NCBI GenBank assembly: GCA_013388985.1
Contig: JACAEF010000074.1
Location: forward strand, 1-57,619
From: Rhodocyclaceae bacterium
GTDB lineage: Bacteria > Pseudomonadota > Gammaproteobacteria > Burkholderiales > Rhodocyclaceae
Direction of reading: 5' to 3'
Length of the DNA: 57,619 bases
Position 1 is the stretch's first letter; each line of letters starts with the position of its first letter. The position numbers and the translations under genes were made by a program. Below the pieces are notes generated by a model. It ran no database searches and was not told the DNA's origin. It was given only the letters and a program-made list of their open reading frames with translations. Shown one piece after another: positions 1 through 57,619 of this stretch.

Positions 1-364
1 AGCCGCCGTCGGGCCACTCGAAGATGCGGTGGGTAAACGCCCAGTATTCCTCCAGCGTCTCGCCCTTCTTGGCGAAGACCGCGATGCCGTCCTTGGCGAT
101 CGCGGCGGCGGCATGGTCCTGGGTCGAGAAGATGTTGCACGAGGCCCAGCGCACTTGGGCGCCCAGCGCGGTGAGCGTCTCGATCAGCACCGCGGTCTGG
201 ATCGTCATGTGCAGCGAGCCGGAGATACGCGCGCCCTTCAAGGGCTGGCTGGCGGCGTATTCCTCGCGGATCGCCATCAGGCCAGGCATTTCGGTCTCGG
301 CGATCTTGATTTCCTTGCGGCCCCAGTCGGCGAGGCCCAGGTCGGCGACGACGTAGTCGGTCAT
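1..364 (-). CDS. ahcY: adenosylhomocysteinase, N-terminal part (cut by window edge)
   Basis: Cytosolic NAD-dependent enzyme that splits S-adenosylhomocysteine into adenosine and homocysteine, removing the inhibitory product of methyltransferases. About 121 residues are visible, reading [19 protein letters not shown] and then [17 protein letters not shown] and [20 protein letters not shown], which are the conserved N-terminal blocks of the family. The ATG at 364-362 follows GGAG (376-373). The gene lies downstream of metK on the same strand, with an SAH riboswitch between them, so it is probably induced by its own substrate. The remainder lies beyond position 1. Confidence 0.95.
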
Positions 365-390
365 GGTGATTTCTCCATTCATGGTCAATG

Positions 391-467
391 AATGGGCGCC
401 GTTACCATGAACCTCGCGGCGAGCCTGACGATCGTGATCGACCGCTGCAGCGCCCCTCGCCGCGAGG
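391..467 (-). promoter_or_regulatory. S-adenosylhomocysteine (SAH) riboswitch upstream of ahcY
   Basis: On the minus strand the leader forms a perfect 12-bp stem: CCTCGCGGCGAG (467-456) pairs with CTCGCCGCGAGG (423-412). The conserved core words of the SAH class are present: GGGGCGCTGCAGCGG just inside the stem, CAGGCTCG closing it, and AACGGCGCCC after it. GGGCGC (455-450) can pair with GCGCCC (399-394), the pseudoknot expected for this class. The ahcY start codon follows 27 nt later. SAH riboswitches are known to switch ahcY on when SAH accumulates. Identification rests on motif and pairing by eye, not on a covariance model. Confidence 0.9.
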
Positions 468-476
468 CTGAGCATT

Positions 477-1643
<1,167 letters not shown>

Positions 1644-1985
1644 GAAAGCTCCTGTTCGTGTCTCCCCGCTGGATGGTCCGTCGGACCGGCTCGGGGGATC
1701 GGAGCTGGCGACGCTTTAGCAGTATTTGTAAGCCGCCCTGCAAGTTGTCCCGGCCGGTTGGGAAACGCTGATAAATCTACTGCGCGGGCGAATGGCGGCG
1801 TTGCGCGGTGCTCGCTTCCTCGCCTATCTGATTCGATATGTCTCGGTCGCTGCGCGCCGTGCGCCTTGCCCTTCGCCCGCTCGTAACGATTTCTTCAGCA
1901 TTTCCGGTGGAAAACCGGCGCCTTAACTCGGCGGAGGTCGCGGATAATAACGTTTTTTTGCGCGGCGTCAAACCGCATTTCCTGC
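1644..1985. other. divergent intergenic region between metK and the acyltransferase genes
   Basis: 342 bp without a convincing gene. It holds the metK leader hairpin at the left side and must hold promoters for both directions. A small stem CCGGT/ACCGG lies near 1904-1918, and a -10-like GATAAT sits at 1943-1948 reading right, without a well-spaced -35 box. The short open frames here have no recognisable product. Confidence 0.5.
1664..1696 (-). promoter_or_regulatory. hairpin in the metK leader
   Basis: A two-tier stem in the 5' untranslated region of metK: an outer CCCCG (1664-1668) with CGGGG (1692-1696), and an inner GGTCC (1675-1679) with GGACC (1683-1687) around a 3-nt loop. It lies about 20 nt upstream of the start codon. 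It could influence translation or be an mRNA-stability stem. I do not recognise it as a known SAM riboswitch class. Confidence 0.4.
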
Positions 1986-2798
1986 GTGGTCTTCCTCTTC
2001 CGTCTGCTCTCTCGCCTGCCTCTTTCGCTGCTGCACCGCTTGGGCGCCGGCTTGGGCTGGCTGGTCTATCTGCTGTCGCCGACCTATCGGCGCCACCTGC
2101 GCGAGAACATCGTCCAGGCCGGCTGCGCCGAGGCGTTGGGCGCCGCGGTGGCCGAGGCCGGCAAGAGCGTGCTCGAACTGCCGAAGCTCTGGTTGCGGCC
2201 GCAGGCGGAAGTGGTCGCCCGCGTCGTCCGCGTCACGGGCTGGGAGCTCGTCGAAGCGGCCTGGCAGGCCGGCCGCGGCATCCTGTTCCTCACCCCACAT
2301 CTGGGCTGCTTCGAGATCACCGCGCAGTATTACGCGAGCTTCCGGCCGATCACCGTGCTCTACCGGCGTCCGAAGCAGGACTGGCTCGCGCCGCTGGTCG
2401 AGCAGGGGCGCGGCGCCCATCTGCGGCTCGCGCCGGCCGATTTGGGCGGGGTGCGCAAGCTCCTGCAGGCATTGAAGGCCGGCGAGGCGGTCGGCATGCT
2501 GCCCGATCAGGCGCCGGGTGTCGGCGAGGGCGAATGGGCGCCGTTCTTCGGCCGGCCGGCCTGGACGATGACTCTCGCGCCGCGGCTCGCCCGCACGGGT
2601 GCGACGGTGATCCTCGCCTGGGCCGAGCGTCTGCCGCAAGGCGCCGGCTATCACCTGCGGCTCTCGAAGCCCCAAGGCGACGTCGCCACGCCGGCGGAGG
2701 TCAATCGCGAGATCGAGCGCCTCGTGCGGCAATGTCCCGGGCAATATCTGTGGGGCTACAACCGCTACAAGGTGCCGCGCGGGGTGCACAAGCCATGA
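1986..2798 (+). CDS. LpxL/HtrB-family lysophospholipid acyltransferase, first copy
   Basis: Inner-membrane acyltransferase of the family that adds secondary acyl chains to lipid A. The 270-residue protein has a hydrophobic N-terminus (MVFLFRLLSRLPLSLLHRLG), the catalytic H-x4-E motif in LTPHLGCFEIT and the downstream blocks YRRPKQDW and MLPDQAP. It ends in the WGYNRYK tail typical of this family. A GTG start at 1986 is used because no good ATG lies upstream. Its stop overlaps the start of a second homologue in an ATGA overlap, so the two are co-transcribed. Which acyl chain or position each enzyme serves cannot be told from sequence alone. Confidence 0.85.
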   Translation: MVFLFRLLSRLPLSLLHRLGAGLGWLVYLLSPTYRRHLRENIVQAGCAEALGAAVAEAGKSVLELPKLWLRPQAEVVARVVRVTGWELVEAAWQAGRGILFLTPHLGCFEITAQYYASFRPITVLYRRPKQDWLAPLVEQGRGAHLRLAPADLGGVRKLLQALKAGEAVGMLPDQAPGVGEGEWAPFFGRPAWTMTLAPRLARTGATVILAWAERLPQGAGYHLRLSKPQGDVATPAEVNREIERLVRQCPGQYLWGYNRYKVPRGVHKP

Positions 2799-3655
2799 TC
2801 CGGCTGCTCGCGCTGCTGATGCGGCTTCTCACCTGGCTGCCGTTTCCATTGCTGGCGGCATGCGGGCGTGGCCTCGGGCGGCTGCTCTACGTCCTGGGAC
2901 GCGAGCGGCGGCGGGTGACGCTGATCAATCTCGGCCTGTGCTTCCCGACGCTCTCCGCGCAGGAAAAGTCGGCGCTGGCGAAACGGCACTTCGCGCTGTT
3001 CGGCCGCAGTTTCCTCGAACGCGGGTTACTGTGGTGGTCGAGCCCCGAGCGCATCCGCCGCAGGGTGAGACTCGAAGGCAGGGAGCATCTCGACGCGCTC
3101 AAGGGCAAGCCGGTGATCCTTCTGGTGCCGCACTTCCTCGGCCTGGACGCTGCCTGGACGCGCCTGTCGATGGAATACGACATGTCCGGCATCTACGCCA
3201 ACCAGAAAAATCCGGTCTTCAATGCCCTGCTCTACGAGGGCCGGGCGCGTTTCGGCAAGTCGCTGATGCTCTCGCGCCAGGATGGCACGCGCCGCGGCGT
3301 CAAGGCGATCAAATCCGGCTATCCGTTCTTCTATCTGCCCGATCTCGACTACGGGCCGCGCGATGCGCTGTTCGTGCCGTTCTTCGGTGTGCCGGCGGCG
3401 ACCATCACCGGTCTCTCGAGGCTGGCGCGGCTGACCGGCGCCACCGTGCTGCCGGTGATCGCGCGCATGACCGAAAGCGGCTATGTGGTCCGCATCGGCG
3501 CGCCGTGGCAGGACTTTCCCGGCGAGAGCATCGAGGCCGATACGCGACGCATGAACGCTTTCATCGAAGCCGAGGTGCTGAAGATGCCGGAGCAGTATTA
3601 CTGGCTGCACAAGCGCTTCAAGACACGCCCGCCGGGGGAAAAACGGCCGTATTGA
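2795..3655 (+). CDS. LpxL/HtrB-family lysophospholipid acyltransferase, second copy
   Basis: A second lipid A type acyltransferase of 286 residues, starting [17 protein letters not shown] with an N-terminal membrane anchor. The catalytic H-x4-D is in [11 protein letters not shown], followed by [15 protein letters not shown], the conserved FYLPDLDYG block and a C-terminal [12 protein letters not shown]. It overlaps the preceding homologue by 4 bp. Residues about 57-65 (KSALAKRHF) are encoded by a 23/25 match to the dispersed 25-bp repeat, without an obvious change in protein length. The next gene, dapF, starts 50 bp downstream. Confidence 0.87.
2965..2989 (-). repeat. dispersed 25-bp repeat, copy inside the second acyltransferase gene
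   Basis: Matches the reverse complement of the repeat at 23 of 25 positions (AAA replaces GGG/A near its end). Read in frame it gives KSALAKRH. Confidence 0.6.
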
Positions 3656-3704
3656 ACCGCTATTGCCGCAAGCCGGCGTGGCCGGGACGGCGTATGCTTT
3701 TCCG

Positions 3705-4550
3705 ATGAAGATCCGTTTCACCAAGATGCACGGGCTCGGCAACGACTTCGTCGTGCTCGACGCCGTGCGCCAGAACTTCGTGCCGACGCCCGCGCAGGCG
3801 CGCTGGCTCGCCGACCGGCATTTCGGTGTCGGCTGCGACCAGATCCTCGTCGTCGAGCCGCCGCAGACCGGGATTGCAGATTTTCGCTATCGCATCTTCA
3901 ACGCCGACGGCGGCGAGGTCGAGCAATGCGGCAACGGCGCGCGCTGCTTCGTGCGCTTCGTTCACGAGCAGGGTCTGACGACCAAGCGCGAAATCCGCGT
4001 CGAGACGCTCGCCGGCATCATCACGCCACGGCTGGAAGACAACGGCGAGGTGACGGTGGACATGGGCGTGCCGCGCTGGCAGCCGGCCGAGATCCCCTTC
4101 CTTGCCGATAGCGACGAACTGGTGCAGATCCTCGAATTCGCCGGCCGCAGCGCGCGGATCACGGCCGTTTCGATGGGCAATCCGCATGCCGTGCAGGTCG
4201 TCGACCACGTCGACAGCGCGCCGGTGGCGCGCGACGGCCCGCTGATCGAGGCGCATCCGCGCTTTCCCAAGCGCGTCAATGCCGGTTTCATGGAGGTCGT
4301 CGATCGCCACCACATCCGCCTGCGCGTATATGAGCGCGGCGCCGGCGAGACGCTCGCCTGCGGCACCGGTGCCTGCGCCGCCGCGGTGGTGGGCATCCGG
4401 CGCAATCTTCTCGATTCGCCGGTGCGCGTGGCGACGCGCGGCGGCGAGCTGACGATCGCCTGGGAGGGCATGGGACGGCCGGTGCGGATGACGGGGCCGG
4501 CCGTCACCGTGTTCACAGGCGAACTCGAACTGCCCAAGGAGATCGCATGA
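3705..4550 (+). CDS. dapF: diaminopimelate epimerase
   Basis: Converts LL- to meso-diaminopimelate, the immediate precursor of lysine and of the peptidoglycan cross-linking residue. The 281-residue protein starts [20 protein letters not shown]. It has both catalytic cysteines in their signature motifs, Cys75 in EQCGNGARC and Cys219 in LACGTGACA. The ATG at 3705 is chosen over upstream in-frame codons because it matches the family N-terminus. The stop overlaps the DUF484 gene by 4 bp, in the common dapF-DUF484-xerC order. lysA, the next step towards lysine, is elsewhere in this window. Confidence 0.97.
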
Positions 4551-5206
4551 ACCTCGCAGCCAAGGATGTCGCCCAGTACCTGAAGGATCATCCGGACTTC
4601 TTCAACCAGTATGCCGAGCTGCTCACGCATCTCGTCATCCCCGATCCGCACGGCGGGCGCGCGGTATCGATCACCGAGCGGCAGATCGGCGCCTTGCGCG
4701 ATCAGGTGCGCCGGCTCGAAGCCAAGCTCGCCGAGCTGCTGCGCTTCGGCGAGGAGAACGACGTGCTGTCGGCGAAGACGCACCGGCTGGCGGTCGCGCT
4801 GGCCCGCTCCGGCGACAGCGCCAGCGTGCTCTTGGTGTTGTATGCACACTTGGGCGGGACTTTCGCGATTCCCCATGTCGCGCTGCGCTTGTGGGGCATG
4901 CCGGGCGATCCCGAGGCGCTGGAATTCCAGCCGGTCAGTGCCGAGGCGAAAGACTACGTCCAAGGGTTGCAGCGGCCCTATTGCGGCGCCGGCAGCGGCC
5001 TGGACGTCGTCGACTGGTTCGGCGAGGAGGGCAAGGAAGTGCGTTCGATCGCGCTCGTTCCCTTACGCGACGAGGAGACCACTTTCGGCCTCATCGCGCT
5101 CGGCAGCGAGGAGCCGGAACGCTTCTATGCCGAGATGGGCACCGTCTATCTCGAACGCATCGGCGAGCTGGCTTCCGCCGCACTCGTGCGCACCCTGGGC
5201 GGATGA
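4547..5206 (+). CDS. DUF484 family protein
   Basis: Protein of 219 residues of the DUF484 family, which has a GAF-like fold and no established biochemical role. It starts [19 protein letters not shown], with the family pattern of a short helical N-terminus and the phrase [13 protein letters not shown] coiled-coil-like stretch ([22 protein letters not shown]) leads into a GAF-like domain ending [19 protein letters not shown]. It is translationally coupled to dapF upstream and xerC downstream, the usual context of this family in proteobacteria. Confidence 0.85.
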
Positions 5207-6090
5207 GCGAGGCGACCGTAGAGCGCTTCCTCGCCGAGCTCGCCCATCAGCGCGGCCTGAGCCCGCACACGCTGGCGGCCTACCGCCGCGATCTCGACCT
5301 GCTCGCCGCGGGCAGCGACGGGCGTTCGCTCGAAACCCTGCAGGCTCACGATCTCAGGCGCCAGGCGATGCGCCTGCACGGGCGGGGCCTTTCGCCGCGT
5401 TCCGTGGCGCGCACATTGTCGGCCTGGCGTGCGTTCTACCGCTGGCTGGCGCGGCGCGGCGCGCTCGCCATCGATCCCTGCGCGGGCCTGCGGGCACCCA
5501 AGCGGCCGCGTGCGCTGCCCAAAGCCCTGCGGCCGGAACAGGCCGGCGCGCTGCTCGATGCCGCCGCGGGCGACGATGCGCTTGCCGTGCGCGACCGCGC
5601 GATGTTCGAGCTGTTCTACTCGTCGGGGCTGCGCCTGGCCGAACTCGTCTCGCTCGACGTCCAAGGTGGCCTCGATCTTTCTGCCGGCGAGGTGACGGTG
5701 ACCGGCAAGCGGGGCAAGACACGCACGGTGCCGGTGGGCCGCAAGGCCACCAAAGCGCTCGAAGACTGGCTCGATCGACGCGACACGCTCGCGGCGGCCG
5801 ACGAGCCGGCGTTGTTCGTCAGCCGGCGAGGCCGGCGGCTTTCCGCCCGCGCCGTCGAACTGCGTCTGACGCAGTGGGCGAGGAAGAGCGGCCTCGGGCA
5901 GCACGTCCATCCGCACATGCTGCGCCACTCGTTCGCCAGCCATGTGCTGCAATCCTCGGGGGATCTGCGCGCGGTGCAGGAGATGCTCGGCCATGCGAGC
6001 ATCGCCACGACGCAGATCTACACGCATCTGGACTTCCAGCATCTGGCGAAGGTGTATGACAACGCGCATCCGCGCGCCCACAAGAAATGA
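5203..6090 (+). CDS. xerC: tyrosine recombinase XerC
   Basis: Site-specific recombinase that, with XerD, resolves chromosome dimers at dif. The 295-residue protein has an N-terminal SAM-like core-binding domain (about 1-90) and a C-terminal catalytic domain. The complete catalytic set is visible: Arg144 (SSGLRLAEL), Lys169 (TGKRGKTR), His238 and Arg241 (HMLRHSFASH), His264 (MLGHASI) and nucleophile Tyr273 (TTQIYTHLD). The ATG at 5203 overlaps the DUF484 stop. Chromosomal context (dapF-DUF484-xerC) supports XerC rather than a phage integrase. Confidence 0.94.
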   Translation: MSEATVERFLAELAHQRGLSPHTLAAYRRDLDLLAAGSDGRSLETLQAHDLRRQAMRLHGRGLSPRSVARTLSAWRAFYRWLARRGALAIDPCAGLRAPKRPRALPKALRPEQAGALLDAAAGDDALAVRDRAMFELFYSSGLRLAELVSLDVQGGLDLSAGEVTVTGKRGKTRTVPVGRKATKALEDWLDRRDTLAAADEPALFVSRRGRRLSARAVELRLTQWARKSGLGQHVHPHMLRHSFASHVLQSSGDLRAVQEMLGHASIATTQIYTHLDFQHLAKVYDNAHPRAHKK

Positions 6091-7280
6091 CCGCCACACT
6101 GATCCTCCATCCCGGCAAGGAGCGCTCTGTCTTACGCCGCCATCCGTGGGTGTTCGACACCTCGGTGGCGCGGCTCGACGGCCATGCACGCCCCGGCGAT
6201 ACCGTCCTAGTCGCCGATGCTCATGGCAAGCCGCTGGCGAAAGCGGCCTATAGCCCGAAATCGAAGATTCGCGCCCGCGTCTGGAGCTTCGAGGTCGACA
6301 CGCCGATCGATCATGCGTTCTTCAAGCGCCGCGTCGCGCAAGCCGTGCGCCGCCGCGCCGCGCTGCCGGAACTTTCCGGCCAGCAGGGGCTGCGGCTCAT
6401 TCACGCCGAGTCCGACGGCCTGCCCGGCGTGATCGCCGACCAATACGGCGATACGGTGGTCGTGCAGCTCACCAGCGCCGGCGCCGAGAAATGGCGCGCG
6501 GCGATCGTCGCTGGGCTCGTCAAGGCGACCGGCTGCGCACGCGTCTATGAACGCTCGGACTCCGAGGTGCGCGGGCTCGAAGGGCTCGAACCGGCGACCG
6601 GCTGGCTTTTTGGCGAGCCGCCGGCGGGCGAGATCGTCATCGCAGAGCATGGCGTGAAGATGGCCGTGGATGTTTTCGCCGGCCACAAGACCGGCTTCTA
6701 TCTCGACCAGCGCGAGAACCGGCGGCTCCTGGCCGAGCTCTCGAAGGGCAAACGCGTGCTCAACTGTTTCTGCTACACCGGCGGCTTTTCCCTGCAAGCC
6801 TTGGCGGGCGGCGCGGCAAGCGTGCTGTCGATCGACAGCTCGCAGCCTGCGCTCGAGCGTGCGGCGGCGAACCTCGCGCTGAACCCTGTGCTCGACGCGG
6901 CAAAAGCCGAATGGCGCTGCGCCAACGTCTTCGACGAGCTGCGCAAACTGAAAGCGGCCGGGGAAGCCTTCGACCTGATCGTGCTCGACCCGCCCAAGTT
7001 CGCGCCATCGAGCGCCCACGCCGAGCGCGCTGCCCGCGCCTACAAGGACATCAACCTGCTCGGCTTCAGGCTGCTGGCGCCGGGCGGCTTGCTGATGAGC
7101 TACTCCTGCTCGGGCGGCATCGGCGTCGAACTGTTCCAGAAGATCGTCGCCGGCGCGGCTGCGGATAGTGGTCGAACCGCGCGTATCGTCAAGCGGCTGC
7201 AGGGCGCGGCGGATCACCCGGTCGATCTCGCCTTTCCCGAGGGCGAATATCTCAAAGGGCTGCTGGTCCAAGTCGAGTAG
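6087..7280 (+). CDS. rlmI: 23S rRNA (cytosine-5) methyltransferase, RlmI family
   Basis: SAM-dependent methyltransferase whose E. coli counterpart makes m5C1962 in 23S rRNA. The 397-residue protein starts with a PUA-like domain (LHPGKERSVLRRHPWVFDTS). It continues with the family blocks YLDQRENRR and LNCFCYTGGFSLQA (SAM motif I), then IVLDPPKFAPS (motif IV) and a C-terminal GEYLKGLLVQV. The start overlaps the xerC stop by 4 bp. It converges on a DUF3299 gene; the 30 bp between the two stops hold a perfect copy of the dispersed repeat. Confidence 0.9.
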   Translation: MTATLILHPGKERSVLRRHPWVFDTSVARLDGHARPGDTVLVADAHGKPLAKAAYSPKSKIRARVWSFEVDTPIDHAFFKRRVAQAVRRRAALPELSGQQGLRLIHAESDGLPGVIADQYGDTVVVQLTSAGAEKWRAAIVAGLVKATGCARVYERSDSEVRGLEGLEPATGWLFGEPPAGEIVIAEHGVKMAVDVFAGHKTGFYLDQRENRRLLAELSKGKRVLNCFCYTGGFSLQALAGGAASVLSIDSSQPALERAAANLALNPVLDAAKAEWRCANVFDELRKLKAAGEAFDLIVLDPPKFAPSSAHAERAARAYKDINLLGFRLLAPGGLLMSYSCSGGIGVELFQKIVAGAAADSGRTARIVKRLQGAADHPVDLAFPEGEYLKGLLVQVE

Positions 7281-7286
7281 GTCAGG

Positions 7287-7311
7287 GTGCCGTCCCGCCA
7301 GCGCCGACTTT
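7287..7311 (+). repeat. dispersed 25-bp repeat, perfect copy between rlmI and the DUF3299 gene
   Basis: Exact 25-bp copy (GTGCCGTCCCG at its left end, CAGCGCCGACTTT at its right end). It fills the gap between two convergent genes and its last base is the last base of the DUF3299 stop codon. It has no obvious stem, so it is not a classical terminator. Confidence 0.85.
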
Positions 7312-7838
7312 CACTTCTTCTTCGGCGCTTCCTCGTAGGGCGCGACCTTGTCGACGGCGAGCCGGTAGCCGGCCACGCCCCATTGCGTCTCGCCGCGCTG
7401 CACGGAGAGCGTGCCATACACCCACAGCGGCACCATCATCTTCACGCCGGCAAGCGGCCGCGCGGATTTCGCGTGGATGATCTGGTTCGCCGGCGGCGGC
7501 GGGGTGTGGATGCAGGCGCCGAAATAGGGAACGATGAGGAATTCGGTGACCTTGTCGCCGACGCGCTCCAAGGGCAGCGCGAAGCCGGCGATGCGCACTT
7601 TCTTGCCGTCGAGCGCGGGGTCGGCGGGCGCGTCGTCCCATTCCTTTTTCAGCCGCTCGAGCGCCTCCATCGCGCGCGGATCGCTGTCGTTGAGTTTCGA
7701 CAGATCGAGGCCCTTGAATTGCGCCGCGGGATCCCAGCCTTTCGGCACCAGCGCTTCCCATTTGATCTCGGGCCAGGGCTCGGCGGCGGCCAGATGCGTC
7801 GCGGCGAAGATCGCCACGAGAAAAACCGGCAGTTTCAT
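7311..7838 (-). CDS. DUF3299 periplasmic protein (ZrgE-like)
   Basis: Small exported protein of 175 residues with a clear signal peptide (MKLPVFLVAIFAATHLAAA). The family block LVPYFGACIHTPPPPANQII includes a Cys/His pair that could bind metal or take part in redox chemistry. The gene is the last of the leftward zinc operon, 3 bp after the permease stop. DUF3299 proteins accompany DUF2796 and a MacB-like ABC pair in the zinc-regulated Zrg system described in Vibrio. That analogy suggests a role in zinc uptake, but no activity can be read from the sequence. Confidence 0.75.
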   Translation of the reverse strand: MKLPVFLVAIFAATHLAAAEPWPEIKWEALVPKGWDPAAQFKGLDLSKLNDSDPRAMEALERLKKEWDDAPADPALDGKKVRIAGFALPLERVGDKVTEFLIVPYFGACIHTPPPPANQIIHAKSARPLAGVKMMVPLWVYGTLSVQRGETQWGVAGYRLAVDKVAPYEEAPKKK

Positions 7839-7841
7839 TTC

Positions 7842-9101
7842 TCAACTCCTAGGGGTAAGCCCGTCCGCCAGCGACATGCGCCACGCTCGCCAACCGGGCG
7901 CGAGGCTGGCGAAAAGCCCCGTGGCGAGGATGGCGCCCAAGAGCCGCCATTCGTCGCCGGCCGGCGGACGCAGCGTCAGATGCACGCCGAACTGCGCCTG
8001 CGCGAACGGGGCGAGGAGGGCGATGCCAACGGTCAGCAGCGCAACGCCGAGCGCCGTGCCGAGCGCGGTGACCGCGAGCCCCTCGACGGTGAGCATCAGG
8101 AAGATGTCGCGCGGCCCGGCGCCGAGGCTCCTCAAGATGGCGAGCTCGCGCCGCCGCTCGTTGAGGCCGGCGAGCAGCGTCGCGGCGAGTCCCGCGAGGC
8201 CGACGACCACGACGAGCGCCGAGACGGCGAACAAGGTGCGCTCGACGAGGCCCAGCGTCTGCCAGAGCTCGTCGAGTGCTACCCCCGGCATCACGGCCAG
8301 GAGCGGCTCGCCGCGAAAGTTGTTGATGAAGCGCTGCACGCGGAAAACGTCGGCGCGGTTCTTGAGGCCGACGAGCAGCGCGGTGATCTCCTTCGGGGCG
8401 AGGTCGAACTTCCTCACCTGCTCGGGCGGAATCGACAGCCCCGGCAGCGGCGCGCCGCCCACCCAGTCGAGGTGGATCGCGGTGATCGCCTCGAGGCTCA
8501 CATGCACGCTGCGGTCGACCGGCGTGCCGGTGGGGGCGAGCACGCCGACGACGCTGAAGGGCTTGTCGGCATGCTCGGGCCCCAGCTCCGCCATGCCATG
8601 GCTCAGCACGATGCGGTCGCCGACCCGATAATTCAGCGCGCGCGCCACGTCGCTGCCGAGCACGGCTTCGAACACGCCGGCGAAGGGCTGCCCCGCCGCG
8701 AAGGCGAGCGGCCGGCCGTCGGCATAGCGGAAGTGCTCGAAGTAAGCGGGCGTCGTGCCGACCACCGGAAAGCCGCGATGGCCGTCGCCGAGCGAGATCG
8801 GTACGGCCCAGGCCACCGCGGGATTCGATGCGATCGCCTCGAAGCTCTCCCAGCGGATGTTGTTCGTCGCGGCGCCGGAATGAAAGACGGCATAGAGCAT
8901 CAGCTGCACGCCGCCGGTGCGCGCGCCGACGACGAGGTCGACGCCGGAGATCGATTGCCCGAAGCTCTGCCGCGCGTCATGGCGCACGCGCTCGACGGCG
9001 AGGAGCAGCGCCGAGGAGAGCGCGACGGCGACGAGCGCGATGGAAAGCGTGAGCCGGCGCGCCCAGGCGCTTTTCATGGCAAGGAGCAAGACCGCTTTCA
9101 T
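7842..9101 (-). CDS. ABC transporter permease, MacB/FtsX type (ZrgC-like)
   Basis: Inner-membrane permease of 419 residues with the MacB/FtsX topology: an N-terminal transmembrane helix (TLSIALVAVALSSALLLAV), a large periplasmic domain (about 40-280) and three C-terminal helices (for example LFAVSALVVVVGLAGLAATLLAG). The ERRRELAILRSLGAGPRDI block is the cytoplasmic coupling element of this family. The ATG at 9101 overlaps the ATPase stop by 4 bp. Such exchangers often move proteins or lipids rather than ions, so here it may act on a periplasmic zinc-binding partner. Confidence 0.85.
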   Translation of the reverse strand: MKAVLLLAMKSAWARRLTLSIALVAVALSSALLLAVERVRHDARQSFGQSISGVDLVVGARTGGVQLMLYAVFHSGAATNNIRWESFEAIASNPAVAWAVPISLGDGHRGFPVVGTTPAYFEHFRYADGRPLAFAAGQPFAGVFEAVLGSDVARALNYRVGDRIVLSHGMAELGPEHADKPFSVVGVLAPTGTPVDRSVHVSLEAITAIHLDWVGGAPLPGLSIPPEQVRKFDLAPKEITALLVGLKNRADVFRVQRFINNFRGEPLLAVMPGVALDELWQTLGLVERTLFAVSALVVVVGLAGLAATLLAGLNERRRELAILRSLGAGPRDIFLMLTVEGLAVTALGTALGVALLTVGIALLAPFAQAQFGVHLTLRPPAGDEWRLLGAILATGLFASLAPGWRAWRMSLADGLTPRS

Positions 9102-9790
9102 GGCTCGATTTCCACGGCAGCGCGGTTGATCTCGGCGAGCGCGACGACGCGGTCGAAATGCGCGGCGAGCCTTATATCGTGGCTCACGAACAGGAGTGTT
9201 GCGCCGACTGCCGCCGCCTCGTTGAGCAAAAGGTCGATGAAGACCTGCTGGCGCTCTGCGTCGAGCGCCGAGGTCGGCTCGTCGGCGATGAGGATCTCGG
9301 GCCGGCCGATCAGGGCGCGCGCCGCCGCGACGCGCTGCTGCTGGCCGACGGAGAGAAGGGCGGCAGGCTTCGACCACAGCTCGGGCGCGAGGTCGAGCTC
9401 GGTCAATAGGCGCGCGGCCTCCTCATTCGGCCGGCCCGCGCGTGCGCGCCGCCGCGCCGAGAAGGTGCAGGGCAAGAGCACATTGTCGAGCGCCGAGAGC
9501 CAGGGCAGCAGGTTGAACTGCTGGAAGACGAAGCCGATGTGATCCGCCCGGAAGGCATCGCGCGCGCGATTCGGCAGCCGCACGAGGTCTTCCCCGAGCA
9601 GCGCGACGCGCCCGCGCTCGGGTACGGCCACCCCGCCCAGGAGGCCGAGCAGCGTGCTTTTGCCGGAACCCGAAGGGCCGTGGAGAAAGACGCGCTCGCC
9701 CGCCGCGACTTCGAAATGCGCGATGTCGAGGCAGGGCGCGGCTTGGCGCGGCCAGCGGAACAGCAGTTGGTCGAGGACGAGCGCGCTCAT
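9098..9790 (-). CDS. ABC transporter ATP-binding protein, LolD/MacB type (ZrgB-like)
   Basis: Cytosolic ATPase of 230 residues pairing with the downstream permease. Walker A is GPSGSGKST, the Q-loop is FVFQQFNLLPWLSALDN, Walker B with the D-loop is ILIADEPTSALD and the switch His is in LLFVSHDIRLA. The signature motif is LSVGQQQR rather than LSGGQQQR, an unusual substitution for this family. The gene follows the DUF2796 gene by 10 bp. Its position in the operon supports a role in Zur-controlled metal acquisition. Confidence 0.88.
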   Translation of the reverse strand: MSALVLDQLLFRWPRQAAPCLDIAHFEVAAGERVFLHGPSGSGKSTLLGLLGGVAVPERGRVALLGEDLVRLPNRARDAFRADHIGFVFQQFNLLPWLSALDNVLLPCTFSARRRARAGRPNEEAARLLTELDLAPELWSKPAALLSVGQQQRVAAARALIGRPEILIADEPTSALDAERQQVFIDLLLNEAAAVGATLLFVSHDIRLAAHFDRVVALAEINRAAVEIEP

Positions 9791-9800
9791 GCGCCCGAGC

Positions 9801-10328
9801 TTACCAGTTCAGCGAGGGCTTCTTGGGGGTGAGTCGCGCCGCGCCTTGGCCGGAGGGGCCGGCGCGCTGGGTTTCGAGGCGGTAGAGGCGCGGGAAGGAC
9901 TTGAACAGCGTCGTCTCCAGCGACTTGAGCTCCGCGGGGTTCGCGCAGCGGAAGACGTAGCGGGCCTCAACGTCGGCGTGATGCGTTTCGCCTTCGTGCG
10001 CATGCTGGCCATGCTTGTCGTCGCCGCCCGTGAACGGCACACGAACCTCGACGGACTGAGCCGTGCAGTTCGCGGCGGGCGAGGGCTGCCACAGCGCGGC
10101 GGTGTCTTTCAGCGCCTTCTCGGCCGCGGCGAGCGCCGCTTTTTCCTTGTCGTTCTTGGGCGGCCGCTCGAAGCCGACGGCGGCATCGAGCGGCAGTGCG
10201 AGATCGAGCGAGAGCGTGTCCCGGTCGATGGCGACGTCGAGTTGGCCTTCGCCATGCACATGTCTGTGCTGGGCGTGGGCGAGGCCGACGGCGGAGAGCA
10301 GGGCGGCCAGCAGGAAAAAGCGTTTCAT
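9801..10328 (-). CDS. DUF2796 periplasmic zinc-binding protein (ZrgA-like)
   Basis: Exported protein of 175 residues with signal peptide MKRFFLLAALLSAVGLAHA, followed at once by a metal-binding-looking QHRHVHGEGQ. A second His cluster, GGDDKHGQHAHEGETHHAD, lies near residue 110. The HxHxxGxxxLxVA start and the C-terminal Cys (YVFRCANPAEL) are features of DUF2796. The family includes Vibrio ZrgA, a zinc-regulated periplasmic protein that works with an ABC pair, matching the genes that follow here. The gene lies 17 bp after a ZIP permease gene in the same leftward operon. Confidence 0.85.
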   Translation of the reverse strand: MKRFFLLAALLSAVGLAHAQHRHVHGEGQLDVAIDRDTLSLDLALPLDAAVGFERPPKNDKEKAALAAAEKALKDTAALWQPSPAANCTAQSVEVRVPFTGGDDKHGQHAHEGETHHADVEARYVFRCANPAELKSLETTLFKSFPRLYRLETQRAGPSGQGAARLTPKKPSLNW

Positions 10329-10345
10329 CACGGGGTTCTCCGGGT

Positions 10346-11134
10346 TCAGTGGGAATGACTGCTGCTCAGGACGACGACGGCTAGCCCGGCGGCGAGCAGC
10401 AGGCCATGCCAGCCGAGCGCTGCATGCTCGCGTTTCAGGCGCGGCATCAGGTCGGCCACGGCGATGTAGAGGAAGCTCGCCGCGGCCAGCGTCAGGATGT
10501 GCGGCACCCATTCGAGGGCGCGCTCCAGCGCGAAATAGCCGACGATGCCGCCCGCGAGCGAGGCGAGACTCGAGACGCCGTTCCAGAACAGCGCGCGGCC
10601 GCGCCGCCAGCCGGCGGAAAGCAGGATCGCGAAGTCGCCGGCTTCCTGCGGCACCTCATGGGCGATGATGGCGGCCGTCGTCGTCCACCCCAATGCCGGA
10701 TCGGCGAGAAAGGCGGCGGCGATCAAAAGGCCGTCGGTAAAGTTGTGGAAGCCGTCGCCGACGAGGATCGACAGCGTGCCGTCGTCGAGATGCAGGTGAT
10801 GGTGGCTGTGCGTGTGATCCTCGCAAGCCGCGGCGTCAGGGTGCATGTCGTTGCCGTGTGCATGGCGCCAGAGAGCGAATTTTTCCAGCGCGAAAAAGCC
10901 GAGGATGCCGGCGAGCAAGAGCGGAAACGCCTCGTGCGGCGTGAGCCCCGATTCGAGCACTTCGGGCAGCAGATGCAAGGTGGCGGTGGCGAGCAGGATG
11001 CCGGTCGAGAAGCTGACGGTGAGCGTGAGCCAGCGTCGCGGCAGTCCGAACATCACCAGCGCCGCGGCCAATACGGAAAGCAGGCCGCCCGCCAGGCAGC
11101 CGAGCGCGATCTGGAGGAGCAAGGGAAGCGTCAT
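10346..11134 (-). CDS. ZIP family zinc permease
   Basis: Inner-membrane divalent metal transporter of 262 residues with about eight predicted helices. The binuclear metal-site helices are recognisable: GDGFHNFTDGLLIA (helix 4) and IIAHEVPQEAGDFAIL (helix 5). Between helices 3 and 4 is a cytoplasmic His-rich loop (HAHGNDMH, then HTHSHHHLHLDD) typical of zinc-sensing ZIP loops. The ATG at 11134 is taken as start. The gene is first in the leftward operon, immediately downstream of the Zur-box-like palindrome, so it should be induced on zinc shortage. Confidence 0.9.
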   Translation of the reverse strand: MTLPLLLQIALGCLAGGLLSVLAAALVMFGLPRRWLTLTVSFSTGILLATATLHLLPEVLESGLTPHEAFPLLLAGILGFFALEKFALWRHAHGNDMHPDAAACEDHTHSHHHLHLDDGTLSILVGDGFHNFTDGLLIAAAFLADPALGWTTTAAIIAHEVPQEAGDFAILLSAGWRRGRALFWNGVSSLASLAGGIVGYFALERALEWVPHILTLAAASFLYIAVADLMPRLKREHAALGWHGLLLAAGLAVVVLSSSHSH

Positions 11135-11161
11135 GGCGGCACATTCAAGCACGATCCCGGA

Positions 11162-11186
11162 GCAAATGCAACAAAGTTGCATTTGC
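11162..11186. promoter_or_regulatory. Zur-box-like operator between the zip and zur genes
   Basis: Perfect inverted repeat: GCAAATGCAAC (11162-11172), spacer AAA, then the exact inverted copy ending at 11186. It sits in the 77-bp gap between two divergent genes, 25 bp from the Fur-family gene and 27 bp from the ZIP gene. A 25-bp AT-centred palindrome in front of a Fur-family regulator and zinc transport genes is what a Zur operator looks like. One site could control both operons and autoregulate zur. Confidence 0.82.
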
Positions 11187-11211
11187 GTGCGAGTTGTGAT
11201 GTGATTGCGGC

Positions 11212-11640
11212 ATGAACGCGCAGACCATTCCGCCGACTCCCGCCGCGCTCCTGCGCGCCGCGGGCATCAAGGTGACGCAGCCGCGCCTGCGCGTGCTCGG
11301 CGCCTTGCGCGCGGCCACCCGACCGATGAGCCATGCCGAACTCGAAGCCTTGCTCGGCGATGTCGATCGTGTCACGCTCTACCGCATCCTCGATACCTTG
11401 GCCGATCACGGCCTGGCGACCAAGGCCACGGACGTGCGCGGCGTATTCCGTTTCTCGGCCACCGACATGCCGCGTCCGCATGACGATCACGTGCATTTCC
11501 GCTGTTCGCGTTGCGGCGGCGTGTTCTGTCTCAAGGCCGCTCCGCCGCCGCCGCCCAGGCTGCCGCGCGGCTTCAGGCTCGAAGAGGCGGATTTCGATTT
11601 GCGCGGCGTCTGCGCGAAGTGCTCGGGCCGGACCTCATGA
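11212..11640 (+). CDS. zur: Fur-family zinc uptake regulator
   Basis: DNA-binding metalloregulator of 142 residues: a winged-helix N-terminus (GIKVTQPRLRVLGAL, then DRVTLYRILDTL as recognition region) and a metal-binding C-terminus. HDDHVHFRCSRCGGVFCL and the late CAKC give the CxxC...CxxC structural zinc site of the Fur family. Assignment as Zur rather than Fur rests on context: a palindrome just upstream and zinc transport genes on both sides. It is the first gene of the rightward operon, and its stop overlaps the next small gene by 4 bp. Confidence 0.85.
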   Translation: MNAQTIPPTPAALLRAAGIKVTQPRLRVLGALRAATRPMSHAELEALLGDVDRVTLYRILDTLADHGLATKATDVRGVFRFSATDMPRPHDDHVHFRCSRCGGVFCLKAAPPPPPRLPRGFRLEEADFDLRGVCAKCSGRTS

Positions 11641-11918
11641 GCCGGGCGTGGCGCTTTCGGCTGTTGGCGCTGGCGCTGCTGTGGGCGCAGCTCGCGCTTG
11701 CCGCGCATGGCATCGAGCATGCGCTCGCCGCGCACGACGAGGCTTGCATCGAATGCCTCGTGCTGCCGGGTTTTTCGGCGCCGCCGCCCACGCTGCCGGT
11801 GCCGCCGGCGGTCGCGGCGCCCCGTGTCGCTCCCGACCGTGCCGTCCCGCCAGCGCCGACTTTCGCGCCGCGTCGTCCATATCTCAGCCGCGCGCCGCCG
11901 CTTTCTCCAAGCCGCTGA
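11637..11918 (+). CDS. small Cys/His-containing exported protein
   Basis: Hypothetical 93-residue protein translationally coupled to zur. It has a signal-like N-terminus (FRLLALALLWAQLALAAHG) and then HGIEHALAAHDEACIECLVL, with three His and a CxxC that could bind zinc. The remaining half is a low-complexity Pro/Ala tail. Residues about 68-76 (AVPPAPT) are a translated perfect copy of the dispersed 25-bp repeat. A protein of similar design (46295-46636) sits at the head of the copper locus, so these may be small periplasmic metal handlers; no function is established. Confidence 0.6.
   Translation: MSRAWRFRLLALALLWAQLALAAHGIEHALAAHDEACIECLVLPGFSAPPPTLPVPPAVAAPRVAPDRAVPPAPTFAPRRPYLSRAPPLSPSR
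11839..11863 (+). repeat. dispersed 25-bp repeat, perfect copy in the small gene after zur
   Basis: Exact 25-bp copy read in the frame giving AVPPAPT, inside a Pro/Ala-rich tail. Confidence 0.85.
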
Positions 11919-11954
11919 AGCCATTTTCCTGCAACCGTCTTGGAGAGTCTCACC

Positions 11955-13394
11955 ATGCACCGCATCCCAAAGTGGACGCTGGCGGCCGCTGGCGTCCTCA
12001 CCGCGTCGACCGCGTTGGCGGCCGACGAACTGCAAGCCCTGCGCGAGGAAATCGCGCAAATGAAAAAAACGTATGAAGCGCGTATCGCCGCACTGGAAAA
12101 CCGCCTCAAGGAAGCCGAGCAAAAAGCCGCCGCCTCGCCTGTCGCCGCTCCTGCCAGCGGGCAGGTCGGCGCCGGCAGCAGCTTCAACCCGCAGATTTCC
12201 CTGATCCTCGATGGCGTCTATTTCCGCGACGACAAGCAAGGCAGGAGCCCGGAAATGTACGAGCATCTCGATGGCATCAACCACAGCCACGACCATGCCC
12301 ACGGCGCGCTCGAGCGCGGCTTCAACTTGAGAGAGACCGAGCTGGTTTTCTCGGCGGCGGTGAGCCCGCATTTCGATGCGGCGGCGATGCTGACGGTCAG
12401 CGAACACGGCGACGTCGAGCTCGAGGAAGCCTATTTCGACACCCGCAGCCTGCCGTACGGCTTGAAAGTGCGCGGCGGCAAGTTCCTCTCCGGCATCGGC
12501 TATCTCAATGGCCAGCACCCGCACCAGTGGGATTTCGTCGACCAGAACCTGCCGTATCGCACGCTCTTGGGCGAGCACGGCCTCGCCGACACGGGCCTGC
12601 GTCTGTCCTGGCTGCCGCCGACCGGCAACTGGTATACGCTGCTGGGCGTCGAGCTGCTGCAGGGCAAGGAGCAGACTTTCGCCACCAGTGGCCTTTCGAC
12701 GCCGACCAGCCGCGAGGACGGCGCGCCGCTCGCCGGCACGGCCGCCGGCAGCCTCTCCGCGCAAAAGGCCGGGCCGCGGCTTGCGACCGTCTTCGCCAAG
12801 TTCGGCCCCGATCTCGGCGCCAATCATGCCTTGCAGTTCGGCGGCTGGGCGGCATTTGCAAGCCAGCACCAGGAAGTGCATGACCACACGCTGGAAGATC
12901 CCGCGAGCCTCGTGCATGCCCTCGAAGGCAAGGCCAAAGCCTGGGGGCTCGATGCGGTCTATAAATACGATGCCGGCGGTTACGGCGGCCAGGGTAGCTT
13001 CAAGCTCGTCGGCGAGTATCTGCGCCTGAACAAGGACCTGAAGATCGCCTTCCACGAAAACGGGGCGCTCCTCGGGCAAAAGCGCGACTTCACGCAGGAC
13101 GGCATCGTCCTGCAGGGGACCTATGGCTTGCTGCCGCACTGGCAGGCGGGCCTGCGCTTTGATGCGACGGGGCTCACCCGGAACGAGGTGAAAGGCCCAT
13201 CCGGCACGATCGCCGAGTGGAACAAGTCCGACCGCTGGACGCTGGCGCTCACGCGCCAGATCGATCACTTCTCGCTCTTCCGCCTGCAGTTCTCGCGCGC
13301 CAACCTGTGGGTCGGGGGCGAAAAGGAGAAGACCAACCAGCTCTTCCTGCAGTATCAACACAGCCTGGGCGCCCATGGCGCGCATACCTTCTGA
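11955..13394 (+). CDS. zinc-locus outer-membrane beta-barrel protein with N-terminal coiled coil
   Basis: Porin-like protein of 479 residues. A signal peptide (IPKWTLAAAGVLTASTALA) is followed by a periplasmic coiled coil (LQALREEIAQMKKTYEARIA) and an Ala/Pro linker. A barrel of alternating aromatic and polar strands follows, with a near-terminal LFLQYQHSLGAHGAHTF. A His-rich loop (HLDGINHSHDHAHG) near residue 100 could capture metal. No TonB box or plug domain is seen, so it is probably a porin-type barrel rather than a TonB-dependent receptor. ATG 11955 follows GGAG at 11942-11945. It lies between zur and the metal ABC genes, so zinc entry across the outer membrane is the likely role. Confidence 0.72.
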   Translation: MHRIPKWTLAAAGVLTASTALAADELQALREEIAQMKKTYEARIAALENRLKEAEQKAAASPVAAPASGQVGAGSSFNPQISLILDGVYFRDDKQGRSPEMYEHLDGINHSHDHAHGALERGFNLRETELVFSAAVSPHFDAAAMLTVSEHGDVELEEAYFDTRSLPYGLKVRGGKFLSGIGYLNGQHPHQWDFVDQNLPYRTLLGEHGLADTGLRLSWLPPTGNWYTLLGVELLQGKEQTFATSGLSTPTSREDGAPLAGTAAGSLSAQKAGPRLATVFAKFGPDLGANHALQFGGWAAFASQHQEVHDHTLEDPASLVHALEGKAKAWGLDAVYKYDAGGYGGQGSFKLVGEYLRLNKDLKIAFHENGALLGQKRDFTQDGIVLQGTYGLLPHWQAGLRFDATGLTRNEVKGPSGTIAEWNKSDRWTLALTRQIDHFSLFRLQFSRANLWVGGEKEKTNQLFLQYQHSLGAHGAHTF

Positions 13395-13405
13395 AGGAGC
13401 AGACG

Positions 13406-14290
13406 ATGAAACGATGCTGGCTTTTCTGGCTTTCCCTGCTCGTCGCGCTGCCGGCCTGGGCGCTGGACGTGGCGGCGACCACTTCGAGCATGGGCATGCT
13501 CGCGCGCACGGTCGGCGGGCCGCAGGTCAAGGTGACCGAGCTCGCGCCCCCCGACCGCGACGCGCACATGTTGCAGGCGAAGCCGTCGATGATGCGCGCG
13601 CTGCGCGATGCCGATCTCGTCGTCGCGGTGGGCGCCGAGCTCGAAGTCGGCTGGCTGCCGGCGGCGCTCTCCGGCGCGGCCAACGCCCGCGTGCTGCCGG
13701 GGCGGCCCGGCTATTTCGAGGCGGCGGCGCAGGTGCCGCTGCTCGAAGCGGGTCTCGCGGCCGACCGCGCTCAGGGCGACGTGCATCCGGCCGGCAACCC
13801 GCACGTCAATCTCGACCCCGAGCGCATGGCGAAGATCGCCCAGGCGCTCGCCGAGCGCTTTGCCCTGCTCGACGCGGCGAACGCGGCGGCTTACCGCGAG
13901 CGCGCGCAAGCCTTCGCCCGCGAGTTGGCCTCGCGCGCGCCTGTCTGGCGCCAGAAAGCCGCCCAGGCCGGCGGGCTGGTGACGCATCACAAGGATGCCC
14001 TCTATCTCGCGCAGTTTCTGGGCGTGCCTTTCCTCGGCACGCTGGAGCCGGTGCCTGGGGTGGCGCCGACGGCGAGTCACATCGAGGCGCTCGCGGCGAA
14101 GCTCAAGGGCAGGAAGGGCCTGATCGCGCATACGCCTTACCAGCCGCCGGCCGGCGCCGAGAAGCTGGCGAGCCTCACGGGATGGCCGGTGGCCGTGCTG
14201 CCGATCGAGCCGCCCGCTGGCAGCGATGCCGCGGGCTATTTCGCGCTGATCGACCGCTGGGCGGACGCCTTGGCGCAGGGCGGCCGGTGA
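13406..14290 (+). CDS. metal ABC transporter substrate-binding protein, first set (ZnuA-like)
   Basis: Periplasmic cluster A-I (ZnuA/TroA family) binding protein of 294 residues with signal peptide MKRCWLFWLSLLVALPAWA. The mature part starts LDVAATTSSMGMLARTVGG. Family metal-ligand regions are visible: DRDAHMLQAKPSMM, GNPHVNLDPERM and VTHHKDALYLAQF. There is no long His-rich loop. ATG 13406 follows AAGGAGC. The gene is followed, overlapping by 1 bp, by its ATPase. Zinc is the likely substrate because of the Zur context, though manganese cannot be excluded from sequence. Confidence 0.85.
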   Translation: MKRCWLFWLSLLVALPAWALDVAATTSSMGMLARTVGGPQVKVTELAPPDRDAHMLQAKPSMMRALRDADLVVAVGAELEVGWLPAALSGAANARVLPGRPGYFEAAAQVPLLEAGLAADRAQGDVHPAGNPHVNLDPERMAKIAQALAERFALLDAANAAAYRERAQAFARELASRAPVWRQKAAQAGGLVTHHKDALYLAQFLGVPFLGTLEPVPGVAPTASHIEALAAKLKGRKGLIAHTPYQPPAGAEKLASLTGWPVAVLPIEPPAGSDAAGYFALIDRWADALAQGGR

Positions 14291-14853
14291 TGCTGCGCCT
14301 CGTCGAAGCCGTCGTCGGCTATCGCTCCCCCATCACGCCGCCCGTGACGCTGGACGTCGCGCGCGGCGAAGTGGTGGGCCTGGCCGGCCCCAACGGCGTC
14401 GGCAAGTCGACCTTGATCCGCGCGGTCTTCGGCGCGGCGCGCCTGTTTTCAGGGCGCATCGAACGCGCGAGCGGCGCGCGCATCGGCTATCTGCCGCAAG
14501 CGCCGGTGCGTCTTGCCGAGGCGCCGCTCACCGGCCGCGAGCTGTTGTCGAGCGTCGGCGCGCAAGACTTCGCCCCGCCGGCGCGGCTTGGCGAGAAGCT
14601 CGATCGCCGCATCGACCGGCTCTCGGGCGGCGAGTATCAGCTCTTGATGCTGTGGGCGACGCTCGCCGGCGATCACGAGCTCGTCTTGCTCGACGAGCCG
14701 ACCAACCATCTCGACGCCGGTCACATCGCCACCGCGGTCGAGGAAATCGCCGCGGCGCGGGCGCGGCGCGCCACCCTCGTGGTGAGCCACGAGCGCGAAT
14801 TTCTCGAGGCCGTGTGCACGCGCATCGTCACGCTCGGAGGCGCGCATGGATAG
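14290..14853 (+). CDS. metal ABC transporter ATP-binding protein, first set
   Basis: ABC ATPase of 187 residues, short for a metal importer ATPase (usually about 240-260). All motifs are present: Walker A GPNGVGKST, Q-loop YLPQAPVR, signature LSGGEYQLLML, Walker B LVLLDEPTNHLD and switch LVVSHEREF. The C-terminus stops soon after the H-loop, and the helical subdomain is compressed. Its ATG shares a base with the upstream stop (TGATG), and its end overlaps the permease start by 8 bp. Confidence 0.85.
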   Translation: MLRLVEAVVGYRSPITPPVTLDVARGEVVGLAGPNGVGKSTLIRAVFGAARLFSGRIERASGARIGYLPQAPVRLAEAPLTGRELLSSVGAQDFAPPARLGEKLDRRIDRLSGGEYQLLMLWATLAGDHELVLLDEPTNHLDAGHIATAVEEIAAARARRATLVVSHEREFLEAVCTRIVTLGGAHG

Positions 14854-15631
14854 CCTGTTCGCGCTGCCGTTTTTCGCCGGCCTGCCGCTGGCGCTCATAT
14901 TGCCGCTGGTCGGCCTCTTCCTGCGGCTGCGCGACGAATGGCTGGCGACCTTGGGGCTTGCGCATCTGGCGGGCGCCGGGGCGCTCGCCGGCATGGCGGC
15001 CGCCTGGCCGCCGATCGCCGGCGCACTCTTCGGCGCCCTCGGCGGCGGCGCGCTGAAACATTGGGCCGGCGGGCTCGGCAATTCGTCCTACGGCCTGATG
15101 ATCCTCGCCGGCTGGGCAATGACCCTGCTCGTCGCCGCCAACACGGCGCTCGGCGAGGCGCTCGGCCATGCGCTCGTCGACGGGCAACTGTTCTTCGCCG
15201 GCGGGCTCGAGGCGGCGGTCGCGGCGGTCTGCCTTGCCGTCGGCCTGCCGCTCTTGCGTTGGCTCGCGCCGCGCCTTATCGCGGCGCGCTTCTTCCCCGA
15301 ACGGGAAAAGGCGAATCATTTGCCGGCCTGGCGCTGGCACCTGGGCTTCGATCTGATGGCCGCCGCGCTGATCGCCGCCGGCGCCGCGACCCTGGGATTG
15401 ATGGCGAGCTTCGCCCTCGTCTTCGTGCCCGCCTGGCTCGCCTTCCGGTGCGCGCCCGACTGGCATCGCGCGCAAGGCTGGGCCGCGGGCTTGGGCGCGG
15501 CGGGCTACGGGCTTGCCTTCGCGCTGGCGCTGGTACTCGATCAGCCCTTCGGGCCGGTCGTGGTCGCCGTGCTGGTGCTGTTTTTCGTGCTGAGTGCGCT
15601 GACGTGCCGTCCCGCCAGCGCCGACTTTTGA
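14846..15631 (+). CDS. metal ABC transporter permease, first set
   Basis: Inner-membrane protein of 261 residues with about seven to eight hydrophobic segments, of the ABC-3 (ZnuB/TroC) type, although more divergent than the second-set permease. Partner genes upstream overlap it. The last eight residues (CRPASADF) are encoded entirely by a perfect copy of the dispersed 25-bp repeat, and the TGA stop follows directly. The native C-terminus has therefore probably been replaced or extended by the repeat. Confidence 0.78.
   Translation: MDSLFALPFFAGLPLALILPLVGLFLRLRDEWLATLGLAHLAGAGALAGMAAAWPPIAGALFGALGGGALKHWAGGLGNSSYGLMILAGWAMTLLVAANTALGEALGHALVDGQLFFAGGLEAAVAAVCLAVGLPLLRWLAPRLIAARFFPEREKANHLPAWRWHLGFDLMAAALIAAGAATLGLMASFALVFVPAWLAFRCAPDWHRAQGWAAGLGAAGYGLAFALALVLDQPFGPVVVAVLVLFFVLSALTCRPASADF
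15604..15628 (+). repeat. dispersed 25-bp repeat, perfect copy at the end of the permease gene
   Basis: Exact 25-bp copy. It supplies the final codons (CRPASADF) of the upstream permease, and the stop TGA is made from the bases just after it. Confidence 0.85.
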
Positions 15632-15653
15632 TGCTTGCAAGGAGTGCTTGGGG

Positions 15654-16517
15654 ATGAAAAAAATGGTTCATTGGCTCTTCGCCAGCCTGCTGGCTTTCCC
15701 GGCGGTGGTCTGGGCGGCGGTCGAGCCGCTCACGGTCGCGGTGAGCATCCTGCCGCAGCAGACCTTCGTCGAGAAGATCGGCGGGCGTCACGTGAAAGTC
15801 GTCGTGCTCGTGCCGCCAGGCAAGAGTCCGGCGACGCACGAGCCGACGCCGCAGCAGGTCGAGGCGGTGGCGGCGGCGAAGTTGTATTTCCGCATCGGCG
15901 TGCCCTTCGAGACGGCCTGGCTGCCGCGTCTGGCGCAGGTGGCGCCGGCCGCGCGCGTGATCGATCTGCGCGAAGGGCTCAAGCTGCGCCCCGTCGATCT
16001 GCCGCCGGGCGAGACCGCCCAGCCTGGCGGTGCGTCCGATCCCCATGTCTGGCTCTCGCCGCCGTTGGTGATCGAGATGGCGGCGCGCATCCGCGAGGCG
16101 CTCAGCGCGGCGCGTCCCGAGGCGGCGGCGGAATTCGCCGAGAACCACGCGCGCTTCGTCGCCGAATTGAAGGCGCTCGATGCCGAGATCCGCGCGCGGC
16201 TCGCCGGCAAACAGGGACGGACGTTCATGGTCTTTCACCCTTCGTGGGGCTATTTCGCCGATGCCTATGGCTTGAAACAGTTGCCAATCGAGGCGGGCTG
16301 GAAGGAGCCGGGGCCGCAGACCCTGCAACGGCTGATCGAGGCGGCGCGGGCGCAGGGCATCCGCGTGATCTTCGTGCAGAAGCAGTTCTCGCAGCGCGAG
16401 GCGGCGACACTCGCCGGGGCGATCGGCGGCGAGGTGGTGGCGGTCGATCCTCTGGCGCCCGATTACGTCGACAATCTGCGCCTCGTCGCGGATGTATTTG
16501 CGAGGGCCTTGCGTTGA
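15654..16517 (+). CDS. znuA: metal ABC transporter substrate-binding protein, second set
   Basis: A second cluster A-I binding protein, 287 residues, with signal peptide MKKMVHWLFASLLAFPAVVWA. Mature residues run TVAVSILPQQTFVEKIGG. Metal-ligand regions are PATHEPTPQQVEAV, SDPHVWLSPPLV and FMVFHPSWGYFADAYGL, with a late IFVQKQFSQREA. It is only moderately similar to the first binding protein, so the two sets look like separate acquisitions rather than a recent duplication. ATG 15654 follows AGGAGTG. Its stop overlaps a TTG start of the ATPase gene. Confidence 0.87.
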   Translation: MKKMVHWLFASLLAFPAVVWAAVEPLTVAVSILPQQTFVEKIGGRHVKVVVLVPPGKSPATHEPTPQQVEAVAAAKLYFRIGVPFETAWLPRLAQVAPAARVIDLREGLKLRPVDLPPGETAQPGGASDPHVWLSPPLVIEMAARIREALSAARPEAAAEFAENHARFVAELKALDAEIRARLAGKQGRTFMVFHPSWGYFADAYGLKQLPIEAGWKEPGPQTLQRLIEAARAQGIRVIFVQKQFSQREAATLAGAIGGEVVAVDPLAPDYVDNLRLVADVFARALR

Positions 16518-17257
16518 CTTCGGTCATCGACTGCGAGCATGTCACGGTCGAGCGCGACGGCCGCGTCGTGCTCGAGGACATCAGCGTCACGCTCGAAGCC
16601 GGCGATTTCGTCGCCCTGATCGGGCCCAACGGCGCGGGCAAGTCGACCCTGCTCGCCGCGATCCTGGGTCTCATTCCACTGTCCTCTGGCACGATCCGGC
16701 TCTTTGGCGAAGCGCCCGAGCGCGGCCGCCTGCGCGTCGGCTATGTGCCGCAGCAAGGCAGCTTCCGCACCGATTTCCCGGTGCGCGTCGCCGAGATGGT
16801 GGCGATGGGCGCGATGTCCCCGGGCTGGCGCGGCGCGCGAAAGTCGGCGCTGGCGGAACGGCACGTTACCGCGGCGCTCGAACGCTGCGGTATTCCTCAT
16901 TTGGCGACACGCGCCGTCGGCGCGCTCTCGGGCGGCGAGCGCCAGCGCGCGCTGATCGCGCGGGCGCTCGCCGTAGAGCCCGAGCTCTTGATCCTCGACG
17001 AGCCGACCGCGAGCATCGACCCCTCTGGCCAGGAGGCGCTCTTCGATCTCCTGGGAGCGCTCAACCGCGAGATGAGCGTGCTGGTCGTCTCGCACGATCT
17101 GGGCCTCACCACCCGTTATGCGAAAAGCGTCTGGTGCTTGAACCGCACGCTGTGCCGCCACGACGCGCTCGAACTCGATGGCGACACGCTGGCGCGGCTG
17201 TATGGCTTTCCCTTGCGCGCGATCGACCATCGCCCAGACCGGGAGCGCCGGCCATGA
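16514..17257 (+). CDS. znuC: metal ABC transporter ATP-binding protein, second set
   Basis: ABC ATPase of 247 residues, family length. Walker A is GPNGAGKST, the Q-loop is YVPQQGSF, the signature is LSGGERQRALIA, Walker B is LLILDEPTASID and the H-loop is LVVSHDLGLT. A TTG at 16514 overlapping the upstream stop is the best start, since no ATG is available before VIDCEHVTVERDG. Residues about 109-117 (KSALAERHV) are encoded by a 24/25 copy of the dispersed repeat in a region of variable sequence between Q-loop and signature, apparently without changing protein length. Confidence 0.88.
   Translation: MTSVIDCEHVTVERDGRVVLEDISVTLEAGDFVALIGPNGAGKSTLLAAILGLIPLSSGTIRLFGEAPERGRLRVGYVPQQGSFRTDFPVRVAEMVAMGAMSPGWRGARKSALAERHVTAALERCGIPHLATRAVGALSGGERQRALIARALAVEPELLILDEPTASIDPSGQEALFDLLGALNREMSVLVVSHDLGLTTRYAKSVWCLNRTLCRHDALELDGDTLARLYGFPLRAIDHRPDRERRP
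16840..16864 (-). repeat. dispersed 25-bp repeat, copy inside znuC
   Basis: 24 of 25 positions match the reverse complement of the repeat. In frame it reads KSALAERH, the same frame as the copy in the second acyltransferase gene. Confidence 0.75.
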
Positions 17258-18069
17258 GTTTCTGGGCATCGCTCCTGCAGCAGGGCTTTCTGCAAAACGC
17301 GCTGGCCGCCTCGCTGCTCGTCTCGCTCGCCTGTGGCGTGGTCGGCAGCTTCGTCGTCTTGAAGCGCATCGCCTTCCTCGCCGGCGGCATCGCTCATGGC
17401 GTGCTGGCCGGCATGGGGCTCGCCTGGTGGTTCGGCTGGCCGCCGCTGGCGGGCGCCGTCGGCGCGGCTCTCGCCTTCGCCACGCTCCTGTGGTGGCTGA
17501 CGCTCGATGTCCGGCGCGACGTCGAGGTGCTGATCGCCGCGTTGTGGTCGGTCGGCATGGCGGCGGGCCTCGTGCTGATCGCCAAGGCGCCGGGCCAGAA
17601 CCCGGACCTGATGAGCTATCTCTTCGGCAACGTGCTGATGGTCGGGCGCGAACAGCTCGGCTGGATGCTCGCGCTCGATGCCGCGATCCTCATGACTGTG
17701 GCCGGCCTCTATCCGACGCTGGTGGCAACCGCCTTCGACGAAGAGTTCGCACGCCTGCGCGGTCTGCCGGTCGAGGCGGCGCGACTCTTGATCCTCGTCC
17801 TCGTCGCGCTCACGGTGGTGCTGCTGATCCAGGTGGCCGGGCTGATCCTCGTCATCGCGCTCCTGACGCTGCCGGCGGCGCTGGCACGCCAGAGCCGCTC
17901 GGTCGCGGCGATGATGCTGCAGGCGAGCGCCTGGGCGGCGCTCGCCACCGTCGCGGGCCTGTGGGCCGCCTACCGGCTCGACTGGCCGGCCGGTCCGACG
18001 ATGGTGCTGGCGATCGGGGCGCTTTATCTGCTCAAACGGATCATCAAACGGCCCCCTCGTGCTTCATGA
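17254..18069 (+). CDS. znuB: metal ABC transporter permease, second set
   Basis: ABC-3 family integral membrane protein of 271 residues with about eight helices. The conserved N-terminal block FLQNALAASLLVSLACGVVGSF is followed by LKRIAFLAGGIAHGVLAGMG and the mid-protein DLMSYLFGNVLMV, hallmarks of ZnuB/TroC permeases. It starts ATG 17254, overlapping the ATPase stop by 4 bp, and ends the rightward zinc operon. The cytosolic ATPase upstream and the second binding protein are its natural partners. Confidence 0.9.
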   Translation: MSFWASLLQQGFLQNALAASLLVSLACGVVGSFVVLKRIAFLAGGIAHGVLAGMGLAWWFGWPPLAGAVGAALAFATLLWWLTLDVRRDVEVLIAALWSVGMAAGLVLIAKAPGQNPDLMSYLFGNVLMVGREQLGWMLALDAAILMTVAGLYPTLVATAFDEEFARLRGLPVEAARLLILVLVALTVVLLIQVAGLILVIALLTLPAALARQSRSVAAMMLQASAWAALATVAGLWAAYRLDWPAGPTMVLAIGALYLLKRIIKRPPRAS

Positions 18070-18126
18070 GCCTCTCACCCAGGCAGTGGCGCTACAATTG
18101 CATGATCATATTTTTGGATTCATTCC

Positions 18127-18663
18127 ATGGAGCAGTATCACGGCACAACGATTCTTTCGGTGCGACGCGGTAACGTCGTCGCCCTGGGCGGCGATGGCCA
18201 GGTGACGCTCGGCAACGTCGTCGTCAAGAGCACGGCGCGAAAAGTCCGTCGGCTGTATGGCGACAAGATCCTCGCCGGTTTCGCCGGCGGCACGGCCGAT
18301 GCCTTTACGCTGTTCGAGCGCTTCGAGGCGAAGCTCGAAAAGCACCAGGGCAATCTGCTGCGCTCGGCCGTGGAGTTGGCCAAGGACTGGCGCACCGACC
18401 GCATGTTGCGCCGGCTCGAGGCGATGCTGGCGGTGGCCGACCGCGAGAATTCGCTGATCATCACCGGCAACGGCGACGTGCTGGAACCGGAGCAAGGCAT
18501 CGTTGCCATCGGCAGCGGTGGCGCCTATGCGCAGGCGGCGGCGCGCGCGCTGCTGGAGAATACCGATCTCGGCCCGGAGGAGATCGTCAAGAAAGCGCTG
18601 ACCATCGCCGGCGATCTGTGCATCTACACCAACCAGAGCCACACGATCGAGGTGCTCTCATGA
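18127..18663 (+). CDS. hslV: ATP-dependent protease HslVU, peptidase subunit
   Basis: Proteasome-like threonine peptidase of 178 residues. It starts [15 protein letters not shown]. Removal of the first six residues would expose the catalytic Thr (TTILSVRR), as in the family. Other family blocks are [29 protein letters not shown] and [15 protein letters not shown]. It is coupled to hslU by a 4-bp overlap. The 57-bp upstream gap holds a -10-like TACAAT near 18093 but no strong ribosome-binding site. Confidence 0.96.
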
Positions 18664-19991
18664 GCGAGATGAGCAGCCAGATGACCCCGGCCGAGATCGT
18701 CTCGGAACTCGACAAGCACATCGTCGGTCAGGCGCGCGCCAAGCGCGCGGTGGCGATCGCGCTGCGCAATCGCTGGCGGCGCGCGCAGGTGGCGGAGCCC
18801 CTGCGTTCCGAGATCACGCCGAAGAACATCCTGATGATCGGCCCCACCGGCGTCGGCAAGACCGAGATCGCGCGGCGGCTGGCACGGCTTGCCAACGCGC
18901 CGTTCATCAAGGTCGAGGCGACGAAATTCACCGAGGTCGGCTACGTCGGCCGCGACGTCGATACCATCATCCGCGATCTGGCCGAGACGGCCGTCAAGGA
19001 CGAGCGCGAGCGCGCCAAGCGCCAGGTGCGCGATCGCGCGCTCGACGCCGCCGAGGACCGCATCCTCGACGTACTGTTGCCTCCGGCAAGAGTCGGCTTT
19101 GGCGAGACGGCACCCGCCGAGGAAACTTCGACGCGGCAGAAGTTCAGGAAGAAGCTGCGCGAGGGCGAACTCGACGACAAGGAGATCGAGATCGAGGTGG
19201 CAGCGCCCATCGCCAGCATGGAAATCCTTGCCCCGCCCGGCATGGAGGATCTGACCCAGCAATTGCAGGGCATGTTCCAAAGCCTCGGCGGCGGCAAGAA
19301 GCGCACGCGCAAGATGAAGATCCGCGATGCGCTCAAGGCCCTGGCCGACGAGGAGGCCGCGCGGCTCATCAACGACGAGGAGGTCAAGGCGCAGGCGATC
19401 CGCAACGTCGAGCAAAACGGCATCGTCTTCCTCGACGAGATGGACAAGATCGCCTCGCGCAGCGAAACCCACGGCGCCGACGTCTCGCGTCAGGGCGTGC
19501 AGCGCGATCTGTTGCCGCTCGTCGAGGGCACGACGGTGTCGACGAAATACGGCATGATCAAGACCGACCACATCCTCTTCATCGCCAGCGGCGCCTTCCA
19601 CTTCGCCAAGCCCTCCGACCTGATCCCCGAGCTGCAGGGTCGCTTTCCGATCCGCGTCGAGCTCGATTCGCTGTCGGTGGACGATTTCGAGCGGATACTG
19701 ACGCAGACCGACGCCTGTCTGACGCGCCAGTATCAGGCACTGCTCGGCACGGAGGGCGTCAAGCTCGAATTCGCGCCGGAGGGCATCCGGCGGCTGGCCG
19801 AGATCGCCTTCGAGGTCAATGAGAAGACCGAGAACATCGGCGCGCGCCGGCTCTACACCGTGATGGAAAAACTGCTCGAAGAAGTCTCGTTTGCTGCGCC
19901 GGCCGGAACGGTGACCGTGGATGCCGCCTATGTCGATGCCCGGCTGGCGGAGTTGGCGCGGCGCGAGGATTTGTCGCGTTACGTGCTATGA
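18660..19991 (+). CDS. hslU: ATP-dependent protease HslVU, ATPase subunit
   Basis: AAA+ unfoldase of 443 residues, the same length as the E. coli protein. It starts [20 protein letters not shown] and has Walker [14 protein letters not shown], the pore-loop [11 protein letters not shown], the I-domain block [19 protein letters not shown] and Walker [12 protein letters not shown]. It ends LSRYVL, the tail that inserts into HslV. A stretch at 19089-19113 in the variable I-domain resembles the dispersed repeat at 21/25, which may be chance. Its stop overlaps the following ATPase gene by 4 bp. Confidence 0.96.
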
Positions 19992-22399
19992 GCCAGGCCA
20001 TGAAAGCGGAGGCGACCCAAGTGGATGATTTGATCCAGAAATATCCGAGAATCGGCAGCGTCTTCGCCAAGGCCGAGCAGGGATTCCCGGTTCATCTGCT
20101 TGAGATGCACGAGCATCTGCTGCGCGAGCTGGACGAGGCATGGGGCACGGCCGAGTGTGTTCGGCTGCTCGAAGACCTGGTGTTTTCCGACCGTCCCGAC
20201 CGGCACGGCTTCACCAGCGAGGTGATGATGGAGCTCTTTGCGCTGAAGAGCCATCACGACCGGCTGTTTCCGCAATTCGTTTCCAACCAGTTCGATCCGT
20301 TCGCCGCGATGACGACGGACGAGGCCGATGCGCTGTTCCTGAAGCACGGCGCCGCGCGCATCGAAAAAGTGGCCGCACCGGTCGATAAAGCGCCCCCTAG
20401 GTCTCCCAGCAAGGCGGCCGCTCCGGCGGCGGGGCGGCCGACGCAAGCCGAAGCAGCGCAAGCCAACGAACCCGCGCCCGCCGTTTTGCCGGCGGGGAAA
20501 ATACTGCCGATCGGCAGCTGGCCGGAAATCTCCAGCCTCGAAGAACTGCGCGAGCTGCAGAAGCGGCGCGCCGCCGGCGAGCGCCTGCCGGTGCGGGATC
20601 ACCGCAAGATCGTCGAGATCCTCAAGCAGTATGCCGACATCACCGATGCCGACCTGACGGCGGCGATCCAGGCGCAGAACGATTGCGGTAACGGCAAGAA
20701 ACGCGAGCCGATCGGCAAGGTGTTACTCAAATTGGGCATCGTCGAAGAGGAGGCAGTGATTCGCGCCCTTTGCCTGCAATATGGCGTCATCATGGTCGAT
20801 CTGCAACGCTTCCACATCGAGGCGGAGACCATGCGCACGATCGCCCCCGAGGTGGCGAAGAGCCTGCGCGCCATCCCGATCGCGGTTCTCGACGGCACCC
20901 TGTTCCTCGCCGTCGAGAATCCTTTCAGTTTCGAGCAGCGCGAATACTTCGTCTTCCTCACCAAGCGCAAGGTCGAGCTGGTGATGGCCAGCGCTGCGCA
21001 GATCAACCAGAAGCTGCTCGACTATGGCCAAGTGCGTTCGGTGCAGCAGGGAAAAGAGGAATTCCGCAGCCTCGCCCAGAAAGCGCTTGGCACGCCCGAC
21101 ATCGAATTCGCCAATGCCGAAGCCGAAAGCGATGCCGAAAGCACGCTCAGCCAGGACGATGCCTCGATCGTCGGGCTGGTGAACAAGATCATTTCCGATG
21201 CCGCCGAGGTCGGCGCCTCGGACATTCACATCGAGAGTTTCCATGGCGATGCGCTGGCCTACATCCGTTTTCGGCGCGACGGACGGCTGGAGGAGTATTC
21301 GCAATATCCGGCGAGCTATCACCGTGCGGTGGTCTCGCGCATCAAGATCATGTCGAACCTCGATATCTCCGAGCGGCGCATCGCGCAGGACGGCAAGATT
21401 TCCTTCCTGCGCGCCGGCCGCGAACGTATGGATCTGCGTGTCGCGACGATTCCCACCACGCGTGGCATCGAAAACGTCTCGATCCGTTTGCTGCATGCGG
21501 GCGATCCGTATCCGATGGAAGCCCTGAAAATGAGCGAGCGCGACCTGACGCTGTTCCGCCGGCTGATCCATCGTCCCTACGGCCTGATCCTGGTGTGCGG
21601 GCCGACCGGCAGCGGTAAGACGACGACGCTGCATTCCGCGCTGCGCGAGCTCAATACGCCAGACAAGAAAATCTGGACCGCCGAGGATCCGATCGAGATC
21701 GTGCAGAAAAAGATTTGCCAGGTGCAGGTGAATCCGAAGATCGGCTGGACTTTTGCCGCCGCGCTGCGCTCCTTCCTGCGCGCCGATCCCGACATCATCA
21801 TGATCGGCGAGATGCGCGACCAGGAAACCGCGAAAATCGCGCTGGAAGCCTCGATGACCGGTCACCTGGTGCTCTCGACGCTGCACACCAATTCGGCCTC
21901 GGAGACGGCGGCGCGGCTGATCGATCTCGAAGTCGATCCGTTCAATCTCGGCGATGCGCTGATCATGATCCTCGCCCAGCGCCTGACGCGGCGCTTGTGC
22001 GCCAATTGCGCCGAGAAGGTGCCGCTCACCCCTGCCGAGATCGACGACCTGACCAGCGAGTATTACTACTCGGCGCACAAGCGCATGCCTTCGCTCGCCG
22101 AACGCGAGCTGATCGTCCATGGCTGGAAGAAACAGATCACTCACGGTGCCGAACTGGCCTTGTGGAAGGCCAAGGGCTGCGAGCAGTGCGGCATGACCGG
22201 CTACCAGGGGCGCATGGCCTTGTTCGAGCTACTCGAAGGCACGCCGGAGATCCGCGAGCTGGTGGTGCACCGCGCGCCGGCCGCCGAATACCAGCGCATC
22301 GCCGTGGCACAGGGCATGCGCACGCTCAAGCAGGACGGCATCGAGAAGGCGCTGCGCGGCCTGACCGACATGGCCGAGGTGCGCGGCGCCTGCAACTGA
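19988..22399 (+). CDS. GspE/PilB-type secretion ATPase with a long N-terminal extension
   Basis: Protein of 803 residues. Residues about 1-130 form a helical domain I do not recognise ([24 protein letters not shown]-like helices), followed by an Ala/Pro linker (about 130-175). From about 215 there is an MshEN/T2SSE-N type domain. The C-terminal half is a canonical secretion ATPase: Walker [11 protein letters not shown] at about 538, Asp box, [13 protein letters not shown] (Walker B), His box LSTLHTNSA and a tetracysteine zinc site (CANC, then CEQC). It is translationally coupled to hslU, not to pilus genes. It could power type IV pili, type II secretion or an unusual assembly system. Confidence 0.8.
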
Positions 22400-22405
22400 G
22401 CGCTA

Positions 22406-23734
22406 TTACAGCAGCGGCAGCTCGTCGGCCAGCAGCTCGGCGAGGGTCTCGCGCCGGCGGATCAGGCGCATTTCCGTGCCCTCCACCATCACCTCGGCGG
22501 CACGCGGCCGGGAGTTGTAGTTCGAGCTCATCGCCATGCCATAGGCGCCGGCCGAAAGAACCGCGAGCAGATCGCCTTCGGCGAGCGCGAGCTCGCGATC
22601 GTGGCCGAGGAAATCGCCGGATTCGCAGACCGGGCCGACGATTTCGTAACGCCTTGTCGCTATGGGTGCCGCCCCGCCAGCGCCGACATCATTGCCCCCC
22701 CTCGCTCGCAAACCCGGCTCGCTGCCCCCCACAGGGGGGGCGTCGGCCTGGGACGGCCCGGCGCCGACTTTCACGATCTCATGGTAGGCGTCGTACAGGG
22801 CAGGCCGCGCCAGATCGTTCATCGCCGCATCGACCACGGCGAAGTTCTTTTCCGCGCCATGCTTGAGGATCTCGACACGGGTGAGCAGCAGCCCCGCATT
22901 GCCGACCAATGAGCGGCCGGGTTCGAGCAGCAAGAGCTCCTTGCGGCCGACCAGCCGGTCGAGCATCGGCGCGAGATAGTCGGCCACCGGCAGCACCGGC
23001 TCGTCGCGATAACGGATGCCCATGCCGCCGCCCAGATCGATGTGGCTGAAGGTGATGCCTTCCTTGGCGAGGATGTCGACGAGCTCAAGCACCTTGCCGG
23101 CGGCCTCGGCGGCCGGTTGCGGATCGATCAGCTGCGAGCCGATGTGGCAGGCGATGCCGCGGATCTCCAGATGCGGCAGCGCGCGTGCGCGGCGATACAG
23201 CTCGATCGCCGTGTCGAAGGGCACGCCGAACTTGGCGCTCCTGAGCCCGGTGGAGATGTAGGGATGGGTTTTCGGATCGACATCCGGATTGACGCGCAAG
23301 GAGATCGGCGCGCGCTTGCCCAGCGCGCCCGCGACCGCATCGAGATGCTCCAGCTCGCTGGCCGATTCGACGTTGAAGCAGTGGATGCCGGCCGCCAGGG
23401 CCTCCTGCATCTCCGCGCGCGTCTTGCCGACCCCGGAGAAAACCACCTTGCCGGGATCGCCGCCGGCGGCGATGACCCGGGCGAGCTCGCCGCCGGAGAC
23501 GATGTCGAAGCCGGCGCCCAGCCCCGCGAACAGCTTGAGGATCGAGAGATTCGAGTTGGCCTTGACCGCATAGCAGATGCGCGCCGGCCGGTCTGCGAGG
23601 GCCTGGCGGTAGGCGTGGTAAGCGTTTTCGAGCGCGGCACGGGAATAGACATAGCAGGGCGTGCCGTAACGCGCGGCGATCTCGGCCAGGGGCACGCCCT
23701 CGACGCGTGCGCCGCCGTTTAGAATTTCGATCAT
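22406..23734 (-). CDS. lysA: diaminopimelate decarboxylase carrying an in-frame repeat insertion
   Basis: PLP enzyme converting meso-diaminopimelate to lysine. It has 442 residues, against about 415-420 typical. The PLP lysine is Lys58 in CYAVKANSN. GIACHIGSQL, DLGGGMGIRY, EPGRSLVGNAG and CESGDFLGHDREL are family blocks; the last holds the catalytic Cys. Residues about 322-357 are foreign, encoded by the composite repeat 22666-22771 and inserted between YDAYHEIV and RRYEIVGPVCE. They are rich in Gly, Ala and Pro. ATG 23734 overlaps the lptM stop. The enzyme is probably active because the insert falls in a surface loop, but that is inference. Confidence 0.93.
   Translation of the reverse strand: MIEILNGGARVEGVPLAEIAARYGTPCYVYSRAALENAYHAYRQALADRPARICYAVKANSNLSILKLFAGLGAGFDIVSGGELARVIAAGGDPGKVVFSGVGKTRAEMQEALAAGIHCFNVESASELEHLDAVAGALGKRAPISLRVNPDVDPKTHPYISTGLRSAKFGVPFDTAIELYRRARALPHLEIRGIACHIGSQLIDPQPAAEAAGKVLELVDILAKEGITFSHIDLGGGMGIRYRDEPVLPVADYLAPMLDRLVGRKELLLLEPGRSLVGNAGLLLTRVEILKHGAEKNFAVVDAAMNDLARPALYDAYHEIVKVGAGPSQADAPPVGGSEPGLRARGGNDVGAGGAAPIATRRYEIVGPVCESGDFLGHDRELALAEGDLLAVLSAGAYGMAMSSNYNSRPRAAEVMVEGTEMRLIRRRETLAELLADELPLL
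22666..22771 (+). repeat. composite 106-bp repeat element inside lysA
   Basis: The left end is a 25-bp copy with four mismatches. The right end (22753-22771) is ACGGCCCG plus GCGCCGACTTT. In between lie C- and G-rich tracts, CCCCCC then ACA then GGGGGGG (a potential hairpin), that differ from the inner part of the 85-bp form. Length minus 25 is 81, a multiple of three, so the frame of lysA is kept. Confidence 0.7.
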
Positions 23735-23871
23735 GAAGATTTGACTTGCTGGGACGTGCCGTCGGGCGCGGCGTTCTTCTGTGGCAGCACGAGCGGGCCC
23801 TTGTTGCCGCAGGAGGAAAGCAGCAAAGCAGCGGCGAGCGCCACGACGGAAAGCAGATGGCGTGAATTCAT
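23731..23871 (-). CDS. lptM: LptM-type small lipoprotein
   Basis: 46-residue lipoprotein, MNSRHLLSVVALAAALLLSS followed by the lipobox Cys, then GNKGPLVLP, the signature of LptM (YifL), which assists maturation of the LPS translocon component LptD at the outer membrane. It is translationally coupled to lysA, a very common arrangement in proteobacteria. It diverges from cyaY, the start codons being only 26 bp apart. Confidence 0.85.
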   Translation of the reverse strand: MNSRHLLSVVALAAALLLSSCGNKGPLVLPQKNAAPDGTSQQVKSS

Positions 23872-23897
23872 GAAGGAATGTTAACACGGAGGCCGAA

Positions 23898-24239
23898 GTG
23901 GACGAACGGGAATTCCTCGCCTTGGCGGATGCCGAACTGGCGCGCATCGAGGCGGCGCTGGAAGCATTGCAGGAAAACGACGATACCGACTGGGACTACG
24001 AGATCAAGCCGGGCGGCATCATCGAGCTGGACTTCGCCGATGGCAGCAGGATCATCGTCAACCGCCACGCGGCGGCACAGGAAATCTGGGTGGCGGCGAA
24101 GGCGGGCGGCTTTCATTTCAAGCCGCCCCTCGCGCCGGGCGGTCAGTGGACCGACACGAAGAGCGGGGAGAGCCTGTCCGCGCTGCTGTCGCGCTGCATC
24201 GGCGCGCAGTCCGGCACGGCAGTGCAACTCGACGGGTAG
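23898..24239 (+). CDS. cyaY: frataxin-like iron-binding protein CyaY
   Basis: Cytosolic 113-residue protein of the frataxin family, which binds iron through acidic residues of its first helix and modulates iron-sulfur cluster assembly. Visible are the acidic N-terminal helix (DEREFLALADAELARIEAALE), DDTDWDYEI, the strand block GGIIELDFADGSRIIVNRH and QEIWVAAKAGGFHF. The start is GTG at 23898, preceded by a strong GGAGG at 23888-23892. It diverges from lptM and converges on mrcA with only 6 bp between stops. Confidence 0.93.
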   Translation: MDEREFLALADAELARIEAALEALQENDDTDWDYEIKPGGIIELDFADGSRIIVNRHAAAQEIWVAAKAGGFHFKPPLAPGGQWTDTKSGESLSALLSRCIGAQSGTAVQLDG

Positions 24240-24245
24240 CCCGTA

Positions 24246-26588
24246 TCAAGGCGTGACGGGCTTCGTCTGCCCTTCCTGCACCGGTGCGGCCGAACCCTTG
24301 CCGCCGAAGAAACGCAGCACGTCCGAGAGAAAAGAGGAACCTTCCGCGGGCGGCTCGGGCAGCGCTTCCCGATAGACATAGTCGCTGATCGGCGCGCCGG
24401 TGGCCGGATCCTGGCCCGTCACGCGCGCGATACCATCGGGCATCTCGGGCTGCATTTCCGGCACGTCCTTGAGCGCGGTCTGCATGAAATCGATCCAGAT
24501 CGGCAATGCGGCCCGCCCGCCGGTTTCGCCGTTGCCGAGCCGCCGCGGCTGATCGAAGCCCATCCAGGCGATGCCGACCAGCGTCGGGTGATAGCCGCAG
24601 AACCAGGCATCGACGTAATCGTTGGTGGTGCCGGTCTTGCCCGCCAGATCGGCGCGTTTGAGCACCTGGCCGGCGCGCGCCGCCGTGCCACGGCGCACCA
24701 CATCCTGCATCATGCTGTTCATGATCCAGGCATTGCGCGGATCGATGACGCGCAAGACCTCGTCGCCGGCCTGCCCGTGCGGGGTTTCGGCCAGTACCTT
24801 GCCACTGTCATCGAGAATCTGCTTGACGATGTAGGGCGTGATCCTATAGCCGCCGTTGGCGAACACGGCATAGGCCGTCAGGTGCTGCCACGGCGTGACG
24901 CTGCCGGCGCCGAGCGCCAGCGTCAGATAGGGCGGGTTCTTGTCGGCATCGAAGCCGAAGCGGGTGATGTAGTCCTGGGCGTAGTGGGGATCGATTGCGC
25001 GGATCAGCCGGATCGACACCATGTTCTTGGACTTGGTCAGCGCGGTGCGCAGGGTCATCGGGCCTTCGTATTTGCCGTCGTAGTTTTTCGGCGCCCACGC
25101 CTGGCTGCCGGTTTCCTCGGCGGAAATCGACAGTGGCTCGTCCGGGAACACCGACAACGGCGTGTAGCCCTTCTCCAGCGCCGCCGAATAGACGAAGGGT
25201 TTCATGCTCGAACCGGGCTGGCGCCAGGCCTGGGTCACGTGATTGAACTTGTTGGTAGCGAAATCGAAGCCGCCGACCAGCGCGCGCACCGCGCCATCGC
25301 GGGGGTCGGCGGCGACGAAGGCGGCTTCGACTTCGGGCCACTGCGCAATCTGCCAGTGCCCCTTGTCATCCTGACTCAGGCGAATGATCGCGCCGCGCCG
25401 CAGCCGCTTGTTGGGTGGTGCGCGGGGATCGAGCATCGGCTGGGCAAACTTCAGGCCGGCTCCCTCGACGGTGACGATCTCGCCGCCGGGCAGGTAGGCG
25501 CGAAGTTTTTCGCTGCTCGCTTCCAACACCAGCGCCGGCCGCAGATCCGGCGCATCCGGAACGTCGGCGAGCAGGTCGTCGATCGCTTCGTCGTCGTCGC
25601 GGGTGATCGCCTTCATGTCGGCATAGCCTTCCGCGCCGCGATAGCCGTGGCGACGGTCATAGGCGATGACGCCCTGGCGCAGGCTGTTCCAGGCGGCTTC
25701 CTGCTCGCGGCGGGTGAGCGTCGTGATGACCTTGATCCCTGCGGTGTAGGCGTCGGGAAAGGCATCGACGGCGATCTGCCGGGCCATTTCGGCGACATGC
25801 TCGGCCTTCAGCGCGAAACCATCGATCTGACGCCGTACGTGGAGCGGTTCCTGGAGGGCCTTCTGGTACTGTTCGGCGGTGATGAAGTTCAATTCGCGCA
25901 TGCGTCGCAGCACGTAATGCTGGCGTAATTGCGCGCGCTTTGGGTTGGCGACTGGATTGAAGGCCGACGGCGCCTTCGGCAGGCCGGCAAGCATCGCCAT
26001 TTCGGCGATGCTCAGCTCATGGATGTTCTTGCCGAAATAAATGCGGGCGGCGGCGGCGAAGCCATAGGCGCGCTGGCCGAGATAAATCTGGTTCAAATAG
26101 ATCTGCAGGATCTCGTCCTTCGAGAGGTTGTTTTCGATCTTGAAGGCGAGCAGGGCCTCGTACAGCTTGCGCGTCAAGGTCTTTTCCGAGCTGAGGAAGA
26201 AATTTCGCGCCACCTGCATGGTGATGGTCGATGCGCCCTGCCGCTTGCCGCCACTGACGAAATTGGTCCAGGCGGCGCGCATGATGCCCATCACATCGAC
26301 GCCGGGATGCTGGTAGAAGCGTTCGTCTTCGGCGGCGAGGATGGCCTGCTTCATCGCCTCCGGGACGTCCTGGATGCGGACGAACTCGCGCCGCTCCTCG
26401 CCGAATTCGCCGATCAGATGGCCATCGGCGGTATAGACGCGCAGGGGAATCTTGGGATGGTATTCGGTCAGCGCATCGAGCGAAGGCAGTCGCGGCCAGG
26501 CGAGAATCAGCGCGATGCCCAAGAGGGCAAGCGCTATCAGCATTGCACCCAGGATTGCGCCGACCGGCAGAATTATCCAGCGATACAT
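24246..26588 (-). CDS. mrcA: penicillin-binding protein 1A (bifunctional)
   Basis: Class A PBP of 780 residues, inner-membrane anchored near residues 8-30 with the rest periplasmic. The GT51 glycosyltransferase domain has catalytic Glu87 (AAEDERFYQHPG) and GASTITMQVARNFF, plus KIENNLSKDEILQIYLNQIYLGQ. The transpeptidase domain has SxxK at Ser460 (GSSMKPF), SxN at Ser520 (SKN) and KTGT at Lys651. An OB-like insert lies between the two. The gene diverges from pilMNOPQ, the mrcA-pilMNOPQ-aroKB arrangement common in beta- and gammaproteobacteria. Confidence 0.95.
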   Translation of the reverse strand: MYRWIILPVGAILGAMLIALALLGIALILAWPRLPSLDALTEYHPKIPLRVYTADGHLIGEFGEERREFVRIQDVPEAMKQAILAAEDERFYQHPGVDVMGIMRAAWTNFVSGGKRQGASTITMQVARNFFLSSEKTLTRKLYEALLAFKIENNLSKDEILQIYLNQIYLGQRAYGFAAAARIYFGKNIHELSIAEMAMLAGLPKAPSAFNPVANPKRAQLRQHYVLRRMRELNFITAEQYQKALQEPLHVRRQIDGFALKAEHVAEMARQIAVDAFPDAYTAGIKVITTLTRREQEAAWNSLRQGVIAYDRRHGYRGAEGYADMKAITRDDDEAIDDLLADVPDAPDLRPALVLEASSEKLRAYLPGGEIVTVEGAGLKFAQPMLDPRAPPNKRLRRGAIIRLSQDDKGHWQIAQWPEVEAAFVAADPRDGAVRALVGGFDFATNKFNHVTQAWRQPGSSMKPFVYSAALEKGYTPLSVFPDEPLSISAEETGSQAWAPKNYDGKYEGPMTLRTALTKSKNMVSIRLIRAIDPHYAQDYITRFGFDADKNPPYLTLALGAGSVTPWQHLTAYAVFANGGYRITPYIVKQILDDSGKVLAETPHGQAGDEVLRVIDPRNAWIMNSMMQDVVRRGTAARAGQVLKRADLAGKTGTTNDYVDAWFCGYHPTLVGIAWMGFDQPRRLGNGETGGRAALPIWIDFMQTALKDVPEMQPEMPDGIARVTGQDPATGAPISDYVYREALPEPPAEGSSFLSDVLRFFGGKGSAAPVQEGQTKPVTP

Positions 26589-26816
26589 GGTCAGCGTGCA
26601 AAAAATGTTTGTGTCGCGGCGAGAGGAGATGCATTATAGGGGCTGTTTTCGAGCAAACCTCCCGCATGTCGAGCGCCGATGTGTTGCGTGGATGCAGAGG
26701 CAAAAAAATTGGCAGACGAGTATTCAAAAAAAATCTTTACAGCCGATAATGTTGCTGATAGCATTTGAACCGAAGTATCGATAAGTGATACAACTACCTG
26801 AATATCAAGGGTTATC
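26589..26816. promoter_or_regulatory. AT-rich divergent promoter region mrcA / pilM
   Basis: 228 bp, distinctly richer in A and T than its surroundings, with A-tracts near 26702-26708 and 26726-26733. A -10-like GATAAT lies at 26745-26750 reading towards pilM. No well-spaced -35 box is obvious, and no gene is seen here. Confidence 0.45.
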
Positions 26817-27896
26817 TTGAACTTCGATTTCTCGATCCTCAATCCCAAGGCGCGTTCCCTGGTCGGATTGAACATCGGTTCGGCGACCGTCAAGATGGTC
26901 GAGCTCTCCGTCGGGCGCGCGGGCGGATACCAATTGGATTGCTATGCCATCGAGCCGCTACCGGAAGGCGCAGTGAGCGATGGCAACATCGCCAATCACG
27001 ACGCGGTGACCGCTGCGATCGCCCGCTGCTGGAAGCGCCTGGACACCTCGACCCGCTATGTGGCAATGGCCCTGCCCACCGCGGCCGTGATCACGAAGAA
27101 GATCGTCCTGCCGGCGAATCTGCGCGAATCCGCGATGGAAGTGCAGGTGGAGTCGGAAGCGAATCAGTACATTCCCTTCACGCTGGACGAGGTCAATCTC
27201 GACTTTCAGGTCATCGGCCCGATGCCGAACGATCCGGACGAGGTCGAGGTGCTGATCGCGGCGTCACGCAAGGAAGGCGTCGAGGATCGGGTCGCCTGTG
27301 CCGAGTCAGCCGGCTTGAAGCCCGTGGTGATGGATGTCGAATCCTACGCGATGCTCGCGGCTTTCGAACTGGTGCGCGCGCAGTTTGCGGCGAGCACCGC
27401 AGATACCCTGTTCGCGCTCGTCGATATCGGCGCCTCTGCGATGAAGGTCACGATGATGCGCGGCGATCAGCAGGTCTATACCCGCGAGCAGGCGTTTGGC
27501 GGCAATCAGCTCACCCAGGACATCGTGCGCGCCTATGGCATGACTTACGAGGAGGCCGAAGCGCTGAAGCGGACGGGTCCGATGCCGGAAAATTTCGAGA
27601 GCGAGATTCTCAAGCCCTTCCTCGATGCGCTGGCGCTCGAAGTCTCGCGCGCCATCCAATTCTTCTTCACTTCCACCCAGTACAGCGAAGTCGATCACAT
27701 CGTGCTGATGGGAGGTGGGGCTTTGCTGCCCGGTGTCGCGCAAGTGGTGGCCGAGCGCACTCAGATCGACAGCGTCCTGGCCAATCCGTTCGCCGGCATG
27801 ACGCTTGGAGCGAAGGTGCGGCCCAAGCAACTGCTGCAGGATGCGCCGGCCCTGATGGTGGCCTGCGGATTGGCACTGCGGAGGTTCGATCCATGA
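26817..27896 (+). CDS. pilM: type IV pilus assembly protein PilM
   Basis: Actin-like cytoplasmic ATPase of the pilus alignment complex, 359 residues. A TTG start gives MNFDFSILNPKARSLVGLNI, matching the usual PilM opening. GLNIGSATVKMVEL is the phosphate-1 loop, DIGASAMKVTMMRG the second, and VLMGGGALLPGVA the adenosine-binding block. The N-terminal segment is the PilN-binding tip. AGGG precedes the start at a usable distance. First gene of pilMNOPQ, each overlapping the next by 4 bp. Confidence 0.93.
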   Translation: MNFDFSILNPKARSLVGLNIGSATVKMVELSVGRAGGYQLDCYAIEPLPEGAVSDGNIANHDAVTAAIARCWKRLDTSTRYVAMALPTAAVITKKIVLPANLRESAMEVQVESEANQYIPFTLDEVNLDFQVIGPMPNDPDEVEVLIAASRKEGVEDRVACAESAGLKPVVMDVESYAMLAAFELVRAQFAASTADTLFALVDIGASAMKVTMMRGDQQVYTREQAFGGNQLTQDIVRAYGMTYEEAEALKRTGPMPENFESEILKPFLDALALEVSRAIQFFFTSTQYSEVDHIVLMGGGALLPGVAQVVAERTQIDSVLANPFAGMTLGAKVRPKQLLQDAPALMVACGLALRRFDP

Positions 27897-28486
27897 TCCG
27901 CATCAATCTCCTGCCGCATCGCGAAGAACGCCGCAAGGCACTGCGTCAGCAGTTTTATGCGTTCGCCGGCCTCGTGGTGGTGGCCGCAGGAGCGATCTGG
28001 TTCTTGGGCTATACGCTGATCGACGCGATGATCGAGCACCAGGCCGAGAAAAACCGCTTCCTGAAGAGCGAGATCGCCGTTCTCGACAAGCAGATCGAAG
28101 AGATCAAGAAGCTCAAGGAACAGACCGAGGCCCTCCTGCAGCGCAAACAGGTGATCGAATCCCTGCAGGTGAATCGCTCCGAAACGGTGTATTTGTTCAA
28201 CGAACTGGCGCGCCAGTTGCCGACCGGCGTCTACTTGAAATCGATCAAGCAGGAAGGGCAAAAGATCACCCTGACCGGCTATGCGCAATCGAACGCCCGG
28301 GTGTCGACGCTGATGCGCAATCTCGATGATTCCCCGTTGCTAGAGCGGCCGGCGCTGATCGAAATCAAAGCGGTGCAGGTCGGCAAGCGGCGCCTGAACG
28401 AATTTGCGATGAACATTTTCTTTACCCGCCAATCTACTGCGCAGGATGGGGGTGAGGGTGCGAAAAAAGCCGGGGTGGGCAAATGA
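27893..28486 (+). CDS. pilN: type IV pilus assembly protein PilN
   Basis: Bitopic inner-membrane protein of 197 residues. The cytoplasmic N-terminus MIRINLLPHREERRK is the conserved PilM-binding peptide (INLLP). It is followed by a single transmembrane helix (LVVVAAGAIWFLGYTLI), a periplasmic coiled coil (about 50-90) and a ferredoxin-like fold ending FFTRQSTAQDGG. It forms heterodimers with PilO in the alignment complex. Confidence 0.93.
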   Translation: MIRINLLPHREERRKALRQQFYAFAGLVVVAAGAIWFLGYTLIDAMIEHQAEKNRFLKSEIAVLDKQIEEIKKLKEQTEALLQRKQVIESLQVNRSETVYLFNELARQLPTGVYLKSIKQEGQKITLTGYAQSNARVSTLMRNLDDSPLLERPALIEIKAVQVGKRRLNEFAMNIFFTRQSTAQDGGEGAKKAGVGK

Positions 28487-29172
28487 AGAAGCCGGCTATG
28501 CTTTCTGGAAAGACGAAACTGGATTTGCCGAAGATCGATTTCCAGGCGGTCATCGAGGATTTCCGTACGCTCGATCCGAAAGACCCCGGCGCCTGGCCGT
28601 TGATCCCGCGCATCGTCATCCTGATCGGCCTATTCCTGTTGCTGGTGGCTGCCGCCGCCTGGTTCGGCTGGCAGGCCCAGTACGAAGAGCTCGATGCCAA
28701 GCGCCAGGAAGAGGCCAAGCTCAAGGAAGATTGGCTGGCGAAGAAGAAGCAGGCCGTCAATCTCGATGCCTACCGCAACCAGCTTGGCGAGATCGAACGC
28801 TCCTTCGGGGCATTGCTCAAACAATTGCCCAATGCTGCGGAAATGGAATCGCTGCTGGTCGATATCAACCAGGCGGGCCTGGGGCGCGGCTTGCAGTTCG
28901 AATTGTTCAAGCCGGGCAGCGAGGTGGTGAAAGATTTCTACGCGGAACTGCCAATCACGATCAACCTGACCGGCAGCTATCACGATTTCGGCTACTTCGC
29001 CGGAGATATCGCCAAACTGCCGCGCATCGTCACCCTGAACGACATCAATATCGCGCCGGGAAAATCGGGGGATGGGCTGACCATGAGCGCAACCGCAAAG
29101 ACATTCCGCTATCTCGACGAAGAAGAGATCGCCGCCCGCAAGAAGCAGCAAGCGAAGGGGGCGAAGAAATGA
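28483..29172 (+). CDS. pilO: type IV pilus assembly protein PilO
   Basis: Bitopic protein of 229 residues with a short cytoplasmic N-terminus, one transmembrane helix (IVILIGLFLLLVAAAAWFG), a periplasmic coiled coil (DAKRQEEAKLKEDWLAKKK) and a C-terminal ferredoxin-like domain with NLTGSYHDFGYF. It partners with PilN and binds the lipoprotein PilP, bridging inner membrane to secretin. Confidence 0.93.
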   Translation: MKKPAMLSGKTKLDLPKIDFQAVIEDFRTLDPKDPGAWPLIPRIVILIGLFLLLVAAAAWFGWQAQYEELDAKRQEEAKLKEDWLAKKKQAVNLDAYRNQLGEIERSFGALLKQLPNAAEMESLLVDINQAGLGRGLQFELFKPGSEVVKDFYAELPITINLTGSYHDFGYFAGDIAKLPRIVTLNDINIAPGKSGDGLTMSATAKTFRYLDEEEIAARKKQQAKGAKK

Positions 29173-29717
29173 GAGTCTTCGTGCTGAGTGTGGCCACGAT
29201 ATTCGTCTTGGCCGGTTGTGCCGAGCGAGGGCACGATGAAATCCGGCAGTGGATGGAAGAGTCTTCCCGTGATTTGAAGGGAGGGATACCGCCGCTGCCC
29301 GAGCTGAAGCCATTTCCGGTCGTCTCCTACGAGGCGGCCGACAAAGTCGATCCCTTCAATCCCTCCCGAATCGAACCGGAGCGTAAGGGTGAGGGGGGGG
29401 CAAACAAGCCCGACTTCGACCGTCCACGCGAGCAGCTCGAAAGTTACCCGCTCGAATCGATCAGTTACATCGGCGTGGTCGACAAAGGCAAAAGCAAGAC
29501 CAGACGCGCCATCGTCCAGGCCGACGGTGTCGTCTATCAGGTCGGCATCGGCAATTATCTCGGTCAGAATTTTGGGCGCATCGTGGCGATCACGCCCACC
29601 GAAATCGTCTTGAAGGAAATCGTGCAAGATCCGAGCGGACAGACGTCCGATTGGGTGGAGCGGGAAATGACCCTGCAACTCCGGGACGGGGCACAGGGCA
29701 AGGAGTCGAAAAAATGA
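29169..29717 (+). CDS. pilP: type IV pilus lipoprotein PilP
   Basis: Inner-membrane lipoprotein of 182 residues (MRVFVLSVATIFVLAGC is the signal with lipobox LAGC) linking PilNO to the secretin PilQ. It has an unstructured linker, then the beta-domain LESISYIGVVDKGKSKTRRA, VVYQVGIGNYLGQNFGRI and a GREMTLQL-like end. An uninterrupted run of eight G (29393-29400) lies in the linker (EGGAN); slippage there would frameshift the gene. Confidence 0.92.
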   Translation: MRVFVLSVATIFVLAGCAERGHDEIRQWMEESSRDLKGGIPPLPELKPFPVVSYEAADKVDPFNPSRIEPERKGEGGANKPDFDRPREQLESYPLESISYIGVVDKGKSKTRRAIVQADGVVYQVGIGNYLGQNFGRIVAITPTEIVLKEIVQDPSGQTSDWVEREMTLQLRDGAQGKESKK

Positions 29718-31936
29718 AATTCATGCGATCCGTCTTGGCCGGTCTGGCCCTGATGCTGGCAGCCATCTCGGCATCCTTTGCGCAAGGCGCGGCGGAAGCC
29801 GGTAAAGCGAATGTCATCGAAACTCTCGAAGTCGGCAAGCTCGGGGGCAACACCGTCGTCAAGTTGGGGCTTCGCAAGGAGCTTGCAGAGAATCCATCCA
29901 ATTTCACGATCACCAATCCGGCCAGGATCGTGTTCGATTTTCCCGGCACGGAAAACGGCCTCGGCTACTCGACCAAGGTGGTCAATGAGGGGATTCTGCG
30001 CAGCTACAGTGTCGTGCAGGCCGGCGAGCGCTCCCGTCTGGTGCTGAATCTGGCGCAGAATGCCCGCTTCGAGGCGCGCAACGACGGCAAGCAGCTCTTC
30101 ATCACGCTGCTGGACGACGTGCGCTCGGACACGGCGGCCGCGCCGCCTGGCATACAGCACTTCGCGCAGACCGGCCGTGCCCAGGAAAACGCGATTCGCA
30201 ACATCCAGTTCCGCCGCAACAAGGAAGGTGCCGGGGTCGTGCTCGTCGACCTCACTTCGAGCGATGCAGCCATCGATGTGACGCAGAAAGGCTCGAAACT
30301 GTATGTCGCGTTCAAAAAGACGCAACTGCCCGAGTCGCAGCGCAAGCGGCTCGACGTGGTCGATTTCGGCACGCCGGTCACCACGGTGACGACCCGCCAG
30401 GAAGGCGATGGCGTGACGATGGAAATCGTACCCACCGGCCTTTGGGAGCACACCGCCTACCAGAGCGACAATCAGTTCATCGTCGAAGTCCGCCCGGTCA
30501 AGGAGGATCCGAACAGGCTCTTCCAGGGCAGCAAGAAGGGCTATCAGGGTGAGCTCATCTCACTCAATTTCCAGAACATTCCTTTGCGCGAGCTGCTGCA
30601 CGTCTTCGCCGACATCACCAATTTCAACATCGTCGTCAGCGATTCCGTGAGCGGCAATGTCTCTCTGCGCTTGAATGACGTGCCTTGGGATCAAGCCCTC
30701 GAAATCGTCCTGCAGCAGAAAAATCTGGCGATGCGCAAGAACGGCAACGTGATCTGGATCGCGCCGCAGGACGAGCTGGCTGCTCGGGATGAACAAGCGA
30801 TCAAATCCCGCGAAACCGCGATTGCGGCCGAGCAGCCGCGCCTTGAGCTGTTTCAGCTCAATTATGTCAAGGCCGAAGATCTGATGGATATGATCACCAA
30901 GGAAAAAGAGGAGCTGAAGGGCAAGGACAAGGCTTCTGCATTCCTCTCTTCCGTAGGCAAGATCACAATCGACAAGCGTACCAATCAGGTCTTCATCTAT
31001 GACGTGCCGAGCAAGCTGGACATGATTTCTAGTCTGCTCAAGCAGATCGACCGTCCGGTCCGGCAGGTGTTGATCGAAGCGCGCATCGTCGAGGCGGACA
31101 CCAACTTCACCAAGTCGCTCGGTGTGCGCCTGGGCACGCATGATCATCGGGGCATGAACGTCGGTCACAGTTTTGGTAGTGATACCAACGTGCGCTTCGG
31201 TCTCGGAGCTTCGACCAACGATACTTATGCGCATCTGCCCGACGGAGGAAACTATCCGGCCGCAGCCATCATTACCAATATCGACCGCACGACAGGCGAG
31301 ATCACTTATACCCGCGAAGTGCCGACACCGAAAATCGAGAATAGCCAACTGGTCAATTTGGCGGTGCCCAATCCAGCCGGCCAGTTCGCGCTGACTCTGA
31401 TGAACCGCGCCAAGACCATGTTGCTGACACTCGAACTATCAGCCCTAGAGGCGGATGGCAAGGGCAAGACCATCTCCAGTCCACGCATCATGACGATGGA
31501 TCAGATGGAAGCCACCATCCAGCAGGGTGTGCGGGTGCCATATCTGGTCTCGAGCGCTTCCGGTGCGACCTCGGTGGCCTGGCAGGACGCTAACCTGTCG
31601 TTGAAAGTTAAGCCCCATATTACGCCTGACGGGCGTGTCATGCTGAAGCTGAAAATTACCAAGAATGCCCTCGGGCCGCAGGTCAGCACTTTCCTTGGTT
31701 ACTCGATCAAGACCAAGGAAGTGGAATCGGACGTCCTGGTGGACAACGGCGGCACGGTGGTGATCGGCGGCATCTACGAACAGGAGGAGCGCGACAGTAC
31801 CACACGTGTGCCCTTCTTTGGCGACCTGCCTTATGTCGGTTTCCTGTTCAAGACCCGCTCGCGGACAGACAACCGAACCGAGCTCCTGGTCATGATCACG
31901 CCGAAGATCATCGACAATGCGCTGAGCATGCGCTGA
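29714..31936 (+). CDS. pilQ: type IV pilus secretin PilQ
   Basis: Outer-membrane secretin of 740 residues with signal peptide MKFMRSVLAGLALMLAAISA. AMIN domains at the N-terminus (about 40-260) bind peptidoglycan. They are followed by an STN/N0 domain (ISLNFQNIPLRELLHVFADI), N1 (LELFQLNYVKAEDLMDMI) and the secretin core (VRQVLIEARIVEADTNFTKSL, then VLVDNGGTVVIGGIYEQEE, VPFFGDLPYVGFLFK). It is the channel for the pilus fibre. It ends 22 bp before aroK. Confidence 0.95.
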   Translation: MKFMRSVLAGLALMLAAISASFAQGAAEAGKANVIETLEVGKLGGNTVVKLGLRKELAENPSNFTITNPARIVFDFPGTENGLGYSTKVVNEGILRSYSVVQAGERSRLVLNLAQNARFEARNDGKQLFITLLDDVRSDTAAAPPGIQHFAQTGRAQENAIRNIQFRRNKEGAGVVLVDLTSSDAAIDVTQKGSKLYVAFKKTQLPESQRKRLDVVDFGTPVTTVTTRQEGDGVTMEIVPTGLWEHTAYQSDNQFIVEVRPVKEDPNRLFQGSKKGYQGELISLNFQNIPLRELLHVFADITNFNIVVSDSVSGNVSLRLNDVPWDQALEIVLQQKNLAMRKNGNVIWIAPQDELAARDEQAIKSRETAIAAEQPRLELFQLNYVKAEDLMDMITKEKEELKGKDKASAFLSSVGKITIDKRTNQVFIYDVPSKLDMISSLLKQIDRPVRQVLIEARIVEADTNFTKSLGVRLGTHDHRGMNVGHSFGSDTNVRFGLGASTNDTYAHLPDGGNYPAAAIITNIDRTTGEITYTREVPTPKIENSQLVNLAVPNPAGQFALTLMNRAKTMLLTLELSALEADGKGKTISSPRIMTMDQMEATIQQGVRVPYLVSSASGATSVAWQDANLSLKVKPHITPDGRVMLKLKITKNALGPQVSTFLGYSIKTKEVESDVLVDNGGTVVIGGIYEQEERDSTTRVPFFGDLPYVGFLFKTRSRTDNRTELLVMITPKIIDNALSMR

Positions 31937-31958
31937 GCACGGGCGAAATCGGGGCCGT

Positions 31959-32495
31959 TTGAAAAGAAGCCTAACACCTTGGTCGTCGATTATCCTCGTC
32001 GGCATGATGGGCGCGGGCAAGACGACGCTGGGACGTCGTCTTGCCGCTGAAACGGGTCGCGAATTCCTCGATCTCGACCGGGAAATCGAACGGCGCACCG
32101 GCGTCACGGTGGCGACCATCTTCGAAATCGAAGGCGAGGCGGGCTTCCGTCTCCGGGAGATGCAGCTACTGGCCGAAGTGGCCCCGCGTTCCGGTCTCGT
32201 CATCGCCACCGGTGGCGGGGTGGTGATGAACCCCATCAACCGCGCGCGACTGCTGGCGTGCCGCTGCGTTGTATATTTGCACGCGCAGCCGGCGTTGATC
32301 TACGCGCGCGTCCGCCACGACCGCAGCCGTCCGCTGCTGCAGGTGGCCGATCCCTTGGCCAGAATCACCCAGCTGGTCGCCCAACGCGATCCGCTCTACC
32401 GCGAAGTCGCCGACCTGGTCGTCGAGTCCGGTCGCGAGGCGGCGGCGATCGTGAACGAACTCAAGCAGCTTTTGCCGAGCCCATGCAGAGATTGA
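31959..32495 (+). CDS. aroK: shikimate kinase
   Basis: Phosphorylates shikimate in the aromatic amino-acid pathway. 178 residues with Walker [14 protein letters not shown], the shikimate-binding [20 protein letters not shown] and the GGGVV motif ([10 protein letters not shown]). The start is TTG at 31959, giving [15 protein letters not shown]. The gene ends inside the beginning of aroB (13-bp overlap). Confidence 0.93.
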
Positions 32496-33571
32496 CCATC
32501 GACTTGAAGGAACGCAGCTATCCGATCCTGATCGGTTCCGGCCTGCTGGCGGACCCCGCCACCTTCACCAGCCTGACCGGCCGTCGTGCGGCGATCGTCA
32601 GCAACGAAACCATCGCGCCGCTCTATCTCGAGCGTCTGGAAACCACATTGGAAAAAGTCGGCGCTGGCACGACGGCACTGGTGCTGCCGGACGGCGAGGC
32701 CTACAAGAACTGGGAAACCCTCAATCGCATCTACGACCATCTCCTCGCCGAGCGCTGCGATCGCGGCACGACCGTCATTGCACTCGGCGGCGGCGTGATC
32801 GGCGATCTGGCGGGCTTCGCCGCTGCGACCTATCAACGCGGGGTGCCGTTCGTCCAGGTGCCGACCACCCTACTGGCCCAGGTCGATTCGTCGGTGGGGG
32901 GCAAGACGGGCATCAACCATCCGCGCGGCAAGAACATGATCGGCGCCTTCTGGCAGCCGCGGCTGGTCGTCGCCGATACCGATACTTTGAACACCCTGCC
33001 CGATCGCGAACTTTCCGCCGGCCTGGCCGAGGTCATCAAATACGGCCTGATCCGCGATCTGCCATTCCTCGACTGGCTGGATGCCCACATGGAACGGCTC
33101 ATGGCGCGCGATGGCGAGGCGCTCGCATTCGCGATCGAGCGCTCCTGCGCCAACAAGGCGCAAGTCGTCGCCGGCGACGAGCTGGAGACGGCCAAGGAGG
33201 GGGGGCGTGCCCTGCTCAACCTGGGCCATACCTTCGGCCATGCGATCGAGGCCGGCGCGGGGTATGGCGTCTGGCTGCATGGCGAAGCCGTGGCTGCAGG
33301 CACGTTGATGGCGCTGGAGTTGTCGCGGCGTCTTGGCTGGCTGAGCGCCGCCGAGGTCGAGCGCGTGATCGCGCTGTTCCAGCGTGCCCGCCTGCCGGTG
33401 CGTGGGCCGGCGCTCGGTGTCGATCGTTATCTCGACTTGATGGGGCACGACAAGAAAGTGCGCGATGGCAGGCTGCGCCTCGTGCTGCTGAGAAAGCTCG
33501 GGGAGGCCGTGACCTATGCCGACGCGCCGCCCGCGGAAATCCGCGCGGCGATCGAAGCCTGCTGTGGCTGA
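32483..33571 (+). CDS. aroB: 3-dehydroquinate synthase
   Basis: NAD- and metal-dependent enzyme of 362 residues making 3-dehydroquinate. It starts [20 protein letters not shown]. Motifs are [48 protein letters not shown] and the metal-binding [12 protein letters not shown] and [10 protein letters not shown]. Residues 58-65 (KVGAGTTA) are encoded by a 23/25 copy of the dispersed repeat in a length-neutral position. A run of seven G (33199-33205) lies in the loop before LLNLGHT. Confidence 0.95.
32654..32678 (-). repeat. dispersed 25-bp repeat, copy inside aroB
   Basis: 23 of 25 match on the reverse complement. In frame it gives KVGAGTTA, the same frame as the cusB copy. Confidence 0.65.
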
Positions 33572-34688
33572 GCTGGCCACTTACGCCGTCACGGAACGCA
33601 ATTCGCGCGGCCGGCGCTTTGCCGAGCCGCGGCCGAAGACGCGCGGTGAGTTCGCGCGCGACCGCGACCGCATCATTCATTCGACGGCCTTCCGCCGCCT
33701 CGAATACAAGACTCAGGTGTTCGTCAATCACGAGGGCGACCTGTTCCGCACGCGGCTCACGCACTCGATCGAGGTGGCGCAGATCGCACGCACCATCGCG
33801 CGCGCCGTCGGGCTCAACGACGATCTGACCGAGGCGATCGCGCTGGCCCACGATCTCGGCCACACGCCCTTCGGTCACGCCGGGCAGGACGCCCTGAACG
33901 AATGCATGGCCGAGCATGGCGGCTTCGAGCACAATCTGCAGTCCCTGCGCATCGTCGACAAGCTCGAGGAGCGCTATGGCGCCTTCGATGGCCTGAACCT
34001 GATGTTCGAGACGCGCGCGGGCATCCTCAAGCATTGCTCGCCGGCGCGAGCGCGCGAGCTCGGCGAGGTGGCGGAGCGTTTCCTCACGGATCGGCGCCCG
34101 TCGCTGGAAGCGCAGGTCTGCAACCTCGCCGACCAGATCGCCTACAACAACCACGATGTCGACGACGGTCTGCGCTCGGGGCTGATCACGCTCGAACAGC
34201 TGGAGGGGATCGGGCTGTTTGCCATGCATGCCCGGCAGGCCCGGGAAGAGTTCCCGCACATCGGCGGCAGGCGCTTGATCCACGAAACCGTGCGCCGCAT
34301 GATCGATGCCCAGGTGACCGACCTGCTCGCGGAAATGCAGGCGCGCATCGCGCGGACGGGCGTCGCCACGCTCGAGGACGTGGCCGCCGCGCCGCCGCTG
34401 GTCGGCTTTTCTGAGGCGATGCAGGAGATGAACCGGGAACTGAAGCAATTCCTCCATGCTTCGCTTTATCGCCACTATCAGGTGGTGCGCATGACGACCA
34501 AGGCGCGGCGCATCGTCAAGGATCTGTTCTCCGCCTTCCTCTCCGACATGCGGCTGCTGCCGGAAAAATACCGCGAACTGGGCGAACGCGAAGGTGACGC
34601 GCGCGCCATCGCCGATTACATCGCCGGCATGACCGACCGGTATGCGATCAAGGAACATCGTCGCCTGTTCGCCATCGGCGAGCTATGA
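33564..34688 (+). CDS. dgt: deoxyguanosinetriphosphate triphosphohydrolase-like protein
   Basis: HD-domain dNTPase of 374 residues. The HD residues are in [13 protein letters not shown] and [15 protein letters not shown], with a third group in [21 protein letters not shown] at 33564 overlapping the aroB stop gives [19 protein letters not shown], the usual start of this group. E. coli Dgt is longer (about 505); the shorter homologues act on a wider range of dNTPs. It ends the pil-aro-dgt transcription unit. Confidence 0.9.
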
Positions 34689-34709
34689 GCGCGCACCATC
34701 AGGAAACCC

Positions 34710-34738
34710 TTGAAGGCGTTGGCGAATCTGCGTAATAT
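34710..34738 (+). promoter_or_regulatory. candidate promoter of gltB
   Basis: TTGAAG (34710-34715), a 17-bp spacer, then TAATAT (34733-34738). It would place the transcript start near 34745, about 205 nt before the gltB start codon. Confidence 0.45.
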
Positions 34739-34772
34739 CACGGGTTCGCTCGTTTTTGTCCTTGGTGCGAAA

Positions 34773-34934
34773 CGCCTTACGTGCCGACCGCGACCACCTG
34801 CGGGTCATTGACCGGGGGTGGCTGAGGTCGGCGATGCGGCGTAGGCGGGAAGGCGCGCTGGGCGCGCACGAACAGTGTCGTTGCCGCCGTGTGGTTTGGC
34901 TCCCCGGGACGTCGTACAACGGGCGCCCCGTTTT
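34773..34934 (+). promoter_or_regulatory. structured gltB leader with three hairpins
   Basis: Three stems follow one another. First, a long stem: CGCC(t)TACG (34773-34781) with CGTAGGCG (34840-34847), GCCGACC (34783-34789) with GGTCGGC (34826-34832), CCACC (34794-34798) with GGTGG (34817-34821) and GGTC/GACC (34803-34813). Second, GCGCGC (34853-34858) with GCGCGC (34862-34867). Third, AACGGG (34918-34923) with CCCGTT (34927-34932) followed by T residues, terminator-like and just before the ribosome-binding site. This suggests attenuation of gltBD, but no known riboswitch class is recognised. Confidence 0.5.
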
Positions 34935-34952
34935 CACTTGAGGAAGCCAGCA

Positions 34953-39580
<4,628 letters not shown>

Positions 39581-39581
<1 letters not shown>

Positions 39582-41047
39582 TGGGCAAGCCCACCGGTTT
39601 TCTCGAGTTCCACCGCGTTGCCGAGGCCTACGAGCCGGTCGAGCAGCGTCTGAAGCATTTCCGGGAGTTCGTCGCCCGCCTGAACGACGAGCAGGCCAAG
39701 GTGCAGGGCGCGCGCTGCATGGATTGCGGCATTCCGTTCTGCAACAACGGTTGCCCGGTCAACAACAACATTCCGGACTTCAACGATGCGGTATATCGCG
39801 GCGACTGGCGCGCGGCGATCGACATCCTGCATTCGACCAACAACTTCCCGGAAGTCACCGGCCGCATCTGTCCGGCGCCCTGCGAGGCGGCCTGCACGCT
39901 GAACATCAACGACGAGGCCGTCGGCATCAAGTCGCTCGAACACGCGATCATCGACAAGGCGGGCGAGAACGGCTGGGTCGTGCCGCTGATCGCCACCGTC
40001 AAGACGGGCAAGAAGGTCGCGATCGTCGGCTCCGGCCCGGCGGGCCTGGCCGCCGCCCAGCAGCTGACGCGCGCCGGCCATGACGTGACGGTGTTCGAGA
40101 AGAACGACGCGATCGGCGGGCTGATGCGCTACGGCATCCCCGATTTCAAGCTCGACAAGCGCCTGATCGAATGGCGCGTCGCCCAACTCAAGGTCGAAGG
40201 CGTGAAGTTCCGCCTCAAAACCCTGGTGGCGGCCGACGGGCGGCTGCCCAAGGGCGTGGCCTGCGATGCGGTGCAGGTGGTCGCGCCGGCCGCACTGCTG
40301 AAGGAATTCGATGCGGTGATCCTTGCCGGCGGTGCCGAGACGCCGCGCGATCTACCGATCCCCGGCCGCGATCTCGACGGCGTGCATTTCGCGCTCGAAT
40401 TCCTCATCCCGCAGAACAAGGAAGTCGGCGGCGGCCGCAAGAATCCGATCAACGCGAAGGGCAAGCGCGTGGTCGTGATCGGCGGTGGCGACACCGGTTC
40501 CGACTGCGTCGGCACCTCGAACCGCCACGGCGCCGCGAGTGTCACGCAGATCGAGCTCTTGCCCCGCCCGCCCGAGCAGGAAGACAAGGCGCTCACCTGG
40601 CCGTACTGGCCGAACAAGTTGCGCACCTCGAGCTCGCATGAAGAGGGTTGCACACGCGACTGGGCCATCGCCACGAAGGAATTCATCGGCGAGAACGGCA
40701 AGCTCAAGGCCCTGAAGTGCGTGCGGCTGGACTGGAGCGAGGGCAAGATGAAGGAGATTCCCGGCTCCGAGTTCCAGATCGAGGCCGATCTCGCCTTCCT
40801 GGCGATGGGCTTCACGCAACCGGTGCAGGCGCTGCTCGATGCCTTCGGCGTGGCGAAGGATGCGCGCGGCAATGCCGCCGCGACTACCGATGGCCCCGGC
40901 TGCTACGCGACCAATGTGCCGAAGGTGTTCGCCGCCGGCGACATGCGCCGCGGCCAGTCGCTGGTCGTCTGGGCGATCCGCGAGGGGCGCCAGTGCGCGC
41001 GCGCCGTCGATGAATTCCTGATGGGAAGCTCCGTCCTGCCCCGCTGA
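39581..41047 (+). CDS. gltD: glutamate synthase, small subunit
   Basis: Flavoprotein of 488 residues feeding electrons from NADPH to GltB. N-terminal cysteine groups, [15 protein letters not shown] and [12 protein letters not shown], bind two 4Fe-4S clusters. FAD binding is [11 protein letters not shown] and NADPH binding GGGDTGSDC. The C-terminal block is [21 protein letters not shown] 39581 follows an ideal GGAGG and overlaps the gltB stop; a GTG one codon upstream is less likely. Confidence 0.97.
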
Positions 41048-41053
41048 CGAGGG

Positions 41054-42391
41054 GTGAGCAGGGTGCTCAAAATAATCATTTTGGCTGCCGGCCAGGGCAA
41101 GCGCATGCGCTCGGCCCTGCCCAAGGTGTTGCACCCGATCGCCGGCAAGCCGATGCTCGCGCACGTCATCGATACGGCGCGGCGGCTCGAGCCGGCGAAA
41201 ATCTGCGTGGTCTATGGGCATGGCGGCGAGCGTGTGCGCGAGGCGCTCGATGCGCCCGATCTCGTCTGGGCGAAGCAGGAGCCGCAGCTCGGCACCGGCC
41301 ATGCGGTGATGCAGGCCTTGCCGCTTCTGAATGCCACGGGTGCCGTCCCGCCAGCGCCGACTTTGGTGCTGTATGGCGACGTGCCGCTGATCCGCGCCGA
41401 AACCCTGCGGCGCCTGGTCGCCGCAGCCGGCGACGACAAGCTCGCGCTGCTCACCGCGCAGCTTGCCGATCCGCACGGCTATGGCCGTATCGTCCGCGTC
41501 GATGGCAAGGTCGCGCGCATCGTCGAGGAGAAGGACGCCGACGATGCCGAACGCGCTATCCAGGAGGTCAACACCGGCATCCTCGTCGCGCCGCTGGCGG
41601 CGCTGGCACGCTGGCTGCCGCAACTGTCTAACCGCAACGCACAGGGCGAGTATTACCTGACTGACATCGTTCAGCTTGCCGTCGCCGAAGGCATGGAAGT
41701 CGTCACCGCGCAGCCGGAGGCGAACTGGGAGACCGACGGGGTCAACAGCAAGAGCCAGCTCGCGCGACTCGAGCGCATCCACCAGCGCAACCTCGCCGAG
41801 GCGCTCATGGAGCAGGGCGTGACGCTCGCCGATCCCGACCGCATCGACATCCGCGGCGAACTCGTCTGCGGACGCGACGTGTTCATCGACGTCAATTGCG
41901 TGTTCGAAGGCCGTGTCGAGCTCAAGGACGGGGCGCGCATTCTGCCCAACTGCGTGATCCAGGATGCGGTGGTCGGCCCGCATTCGATCATCGGTCCGTT
42001 CGCGCGGCTGCGGCCGGGGACGGTGCTCGCCGAGGACGTGCATATCGGCAATTTCGTCGAGGTGAAGAACTCGACCATCGCCGCGCATTCGAAGGCCAAC
42101 CATCTCGCCTACATCGGCGACACGACGATGGGCAGCCGCGTCAATGTCGGTGCCGGCACGATCACCTGCAACTACGATGGCGCCAACAAGCACCGCACCG
42201 TGATCGAGGACGACGTCTTCATCGGTTCCGACACCCAGCTCGTCGCGCCCGTGACCGTCGGCCGCGGCGCCACCCTCGGCGCCGGCACGACGCTGACCAA
42301 GGATGCGCCCCCCGGTGAGCTCACGCTCTCGCGTGCGAAGCAGGTCTCGGTTCCCGGCTGGAAACGGCCGGTCAAGAAGAAAAAGGATTGA
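41054..42391 (+). CDS. glmU: bifunctional UDP-N-acetylglucosamine pyrophosphorylase / glucosamine-1-phosphate acetyltransferase
   Basis: Makes UDP-GlcNAc for peptidoglycan and lipid A. 445 residues. The N-terminal pyrophosphorylase has [19 protein letters not shown] and YGDVPLI; the C-terminal left-handed helix has [22 protein letters not shown]. Start GTG 41054 is given, but GTG 41063 is better placed behind GAGGGG and gives [12 protein letters not shown]. Residues about 96-104 (GAVPPAPT), just before [10 protein letters not shown], are a translated perfect copy of the dispersed repeat. The product feeds the same pathway as GlmS, encoded 3 bp downstream. Confidence 0.96.
41340..41364 (+). 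repeat. dispersed 25-bp repeat, perfect copy inside glmU
   Basis: Exact 25-bp copy in the frame giving AVPPAPT, sited in the loop before the conserved YGDVP strand. Confidence 0.85.
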
Positions 42392-42394
42392 TCC

Positions 42395-44224
42395 ATGTGC
42401 GGCATCGTCGCGGCGGTCGCATCCCGCAACATCGTTCCAGTGCTGGTCGAGGGCCTGCGCAAACTCGAATACCGCGGCTATGACTCGGCGGGCCTGGCGG
42501 TCCTGAATCCGGGCCTCACCCGGCTGCGCAGCGTCGGGCGCGTCGCGGAGCTCGCCAACCAGGCCGAAGGGCTGACGGCGGAGACCGGCATCGCCCACAC
42601 GCGCTGGGCGACGCATGGTGTGCCCTGCGAGAGAAATGCCCATCCGCATGTCTCGGACGGCCTGGCGGTGGTGCATAACGGCATCATCGAAAATTACGCC
42701 GAGATCAAGCAGGCGCTCACGGGCAAGGGCTATGTCTTCACCTCGGATACCGATACCGAAGTGATCGCCCATCTGGTGCGCGATGCGCTGAAAACCACGG
42801 GAAACCTGTTCGACGCGGTGCGGCAGGCGACGCGCCGGCTCGTCGGCGCCTATGCGATCGCAGTGGTCTGCGAAGGCCAGGACCGGATCGTCGTCGCGCG
42901 GCACGGGGCGCCGCTTCTGCTGGGGATCGGCGCAGACGGCCACTATGCGGCCTCGGATGCCTCGGCGCTGTTGCAGGTCACGCGCCGCATGATCTATCTG
43001 GAAGAAGGCGATGTCGCCGAGCTGCGGCGCGACGGCGTCACGATTTTCGGCGCTGACGGCACGGCACCGGTGACGCGGCCGGTGGTGGAGAGCACGCTCT
43101 CGGCCGATGCGGTCGAGCTGGGCAACTATCGCCACTACATGCAGAAGGAGATCTTCGAGCAGCCGCAGGCGCTGGCCGCGACGCTCGAGATGATCGGCGG
43201 TGCGCAGACCTTCTCGGCCAACCTGTTCGGCGCGGCCGCGCCCGAGATGTTCGCGGACGTGAAGTCGGTGCTGATCATCGCCTGCGGCACCAGCTACCAC
43301 GCGGGTCTCGTCGCGCGCTACTGGATCGAGCAGCTCGCCGGCATTCCCTGCACCGTCGAGGTGGCGAGCGAATACCGCTATCGCGTCTCGGTGCCGGATC
43401 CTGCAACCCTCGTCGTCGCGATCTCGCAATCGGGCGAGACGGCCGATACGCTCGCCTCGATCCGCCACGCCAAGTCGCTCGGCATGACGAAGACGCTGGC
43501 GATCTGCAACGTGCCGGAATCGGCGATCGTGCGCGAATGCGCCTTGCGCTTCCTCACCCGCGCCGGCCCCGAGATCGGCGTGGCTTCGACCAAGGCGTTT
43601 ACCACGCAGCTCGCAACGTTGTTCCTGCTCGCGGCGACGCTGGCGAAGCTGGCGAAGCAAAATGGCCGGCTGACGGGAGAGCAGGAAGCCGCGCATCTGG
43701 CCTCCCTGCGCCATCTGCCGGTGGCGGTGCAAAAAGTGCTCTCGCTCGAAGCCGACATCGCCGCCTGGGCGCAGCGTTTCGCCGACAAGCGCCACGCGCT
43801 GTTCCTCGGCCGCGGCCACCACTACCCGATCGCGCTCGAAGGGGCGCTGAAGCTCAAGGAAATCTCCTACATCCACGCCGAAGCCTATCCGGCCGGCGAA
43901 TTGAAGCACGGCCCGCTGGCGCTCGTGGACAAGGAGATGCCGGTCGTCAGCGTGGCGCCCAATGACGCGCTGCTGGAAAAGCTGAAATCGAATCTCAAGG
44001 AAGTCGCGGCGCGCGGCGGCGAGCTCTACGTCTTCGCCGACGCCGATTCGCAGGTCGAGGAGGAGCCGGGCCTGCACATCCTGCGCCTGCCCGAGCACTA
44101 CGGCCTGCTCTCTCCGGTGCTGCACGTCGTGCCGCTGCAACTGTTGGCCTACCATGCCGCGCTGGTGAAAGGTACGGACGTCGACAAACCGCGTAATCTG
44201 GCGAAATCCGTCACCGTCGAATGA
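42395..44224 (+). CDS. glmS: glucosamine-fructose-6-phosphate aminotransferase (isomerizing)
   Basis: 609 residues; makes glucosamine-6-phosphate, the first step towards UDP-GlcNAc. The N-terminal glutaminase uses Cys2 (MCGIVAAV), with HTRWATHG and HNGIIENY. The isomerase half has two SIS domains ([37 protein letters not shown]) and the tail [13 protein letters not shown]. 43043-43067 resembles the dispersed repeat at 20/25, perhaps by chance. No glmS ribozyme is seen (3-bp gap after glmU). Confidence 0.97.
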
Positions 44225-44240
44225 TAAAAGGGAGAGGAAC

Positions 44241-46277
44241 ATGCCGAAATTCCATACCGAACGCATCCGCGCCGTGGCCCTGGTCGGCCACGGCGGCGCC
44301 GGCAAGACGACGCTCGCCGAGGCGCTGCTCGCGCGCGCCGGCGCGATTCCCGCCGCCGGCAGCGTCGAGAAGGGCAACACCGTCTGCGACTACGATCCGC
44401 AGGAAAAGGCCGCCGGCCATTCGCTGCAATCGGCGCTGGTCAATTTCGCCTGGGAAGACGTGCATGTGCATCTGATCGACACGCCGGGCTATCCCGATTT
44501 CGCCGGCCAGGCGCTCGCAGCCCTGGCGGGCGTCGATACCGTCCTCGTCGTCATCAACGCCCAGACCGGGATCGAGCTGATGACCGAGCGGATGATGAAG
44601 GCCGCCCAGCAGCGTGGACTCGCCTGCATGATCGTCGTCAACAAGATCGACGCCGAGAACCTCGATCTCGCCGGCCTGATGGCCGACATCCGCGAACGCT
44701 TCGGCCCGGCCTGCAAATTCCTCGATCTGCCGACGCCGGATCACGGCAAGGTCGTCGAAGTGCTGGAACACGACAGCGGCGAAGCCGACATCGACAGCGT
44801 CGCCCATGCCCACCGCGAGCTGATCGACCAGCTCGTCGAGGAGGACGAGAGCCTGATGGAGCGCTACCTCGAAGACGGCCAGGATCCCTCGGCCGGCGAG
44901 CTGCATGCGCCCTTCGAGAAGGCGCTGCGCGAAGGCCACCTGATCCCGGTGCTGTTTACTTCCGCCAAGACCGGCGCAGGGCTGGACGAACTGCTGCATG
45001 TGCTCGCCACGCTCGCGCCGAACCCCACCGAGGCCAACGTGCCGCCGTTCTTCAAGGACGGCGAAGCCTTCCAGCGCGAGCCGGATGCAGCGAAGCACGT
45101 CCTCGCCCACGTCTTCAAGATCGTCGTCGATCCCTACATGGGCAAGGTTGGAATTTTCCGCGTCCATCAGGGCACGATCCGCAAGGACACGCAACTCTTC
45201 GTCGGCGATGGCAAGAAGCCGTTCAAGGTCGGCCACCTGTATCAGTTGCAGGGCAAGGACTATGTCGAGGTCGACGAACTCTTGCCGGGCGATCTGGGCG
45301 CGATCGCCAAGGTCGAGGAGATCGAGTTCGACAGCGTGCTGCACGACTCGCACGACGAGGATCACATCACGCTCAAGCCGCTCGAATTCCCGAAGCCGAT
45401 GCAGGGCCTGGCGGTCGAGACGACCAAGAAAGGCGACGAGCAACGCCTGTTCGAGATCCTGCGCAAGCTCGAACTCGAAGACCCCTGCTTCCGCGTCGAG
45501 CGCCATCCGTCCACCCACGAGACGGTCATCTATGGCTTGGGCGAAATGCATCTCAAGACGAAGCTCGAACGCATGGCGAGCGTCTATAAGCTGGAGCTCT
45601 CGACCAAGCCGCCGCAGATCCCCTACCGCGAGACGATCACCCGGCCGGCCGAAGGCCATTGCCGGCACAAGAAGCAGTCGGGCGGCGCCGGCCAGTTCGG
45701 CGAGGTGTATCTGAAGGTCGAGCCGCTCGAGCGCGGCGCGGGCTTCGAGTTCGTCGATCAGGTCAAGGGCGGCGTGATTCCCGGCGTGTTCATGCCGGCG
45801 GTCGAGAAGGGCGTGCGCCAGGCGCTCGAAGGCGGCGTGGTCGCCGGCTTCCCGGTCGAGGACGTGCGCGTCATTGTTTACGATGGCAAGACCCATCCGG
45901 TCGATGGCAAGGAAGTCGCCTTCGTCCAGGCCGGCAAGAAGGCGACCATCGCCGCGGTGCAGGCCGCCGCGCCCGTGGTGCTGGAGCCGATCGTGCGTAT
46001 CGAGGTGCATGCCGACGAGGGCCAGATGGGCGATATCGCTGGCGATCTGTCGGGCCGCCGCGGCCATGTTACCGGCACGACGCCGCGCGGTCCGGGACGC
46101 GTGGCCATCGCCGGCGAGGTGCCGCTGGCCGAGATCGGCGACTACGCCTCGCGTCTGAAGTCGATGACCGGCGGGCGCGGCAGCTACACCATCGAGTTTT
46201 CGCACTACGCGCAGGTGCCGCCGCCGGTGCAGCAGAAACTCGCCGCCTCGTTCAAATTGAAAGAAGACGAGGAATGA
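44241..46277 (+). CDS. elongation factor G-like translational GTPase (EF-G-2 type paralogue)
   Basis: 678 residues with all five EF-G domains: G1 GHGGAGKTT, switch II IDTPGYPDF, G4 NKID (134-137), then domains II-V ending YASRLKSMTGGRGSYTIEFSHY. The switch II His of EF-G (DTPGH) is Tyr84 here, and the effector loop is shortened, features of the EF-G-2 group, which are not the main translocase. Preceded by GGAGAGGA. It follows glmS by 16 bp. The role is uncertain; it may act in ribosome recycling or under stress. Confidence 0.85.
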   Translation: MPKFHTERIRAVALVGHGGAGKTTLAEALLARAGAIPAAGSVEKGNTVCDYDPQEKAAGHSLQSALVNFAWEDVHVHLIDTPGYPDFAGQALAALAGVDTVLVVINAQTGIELMTERMMKAAQQRGLACMIVVNKIDAENLDLAGLMADIRERFGPACKFLDLPTPDHGKVVEVLEHDSGEADIDSVAHAHRELIDQLVEEDESLMERYLEDGQDPSAGELHAPFEKALREGHLIPVLFTSAKTGAGLDELLHVLATLAPNPTEANVPPFFKDGEAFQREPDAAKHVLAHVFKIVVDPYMGKVGIFRVHQGTIRKDTQLFVGDGKKPFKVGHLYQLQGKDYVEVDELLPGDLGAIAKVEEIEFDSVLHDSHDEDHITLKPLEFPKPMQGLAVETTKKGDEQRLFEILRKLELEDPCFRVERHPSTHETVIYGLGEMHLKTKLERMASVYKLELSTKPPQIPYRETITRPAEGHCRHKKQSGGAGQFGEVYLKVEPLERGAGFEFVDQVKGGVIPGVFMPAVEKGVRQALEGGVVAGFPVEDVRVIVYDGKTHPVDGKEVAFVQAGKKATIAAVQAAAPVVLEPIVRIEVHADEGQMGDIAGDLSGRRGHVTGTTPRGPGRVAIAGEVPLAEIGDYASRLKSMTGGRGSYTIEFSHYAQVPPPVQQKLAASFKLKEDEE

Positions 46278-46294
46278 CGTAGCATCAGTCTGCC

Positions 46295-46636
46295 ATGCGT
46301 CGCCTCCAGAGCTTCCTGCTGATCCTCATCGCGCTGTGGCTGCCGCTTCAGGCCGCCGCGGCGGTGACGATGCCGTTCTGCCGCCATGCGCCGAAGCCGT
46401 TGGCCGAGACCTCGGCGCATTGCCACGAAGAGGCTGCGGAGCAGACCGCACCGGCCATCGCCGGCGATCTCGATTGCGACAACTGCTCGCTGTGCCACCT
46501 CGCCTGCACCGGCTTTCTGCTCGCGAACACCGTCGTCACGCCCGCTGCGCTGGCGGCGAACATCCTGGTGCCGGGGCCGCAGCTCGCCCAGGCCAGCCAC
46601 ATCCCCGAACCGCCGCAACAACCTCCCAGACGCTGA
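46295..46636 (+). CDS. small Cys/His-rich exported protein at the copper locus
   Basis: 113 residues, not recognised by name. Signal-like N-terminus (LQSFLLILIALWLPLQAAAA), then CRHAPKPLAETSAHCHEEAA and CDNCSLCHLACTGF, giving six Cys and four His, a likely metal site. The tail is Pro/Gln-rich. It is 17 bp downstream of the EF-G paralogue and 130 bp ahead of the CusF-like gene. The design recalls the small protein after zur. Confidence 0.6.
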   Translation: MRRLQSFLLILIALWLPLQAAAAVTMPFCRHAPKPLAETSAHCHEEAAEQTAPAIAGDLDCDNCSLCHLACTGFLLANTVVTPAALAANILVPGPQLAQASHIPEPPQQPPRR

Positions 46637-46655
46637 ACGCTCCGTGAGGCAGGAC

Positions 46656-46740
46656 CTGCCGTCCTGGCGTCGCTCGCGGGCGCTACGCCCCCGCCTGCGG
46701 CGGGTCCCCCTCCGCTGCGAGCTCCTTCAGCGCCGACTTT
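46656..46740 (+). repeat. 85-bp long form of the dispersed repeat, intergenic copy
   Basis: Ends match the 25-bp form (CTGCCGTCC at left, CAGCGCCGACTTT at right). The inner part contains the perfect hairpin CCCGCC-TGC-GGCGGG (46690-46704). 81 of 85 bases agree with the copy in cusA, which is in the opposite orientation. It fills the 130-bp gap before the CusF-like gene, ending 26 bp before its ATG. Confidence 0.85.
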
Positions 46741-46766
46741 CGTTCAATTCCATTCTGGAGGTTGTC

Positions 46767-47057
46767 ATGAAATCCTTGCTATCCGCTCTCGCCGCGGCGA
46801 GTCTCGTCCTCGCTTTTCCCGCTCACTCGGCCGAAGAGCTTTCCGAAGGTACGGTCAGGAAGATCGATGCGCCCGCCCAGCGTGTGATGGTGCAGCACGG
46901 CCCGATCAAGAATCTCGGCATGGGGCCGATGACCATGATGTTCAAGGCCAAGGACGCGGCCATGCTCAAGACGATCAAGGAAGGCGACAAGGTGCGCTTC
47001 CGCGTCGAGGACATCGGCGGCGAGTACACGATCACCCGCATCGAAGCGGCGAAGTAG
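46767..47057 (+). CDS. cusF: CusF-like periplasmic copper-binding protein
   Basis: 96 residues with signal peptide MKSLLSALAAASLVLAFPAHS. The small-barrel motif is LGMGPMTMMF, where the classical CusF has a Trp next to Met-x-Met (LGWPAMTMRF); here the Trp is Met, so Cu(I) capping by Trp is missing. His in VMVQHGPIKNLG may be the His ligand. GGAGG lies at 46757-46761. It delivers Cu/Ag to the efflux pump encoded next. A second CusF domain (with Trp) is fused to CusB. Confidence 0.82.
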   Translation: MKSLLSALAAASLVLAFPAHSAEELSEGTVRKIDAPAQRVMVQHGPIKNLGMGPMTMMFKAKDAAMLKTIKEGDKVRFRVEDIGGEYTITRIEAAK

Positions 47058-47059
47058 CC

Positions 47060-48343
47060 ATGCGCGCCCTGCCCCTGTGGCTGACGGTGTGCCTTACCGT
47101 CGGCGGGGTGGCGCTGGCGCAGGAAGAGGCGGGGCTCGGCGGCGATGTCGCCATGGCCGTCGGTGGCCATGTCGAACAGCTGCTCGCCTTCGCGCGCGAG
47201 CGTCATCCCGAATTCGCCGCGCTGCGTCACGAGGCGGCTGCCGCCGCCCTGCGCATCGATCCGGCGGGCGCACTGCCCGACCCGATGTTCGGTATCGAGC
47301 TGCGCGACTTCGCCACGCCCGATGCCGGGCCGAACCTGCTGCCTTCGCGCGTGGGCAGCACGCGCTACACCGTGACGCAAAGCCTGCCGTGGTTCGGCAA
47401 GCGTGATCTGAAGCGCGACATCGCCGCGGCCGCCGCCAGCGAAGCGCAAGGACGCGCAGAGACCGCCTGGGTCGACCTCGCCTGGCAGATCAAACAGACC
47501 TTCGCGCAGCACTACCTGCATCAGACCCGTCTGCGCTACGGCCGGGAAAACCTCGACTTGCTCGAACGGCTTGAGAGAATCACTCTGGCGCGTTACACCG
47601 GCGGGCTGGCGCCGCAGCAGGACGTGATCCGCGCGCAGACCGAGCGTACCGCGCTGGAGAGCGAGCTCGTCTTGCTCGAAGGCGAGAACGCGCAGACGGC
47701 GGCGCGCCTGAAGAGTCTGCTCGGCGCGGATGCCGGCGTGCGGCTTGCGCCGCCCGAGCGGCTGCGCCCGCTGCCGCCTGCCGCGCGCCTCGACGCTGCG
47801 GCGCTGGAGGCGCGGCTCGTCGAGGCCAGTCCGCGTTTGGCTACCGAGACTGCGCGCATCGGCGCGGCCGAGAAATCGCGCGAGCTCGCCTACAGGAACC
47901 GTTATCCGGACGTCAGCGTCGGCCTCGCCGCGATCCAGTCGCGCAGCCGCGTGACCGGATATGACCTGATGTTCGAGATCAACATCCCGTTGCAGCAGGA
48001 CAGCCGGCGCGCGCAGGAGCGCGAGGCCGAGCGCATGCTCGACGCCGCGAAAAACCGCCGGCAGGCGGCGCTGAACCAGGCGCGCTCCGAACTCAACGAA
48101 AACCTCGCCGCCCTGCACGCCGCGCGCCGGGTCGAGGAGCTGGTGAGCACGCGCCTCCTACCGCAGGCCGAACTGACGCTGCAAGCCGCACTGGCCGGGT
48201 ATGAAACCGGCAAGGTCGATTTCGCCACCGTGCTCGACGCGCAACGGCAGATCCGCAAGGCAAAGGAAGACCTCGTTCGGGCGCGCGTTGCGCAGGAGCT
48301 GCGCCGCGCCGACCTCGAGCGCGCGATCGGAGAAGAACTATGA
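47060..48343 (+). CDS. cusC: outer-membrane channel of a CusCBA-type efflux pump
   Basis: TolC-like protein of 427 residues with a signal peptide (LPLWLTVCLTVGGVALAQ) and no good lipobox. It is periplasmic alpha-barrel with two repeats, YTVTQSLPWFGKRDLKRDIAAA being the typical OMF block, and ends in paired coiled coils. It starts 2 bp after the CusF-like gene and overlaps cusB by 4 bp. The metal is inferred from CusA. Confidence 0.86.
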   Translation: MRALPLWLTVCLTVGGVALAQEEAGLGGDVAMAVGGHVEQLLAFARERHPEFAALRHEAAAAALRIDPAGALPDPMFGIELRDFATPDAGPNLLPSRVGSTRYTVTQSLPWFGKRDLKRDIAAAAASEAQGRAETAWVDLAWQIKQTFAQHYLHQTRLRYGRENLDLLERLERITLARYTGGLAPQQDVIRAQTERTALESELVLLEGENAQTAARLKSLLGADAGVRLAPPERLRPLPPAARLDAAALEARLVEASPRLATETARIGAAEKSRELAYRNRYPDVSVGLAAIQSRSRVTGYDLMFEINIPLQQDSRRAQEREAERMLDAAKNRRQAALNQARSELNENLAALHAARRVEELVSTRLLPQAELTLQAALAGYETGKVDFATVLDAQRQIRKAKEDLVRARVAQELRRADLERAIGEEL

Positions 48344-49809
48344 AAAACGTTGCAATCATCGTGCTGCTGGCCGTCGCCGCGGCGCTCGGTTACTGGCTGG
48401 GCGGCCAAAAAATCGGCGCTGCCAGCACGGCACCTGCTGCCGAAACCGCCGCATCCGGCAAGAAGATCCTCTACTACCGCAACCCGATGGGCCTGCCCGA
48501 CACCTCGCCCACGCCGAAGAAGGACTCGATGGGCATGGACTACCTTCCCGTCTATGAAGGCGAGGAGGAGGCCGACGGCGGCGTGAAGATCAGCCCGGCC
48601 AAGGTGCAGAAGCTCGGCGTGCGCACCGAGGCGGCCGCCATGCGCGAGCTCTCGCGCCCGATCCGCGCGGTCGGCCGCGTCGAGGTCGACGAGCGGCGCG
48701 TTTTTGCCATCGCGCCGAAGTTCGAAGGCTGGATCGAGCGCCTCTTCGTCAACACGACCGGCCAGCCGGTGGGCCGCGGGCAGGCGCTGTTCGAGGTCTA
48801 TAGCCCGGAGCTCGTCTCGGCCCAGCGCGAATACCAGATCGCCGCGCGCGGGATGGACGCGCTTTCAGGCGAAGCGCGGGAAAGCATCCGGCAGGTGGCC
48901 GACGCCGCGCTGGCACGATTACGCAATTGGGATATTTCCGCCGAGCAGATCGAACGGCTCAGAGCCGGCGGCGAGCCTGCGCGCACGCTCACCTACCGCT
49001 CCCCTGTCGCTGGCGTGGTGTTGGAAAAGAAAGCGCTGCAGGGCCAGCGCTTCATGCCCGGCGAGGCGCTCTATCAGATCGCCGACATCGGCACGGTCTG
49101 GGTGATCGCCGATGTCTTCGAGCGCGACATCGCCGAGGTCGTGGTCGGCATGCCGGTCACGGTGAGGATCGACGCCTGGCCCGGCCGCGAGTTCGCCGGC
49201 AAGGTCGGCTTCATCACTCCGACGCTGAATGCGCAGACGCGCACGGTGCCGGTGCGCATCGAGCTGGCGAATCCGCGCGGCGAATTGCGGCCGGCGATGT
49301 ATGCGAAAGTCGAGCTGAAAGTCGGCGCTGGTAGGACGGCACTGACGGTGCCGGTGGCGGCAGTGATCGATGGCGGCACGCGCCAGCGCGTCCTCGTCCA
49401 GCGCGGGGAGGGCCGCTTCGAGCCGCGCGAGGTGAAGCTGGGCCTGCGCAATGATGACTACGTCGAAGTGAAGGAGGGGGTTCAGGCCGGCGAGCAGGTC
49501 GTCGTCGCGGCCAACTTCCTGATCGATTCTGAAAGCAACCTGAAAGCGGCGCTCGGCGGAATGACGGAGAAACCTGCGGTCAGCCACCACGCGGTCGGCA
49601 CGCTCGACGGCATCGAGCCCGATGGCACGCTGACGATCTCCCACGAACCGATCGCGAGCCTCGGCTGGCCGAAGATGACGATGGGCTTCGTGCCGGCCAA
49701 TGCCGCGCTCGTCGACAAGCTCAAGCCGGGCACGCCGGTCGCTTTCGAATTCGTCGAAAGGAAGCCCGGCGAGTGGGTCATTACCAAGATCGAAGCGCGG
49801 AAGAACTGA
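48340..49809 (+). CDS. cusB: periplasmic adaptor of the Cu(I)/Ag(I) efflux pump, with heavy-metal and CusF domains
   Basis: 489 residues: N-terminal transmembrane anchor, a heavy-metal-binding domain (KKILYYRNPMGLPDTSP, then KKDSMGMDYLPVYE) with the Met residues typical of CusB, the lipoyl/hairpin and beta-barrel domains, and a C-terminal CusF-like domain (about 415-489, SHEPIASLGWPKMTMGF). Residues 327-335 (KVGAGRTA) are encoded by a 23/25 repeat copy. 48409-48433 is a weak 21/25 repeat match. Overlaps cusC by 4 bp. Confidence 0.9.
   Translation: MKNVAIIVLLAVAAALGYWLGGQKIGAASTAPAAETAASGKKILYYRNPMGLPDTSPTPKKDSMGMDYLPVYEGEEEADGGVKISPAKVQKLGVRTEAAAMRELSRPIRAVGRVEVDERRVFAIAPKFEGWIERLFVNTTGQPVGRGQALFEVYSPELVSAQREYQIAARGMDALSGEARESIRQVADAALARLRNWDISAEQIERLRAGGEPARTLTYRSPVAGVVLEKKALQGQRFMPGEALYQIADIGTVWVIADVFERDIAEVVVGMPVTVRIDAWPGREFAGKVGFITPTLNAQTRTVPVRIELANPRGELRPAMYAKVELKVGAGRTALTVPVAAVIDGGTRQRVLVQRGEGRFEPREVKLGLRNDDYVEVKEGVQAGEQVVVAANFLIDSESNLKAALGGMTEKPAVSHHAVGTLDGIEPDGTLTISHEPIASLGWPKMTMGFVPANAALVDKLKPGTPVAFEFVERKPGEWVITKIEARKN
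49318..49342 (-). repeat. dispersed 25-bp repeat, copy inside cusB
   Basis: 23 of 25 match on the reverse complement; in frame KVGAGRTA, length-neutral. Confidence 0.65.
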
Positions 49810-49810
49810 C

Positions 49811-52800
49811 ATGCTCGCCCAACTCATCGACTGGTCGGCGCGCAACAAGCTTCTGGTGCTGCTCGCCACGCTGTTCGTCGTGCTGGCAGGCGTCTGGGCG
49901 GTGTTGAAGACGCCGCTCGATGCGCTGCCCGATCTCTCCGACGTGCAGGTGATCGTCTACACCGAGTTTCCCGGCCAGGCGCCGCAGGTGGTCGAGGATC
50001 AGGTCACCTACCCGCTGACCACGGCATTGCTCGCGGTGCCCAAGTCGAAGGTGGTGCGCGGCTTCTCGTTCTTCGGCGCCAGCTTCGTCTATGTGATCTT
50101 CGAGGACGGCACCGACCTCTACTGGGCGCGCTCAAGGGTGCTCGAATACCTCAACACCGCGGCCGGCCGCCTGCCGCAGGGCGTCGCCCCCAGCCTCGGG
50201 CCGGATGCCTCCGGCGTCGGTTGGGTGTTCCAGTATGCGCTGCTGGGCGCCAACCGCACGCTGGCCGAGCTGCGCACGCTGCAGGACTGGTATCTGCGCT
50301 ACCCGCTCGCCAAGGCGCCGGGCGTGGCCGAGGTGGCGAGCGTCGGCGGCTTTGTGCAGCAATACCAGGTGGTGGTCGATCCCGCCAAGCTGCGCGCGTA
50401 TGGGGTGCCTTTGGCCACGGTGGCCAACGCGATCCGGAATTCCAACCGCGATGTCGGCGGACGGGTCGTCGAGCTGGCCGAGACCGAGGTCATGGTGCGC
50501 GGGCGCGGCTACTTGCGCGGCAAGGGCGATCTCGAACAGCTGGTCGTCAAGTCCGACAAGGGCACGCCGGTGCTGCTCTCCGATGTCGCGCGCGTCGAGC
50601 TCGGTCCCGACGAGCGGCGCGGCATCGCGGAATTGAACGGCGAAGGCGAGGTGGTGTCGGGCATCGCGGTCGCGCGCCATGGCCAGAATGCGCTCGAGGT
50701 GATCGGCAACCTCAAGGAGAAGATTCGGGAATTGGCGGCCGGCCTGCCGGAAGGCGTGTCGATCGAGACGGTTTACGACCGCTCGGAACTCATCGAGCGC
50801 GCGATCGCCACCTTGAAGAAGACGCTGAGCGAGGAGGCGCTGATCGTCGCGCTGGTCTGCATCGTCTTCCTGCTGCATGTGCGCAGCGCCCTGGTGGCGA
50901 TCCTGATGCTGCCGGTCGGCGTGCTCATCGCCTTCATCGCGATGAGGCTGCTCGGCATGAACTCGAACATCATGAGCCTGGGCGGCATCGCGATCGCGAT
51001 CGGCGCGATGGTCGATGCGGCGATCGTGATGATCGAGAACGCGCACAAGCATCTCGAACGGCTGAAGCCGGGCGAATCGCGGACGGAAGCGATGATCCTC
51101 GCCTGCAAGGAAGTCGGACCGGCGCTGTTCTTCTCGCTGCTGATCATCACCGTCTCCTTCCTGCCGGTGTTCACGCTCGAGGCGCAGGAGGGCCGGCTGT
51201 TTGCGCCGCTCGCCTGGACCAAGACCTTCGCGATGGCCGGCGCGGCGCTGCTCTCGGTGACCTTGGTCCCTGTTCTCATGCTGCTGTTCATCCGCGGCCG
51301 CATTCTGCCGGAGGCGAAGAACCCGGTGAATCGCACGCTGATCGCGCTCTACCGGCCGGTGATCGCGCTGGTATTGCGCTGGAAGCGGACGACGATCCTC
51401 ATCGCCGTCGCGGCCGTGGCGGTGTCGGTCTGGCCGGCGCGGCAGCTCGGCAGCGAATTCATGCCGACGCTCAACGAGGGCACGCTGTTCTACATGCCGA
51501 CCGGCCTGCCGGCGATGTCGGTGACCAAGGCGGCGGAGTTGCTCCAGACGCAGAACAAGATCATCAAGAGCTTTCCCGAGGTCGCGGAGGTCGTGGGCAA
51601 GGCGGGCCGGGCCAACACGGCAACCGATCCGGCGCCCATCGAGATGTTCGAGACGGTGATCAACCTCAAGCCCGAAAAAGACTGGCGGCCGGGCATGACC
51701 GTCGACAGGCTGATTGCCGAGCTGGACCGGGCGCTGCAGTTCCCGGGCATCGCCAATTCGTGGACGATGCCGATCAAGGCGCGCATCGATATGCTCTCGA
51801 CCGGCATCCGCACCCCTGTCGGCATCAAGGTGTTCGGCAAGGACCTCGACGAGATGGAGAAACTGGCGCGCGAGATCGAAGCCGTGGTGAAGCGGGTGCC
51901 CGGCACCCGCTCGGCTTACGCCGAACGCATCACCGGCGGCTGGTATCTCGACATCGAGCCGGATCGTGCGCAGCTCGCGCGCTACGGCATCCTCGTGGGC
52001 GACCTGCAGGAGATCGTGGCGACCGCGCTCGGCGGCGAGACGCTGACGACGCTGGTCGCCGGCCGCGAACGCTTCGGCGTCTCGTTGCGTTATCCGCGGG
52101 AATTGCGCGACGACCCGGCGAAGATCGCCGCCAACGTGCTGGTGCCGGCGATGGCCGAGATGAATGGGCCGCCGGTGATGGTGCCGCTCGGGCAAGTGGC
52201 GCGCGTGAGCATCCGAAAAGGCGCGCCGGCGATCCGCACCGAGAATGCACAGCTTGCGGCCTACATCTACGTCGATATCCGCGACCGCGACATCGGCTCG
52301 TATGTGAAGGACGCGCAGCGCGCGGTGGCGCAGCAAGTGACTTTTCCGCCGGGCAGCTATGTGACCTGGAGCGGCCAGTTCGAGTACATGGAGCGGGCGC
52401 TGGAACGCTTGAAGCTCGTCGTGCCGGCGACGCTCGCGATCATCTTCCTGCTGCTCTACCTCAACTTTCGGCAGCTCGCGCCGACCCTGATCGTGATGCT
52501 CTCGGTGCCCTTCGCGCTGGTCGGCGGCATCTGGCTGCTCTGGCTGTTGGACTACCACCTCTCGGTCGCGGTCGCGGTCGGCTTCATCGCGCTCGCTGGT
52601 GTGGCCGCCGAGACCGGCGTGGTGATGCTGATCTACCTCGACCATGCGTGGGCGGCGAAAAAGTCGGCGCTGAAGGAGCTCGCAGCGGAGGGGGACCCGC
52701 CGCAGGCGGGGGCGCAGCGACCGCGAGCGACGCCGGGACGGCACCCGACGGTGGCCGAGCTCTACGCAGCCGTGATGGAAGGCGCGGTGGAGCGCGTGCG

Positions 52801-53002
52801 GCCGAAGATGATGACCGTGACAGCGATCATGGCCGGCCTGCTGCCGATCATGTGGAGCACCGGCACCGGTTCGGAGGTGATGCGCCGCATCGCCGCGCCG
52901 ATGGTGGGCGGCATGATCTCGTCGACGCTGCTGACGCTCATCGTGATCCCGGCGCTGTATGCGCTGGTGGAGGAATGGCGGATGAGGCGGGGTAAGGGAT
53001 GA
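49811..53002 (+). CDS. cusA: Cu(I)/Ag(I) efflux RND transporter CusA, with an in-frame repeat insertion
   Basis: Inner-membrane RND pump of 1063 residues. Assignment to the Cu/Ag group rests on AIGAMVDAAIVMIENAHKH in TM4 and the three-Met site Met562, Met612 and Met661 (FYMPT, PIEMF, RIDML), with spacing identical to E. coli CusA 573/623/672. The N-terminus is MLAQLIDWSARNKLLV. Residues about 950-978, in the short cytoplasmic loop after helix GVVMLIYLDHAW, are encoded by an 85-bp repeat and are absent from E. coli CusA. Starts 1 bp after the cusB stop. Confidence 0.93.
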   Translation: MLAQLIDWSARNKLLVLLATLFVVLAGVWAVLKTPLDALPDLSDVQVIVYTEFPGQAPQVVEDQVTYPLTTALLAVPKSKVVRGFSFFGASFVYVIFEDGTDLYWARSRVLEYLNTAAGRLPQGVAPSLGPDASGVGWVFQYALLGANRTLAELRTLQDWYLRYPLAKAPGVAEVASVGGFVQQYQVVVDPAKLRAYGVPLATVANAIRNSNRDVGGRVVELAETEVMVRGRGYLRGKGDLEQLVVKSDKGTPVLLSDVARVELGPDERRGIAELNGEGEVVSGIAVARHGQNALEVIGNLKEKIRELAAGLPEGVSIETVYDRSELIERAIATLKKTLSEEALIVALVCIVFLLHVRSALVAILMLPVGVLIAFIAMRLLGMNSNIMSLGGIAIAIGAMVDAAIVMIENAHKHLERLKPGESRTEAMILACKEVGPALFFSLLIITVSFLPVFTLEAQEGRLFAPLAWTKTFAMAGAALLSVTLVPVLMLLFIRGRILPEAKNPVNRTLIALYRPVIALVLRWKRTTILIAVAAVAVSVWPARQLGSEFMPTLNEGTLFYMPTGLPAMSVTKAAELLQTQNKIIKSFPEVAEVVGKAGRANTATDPAPIEMFETVINLKPEKDWRPGMTVDRLIAELDRALQFPGIANSWTMPIKARIDMLSTGIRTPVGIKVFGKDLDEMEKLAREIEAVVKRVPGTRSAYAERITGGWYLDIEPDRAQLARYGILVGDLQEIVATALGGETLTTLVAGRERFGVSLRYPRELRDDPAKIAANVLVPAMAEMNGPPVMVPLGQVARVSIRKGAPAIRTENAQLAAYIYVDIRDRDIGSYVKDAQRAVAQQVTFPPGSYVTWSGQFEYMERALERLKLVVPATLAIIFLLLYLNFRQLAPTLIVMLSVPFALVGGIWLLWLLDYHLSVAVAVGFIALAGVAAETGVVMLIYLDHAWAAKKSALKELAAEGDPPQAGAQRPRATPGRHPTVAELYAAVMEGAVERVRPKMMTVTAIMAGLLPIMWSTGTGSEVMRRIAAPMVGGMISSTLLTLIVIPALYALVEEWRMRRGKG
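52660..52744 (-). repeat. 85-bp long form of the dispersed repeat, copy inside cusA
   Basis: 81/85 identical to 46656-46740 in the opposite orientation. It reads KSALKELAAEGDPPQAG and ends near PGRH, without a stop in that frame; its third reverse frame does have a TGA. Confidence 0.9.
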
Positions 53003-53040
53003 TCGCTGCTTTGCCCTCGCACGAGTGCAGCAGCGCGTGG

Positions 53041-54915
53041 TCAAATCTCGACTTGGGTGCCCAGTTCGATGACGCGATTGGCCGGGATTTTGAAAAAAGT
53101 CATCGGGCTGGCCGCGCTGCGCAGCAGAGTGGCGAACAGGTATTCGCGCCACAGCGCCATGCCGCCGCCTGGCTTGGGAATCAGGTTTTCGCGGCTGAAA
53201 AAGAAAGTGGTTTCCATCATTTCGATCGGTTCTCCGCAACGGCATCTGGCCAGGGCCTTGGGGACGTCGATGTCGTCCATGAAGCCGAAGCGGAGAACCA
53301 GCAGATAGACGTCGCCAGCGAGCTTTTGCGCTTCCAGCCGGTCGTCCTCGCGTACGTAGGGCGTGTCGACGACGCGCACGTTGAGGATCACGACGCGCTC
53401 ATGCAGCACCTTGTTGTGCTTGAGGTTGTGCAACAGGGCGGAGGGCACGCCATGGACGTTGGTGGTCATGAACACCGCGGTGCCCGGGACACGGTGGGGC
53501 GGGTTCGGCGACAGGCTCTCCAGGAAAGCGGCCAGGGGCAGTTCCGTTTCCCGCAGACGCTGGGCGAGGATTTCCCGTCCACGCCGCCAGGTCGACAGCA
53601 AGGTGAACACCAGCAGCGCGACGAGGAGCGGAAACCAGCCGCCGTCGGGGATCTTGATCGCATTGGCGCCGAAATAGGATAGATCGATGGAGAGGAAGGC
53701 CGCGAGGCTGGCCAGCGTCGCGCCGAGTCCCAGGTCCCAACGCACCCGCATCACGAAGCAGACCAGCAGGGTGTCGATGGCGAAGGTGCCGGTCACCGCG
53801 ATGCCGTAGGCGGCGGCGAGGTTGCTGGAGTTGCGGAAACCCAGCACCAGCAGGGCAATGCCGATCATCAGCAGCCAATTCACCACGGGAATGTAGATCT
53901 GGCCGGCCTCGGTCGCCGAGGTGTGGCGGATCAGCAAGCGGGGCGCATAGCCGAGCTGGATGACCTGGCGCGTTACCGAGAACGCCCCGGTGATGACGGC
54001 CTGCGAGGCGATCACGGTGGCGGCGGTGGCCAGGCCGACCAGCGGATACAGCGCCCAATCGGGCGCCAGCAGGAAGAAGGGGTTGCGCACGGCTTCGGGG
54101 TCGGCGAGCAGCAGTGCACCCTGGCCGAAGTAGTTCAGGGTCAGCGCCGGCAGGACAAAGCCAAACCAGACCAGCCGGATCGGGTAGCGGCCGAAGTGCC
54201 CCATGTCGGCGTACAGCGCCTCGGCGCCAGTGATGGCCAATACCACGGCCCCAAGGATCAGGAAACTGTCAGTGCCATGCGCGAGGAAGAACTTCACCGC
54301 ATGGATCGGTTTGAGCGCCTCGAGCACATCGGGGTGTAGGACGATGGCGCTGGCGCCGAGCATGCCGAGGACCCCAAACCAGACGAGCATGATTGGGCCG
54401 AACAGTTTGCCGACGGTTTCGGTGCCGTGGCTCTGGATGACGAACAGCCCGATCAGGATGCCGAGGGCGAGCGGGACGACGAAGGGATGCAGCGCGGGCG
54501 CCCCCATTTCCAGGCCCTCGATCGCGGAAAGCACGGAAATGGCCGGGGTGATCAGGCTGTCGCCGAAGAACAGCGCGGCGCCGAGGAGCCCCAGCGACAT
54601 CAGCGCCCAGCGCATGCGCGAGGCGAGCGGGACATAGCCCTGGGCCAAAGAGAGCAGGGCGAGGATGCCGCCCTCGCCGTTGTTGTCGGCACGCATCATG
54701 ATGCCGACGTACTTGACCGACACCACCAGGATCAATTCCCAGAACACCAGCGAGAGGATGCCCAGGACGTTGTCTGGCGTGAGCGCGAGATGATGGCTGC
54801 CAAAGACTTCCTTCAGCGTGTAGAGGGGGCTGGTGCCGATGTCGCCGAAGACGACGCCGAGCGCGCCCAGGGCGAGCGTCCGGAGAGGGGTCGGGGGGGA
54901 ATTTTCCTGGTTCAT
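53041..54915 (-). CDS. kup: low-affinity potassium transporter Kup
   Basis: 624 residues, about twelve transmembrane helices and a cytoplasmic C-terminal domain. It starts MNQENSPPTPLRTLALGALG, and GVVFGDIGTSPLYTLKEVF is the KUP signature; the selectivity-region block FGDSLITPAISVLSAIEGL and GTGTF-like AVTGTFAIDTLLV follow. H+/K+ symport into the cytosol is the known role. It converges on cusA, the stops being 38 bp apart. It diverges from icmF. Confidence 0.95.
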   Translation of the reverse strand: MNQENSPPTPLRTLALGALGVVFGDIGTSPLYTLKEVFGSHHLALTPDNVLGILSLVFWELILVVSVKYVGIMMRADNNGEGGILALLSLAQGYVPLASRMRWALMSLGLLGAALFFGDSLITPAISVLSAIEGLEMGAPALHPFVVPLALGILIGLFVIQSHGTETVGKLFGPIMLVWFGVLGMLGASAIVLHPDVLEALKPIHAVKFFLAHGTDSFLILGAVVLAITGAEALYADMGHFGRYPIRLVWFGFVLPALTLNYFGQGALLLADPEAVRNPFFLLAPDWALYPLVGLATAATVIASQAVITGAFSVTRQVIQLGYAPRLLIRHTSATEAGQIYIPVVNWLLMIGIALLVLGFRNSSNLAAAYGIAVTGTFAIDTLLVCFVMRVRWDLGLGATLASLAAFLSIDLSYFGANAIKIPDGGWFPLLVALLVFTLLSTWRRGREILAQRLRETELPLAAFLESLSPNPPHRVPGTAVFMTTNVHGVPSALLHNLKHNKVLHERVVILNVRVVDTPYVREDDRLEAQKLAGDVYLLVLRFGFMDDIDVPKALARCRCGEPIEMMETTFFFSRENLIPKPGGGMALWREYLFATLLRSAASPMTFFKIPANRVIELGTQVEI

Positions 54916-55295
54916 CGGGCTGACTCGGCGAAGCGCCTGTCGCCCTACGCGGTAGGGCCGGGATCGCGCTGCTTTTCCGGGGTGCAGTTGCTCAATGCGT
55001 GTCTATGGGTCGTCTCGTGGCATCGTCCGTTCGATACCGTTTCCTGCGCAATTATCGACAAATATGTCTGTAATTCCCTATGCCGTGGTCTGTTTCCGGA
55101 CGGTCACCGACACCATGCGTGTGATTTCCGCCACGCAGGGATCGAAAGAGTTCGAGGCCACCCATCAACAACGATGGTCCAGAAATATCACAGGCGTCAC
55201 CGCTCGATACAATGCTTGACGTTGACGTCAACGTCAACGTCAGCCAGAATCGCTGCATCGCGTTAATCTGAAAGCTTTGCCCGGAGGCCCTCGCC
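54916..55295. other. divergent intergenic region kup / icmF
   Basis: 380 bp without a convincing gene. A stem GCCCTAC/GTAGGGC lies 26-42 bp upstream of the kup ATG (54942-54958). The middle part is AT-richer and should hold the kup promoter. The right part has the icmF operator and promoter. Short open frames here (for example 54995-55219) lack a start site or a homologue I recognise. Confidence 0.5.
55216..55250 (+). promoter_or_regulatory. palindromic operator and promoter of icmF
   Basis: TTGACGTTGAC (55216-55226) is followed directly by its perfect inverted copy GTCAACGTCAA (55227-55237), a 22-bp palindrome. It contains TTGACG (55222-55227) as -35, with CAGAAT (55245-55250) 17 bp further as -10. 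Binding would cover the -35 box. The half-site resembles those of MerR/TetR-type regulators of branched-chain acyl-CoA genes (LiuR type), so a substrate-responsive repressor is plausible. Confidence 0.6.
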
Positions 55296-57619
55296 ATGTC
55301 CGACCCTGCCATCGCCGCGAAACTCGCTCCCTACAAGCCGAAGCACAAGGTGCGCTTCGTCACCGCCGCGTCGCTGTTCGATGGCCACGATGCCTCGATC
55401 AACATCATGCGGCGCATCCTGCAGGCGACCGGCGTCGAGGTGATCCACCTCGGTCACAACCGCTCGGTGCAGGAGGTCGTCAATGCGGCGCTGCAGGAGG
55501 ATGTGCAGGGCATCGCCGTCACCTCCTATCAGGGCGGCCACATCGAATACTTCCAATACATGGTCGATCTGTTGCGCCAGAACGGCGGGGGCGAGATCAA
55601 GGTGTTCGGCGGCGGCGGCGGGGTGATCGTGCCGGACGAGATCGCCGCCCTGCACGCCTATGGCGTGACGCGCATCTACTCGCCCGAGGATGGCGCGCGG
55701 CTCGGCCTGCAGGGCATGATCAACGATGTGGTCGAACGATCGGACTTCGCGCCGAGCGGCGAAGTGACGGTGGACGAGCTGAAAAGCGGCGATCGCCGCA
55801 AGCTCGCGCGTGCGATCACCGTGATCGAGAACGACCCCGATGGCCCGCTGGCACAGGCGGTGAGAAACGCTGCCGTCCCGCCCACGCCCGTTTTGGGTAT
55901 CACCGGCACCGGCGGCGCCGGCAAATCGAGCCTCACCGACGAGCTGATCCGCCGCTTCCGCCTCGATCAGGAAGACCATCTCTCGATCGCGATCATCTCG
56001 ATCGACCCGTCGAGGAAGCGCACCGGCGGCGCGCTCTTGGGCGACCGCATCCGCATGAACGCGATCGACCACCCCAACATCTTCATGCGCTCGATGGCCA
56101 CGCGCGACACAGGCAGCGAGATTTCCGCCACGCTGCCCGAAGCGATCAAGGCCTGCAAGCTCTCCGGCTTCGACCTGATCGTCGTCGAGACCTCGGGCAT
56201 CGGCCAGGGCGACGCGGCGATCGTGCCGCACGTCGATTGCTCGCTCTACGTGATGACGCCGGAATTCGGCGCGGCGAGCCAGCTCGAGAAGATCGACATG
56301 CTCGATTTCGCCGATTTCGTCGCCATCAACAAGTTCGACCGCAAGGGGGCGATGGATGCGCTGCGCGACGTGCGCAAGCAATACCAGAGGAACCGCGGCC
56401 TGTTCGCCGCCCGCGTCGAGGACATGCCGGTGTTCGGCACGCAGGCCTCGCGCTTCAACGACGATGGCGTCACCGCGCTCTACCACGCCATCGCTGCGCA
56501 CCTCGCCGGCAAAGGGCTCAAGCTCGAGCCCGGCAAACTGCCCCCGGTCGGAACGAAGCATTCCTCGCAGAGCCGCGCGATCGTGCCGGCGGCGAGGAGC
56601 CGCTATCTGGCCGAGATCGCCGATACCGTGCGCGGCTACCACCGCCATGTCGGGGCGCAGGTGACGATCGCGCGGGAGCGCCAAAGCCTGCGGACGGCCA
56701 AAACCCTCTTTGCCGGTTGCGGCAAGCCCGTCGAGCACTTCGACGAGCTGATCGCCTGGAAGGACAATCAACTCGACCCGAAGGCGAAGAAGCTTCTGGA
56801 GATGTGGCCGGACACGGTGAAAGCCTATGCCGGCGACGAATACGTCGTGAAGATCCGCGACAGGGAAATCCGCACCCGGCTCACCCACGAGACGCTCTCC
56901 GGCACGAAGGTCAGGAAGGTCGTGCTGCCGAAATTCGCCGACGAGGGCGAGACCTTGCGCTGGCTGATGAAGGAGAACGTGCCCGGTAGCTTTCCCTTCA
57001 CCGCCGGCGTGTTCGCCTTCAAGCGCGAGAACGAGGACCCGACGCGCATGTTTGCCGGCGAGGGCGATGCCTTCCGCACCAACCGCCGCTTCAAGAAAGT
57101 GTCGGAAGGCATGCCGGCCAAGCGCCTCTCCACGGCCTTCGACTCGGTGACGCTCTACGGCTGCGATCCGGACGAGCGGCCCGACATCTACGGCAAGATC
57201 GGCAACTCGGGCGTCTCGATCGCGACGCTCGACGACATGAAGGCGCTTTACGACGGCTTCGACCTGTGCGATCCGACGACGTCAGTATCGATGACCATCA
57301 ACGGCCCGGCGCCGATCATCCTGGCGATGTTCTTCAACACCGCGATCGACCAGCAGCTCGACAAGTTCCGCCGCGACAACGGCCGCGAGCCGACCGAGGA
57401 CGAGGCGGAGAAGATCCGCGAGTGGGTGCTCTCCACGGTGCGCGGCACGGTGCAGGCCGACATCCTGAAGGAAGACCAGGGCCAGAACACCTGCATCTTC
57501 TCGACCGAGTTCGCGCTGAAGATGATGGGCGACATCCAGGAGTTCTTCGTGCACAACCAGGTGAAGAACTTCTACTCGGTGTCGATCTCCGGCTACCACA
57601 TCGCCGAAGCCGGCGCCAA
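55296..57619 (+). CDS. icmF: fused isobutyryl-CoA mutase IcmF (cut by window edge)
   Basis: Adenosylcobalamin-dependent acyl-CoA mutase fused to its G-protein chaperone; about 774 of roughly 1090 residues are present. Order: B12-binding domain ([18 protein letters not shown], base-off motif DxHxxG-like), P-loop MeaI-type GTPase ([13 protein letters not shown], with INKFD), then the mutase large subunit ([17 protein letters not shown]). It interconverts isobutyryl- and n-butyryl-CoA. ATG 55296 follows GGAGG. A degenerate repeat-like 55870-55894 encodes AVPPTPV in the linker. Confidence 0.95.

What the first reader, a model, noticed from the sequence alone, without database searches (positions are those of the whole stretch)
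2965..52744. Dispersed repeat family that lives inside conserved genes in frame
A 25-bp word (left end GTGCCGTCCCG, right end CAGCGCCGACTTT) is found at 7287, 11839, 15604 and 41340 (exact), 16840 (24/25), 2965, 32654 and 49318 (23/25). Longer forms lie at 22666, 46656 and 52660. Both orientations occur. Nine of eleven lie within or at the end of conserved genes (lpxL-like, small zur-linked gene, permease, znuC, lysA, aroB, glmU, cusB, cusA), and none breaks the frame. This is far more than chance for a 25-mer. The behaviour resembles the Rickettsia palindromic elements, which also insert in frame, but I know of no such family with this sequence. A DNA-uptake-type signal is an alternative, since it shares GCCGTC with the Neisseria DUS.
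Basis: partly seen in the sequence, partly recalled or inferred. Interest (0 to 1): 0.87.

Follow-up and report, generated by a model that had tools for sequence, protein, structure and literature searches.

The report
Probable third bacterial DNA-uptake tag
Hundreds of copies of one 25-letter DNA word are spread evenly over the genomes of a group of environmental bacteria, and they behave like the "self" labels that Neisseria and Haemophilus use to pick up DNA of their own kind, which have been reported from only two bacterial families.

Summary
The word, AAAgTCGGCGCTGGCNNNACGGCAC, has 11 short copies (up to 3 mismatches) and 2 long forms in the window, and 579 copies on both strands of the 2.9-Mb genome (backwards-pattern control: 0). 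It is dense in several genera of one Rhodocyclaceae-like family (Sulfuritalea, Sulfurisoma and similar records) and scarce in the other genomes sampled.

The short form is mostly not an inserted element. In AroB, 14 of 14 orthologues keep one length with or without the word. In the closest species pair 50 of 73 sites align gap-free; in more distant pairs gaps near sites are common. Fourfold-synonymous divergence is 8% inside the word, 28% in flanks: DNA, not protein, is conserved. Copies are spaced far more evenly than chance and differ between genera as dialects on one AAAGTC-N12-ACGGC frame.

This matches DNA uptake sequences (DUS/USS); a 2025 paper names only Neisseriaceae and Pasteurellaceae as having them. 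The long form is a separate 60-nt element inside the word, adding 20 codons to the CusA-like gene. Uptake is untested, no receptor was singled out, ComEA was not found. Confidence in an uptake-type signal: 0.73.

The parts
2965..2989 (+). uptake-like word, 0 mismatches to consensus, in ORF 2860-3708 (frame KSALAxRH)
7287..7311 (-). word, 0 mismatches, directly after (one base shared with) the stop codon of a DUF3299 gene (7311-7838, -)
11839..11863 (-). word, 0 mismatches, in a small predicted ORF (about 11619-11918, +; frame AVPPAPT)
   Evidence: G017 1 mismatch at the same site; no Pfam hit
15604..15628 (-). word, 0 mismatches, forming the last codons, directly before the stop, of an ABC-3 permease gene (14846-15631, +)
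22666..22690 (-). word, 3 mismatches, in a PLP-dependent decarboxylase gene (LysA-like, about 22406-23734, -)
32654..32678 (+). word, 0 mismatches, in aroB (3-dehydroquinate synthase); orthologous site compared in 14 genomes, own included
41340..41364 (-). word, 0 mismatches, in a GlmU loop; the same loop carries the word (up to 4 mismatches) in the opposite orientation in six other genomes
46656..46740 (-). word carrying the 60-nt nested element (long form), upstream of the likely ATG of a CusF-domain gene
   Evidence: a degenerate word of 25 nt at the same place in G017 (85 against 25 nt), and a 60-nt gap in the alignment with G002; CusF domain
49318..49342 (+). word, 1 mismatch, in the same CusB-like gene
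   Evidence: in G017 the site has an 11-aa longer surrounding
52660..52744 (+). word carrying the 60-nt nested element (long form), inside the CusA-like (AcrB family) gene 49700-53002, in frame (20 extra codons)
   Evidence: G017 has the plain 25-mer at the same place
26817..31936 (+). type IV pilus operon near copies of the word: ORF 26817-27896 (PilM-like by position only), PilN, PilO, PilP and a PilQ-type secretin (part of the presumed uptake machine)
   Evidence: Pfam PilN, PilO, PilP, Secretin, AMIN, STN; ORF positions

Best explanation
The 25-bp word is a DNA-uptake signal: a 'self' label recognised on free DNA by a surface receptor of the type IV pilus, so that competent cells preferentially take up and recombine DNA of their own kind. 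Copies arise mainly by point mutation at tolerant places (loops and ends of proteins, intergenic gaps) and spread because labelled fragments are taken up more often (molecular drive). Shown here: copy number, both strands, even spacing, in-place change at many sites, DNA-level conservation, genus dialects on one skeleton; lower density in unshared DNA, clearly in one of two genomes. Inferred: recognition by a pilus receptor, and uptake itself. The 84-85-nt long form is a second thing, a 60-nt element rich in inverted repeats nested inside the word, found mainly in this species among the three compared.
For: 579 copies against 0 for the backwards control. Sharp 25-bp boundaries and 31-37 bits of relative information in three genomes. 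Two constant blocks with a tolerant position 4 and tolerant positions 14-18. Even spacing: CV 0.62-0.65 against 0.95-0.98 simulated, 0 of 5000 simulations as even, in each of three genomes. Orthologous sites with and without the word at equal length (AroB; 50 of 73 G017-G002 sites gap-free). Fourfold-synonymous divergence 11/137 in the word against 404/1459 in flanks (Fisher 6e-8), while codon positions 1+2 are not more conserved than flanks (38/450 against 334/5344). The same GlmU loop bears it in either orientation in different species. Lower density in unshared stretches of 3 kb or more: G002 5 in 87 kb (0.57 per 10 kb) against 2.09 per 10 kb in shared DNA; G017 1.60 against 2.42. Dialects: position 24 A in g1 (92/96, 91/100, 70/76) and G in five other genera (46 of 49); genus g11 has AAAGTCAGTCSC-N6-ACGGCG (16 copies in 100 kb) and 341-459 exact skeleton copies in 6 of 7 genomes. 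ComEC in 34 of 37 genomes searched, pilus operon in the window, a minor pilin over the Pfam ComP_DUS cut-off in this genome. Known uptake sequences also show even spacing, origin by point mutation and dialects (passages of PMC1939737, PMC3630211, PMC7811141).
Against: No uptake data exist here. ComEA was not found with PF12836 in this genome: its only hit is a 1000-aa frame, 8 of 32 genomes had no hit, and most other hits are frames of about 780-1000 aa that look like Tex (recalled). Neither ComEC nor the ComP_DUS-type pilin separates carriers from non-carriers: ComP_DUS in 102 of 111 family genomes and 29 of 30 chosen genomes including the nearly word-free G005 and G194, and the one without a hit is a carrier, G086. 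The carrier G018 (83% complete) had no ComEC hit. No charge or cysteine feature of that pilin tracks the word. Density is 1 per 5 kb, against about 1 per 1 kb for USS (PMC7811141). Close or inverted pairs as known in Neisseria are almost absent: 1 of 272 spacings is under 500 bp. Indels: 5 of 73 G017 sites lack 29-41 nt in G002. In the more distant comparisons gaps within 25 columns are the rule: G000 to G017, 28 of 98 comparable, only 4 kept gap-free; G000 to G002, 22 of 98, 4 kept and 2 near gap-free; the 5 absent sites in each carry net losses of 6-43 and 27-51 nt. Some of those rows show half the word beside the gap, so absence is unsure. Selecting copies by their match in one genome lowers divergence, by about half at most; the observed drop is larger.
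Confidence: 0.73

Rival explanations
1. A binding site for a chromosome-organising or repair protein (architecture, recombination or segregation signal) that needs an even coating of the genome.
For: Even spacing and DNA-level conservation would fit too. Karlin et al., as cited in a passage of PMC1939737, once read even USS spacing this way.
Against: No strand bias genome-wide (307/272) or clear bias along 400 kb of two genomes, unlike Chi or KOPS (recalled). Patchy presence within a family, near-loss in single species and genus-specific rewriting of a 6-nt block fit a non-essential, diverging recognition system better.
Confidence: 0.13
2. A mobile in-frame repeat (Rickettsia-palindromic-element-like, or REP/MITE): the short word is an inserted or excision-scar sequence.
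For: The long form is an insert of about 60 nt inside the word at the 4 of 8 tried places that gave an informative comparison. 5 of 73 G017 sites lack 29-41 nt in G002; in the comparisons of G000 with G017 and G002 the 10 absent rows all carry net losses, 6-51 nt. GlmU and some other sites vary in length.
Against: AroB: 14 of 14 orthologues have equal length, 5 of them without the word. In G017-G002, 43 of 73 sites are kept gap-free and 7 of 16 changed sites are gap-free. The lost lengths vary instead of equalling one element. Position-specific tolerance, even spacing and synonymous conservation are not expected of decaying insertions.
Confidence: 0.09
3. A conserved protein motif or codon-usage artefact in GC-rich genes.
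For: 70 of 98 copies lie in genes, with preferred readings K[VIL]GAGx[17 protein letters not shown] and KSALAGRH.
Against: Six readings on both strands, intergenic copies over-represented (18 of 98 copies against about 6% of sequence), synonymous sites conserved while amino-acid positions are not, dinucleotide shuffles give 0.
Confidence: 0.01

Closest known systems
DNA uptake sequences (DUS) of Neisseriaceae, receptor ComP
   Same: Many copies on both strands, in genes and between them; dialects by clade; type IV pilus bacterium; the reverse complement TGCCGTCCC shares TGCCGTC with AT-DUS (that DUS sequence is recalled)
   Different: About 25 bp in two constant blocks instead of about 10-12 bp; 1 per 5 kb; almost no close pairs; different word (GCCGTCTGAA not enriched in the window); cognate receptor unknown; different family
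Uptake signal sequences (USS) of Pasteurellaceae
   Same: Long motif with a core plus outer conserved part, even spacing, origin by point mutation (passages of PMC1939737, PMC7811141)
   Different: USS has a 9-bp core with AT-rich flanks; this word is GC-rich with sharp ends and a second fixed block ACGGC; gammaproteobacterial family
Rickettsia palindromic elements (RPE) and REP/MITE-type elements (features recalled)
   Same: The 60-nt nested element lies in frame in a conserved gene and is rich in inverted repeats
   Different: The short word itself is mostly not inserted; the 60-nt element sits in the word in the 4 informative comparisons and was mostly seen in G000

Membership tests
DNA uptake sequence (functional class) | Strong genome-wide over-representation on both strands | tested here: met
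   307 + 272 copies, control 0; 17 of 18 other same-genus genomes have 122-709 copies, G005 none
DNA uptake sequence (functional class) | Copies arise in place by point mutation, inside and outside genes | tested here: met
   G017-G002: 43 of 73 sites kept gap-free, 7 changed sites gap-free, 5 with 29-41 nt lost; AroB equal length in 14 of 14. Met at many sites, not all: gaps are common near sites in comparisons with G000
DNA uptake sequence (functional class) | Even spacing along the genome | tested here: met
   CV 0.62-0.65, 0 of 5000 simulations as low, three genomes
DNA uptake sequence (functional class) | Selection on the DNA word rather than on the protein | tested here: met
   11/137 against 404/1459 synonymous differences at 27 coding sites
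DNA uptake sequence (functional class) | Clade-specific dialects | tested here: met
DNA uptake sequence (functional class) | Scarce in recently acquired DNA | tested here: inconclusive
   clear in G002 (5 copies in 87 kb), weak in G017 (12 in 75 kb); unshared means not aligned between two 460-kb samples, so some may be rearranged shared DNA
DNA uptake sequence (functional class) | Host has competence machinery | tested here: inconclusive
   pilus operon, ComEC and a ComP_DUS-type pilin present; ComEA not found with PF12836; DprA not tested
DNA uptake sequence (functional class) | Sequence-specific receptor | tested here: inconclusive
   ComP_DUS-type pilins also occur in non-carriers
DNA uptake sequence (functional class) | Preferential uptake of DNA bearing the word | not testable with these tools
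   needs an uptake assay
Neisserial DUS proper | GCCGTCTGAA-type 10-12-mer | tested here: not met
   1 match with up to 1 mismatch in the window, 5.25 expected
Rickettsia palindromic element (short word) | Insertion that lengthens the gene | tested here: not met
   AroB orthologues of equal length; length does vary at GlmU and a few other sites
Rickettsia palindromic element-like (60-nt nested element) | In-frame insertion into a coding gene relative to an empty orthologous site | tested here: met
   CusA-like gene, G000 against G017, 60 nt; one coding case examined closely; homology to RPEs not tested

The most novel reading that the evidence does not exclude
A third family of bacteria, Rhodocyclaceae, has its own DNA-uptake language: a long two-block word (AAAGTC - dialect block - ACGGC) with several genus dialects, recognised by a receptor not yet known, plus a small element that uses the word as its landing site.
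Probability: 0.66. Interest if true: 0.88.

Novelty: new variant of a known kind. Interest (0 to 1): 0.82.

Why it matters
[quoted passage not shown] A third case, in environmental bacteria, would show that such systems are not tied to host-associated life, would give a much longer, information-rich word for studying how receptor and word co-evolve, and supplies natural dialect pairs and natural losses for finding the receptor by comparison. It would also make the molecular-drive model testable on a new data set.

Tried and rejected
Conserved peptide: rejected by the synonymous-site test and the several reading frames. Inserted repeat for the short word: rejected for AroB and the gap-free sites, not for every site. 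RNA hairpin: the 25-mer folds no better than shuffles (z 0.28 and 0.14; the 85-mer z -1.46); Rfam at gathering thresholds finds only an SAH riboswitch elsewhere in the window. Neisserial DUS: not enriched in the window. Viral origin: only 40 stretches with an exact match in the viral contig collection, 38 of them with a single copy. Replication-strand signal: no clear bias. Receptor hunt by Pfam: ComP_DUS and ComEC are near-universal in the genomes searched, PF12836 finds no clear ComEA in most, and pilin charge and cysteine counts do not track the word: led nowhere. Search for other dialects by 10-mer enrichment gave nothing clear in G123, G070, G033 (100 kb each) and G064 (60 kb). Literature: DNA uptake sequence with Rhodocyclaceae 0 papers; Sulfuritalea with natural transformation 0; the first 15 letters of the word 0; Rhodocyclaceae with natural competence 2 papers, listing only; broader listings showed no title or abstract start that reports it. 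The library lacks most subscription journals and all bioRxiv preprints.
Full report
WHAT WAS CHECKED. The word exists where stated. 22666 is a short copy with 3 mismatches, not a long form. The two long forms (46656, 52660) are 84-85 nt. The whole genome (2,896,965 bp, 156 contigs) has 579 copies, 307 forward and 272 reverse, against 0 for the pattern read backwards.

SHAPE. In 457,619 bp of this genome (window plus 400 kb), mismatch counts to the consensus are 30, 38, 20, 10, 3, 4 for 0 to 5 mismatches, then background (reversed control 0, 0, 0, 0, 0, 1). Information stops sharply at both ends, apart from a weak purine before position 1. Positions 1-3, 5-13 and 19-24 are nearly fixed; position 4 and positions 14-18 vary. 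Total relative information, taking all sites up to 5 mismatches, is 36.8, 32.5 and 30.6 bits in G000, G017 and G002.

PLACE AND FRAME. 70 of 98 copies are wholly inside predicted genes, 10 overlap an end, 18 are intergenic, although predicted genes cover about 94% (431,958 of 457,619 bp) (my own gene caller, probably over-predicting). The six readings are used unequally: K[VIL]GAGxTA 26, AVPPAPT 20, CRPASADF 11, KSALAGRH 9, SRRWRDG 3, VPSRQRRL 1.

IN-PLACE CHANGE AND INDELS. Unnamed relatives were compared at the same sites. In AroB all 14 genomes covered (own included; two more were not covered) have the same local length; 9 carry the word with 0-5 mismatches and 5 have unrelated letters there. 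In a GlmU loop, 10 of 15 genomes carry it with up to 4 mismatches, 6 in one orientation and 4 in the other; the loop varies in length (28-34 residues in the stretch shown, 55 in G019), so indels play a part there. Of 103 sites in 460 kb of G017, 73 could be compared with G002, gaps counted over the word and 25 columns each side: 57 kept (43 gap-free, 2 net zero, 12 with net gaps of 1-60), 8 with 4-6 mismatches (6 gap-free, 2 with 3 nt), 8 absent (1 gap-free, 1 net zero, 1 with one base, 5 with 29-41 nt missing). The reverse (G002 to G017) gives 68 of 80 comparable: 58 kept (44 gap-free), 1 flipped, 5 near (2 gap-free), 4 absent (none gap-free, 1 net zero). The more distant comparisons look worse for a pure point-mutation story: G000 to G017, 28 of 98 comparable, 18 kept (4 gap-free, 2 net zero), 1 flipped, 4 near (none gap-free), 5 absent with net losses of 6-43 nt; G000 to G002, 22 of 98, 14 kept (4 gap-free, 2 net zero), 1 flipped, 2 near (both gap-free), 5 absent with net losses of 27-51 nt. 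In the printed alignments several of those absent rows show half of the word beside the gap, and at window 22666 another row shows a word in G017, so some absences are alignment artefacts. Fair reading: copies change largely in place, in regions that also gain and lose bases.

KEPT AS DNA. At 27 coding sites among 60 gap-free G017-G002 sites, fourfold-synonymous differences are 11/137 inside the word and 404/1459 in flanks (Fisher 6e-8); the reverse comparison gives 12/141 and 387/1408 (26 coding sites among 57). Codon positions 1+2 show no such drop (38/450 against 334/5344). Comparisons with G000 have only 3-4 coding sites each and point the same way (for example 0/19 against 67/210). Choosing sites by their match in one genome can halve divergence at most; the drop is larger than that.

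SPACING AND UNSHARED DNA. In three genomes the coefficient of variation of spacing is 0.64, 0.62 and 0.65, below all of 5000 random placements each. 1 of 272 spacings is under 500 bp, where about 28 are expected. There is no clear strand bias along 400 kb of two genomes. Density in unshared stretches of 3 kb or more is 0.57 against 2.09 per 10 kb in shared DNA (G002) and 1.60 against 2.42 (G017); unshared means not aligned between the two samples, so some may be rearranged shared DNA.

WHO HAS IT. 17 of 18 other same-genus genomes have 122-709 copies; G005 has none. In 249 genomes of the family (23-nt pattern, up to 3 mismatches), 29 have over 100 copies: genus g1 8 of 9, g2 7 of 8, g70 4 of 4, g88 7 of 7, and one each of g9, g62 and g69; G064 has 77, G277 69, and the remaining genomes 40 or fewer. 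24 genomes of other families of the order have 0-4. GltB identity to the window's copy does not line up simply with carrying the word, so gains, losses or transfer are likely; no tree was built.

DIALECTS. At position 24 three genomes of the window's genus have mostly A (92/96, 91/100, 70/76), while the genomes sampled of g2, g9, g62, g70 and g88 have G in 46 of 49; some g1 species also end ACGGCG or ACGGTG (20-kb samples). G028 (g11) has few copies of the g1 word, but an unprompted 10-mer count gave the overlapping words AAAAGTCAGT and AAAGTCAGTC as its most enriched: AAAGTCAGTC has 16 copies in 100 kb, 14 of them followed by ACGGCG at the same distance. Searching the bare skeleton AAAGTC-N12-ACGGC exactly gives 341-459 copies in 6 of 7 g11 genomes (G194: 5) and shows AAAGTCGACGCTGG forms in G086; G016 (g1) has only 10 exact skeleton copies although 510 pass with up to 3 mismatches. 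Same frame, changed middle block: this is what receptor-word co-evolution would leave.

THE LONG FORM. About 24 copies of the longer element occur in this genome, 14 of 24 exactly 85 nt by my end-finding (8 of 24 had no clear ends). In the 460-kb samples its core has 6 hits in G000, 1 in G017, 0 in G002. I tried 8 places against G017 and/or G002; 4 were informative (46656, 52660, C130:112343, and G017 C1 near 80816). In those 4 the other genome has the plain or degenerate word; at three the difference is 59-60 nt, at C130:112343 the alignment is messy although the word is there. The other 4 had no usable orthologous site. At 52660 the 60 nt add 20 codons to the CusA-like gene. So a small element lands in, or leaves, the word itself. 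How it moves was not studied.

MECHANISM. Even spacing, in-place origin, tolerance of location and clade dialects are traits of uptake sequences (passages of PMC1939737, PMC3630211 and PMC7811141). The presumed chain is: pilus-borne receptor binds the word on free DNA, PilQ and ComEC bring it in, recombination replaces the local copy, and better-labelled alleles spread. Receptor, uptake and benefit are inferred. The weak spots are told above: ComEA not found with PF12836, ComP_DUS-type pilin and ComEC not specific to carriers.

NOVELTY. PMC12616744 (passage seen) names Neisseriaceae and Pasteurellaceae as the only families known with such recognition. My searches (listings) found no report for Rhodocyclaceae in the held library. 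Whether this word and the neisserial DUS share an origin is open: both families are Betaproteobacteria and the words share TGCCGTC on one strand (recalled), but the neisserial word is not enriched in the window.

Noticed in passing
window 387-464 (-): SAH riboswitch over the Rfam gathering score.
   Followed up: no
L058, L051 and G017 C1 near 150774, 209123, 213643, 228057, 394061: A second composite: the word or a half of it, then an inverted partial copy like GCGTCCCGCCGGGCGCCGACTC, often the word again. Perhaps a second small element built on the word.
   Followed up: partly
G002 C1:1-400000 and 451000-510999 (L177-L179, L234-L253): Overlapping 12-mers of a word AAATCAGGGCATGTTTCCTA each occur about 59 times, perhaps a CRISPR array; not checked.
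   Followed up: no
G117, G139, G033 (L273-L275): The best ComP_DUS matches of the family sample (99-100 bits) are in genomes without this word; they may have an unrecognised uptake word of their own. 100 kb of G033 gave no clear 10-mer.
   Followed up: partly
G005, G194, G277: Single genomes that lack or nearly lack the word, or hold far fewer copies (G277: 69), although congeners are full of it: natural losses useful for finding the receptor. G005 is 87% complete.
   Followed up: partly
L380 (viral contig, positions 883-2240) and L405 (275-1926): Two viral contigs carry 4 and 3 exact copies packed within 1.4-1.7 kb, unlike the even spacing in genomes.
   Followed up: no
L267 (G000 C129:53837): A prepilin-like protein whose N-terminal leader MKRAVPPAPIF contains the antisense reading of the word.
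   Followed up: no
G123 C1 near 16289-16373 (L328): A short tandem array of a 12-nt unit ACGGGGGAAACC.
   Followed up: no
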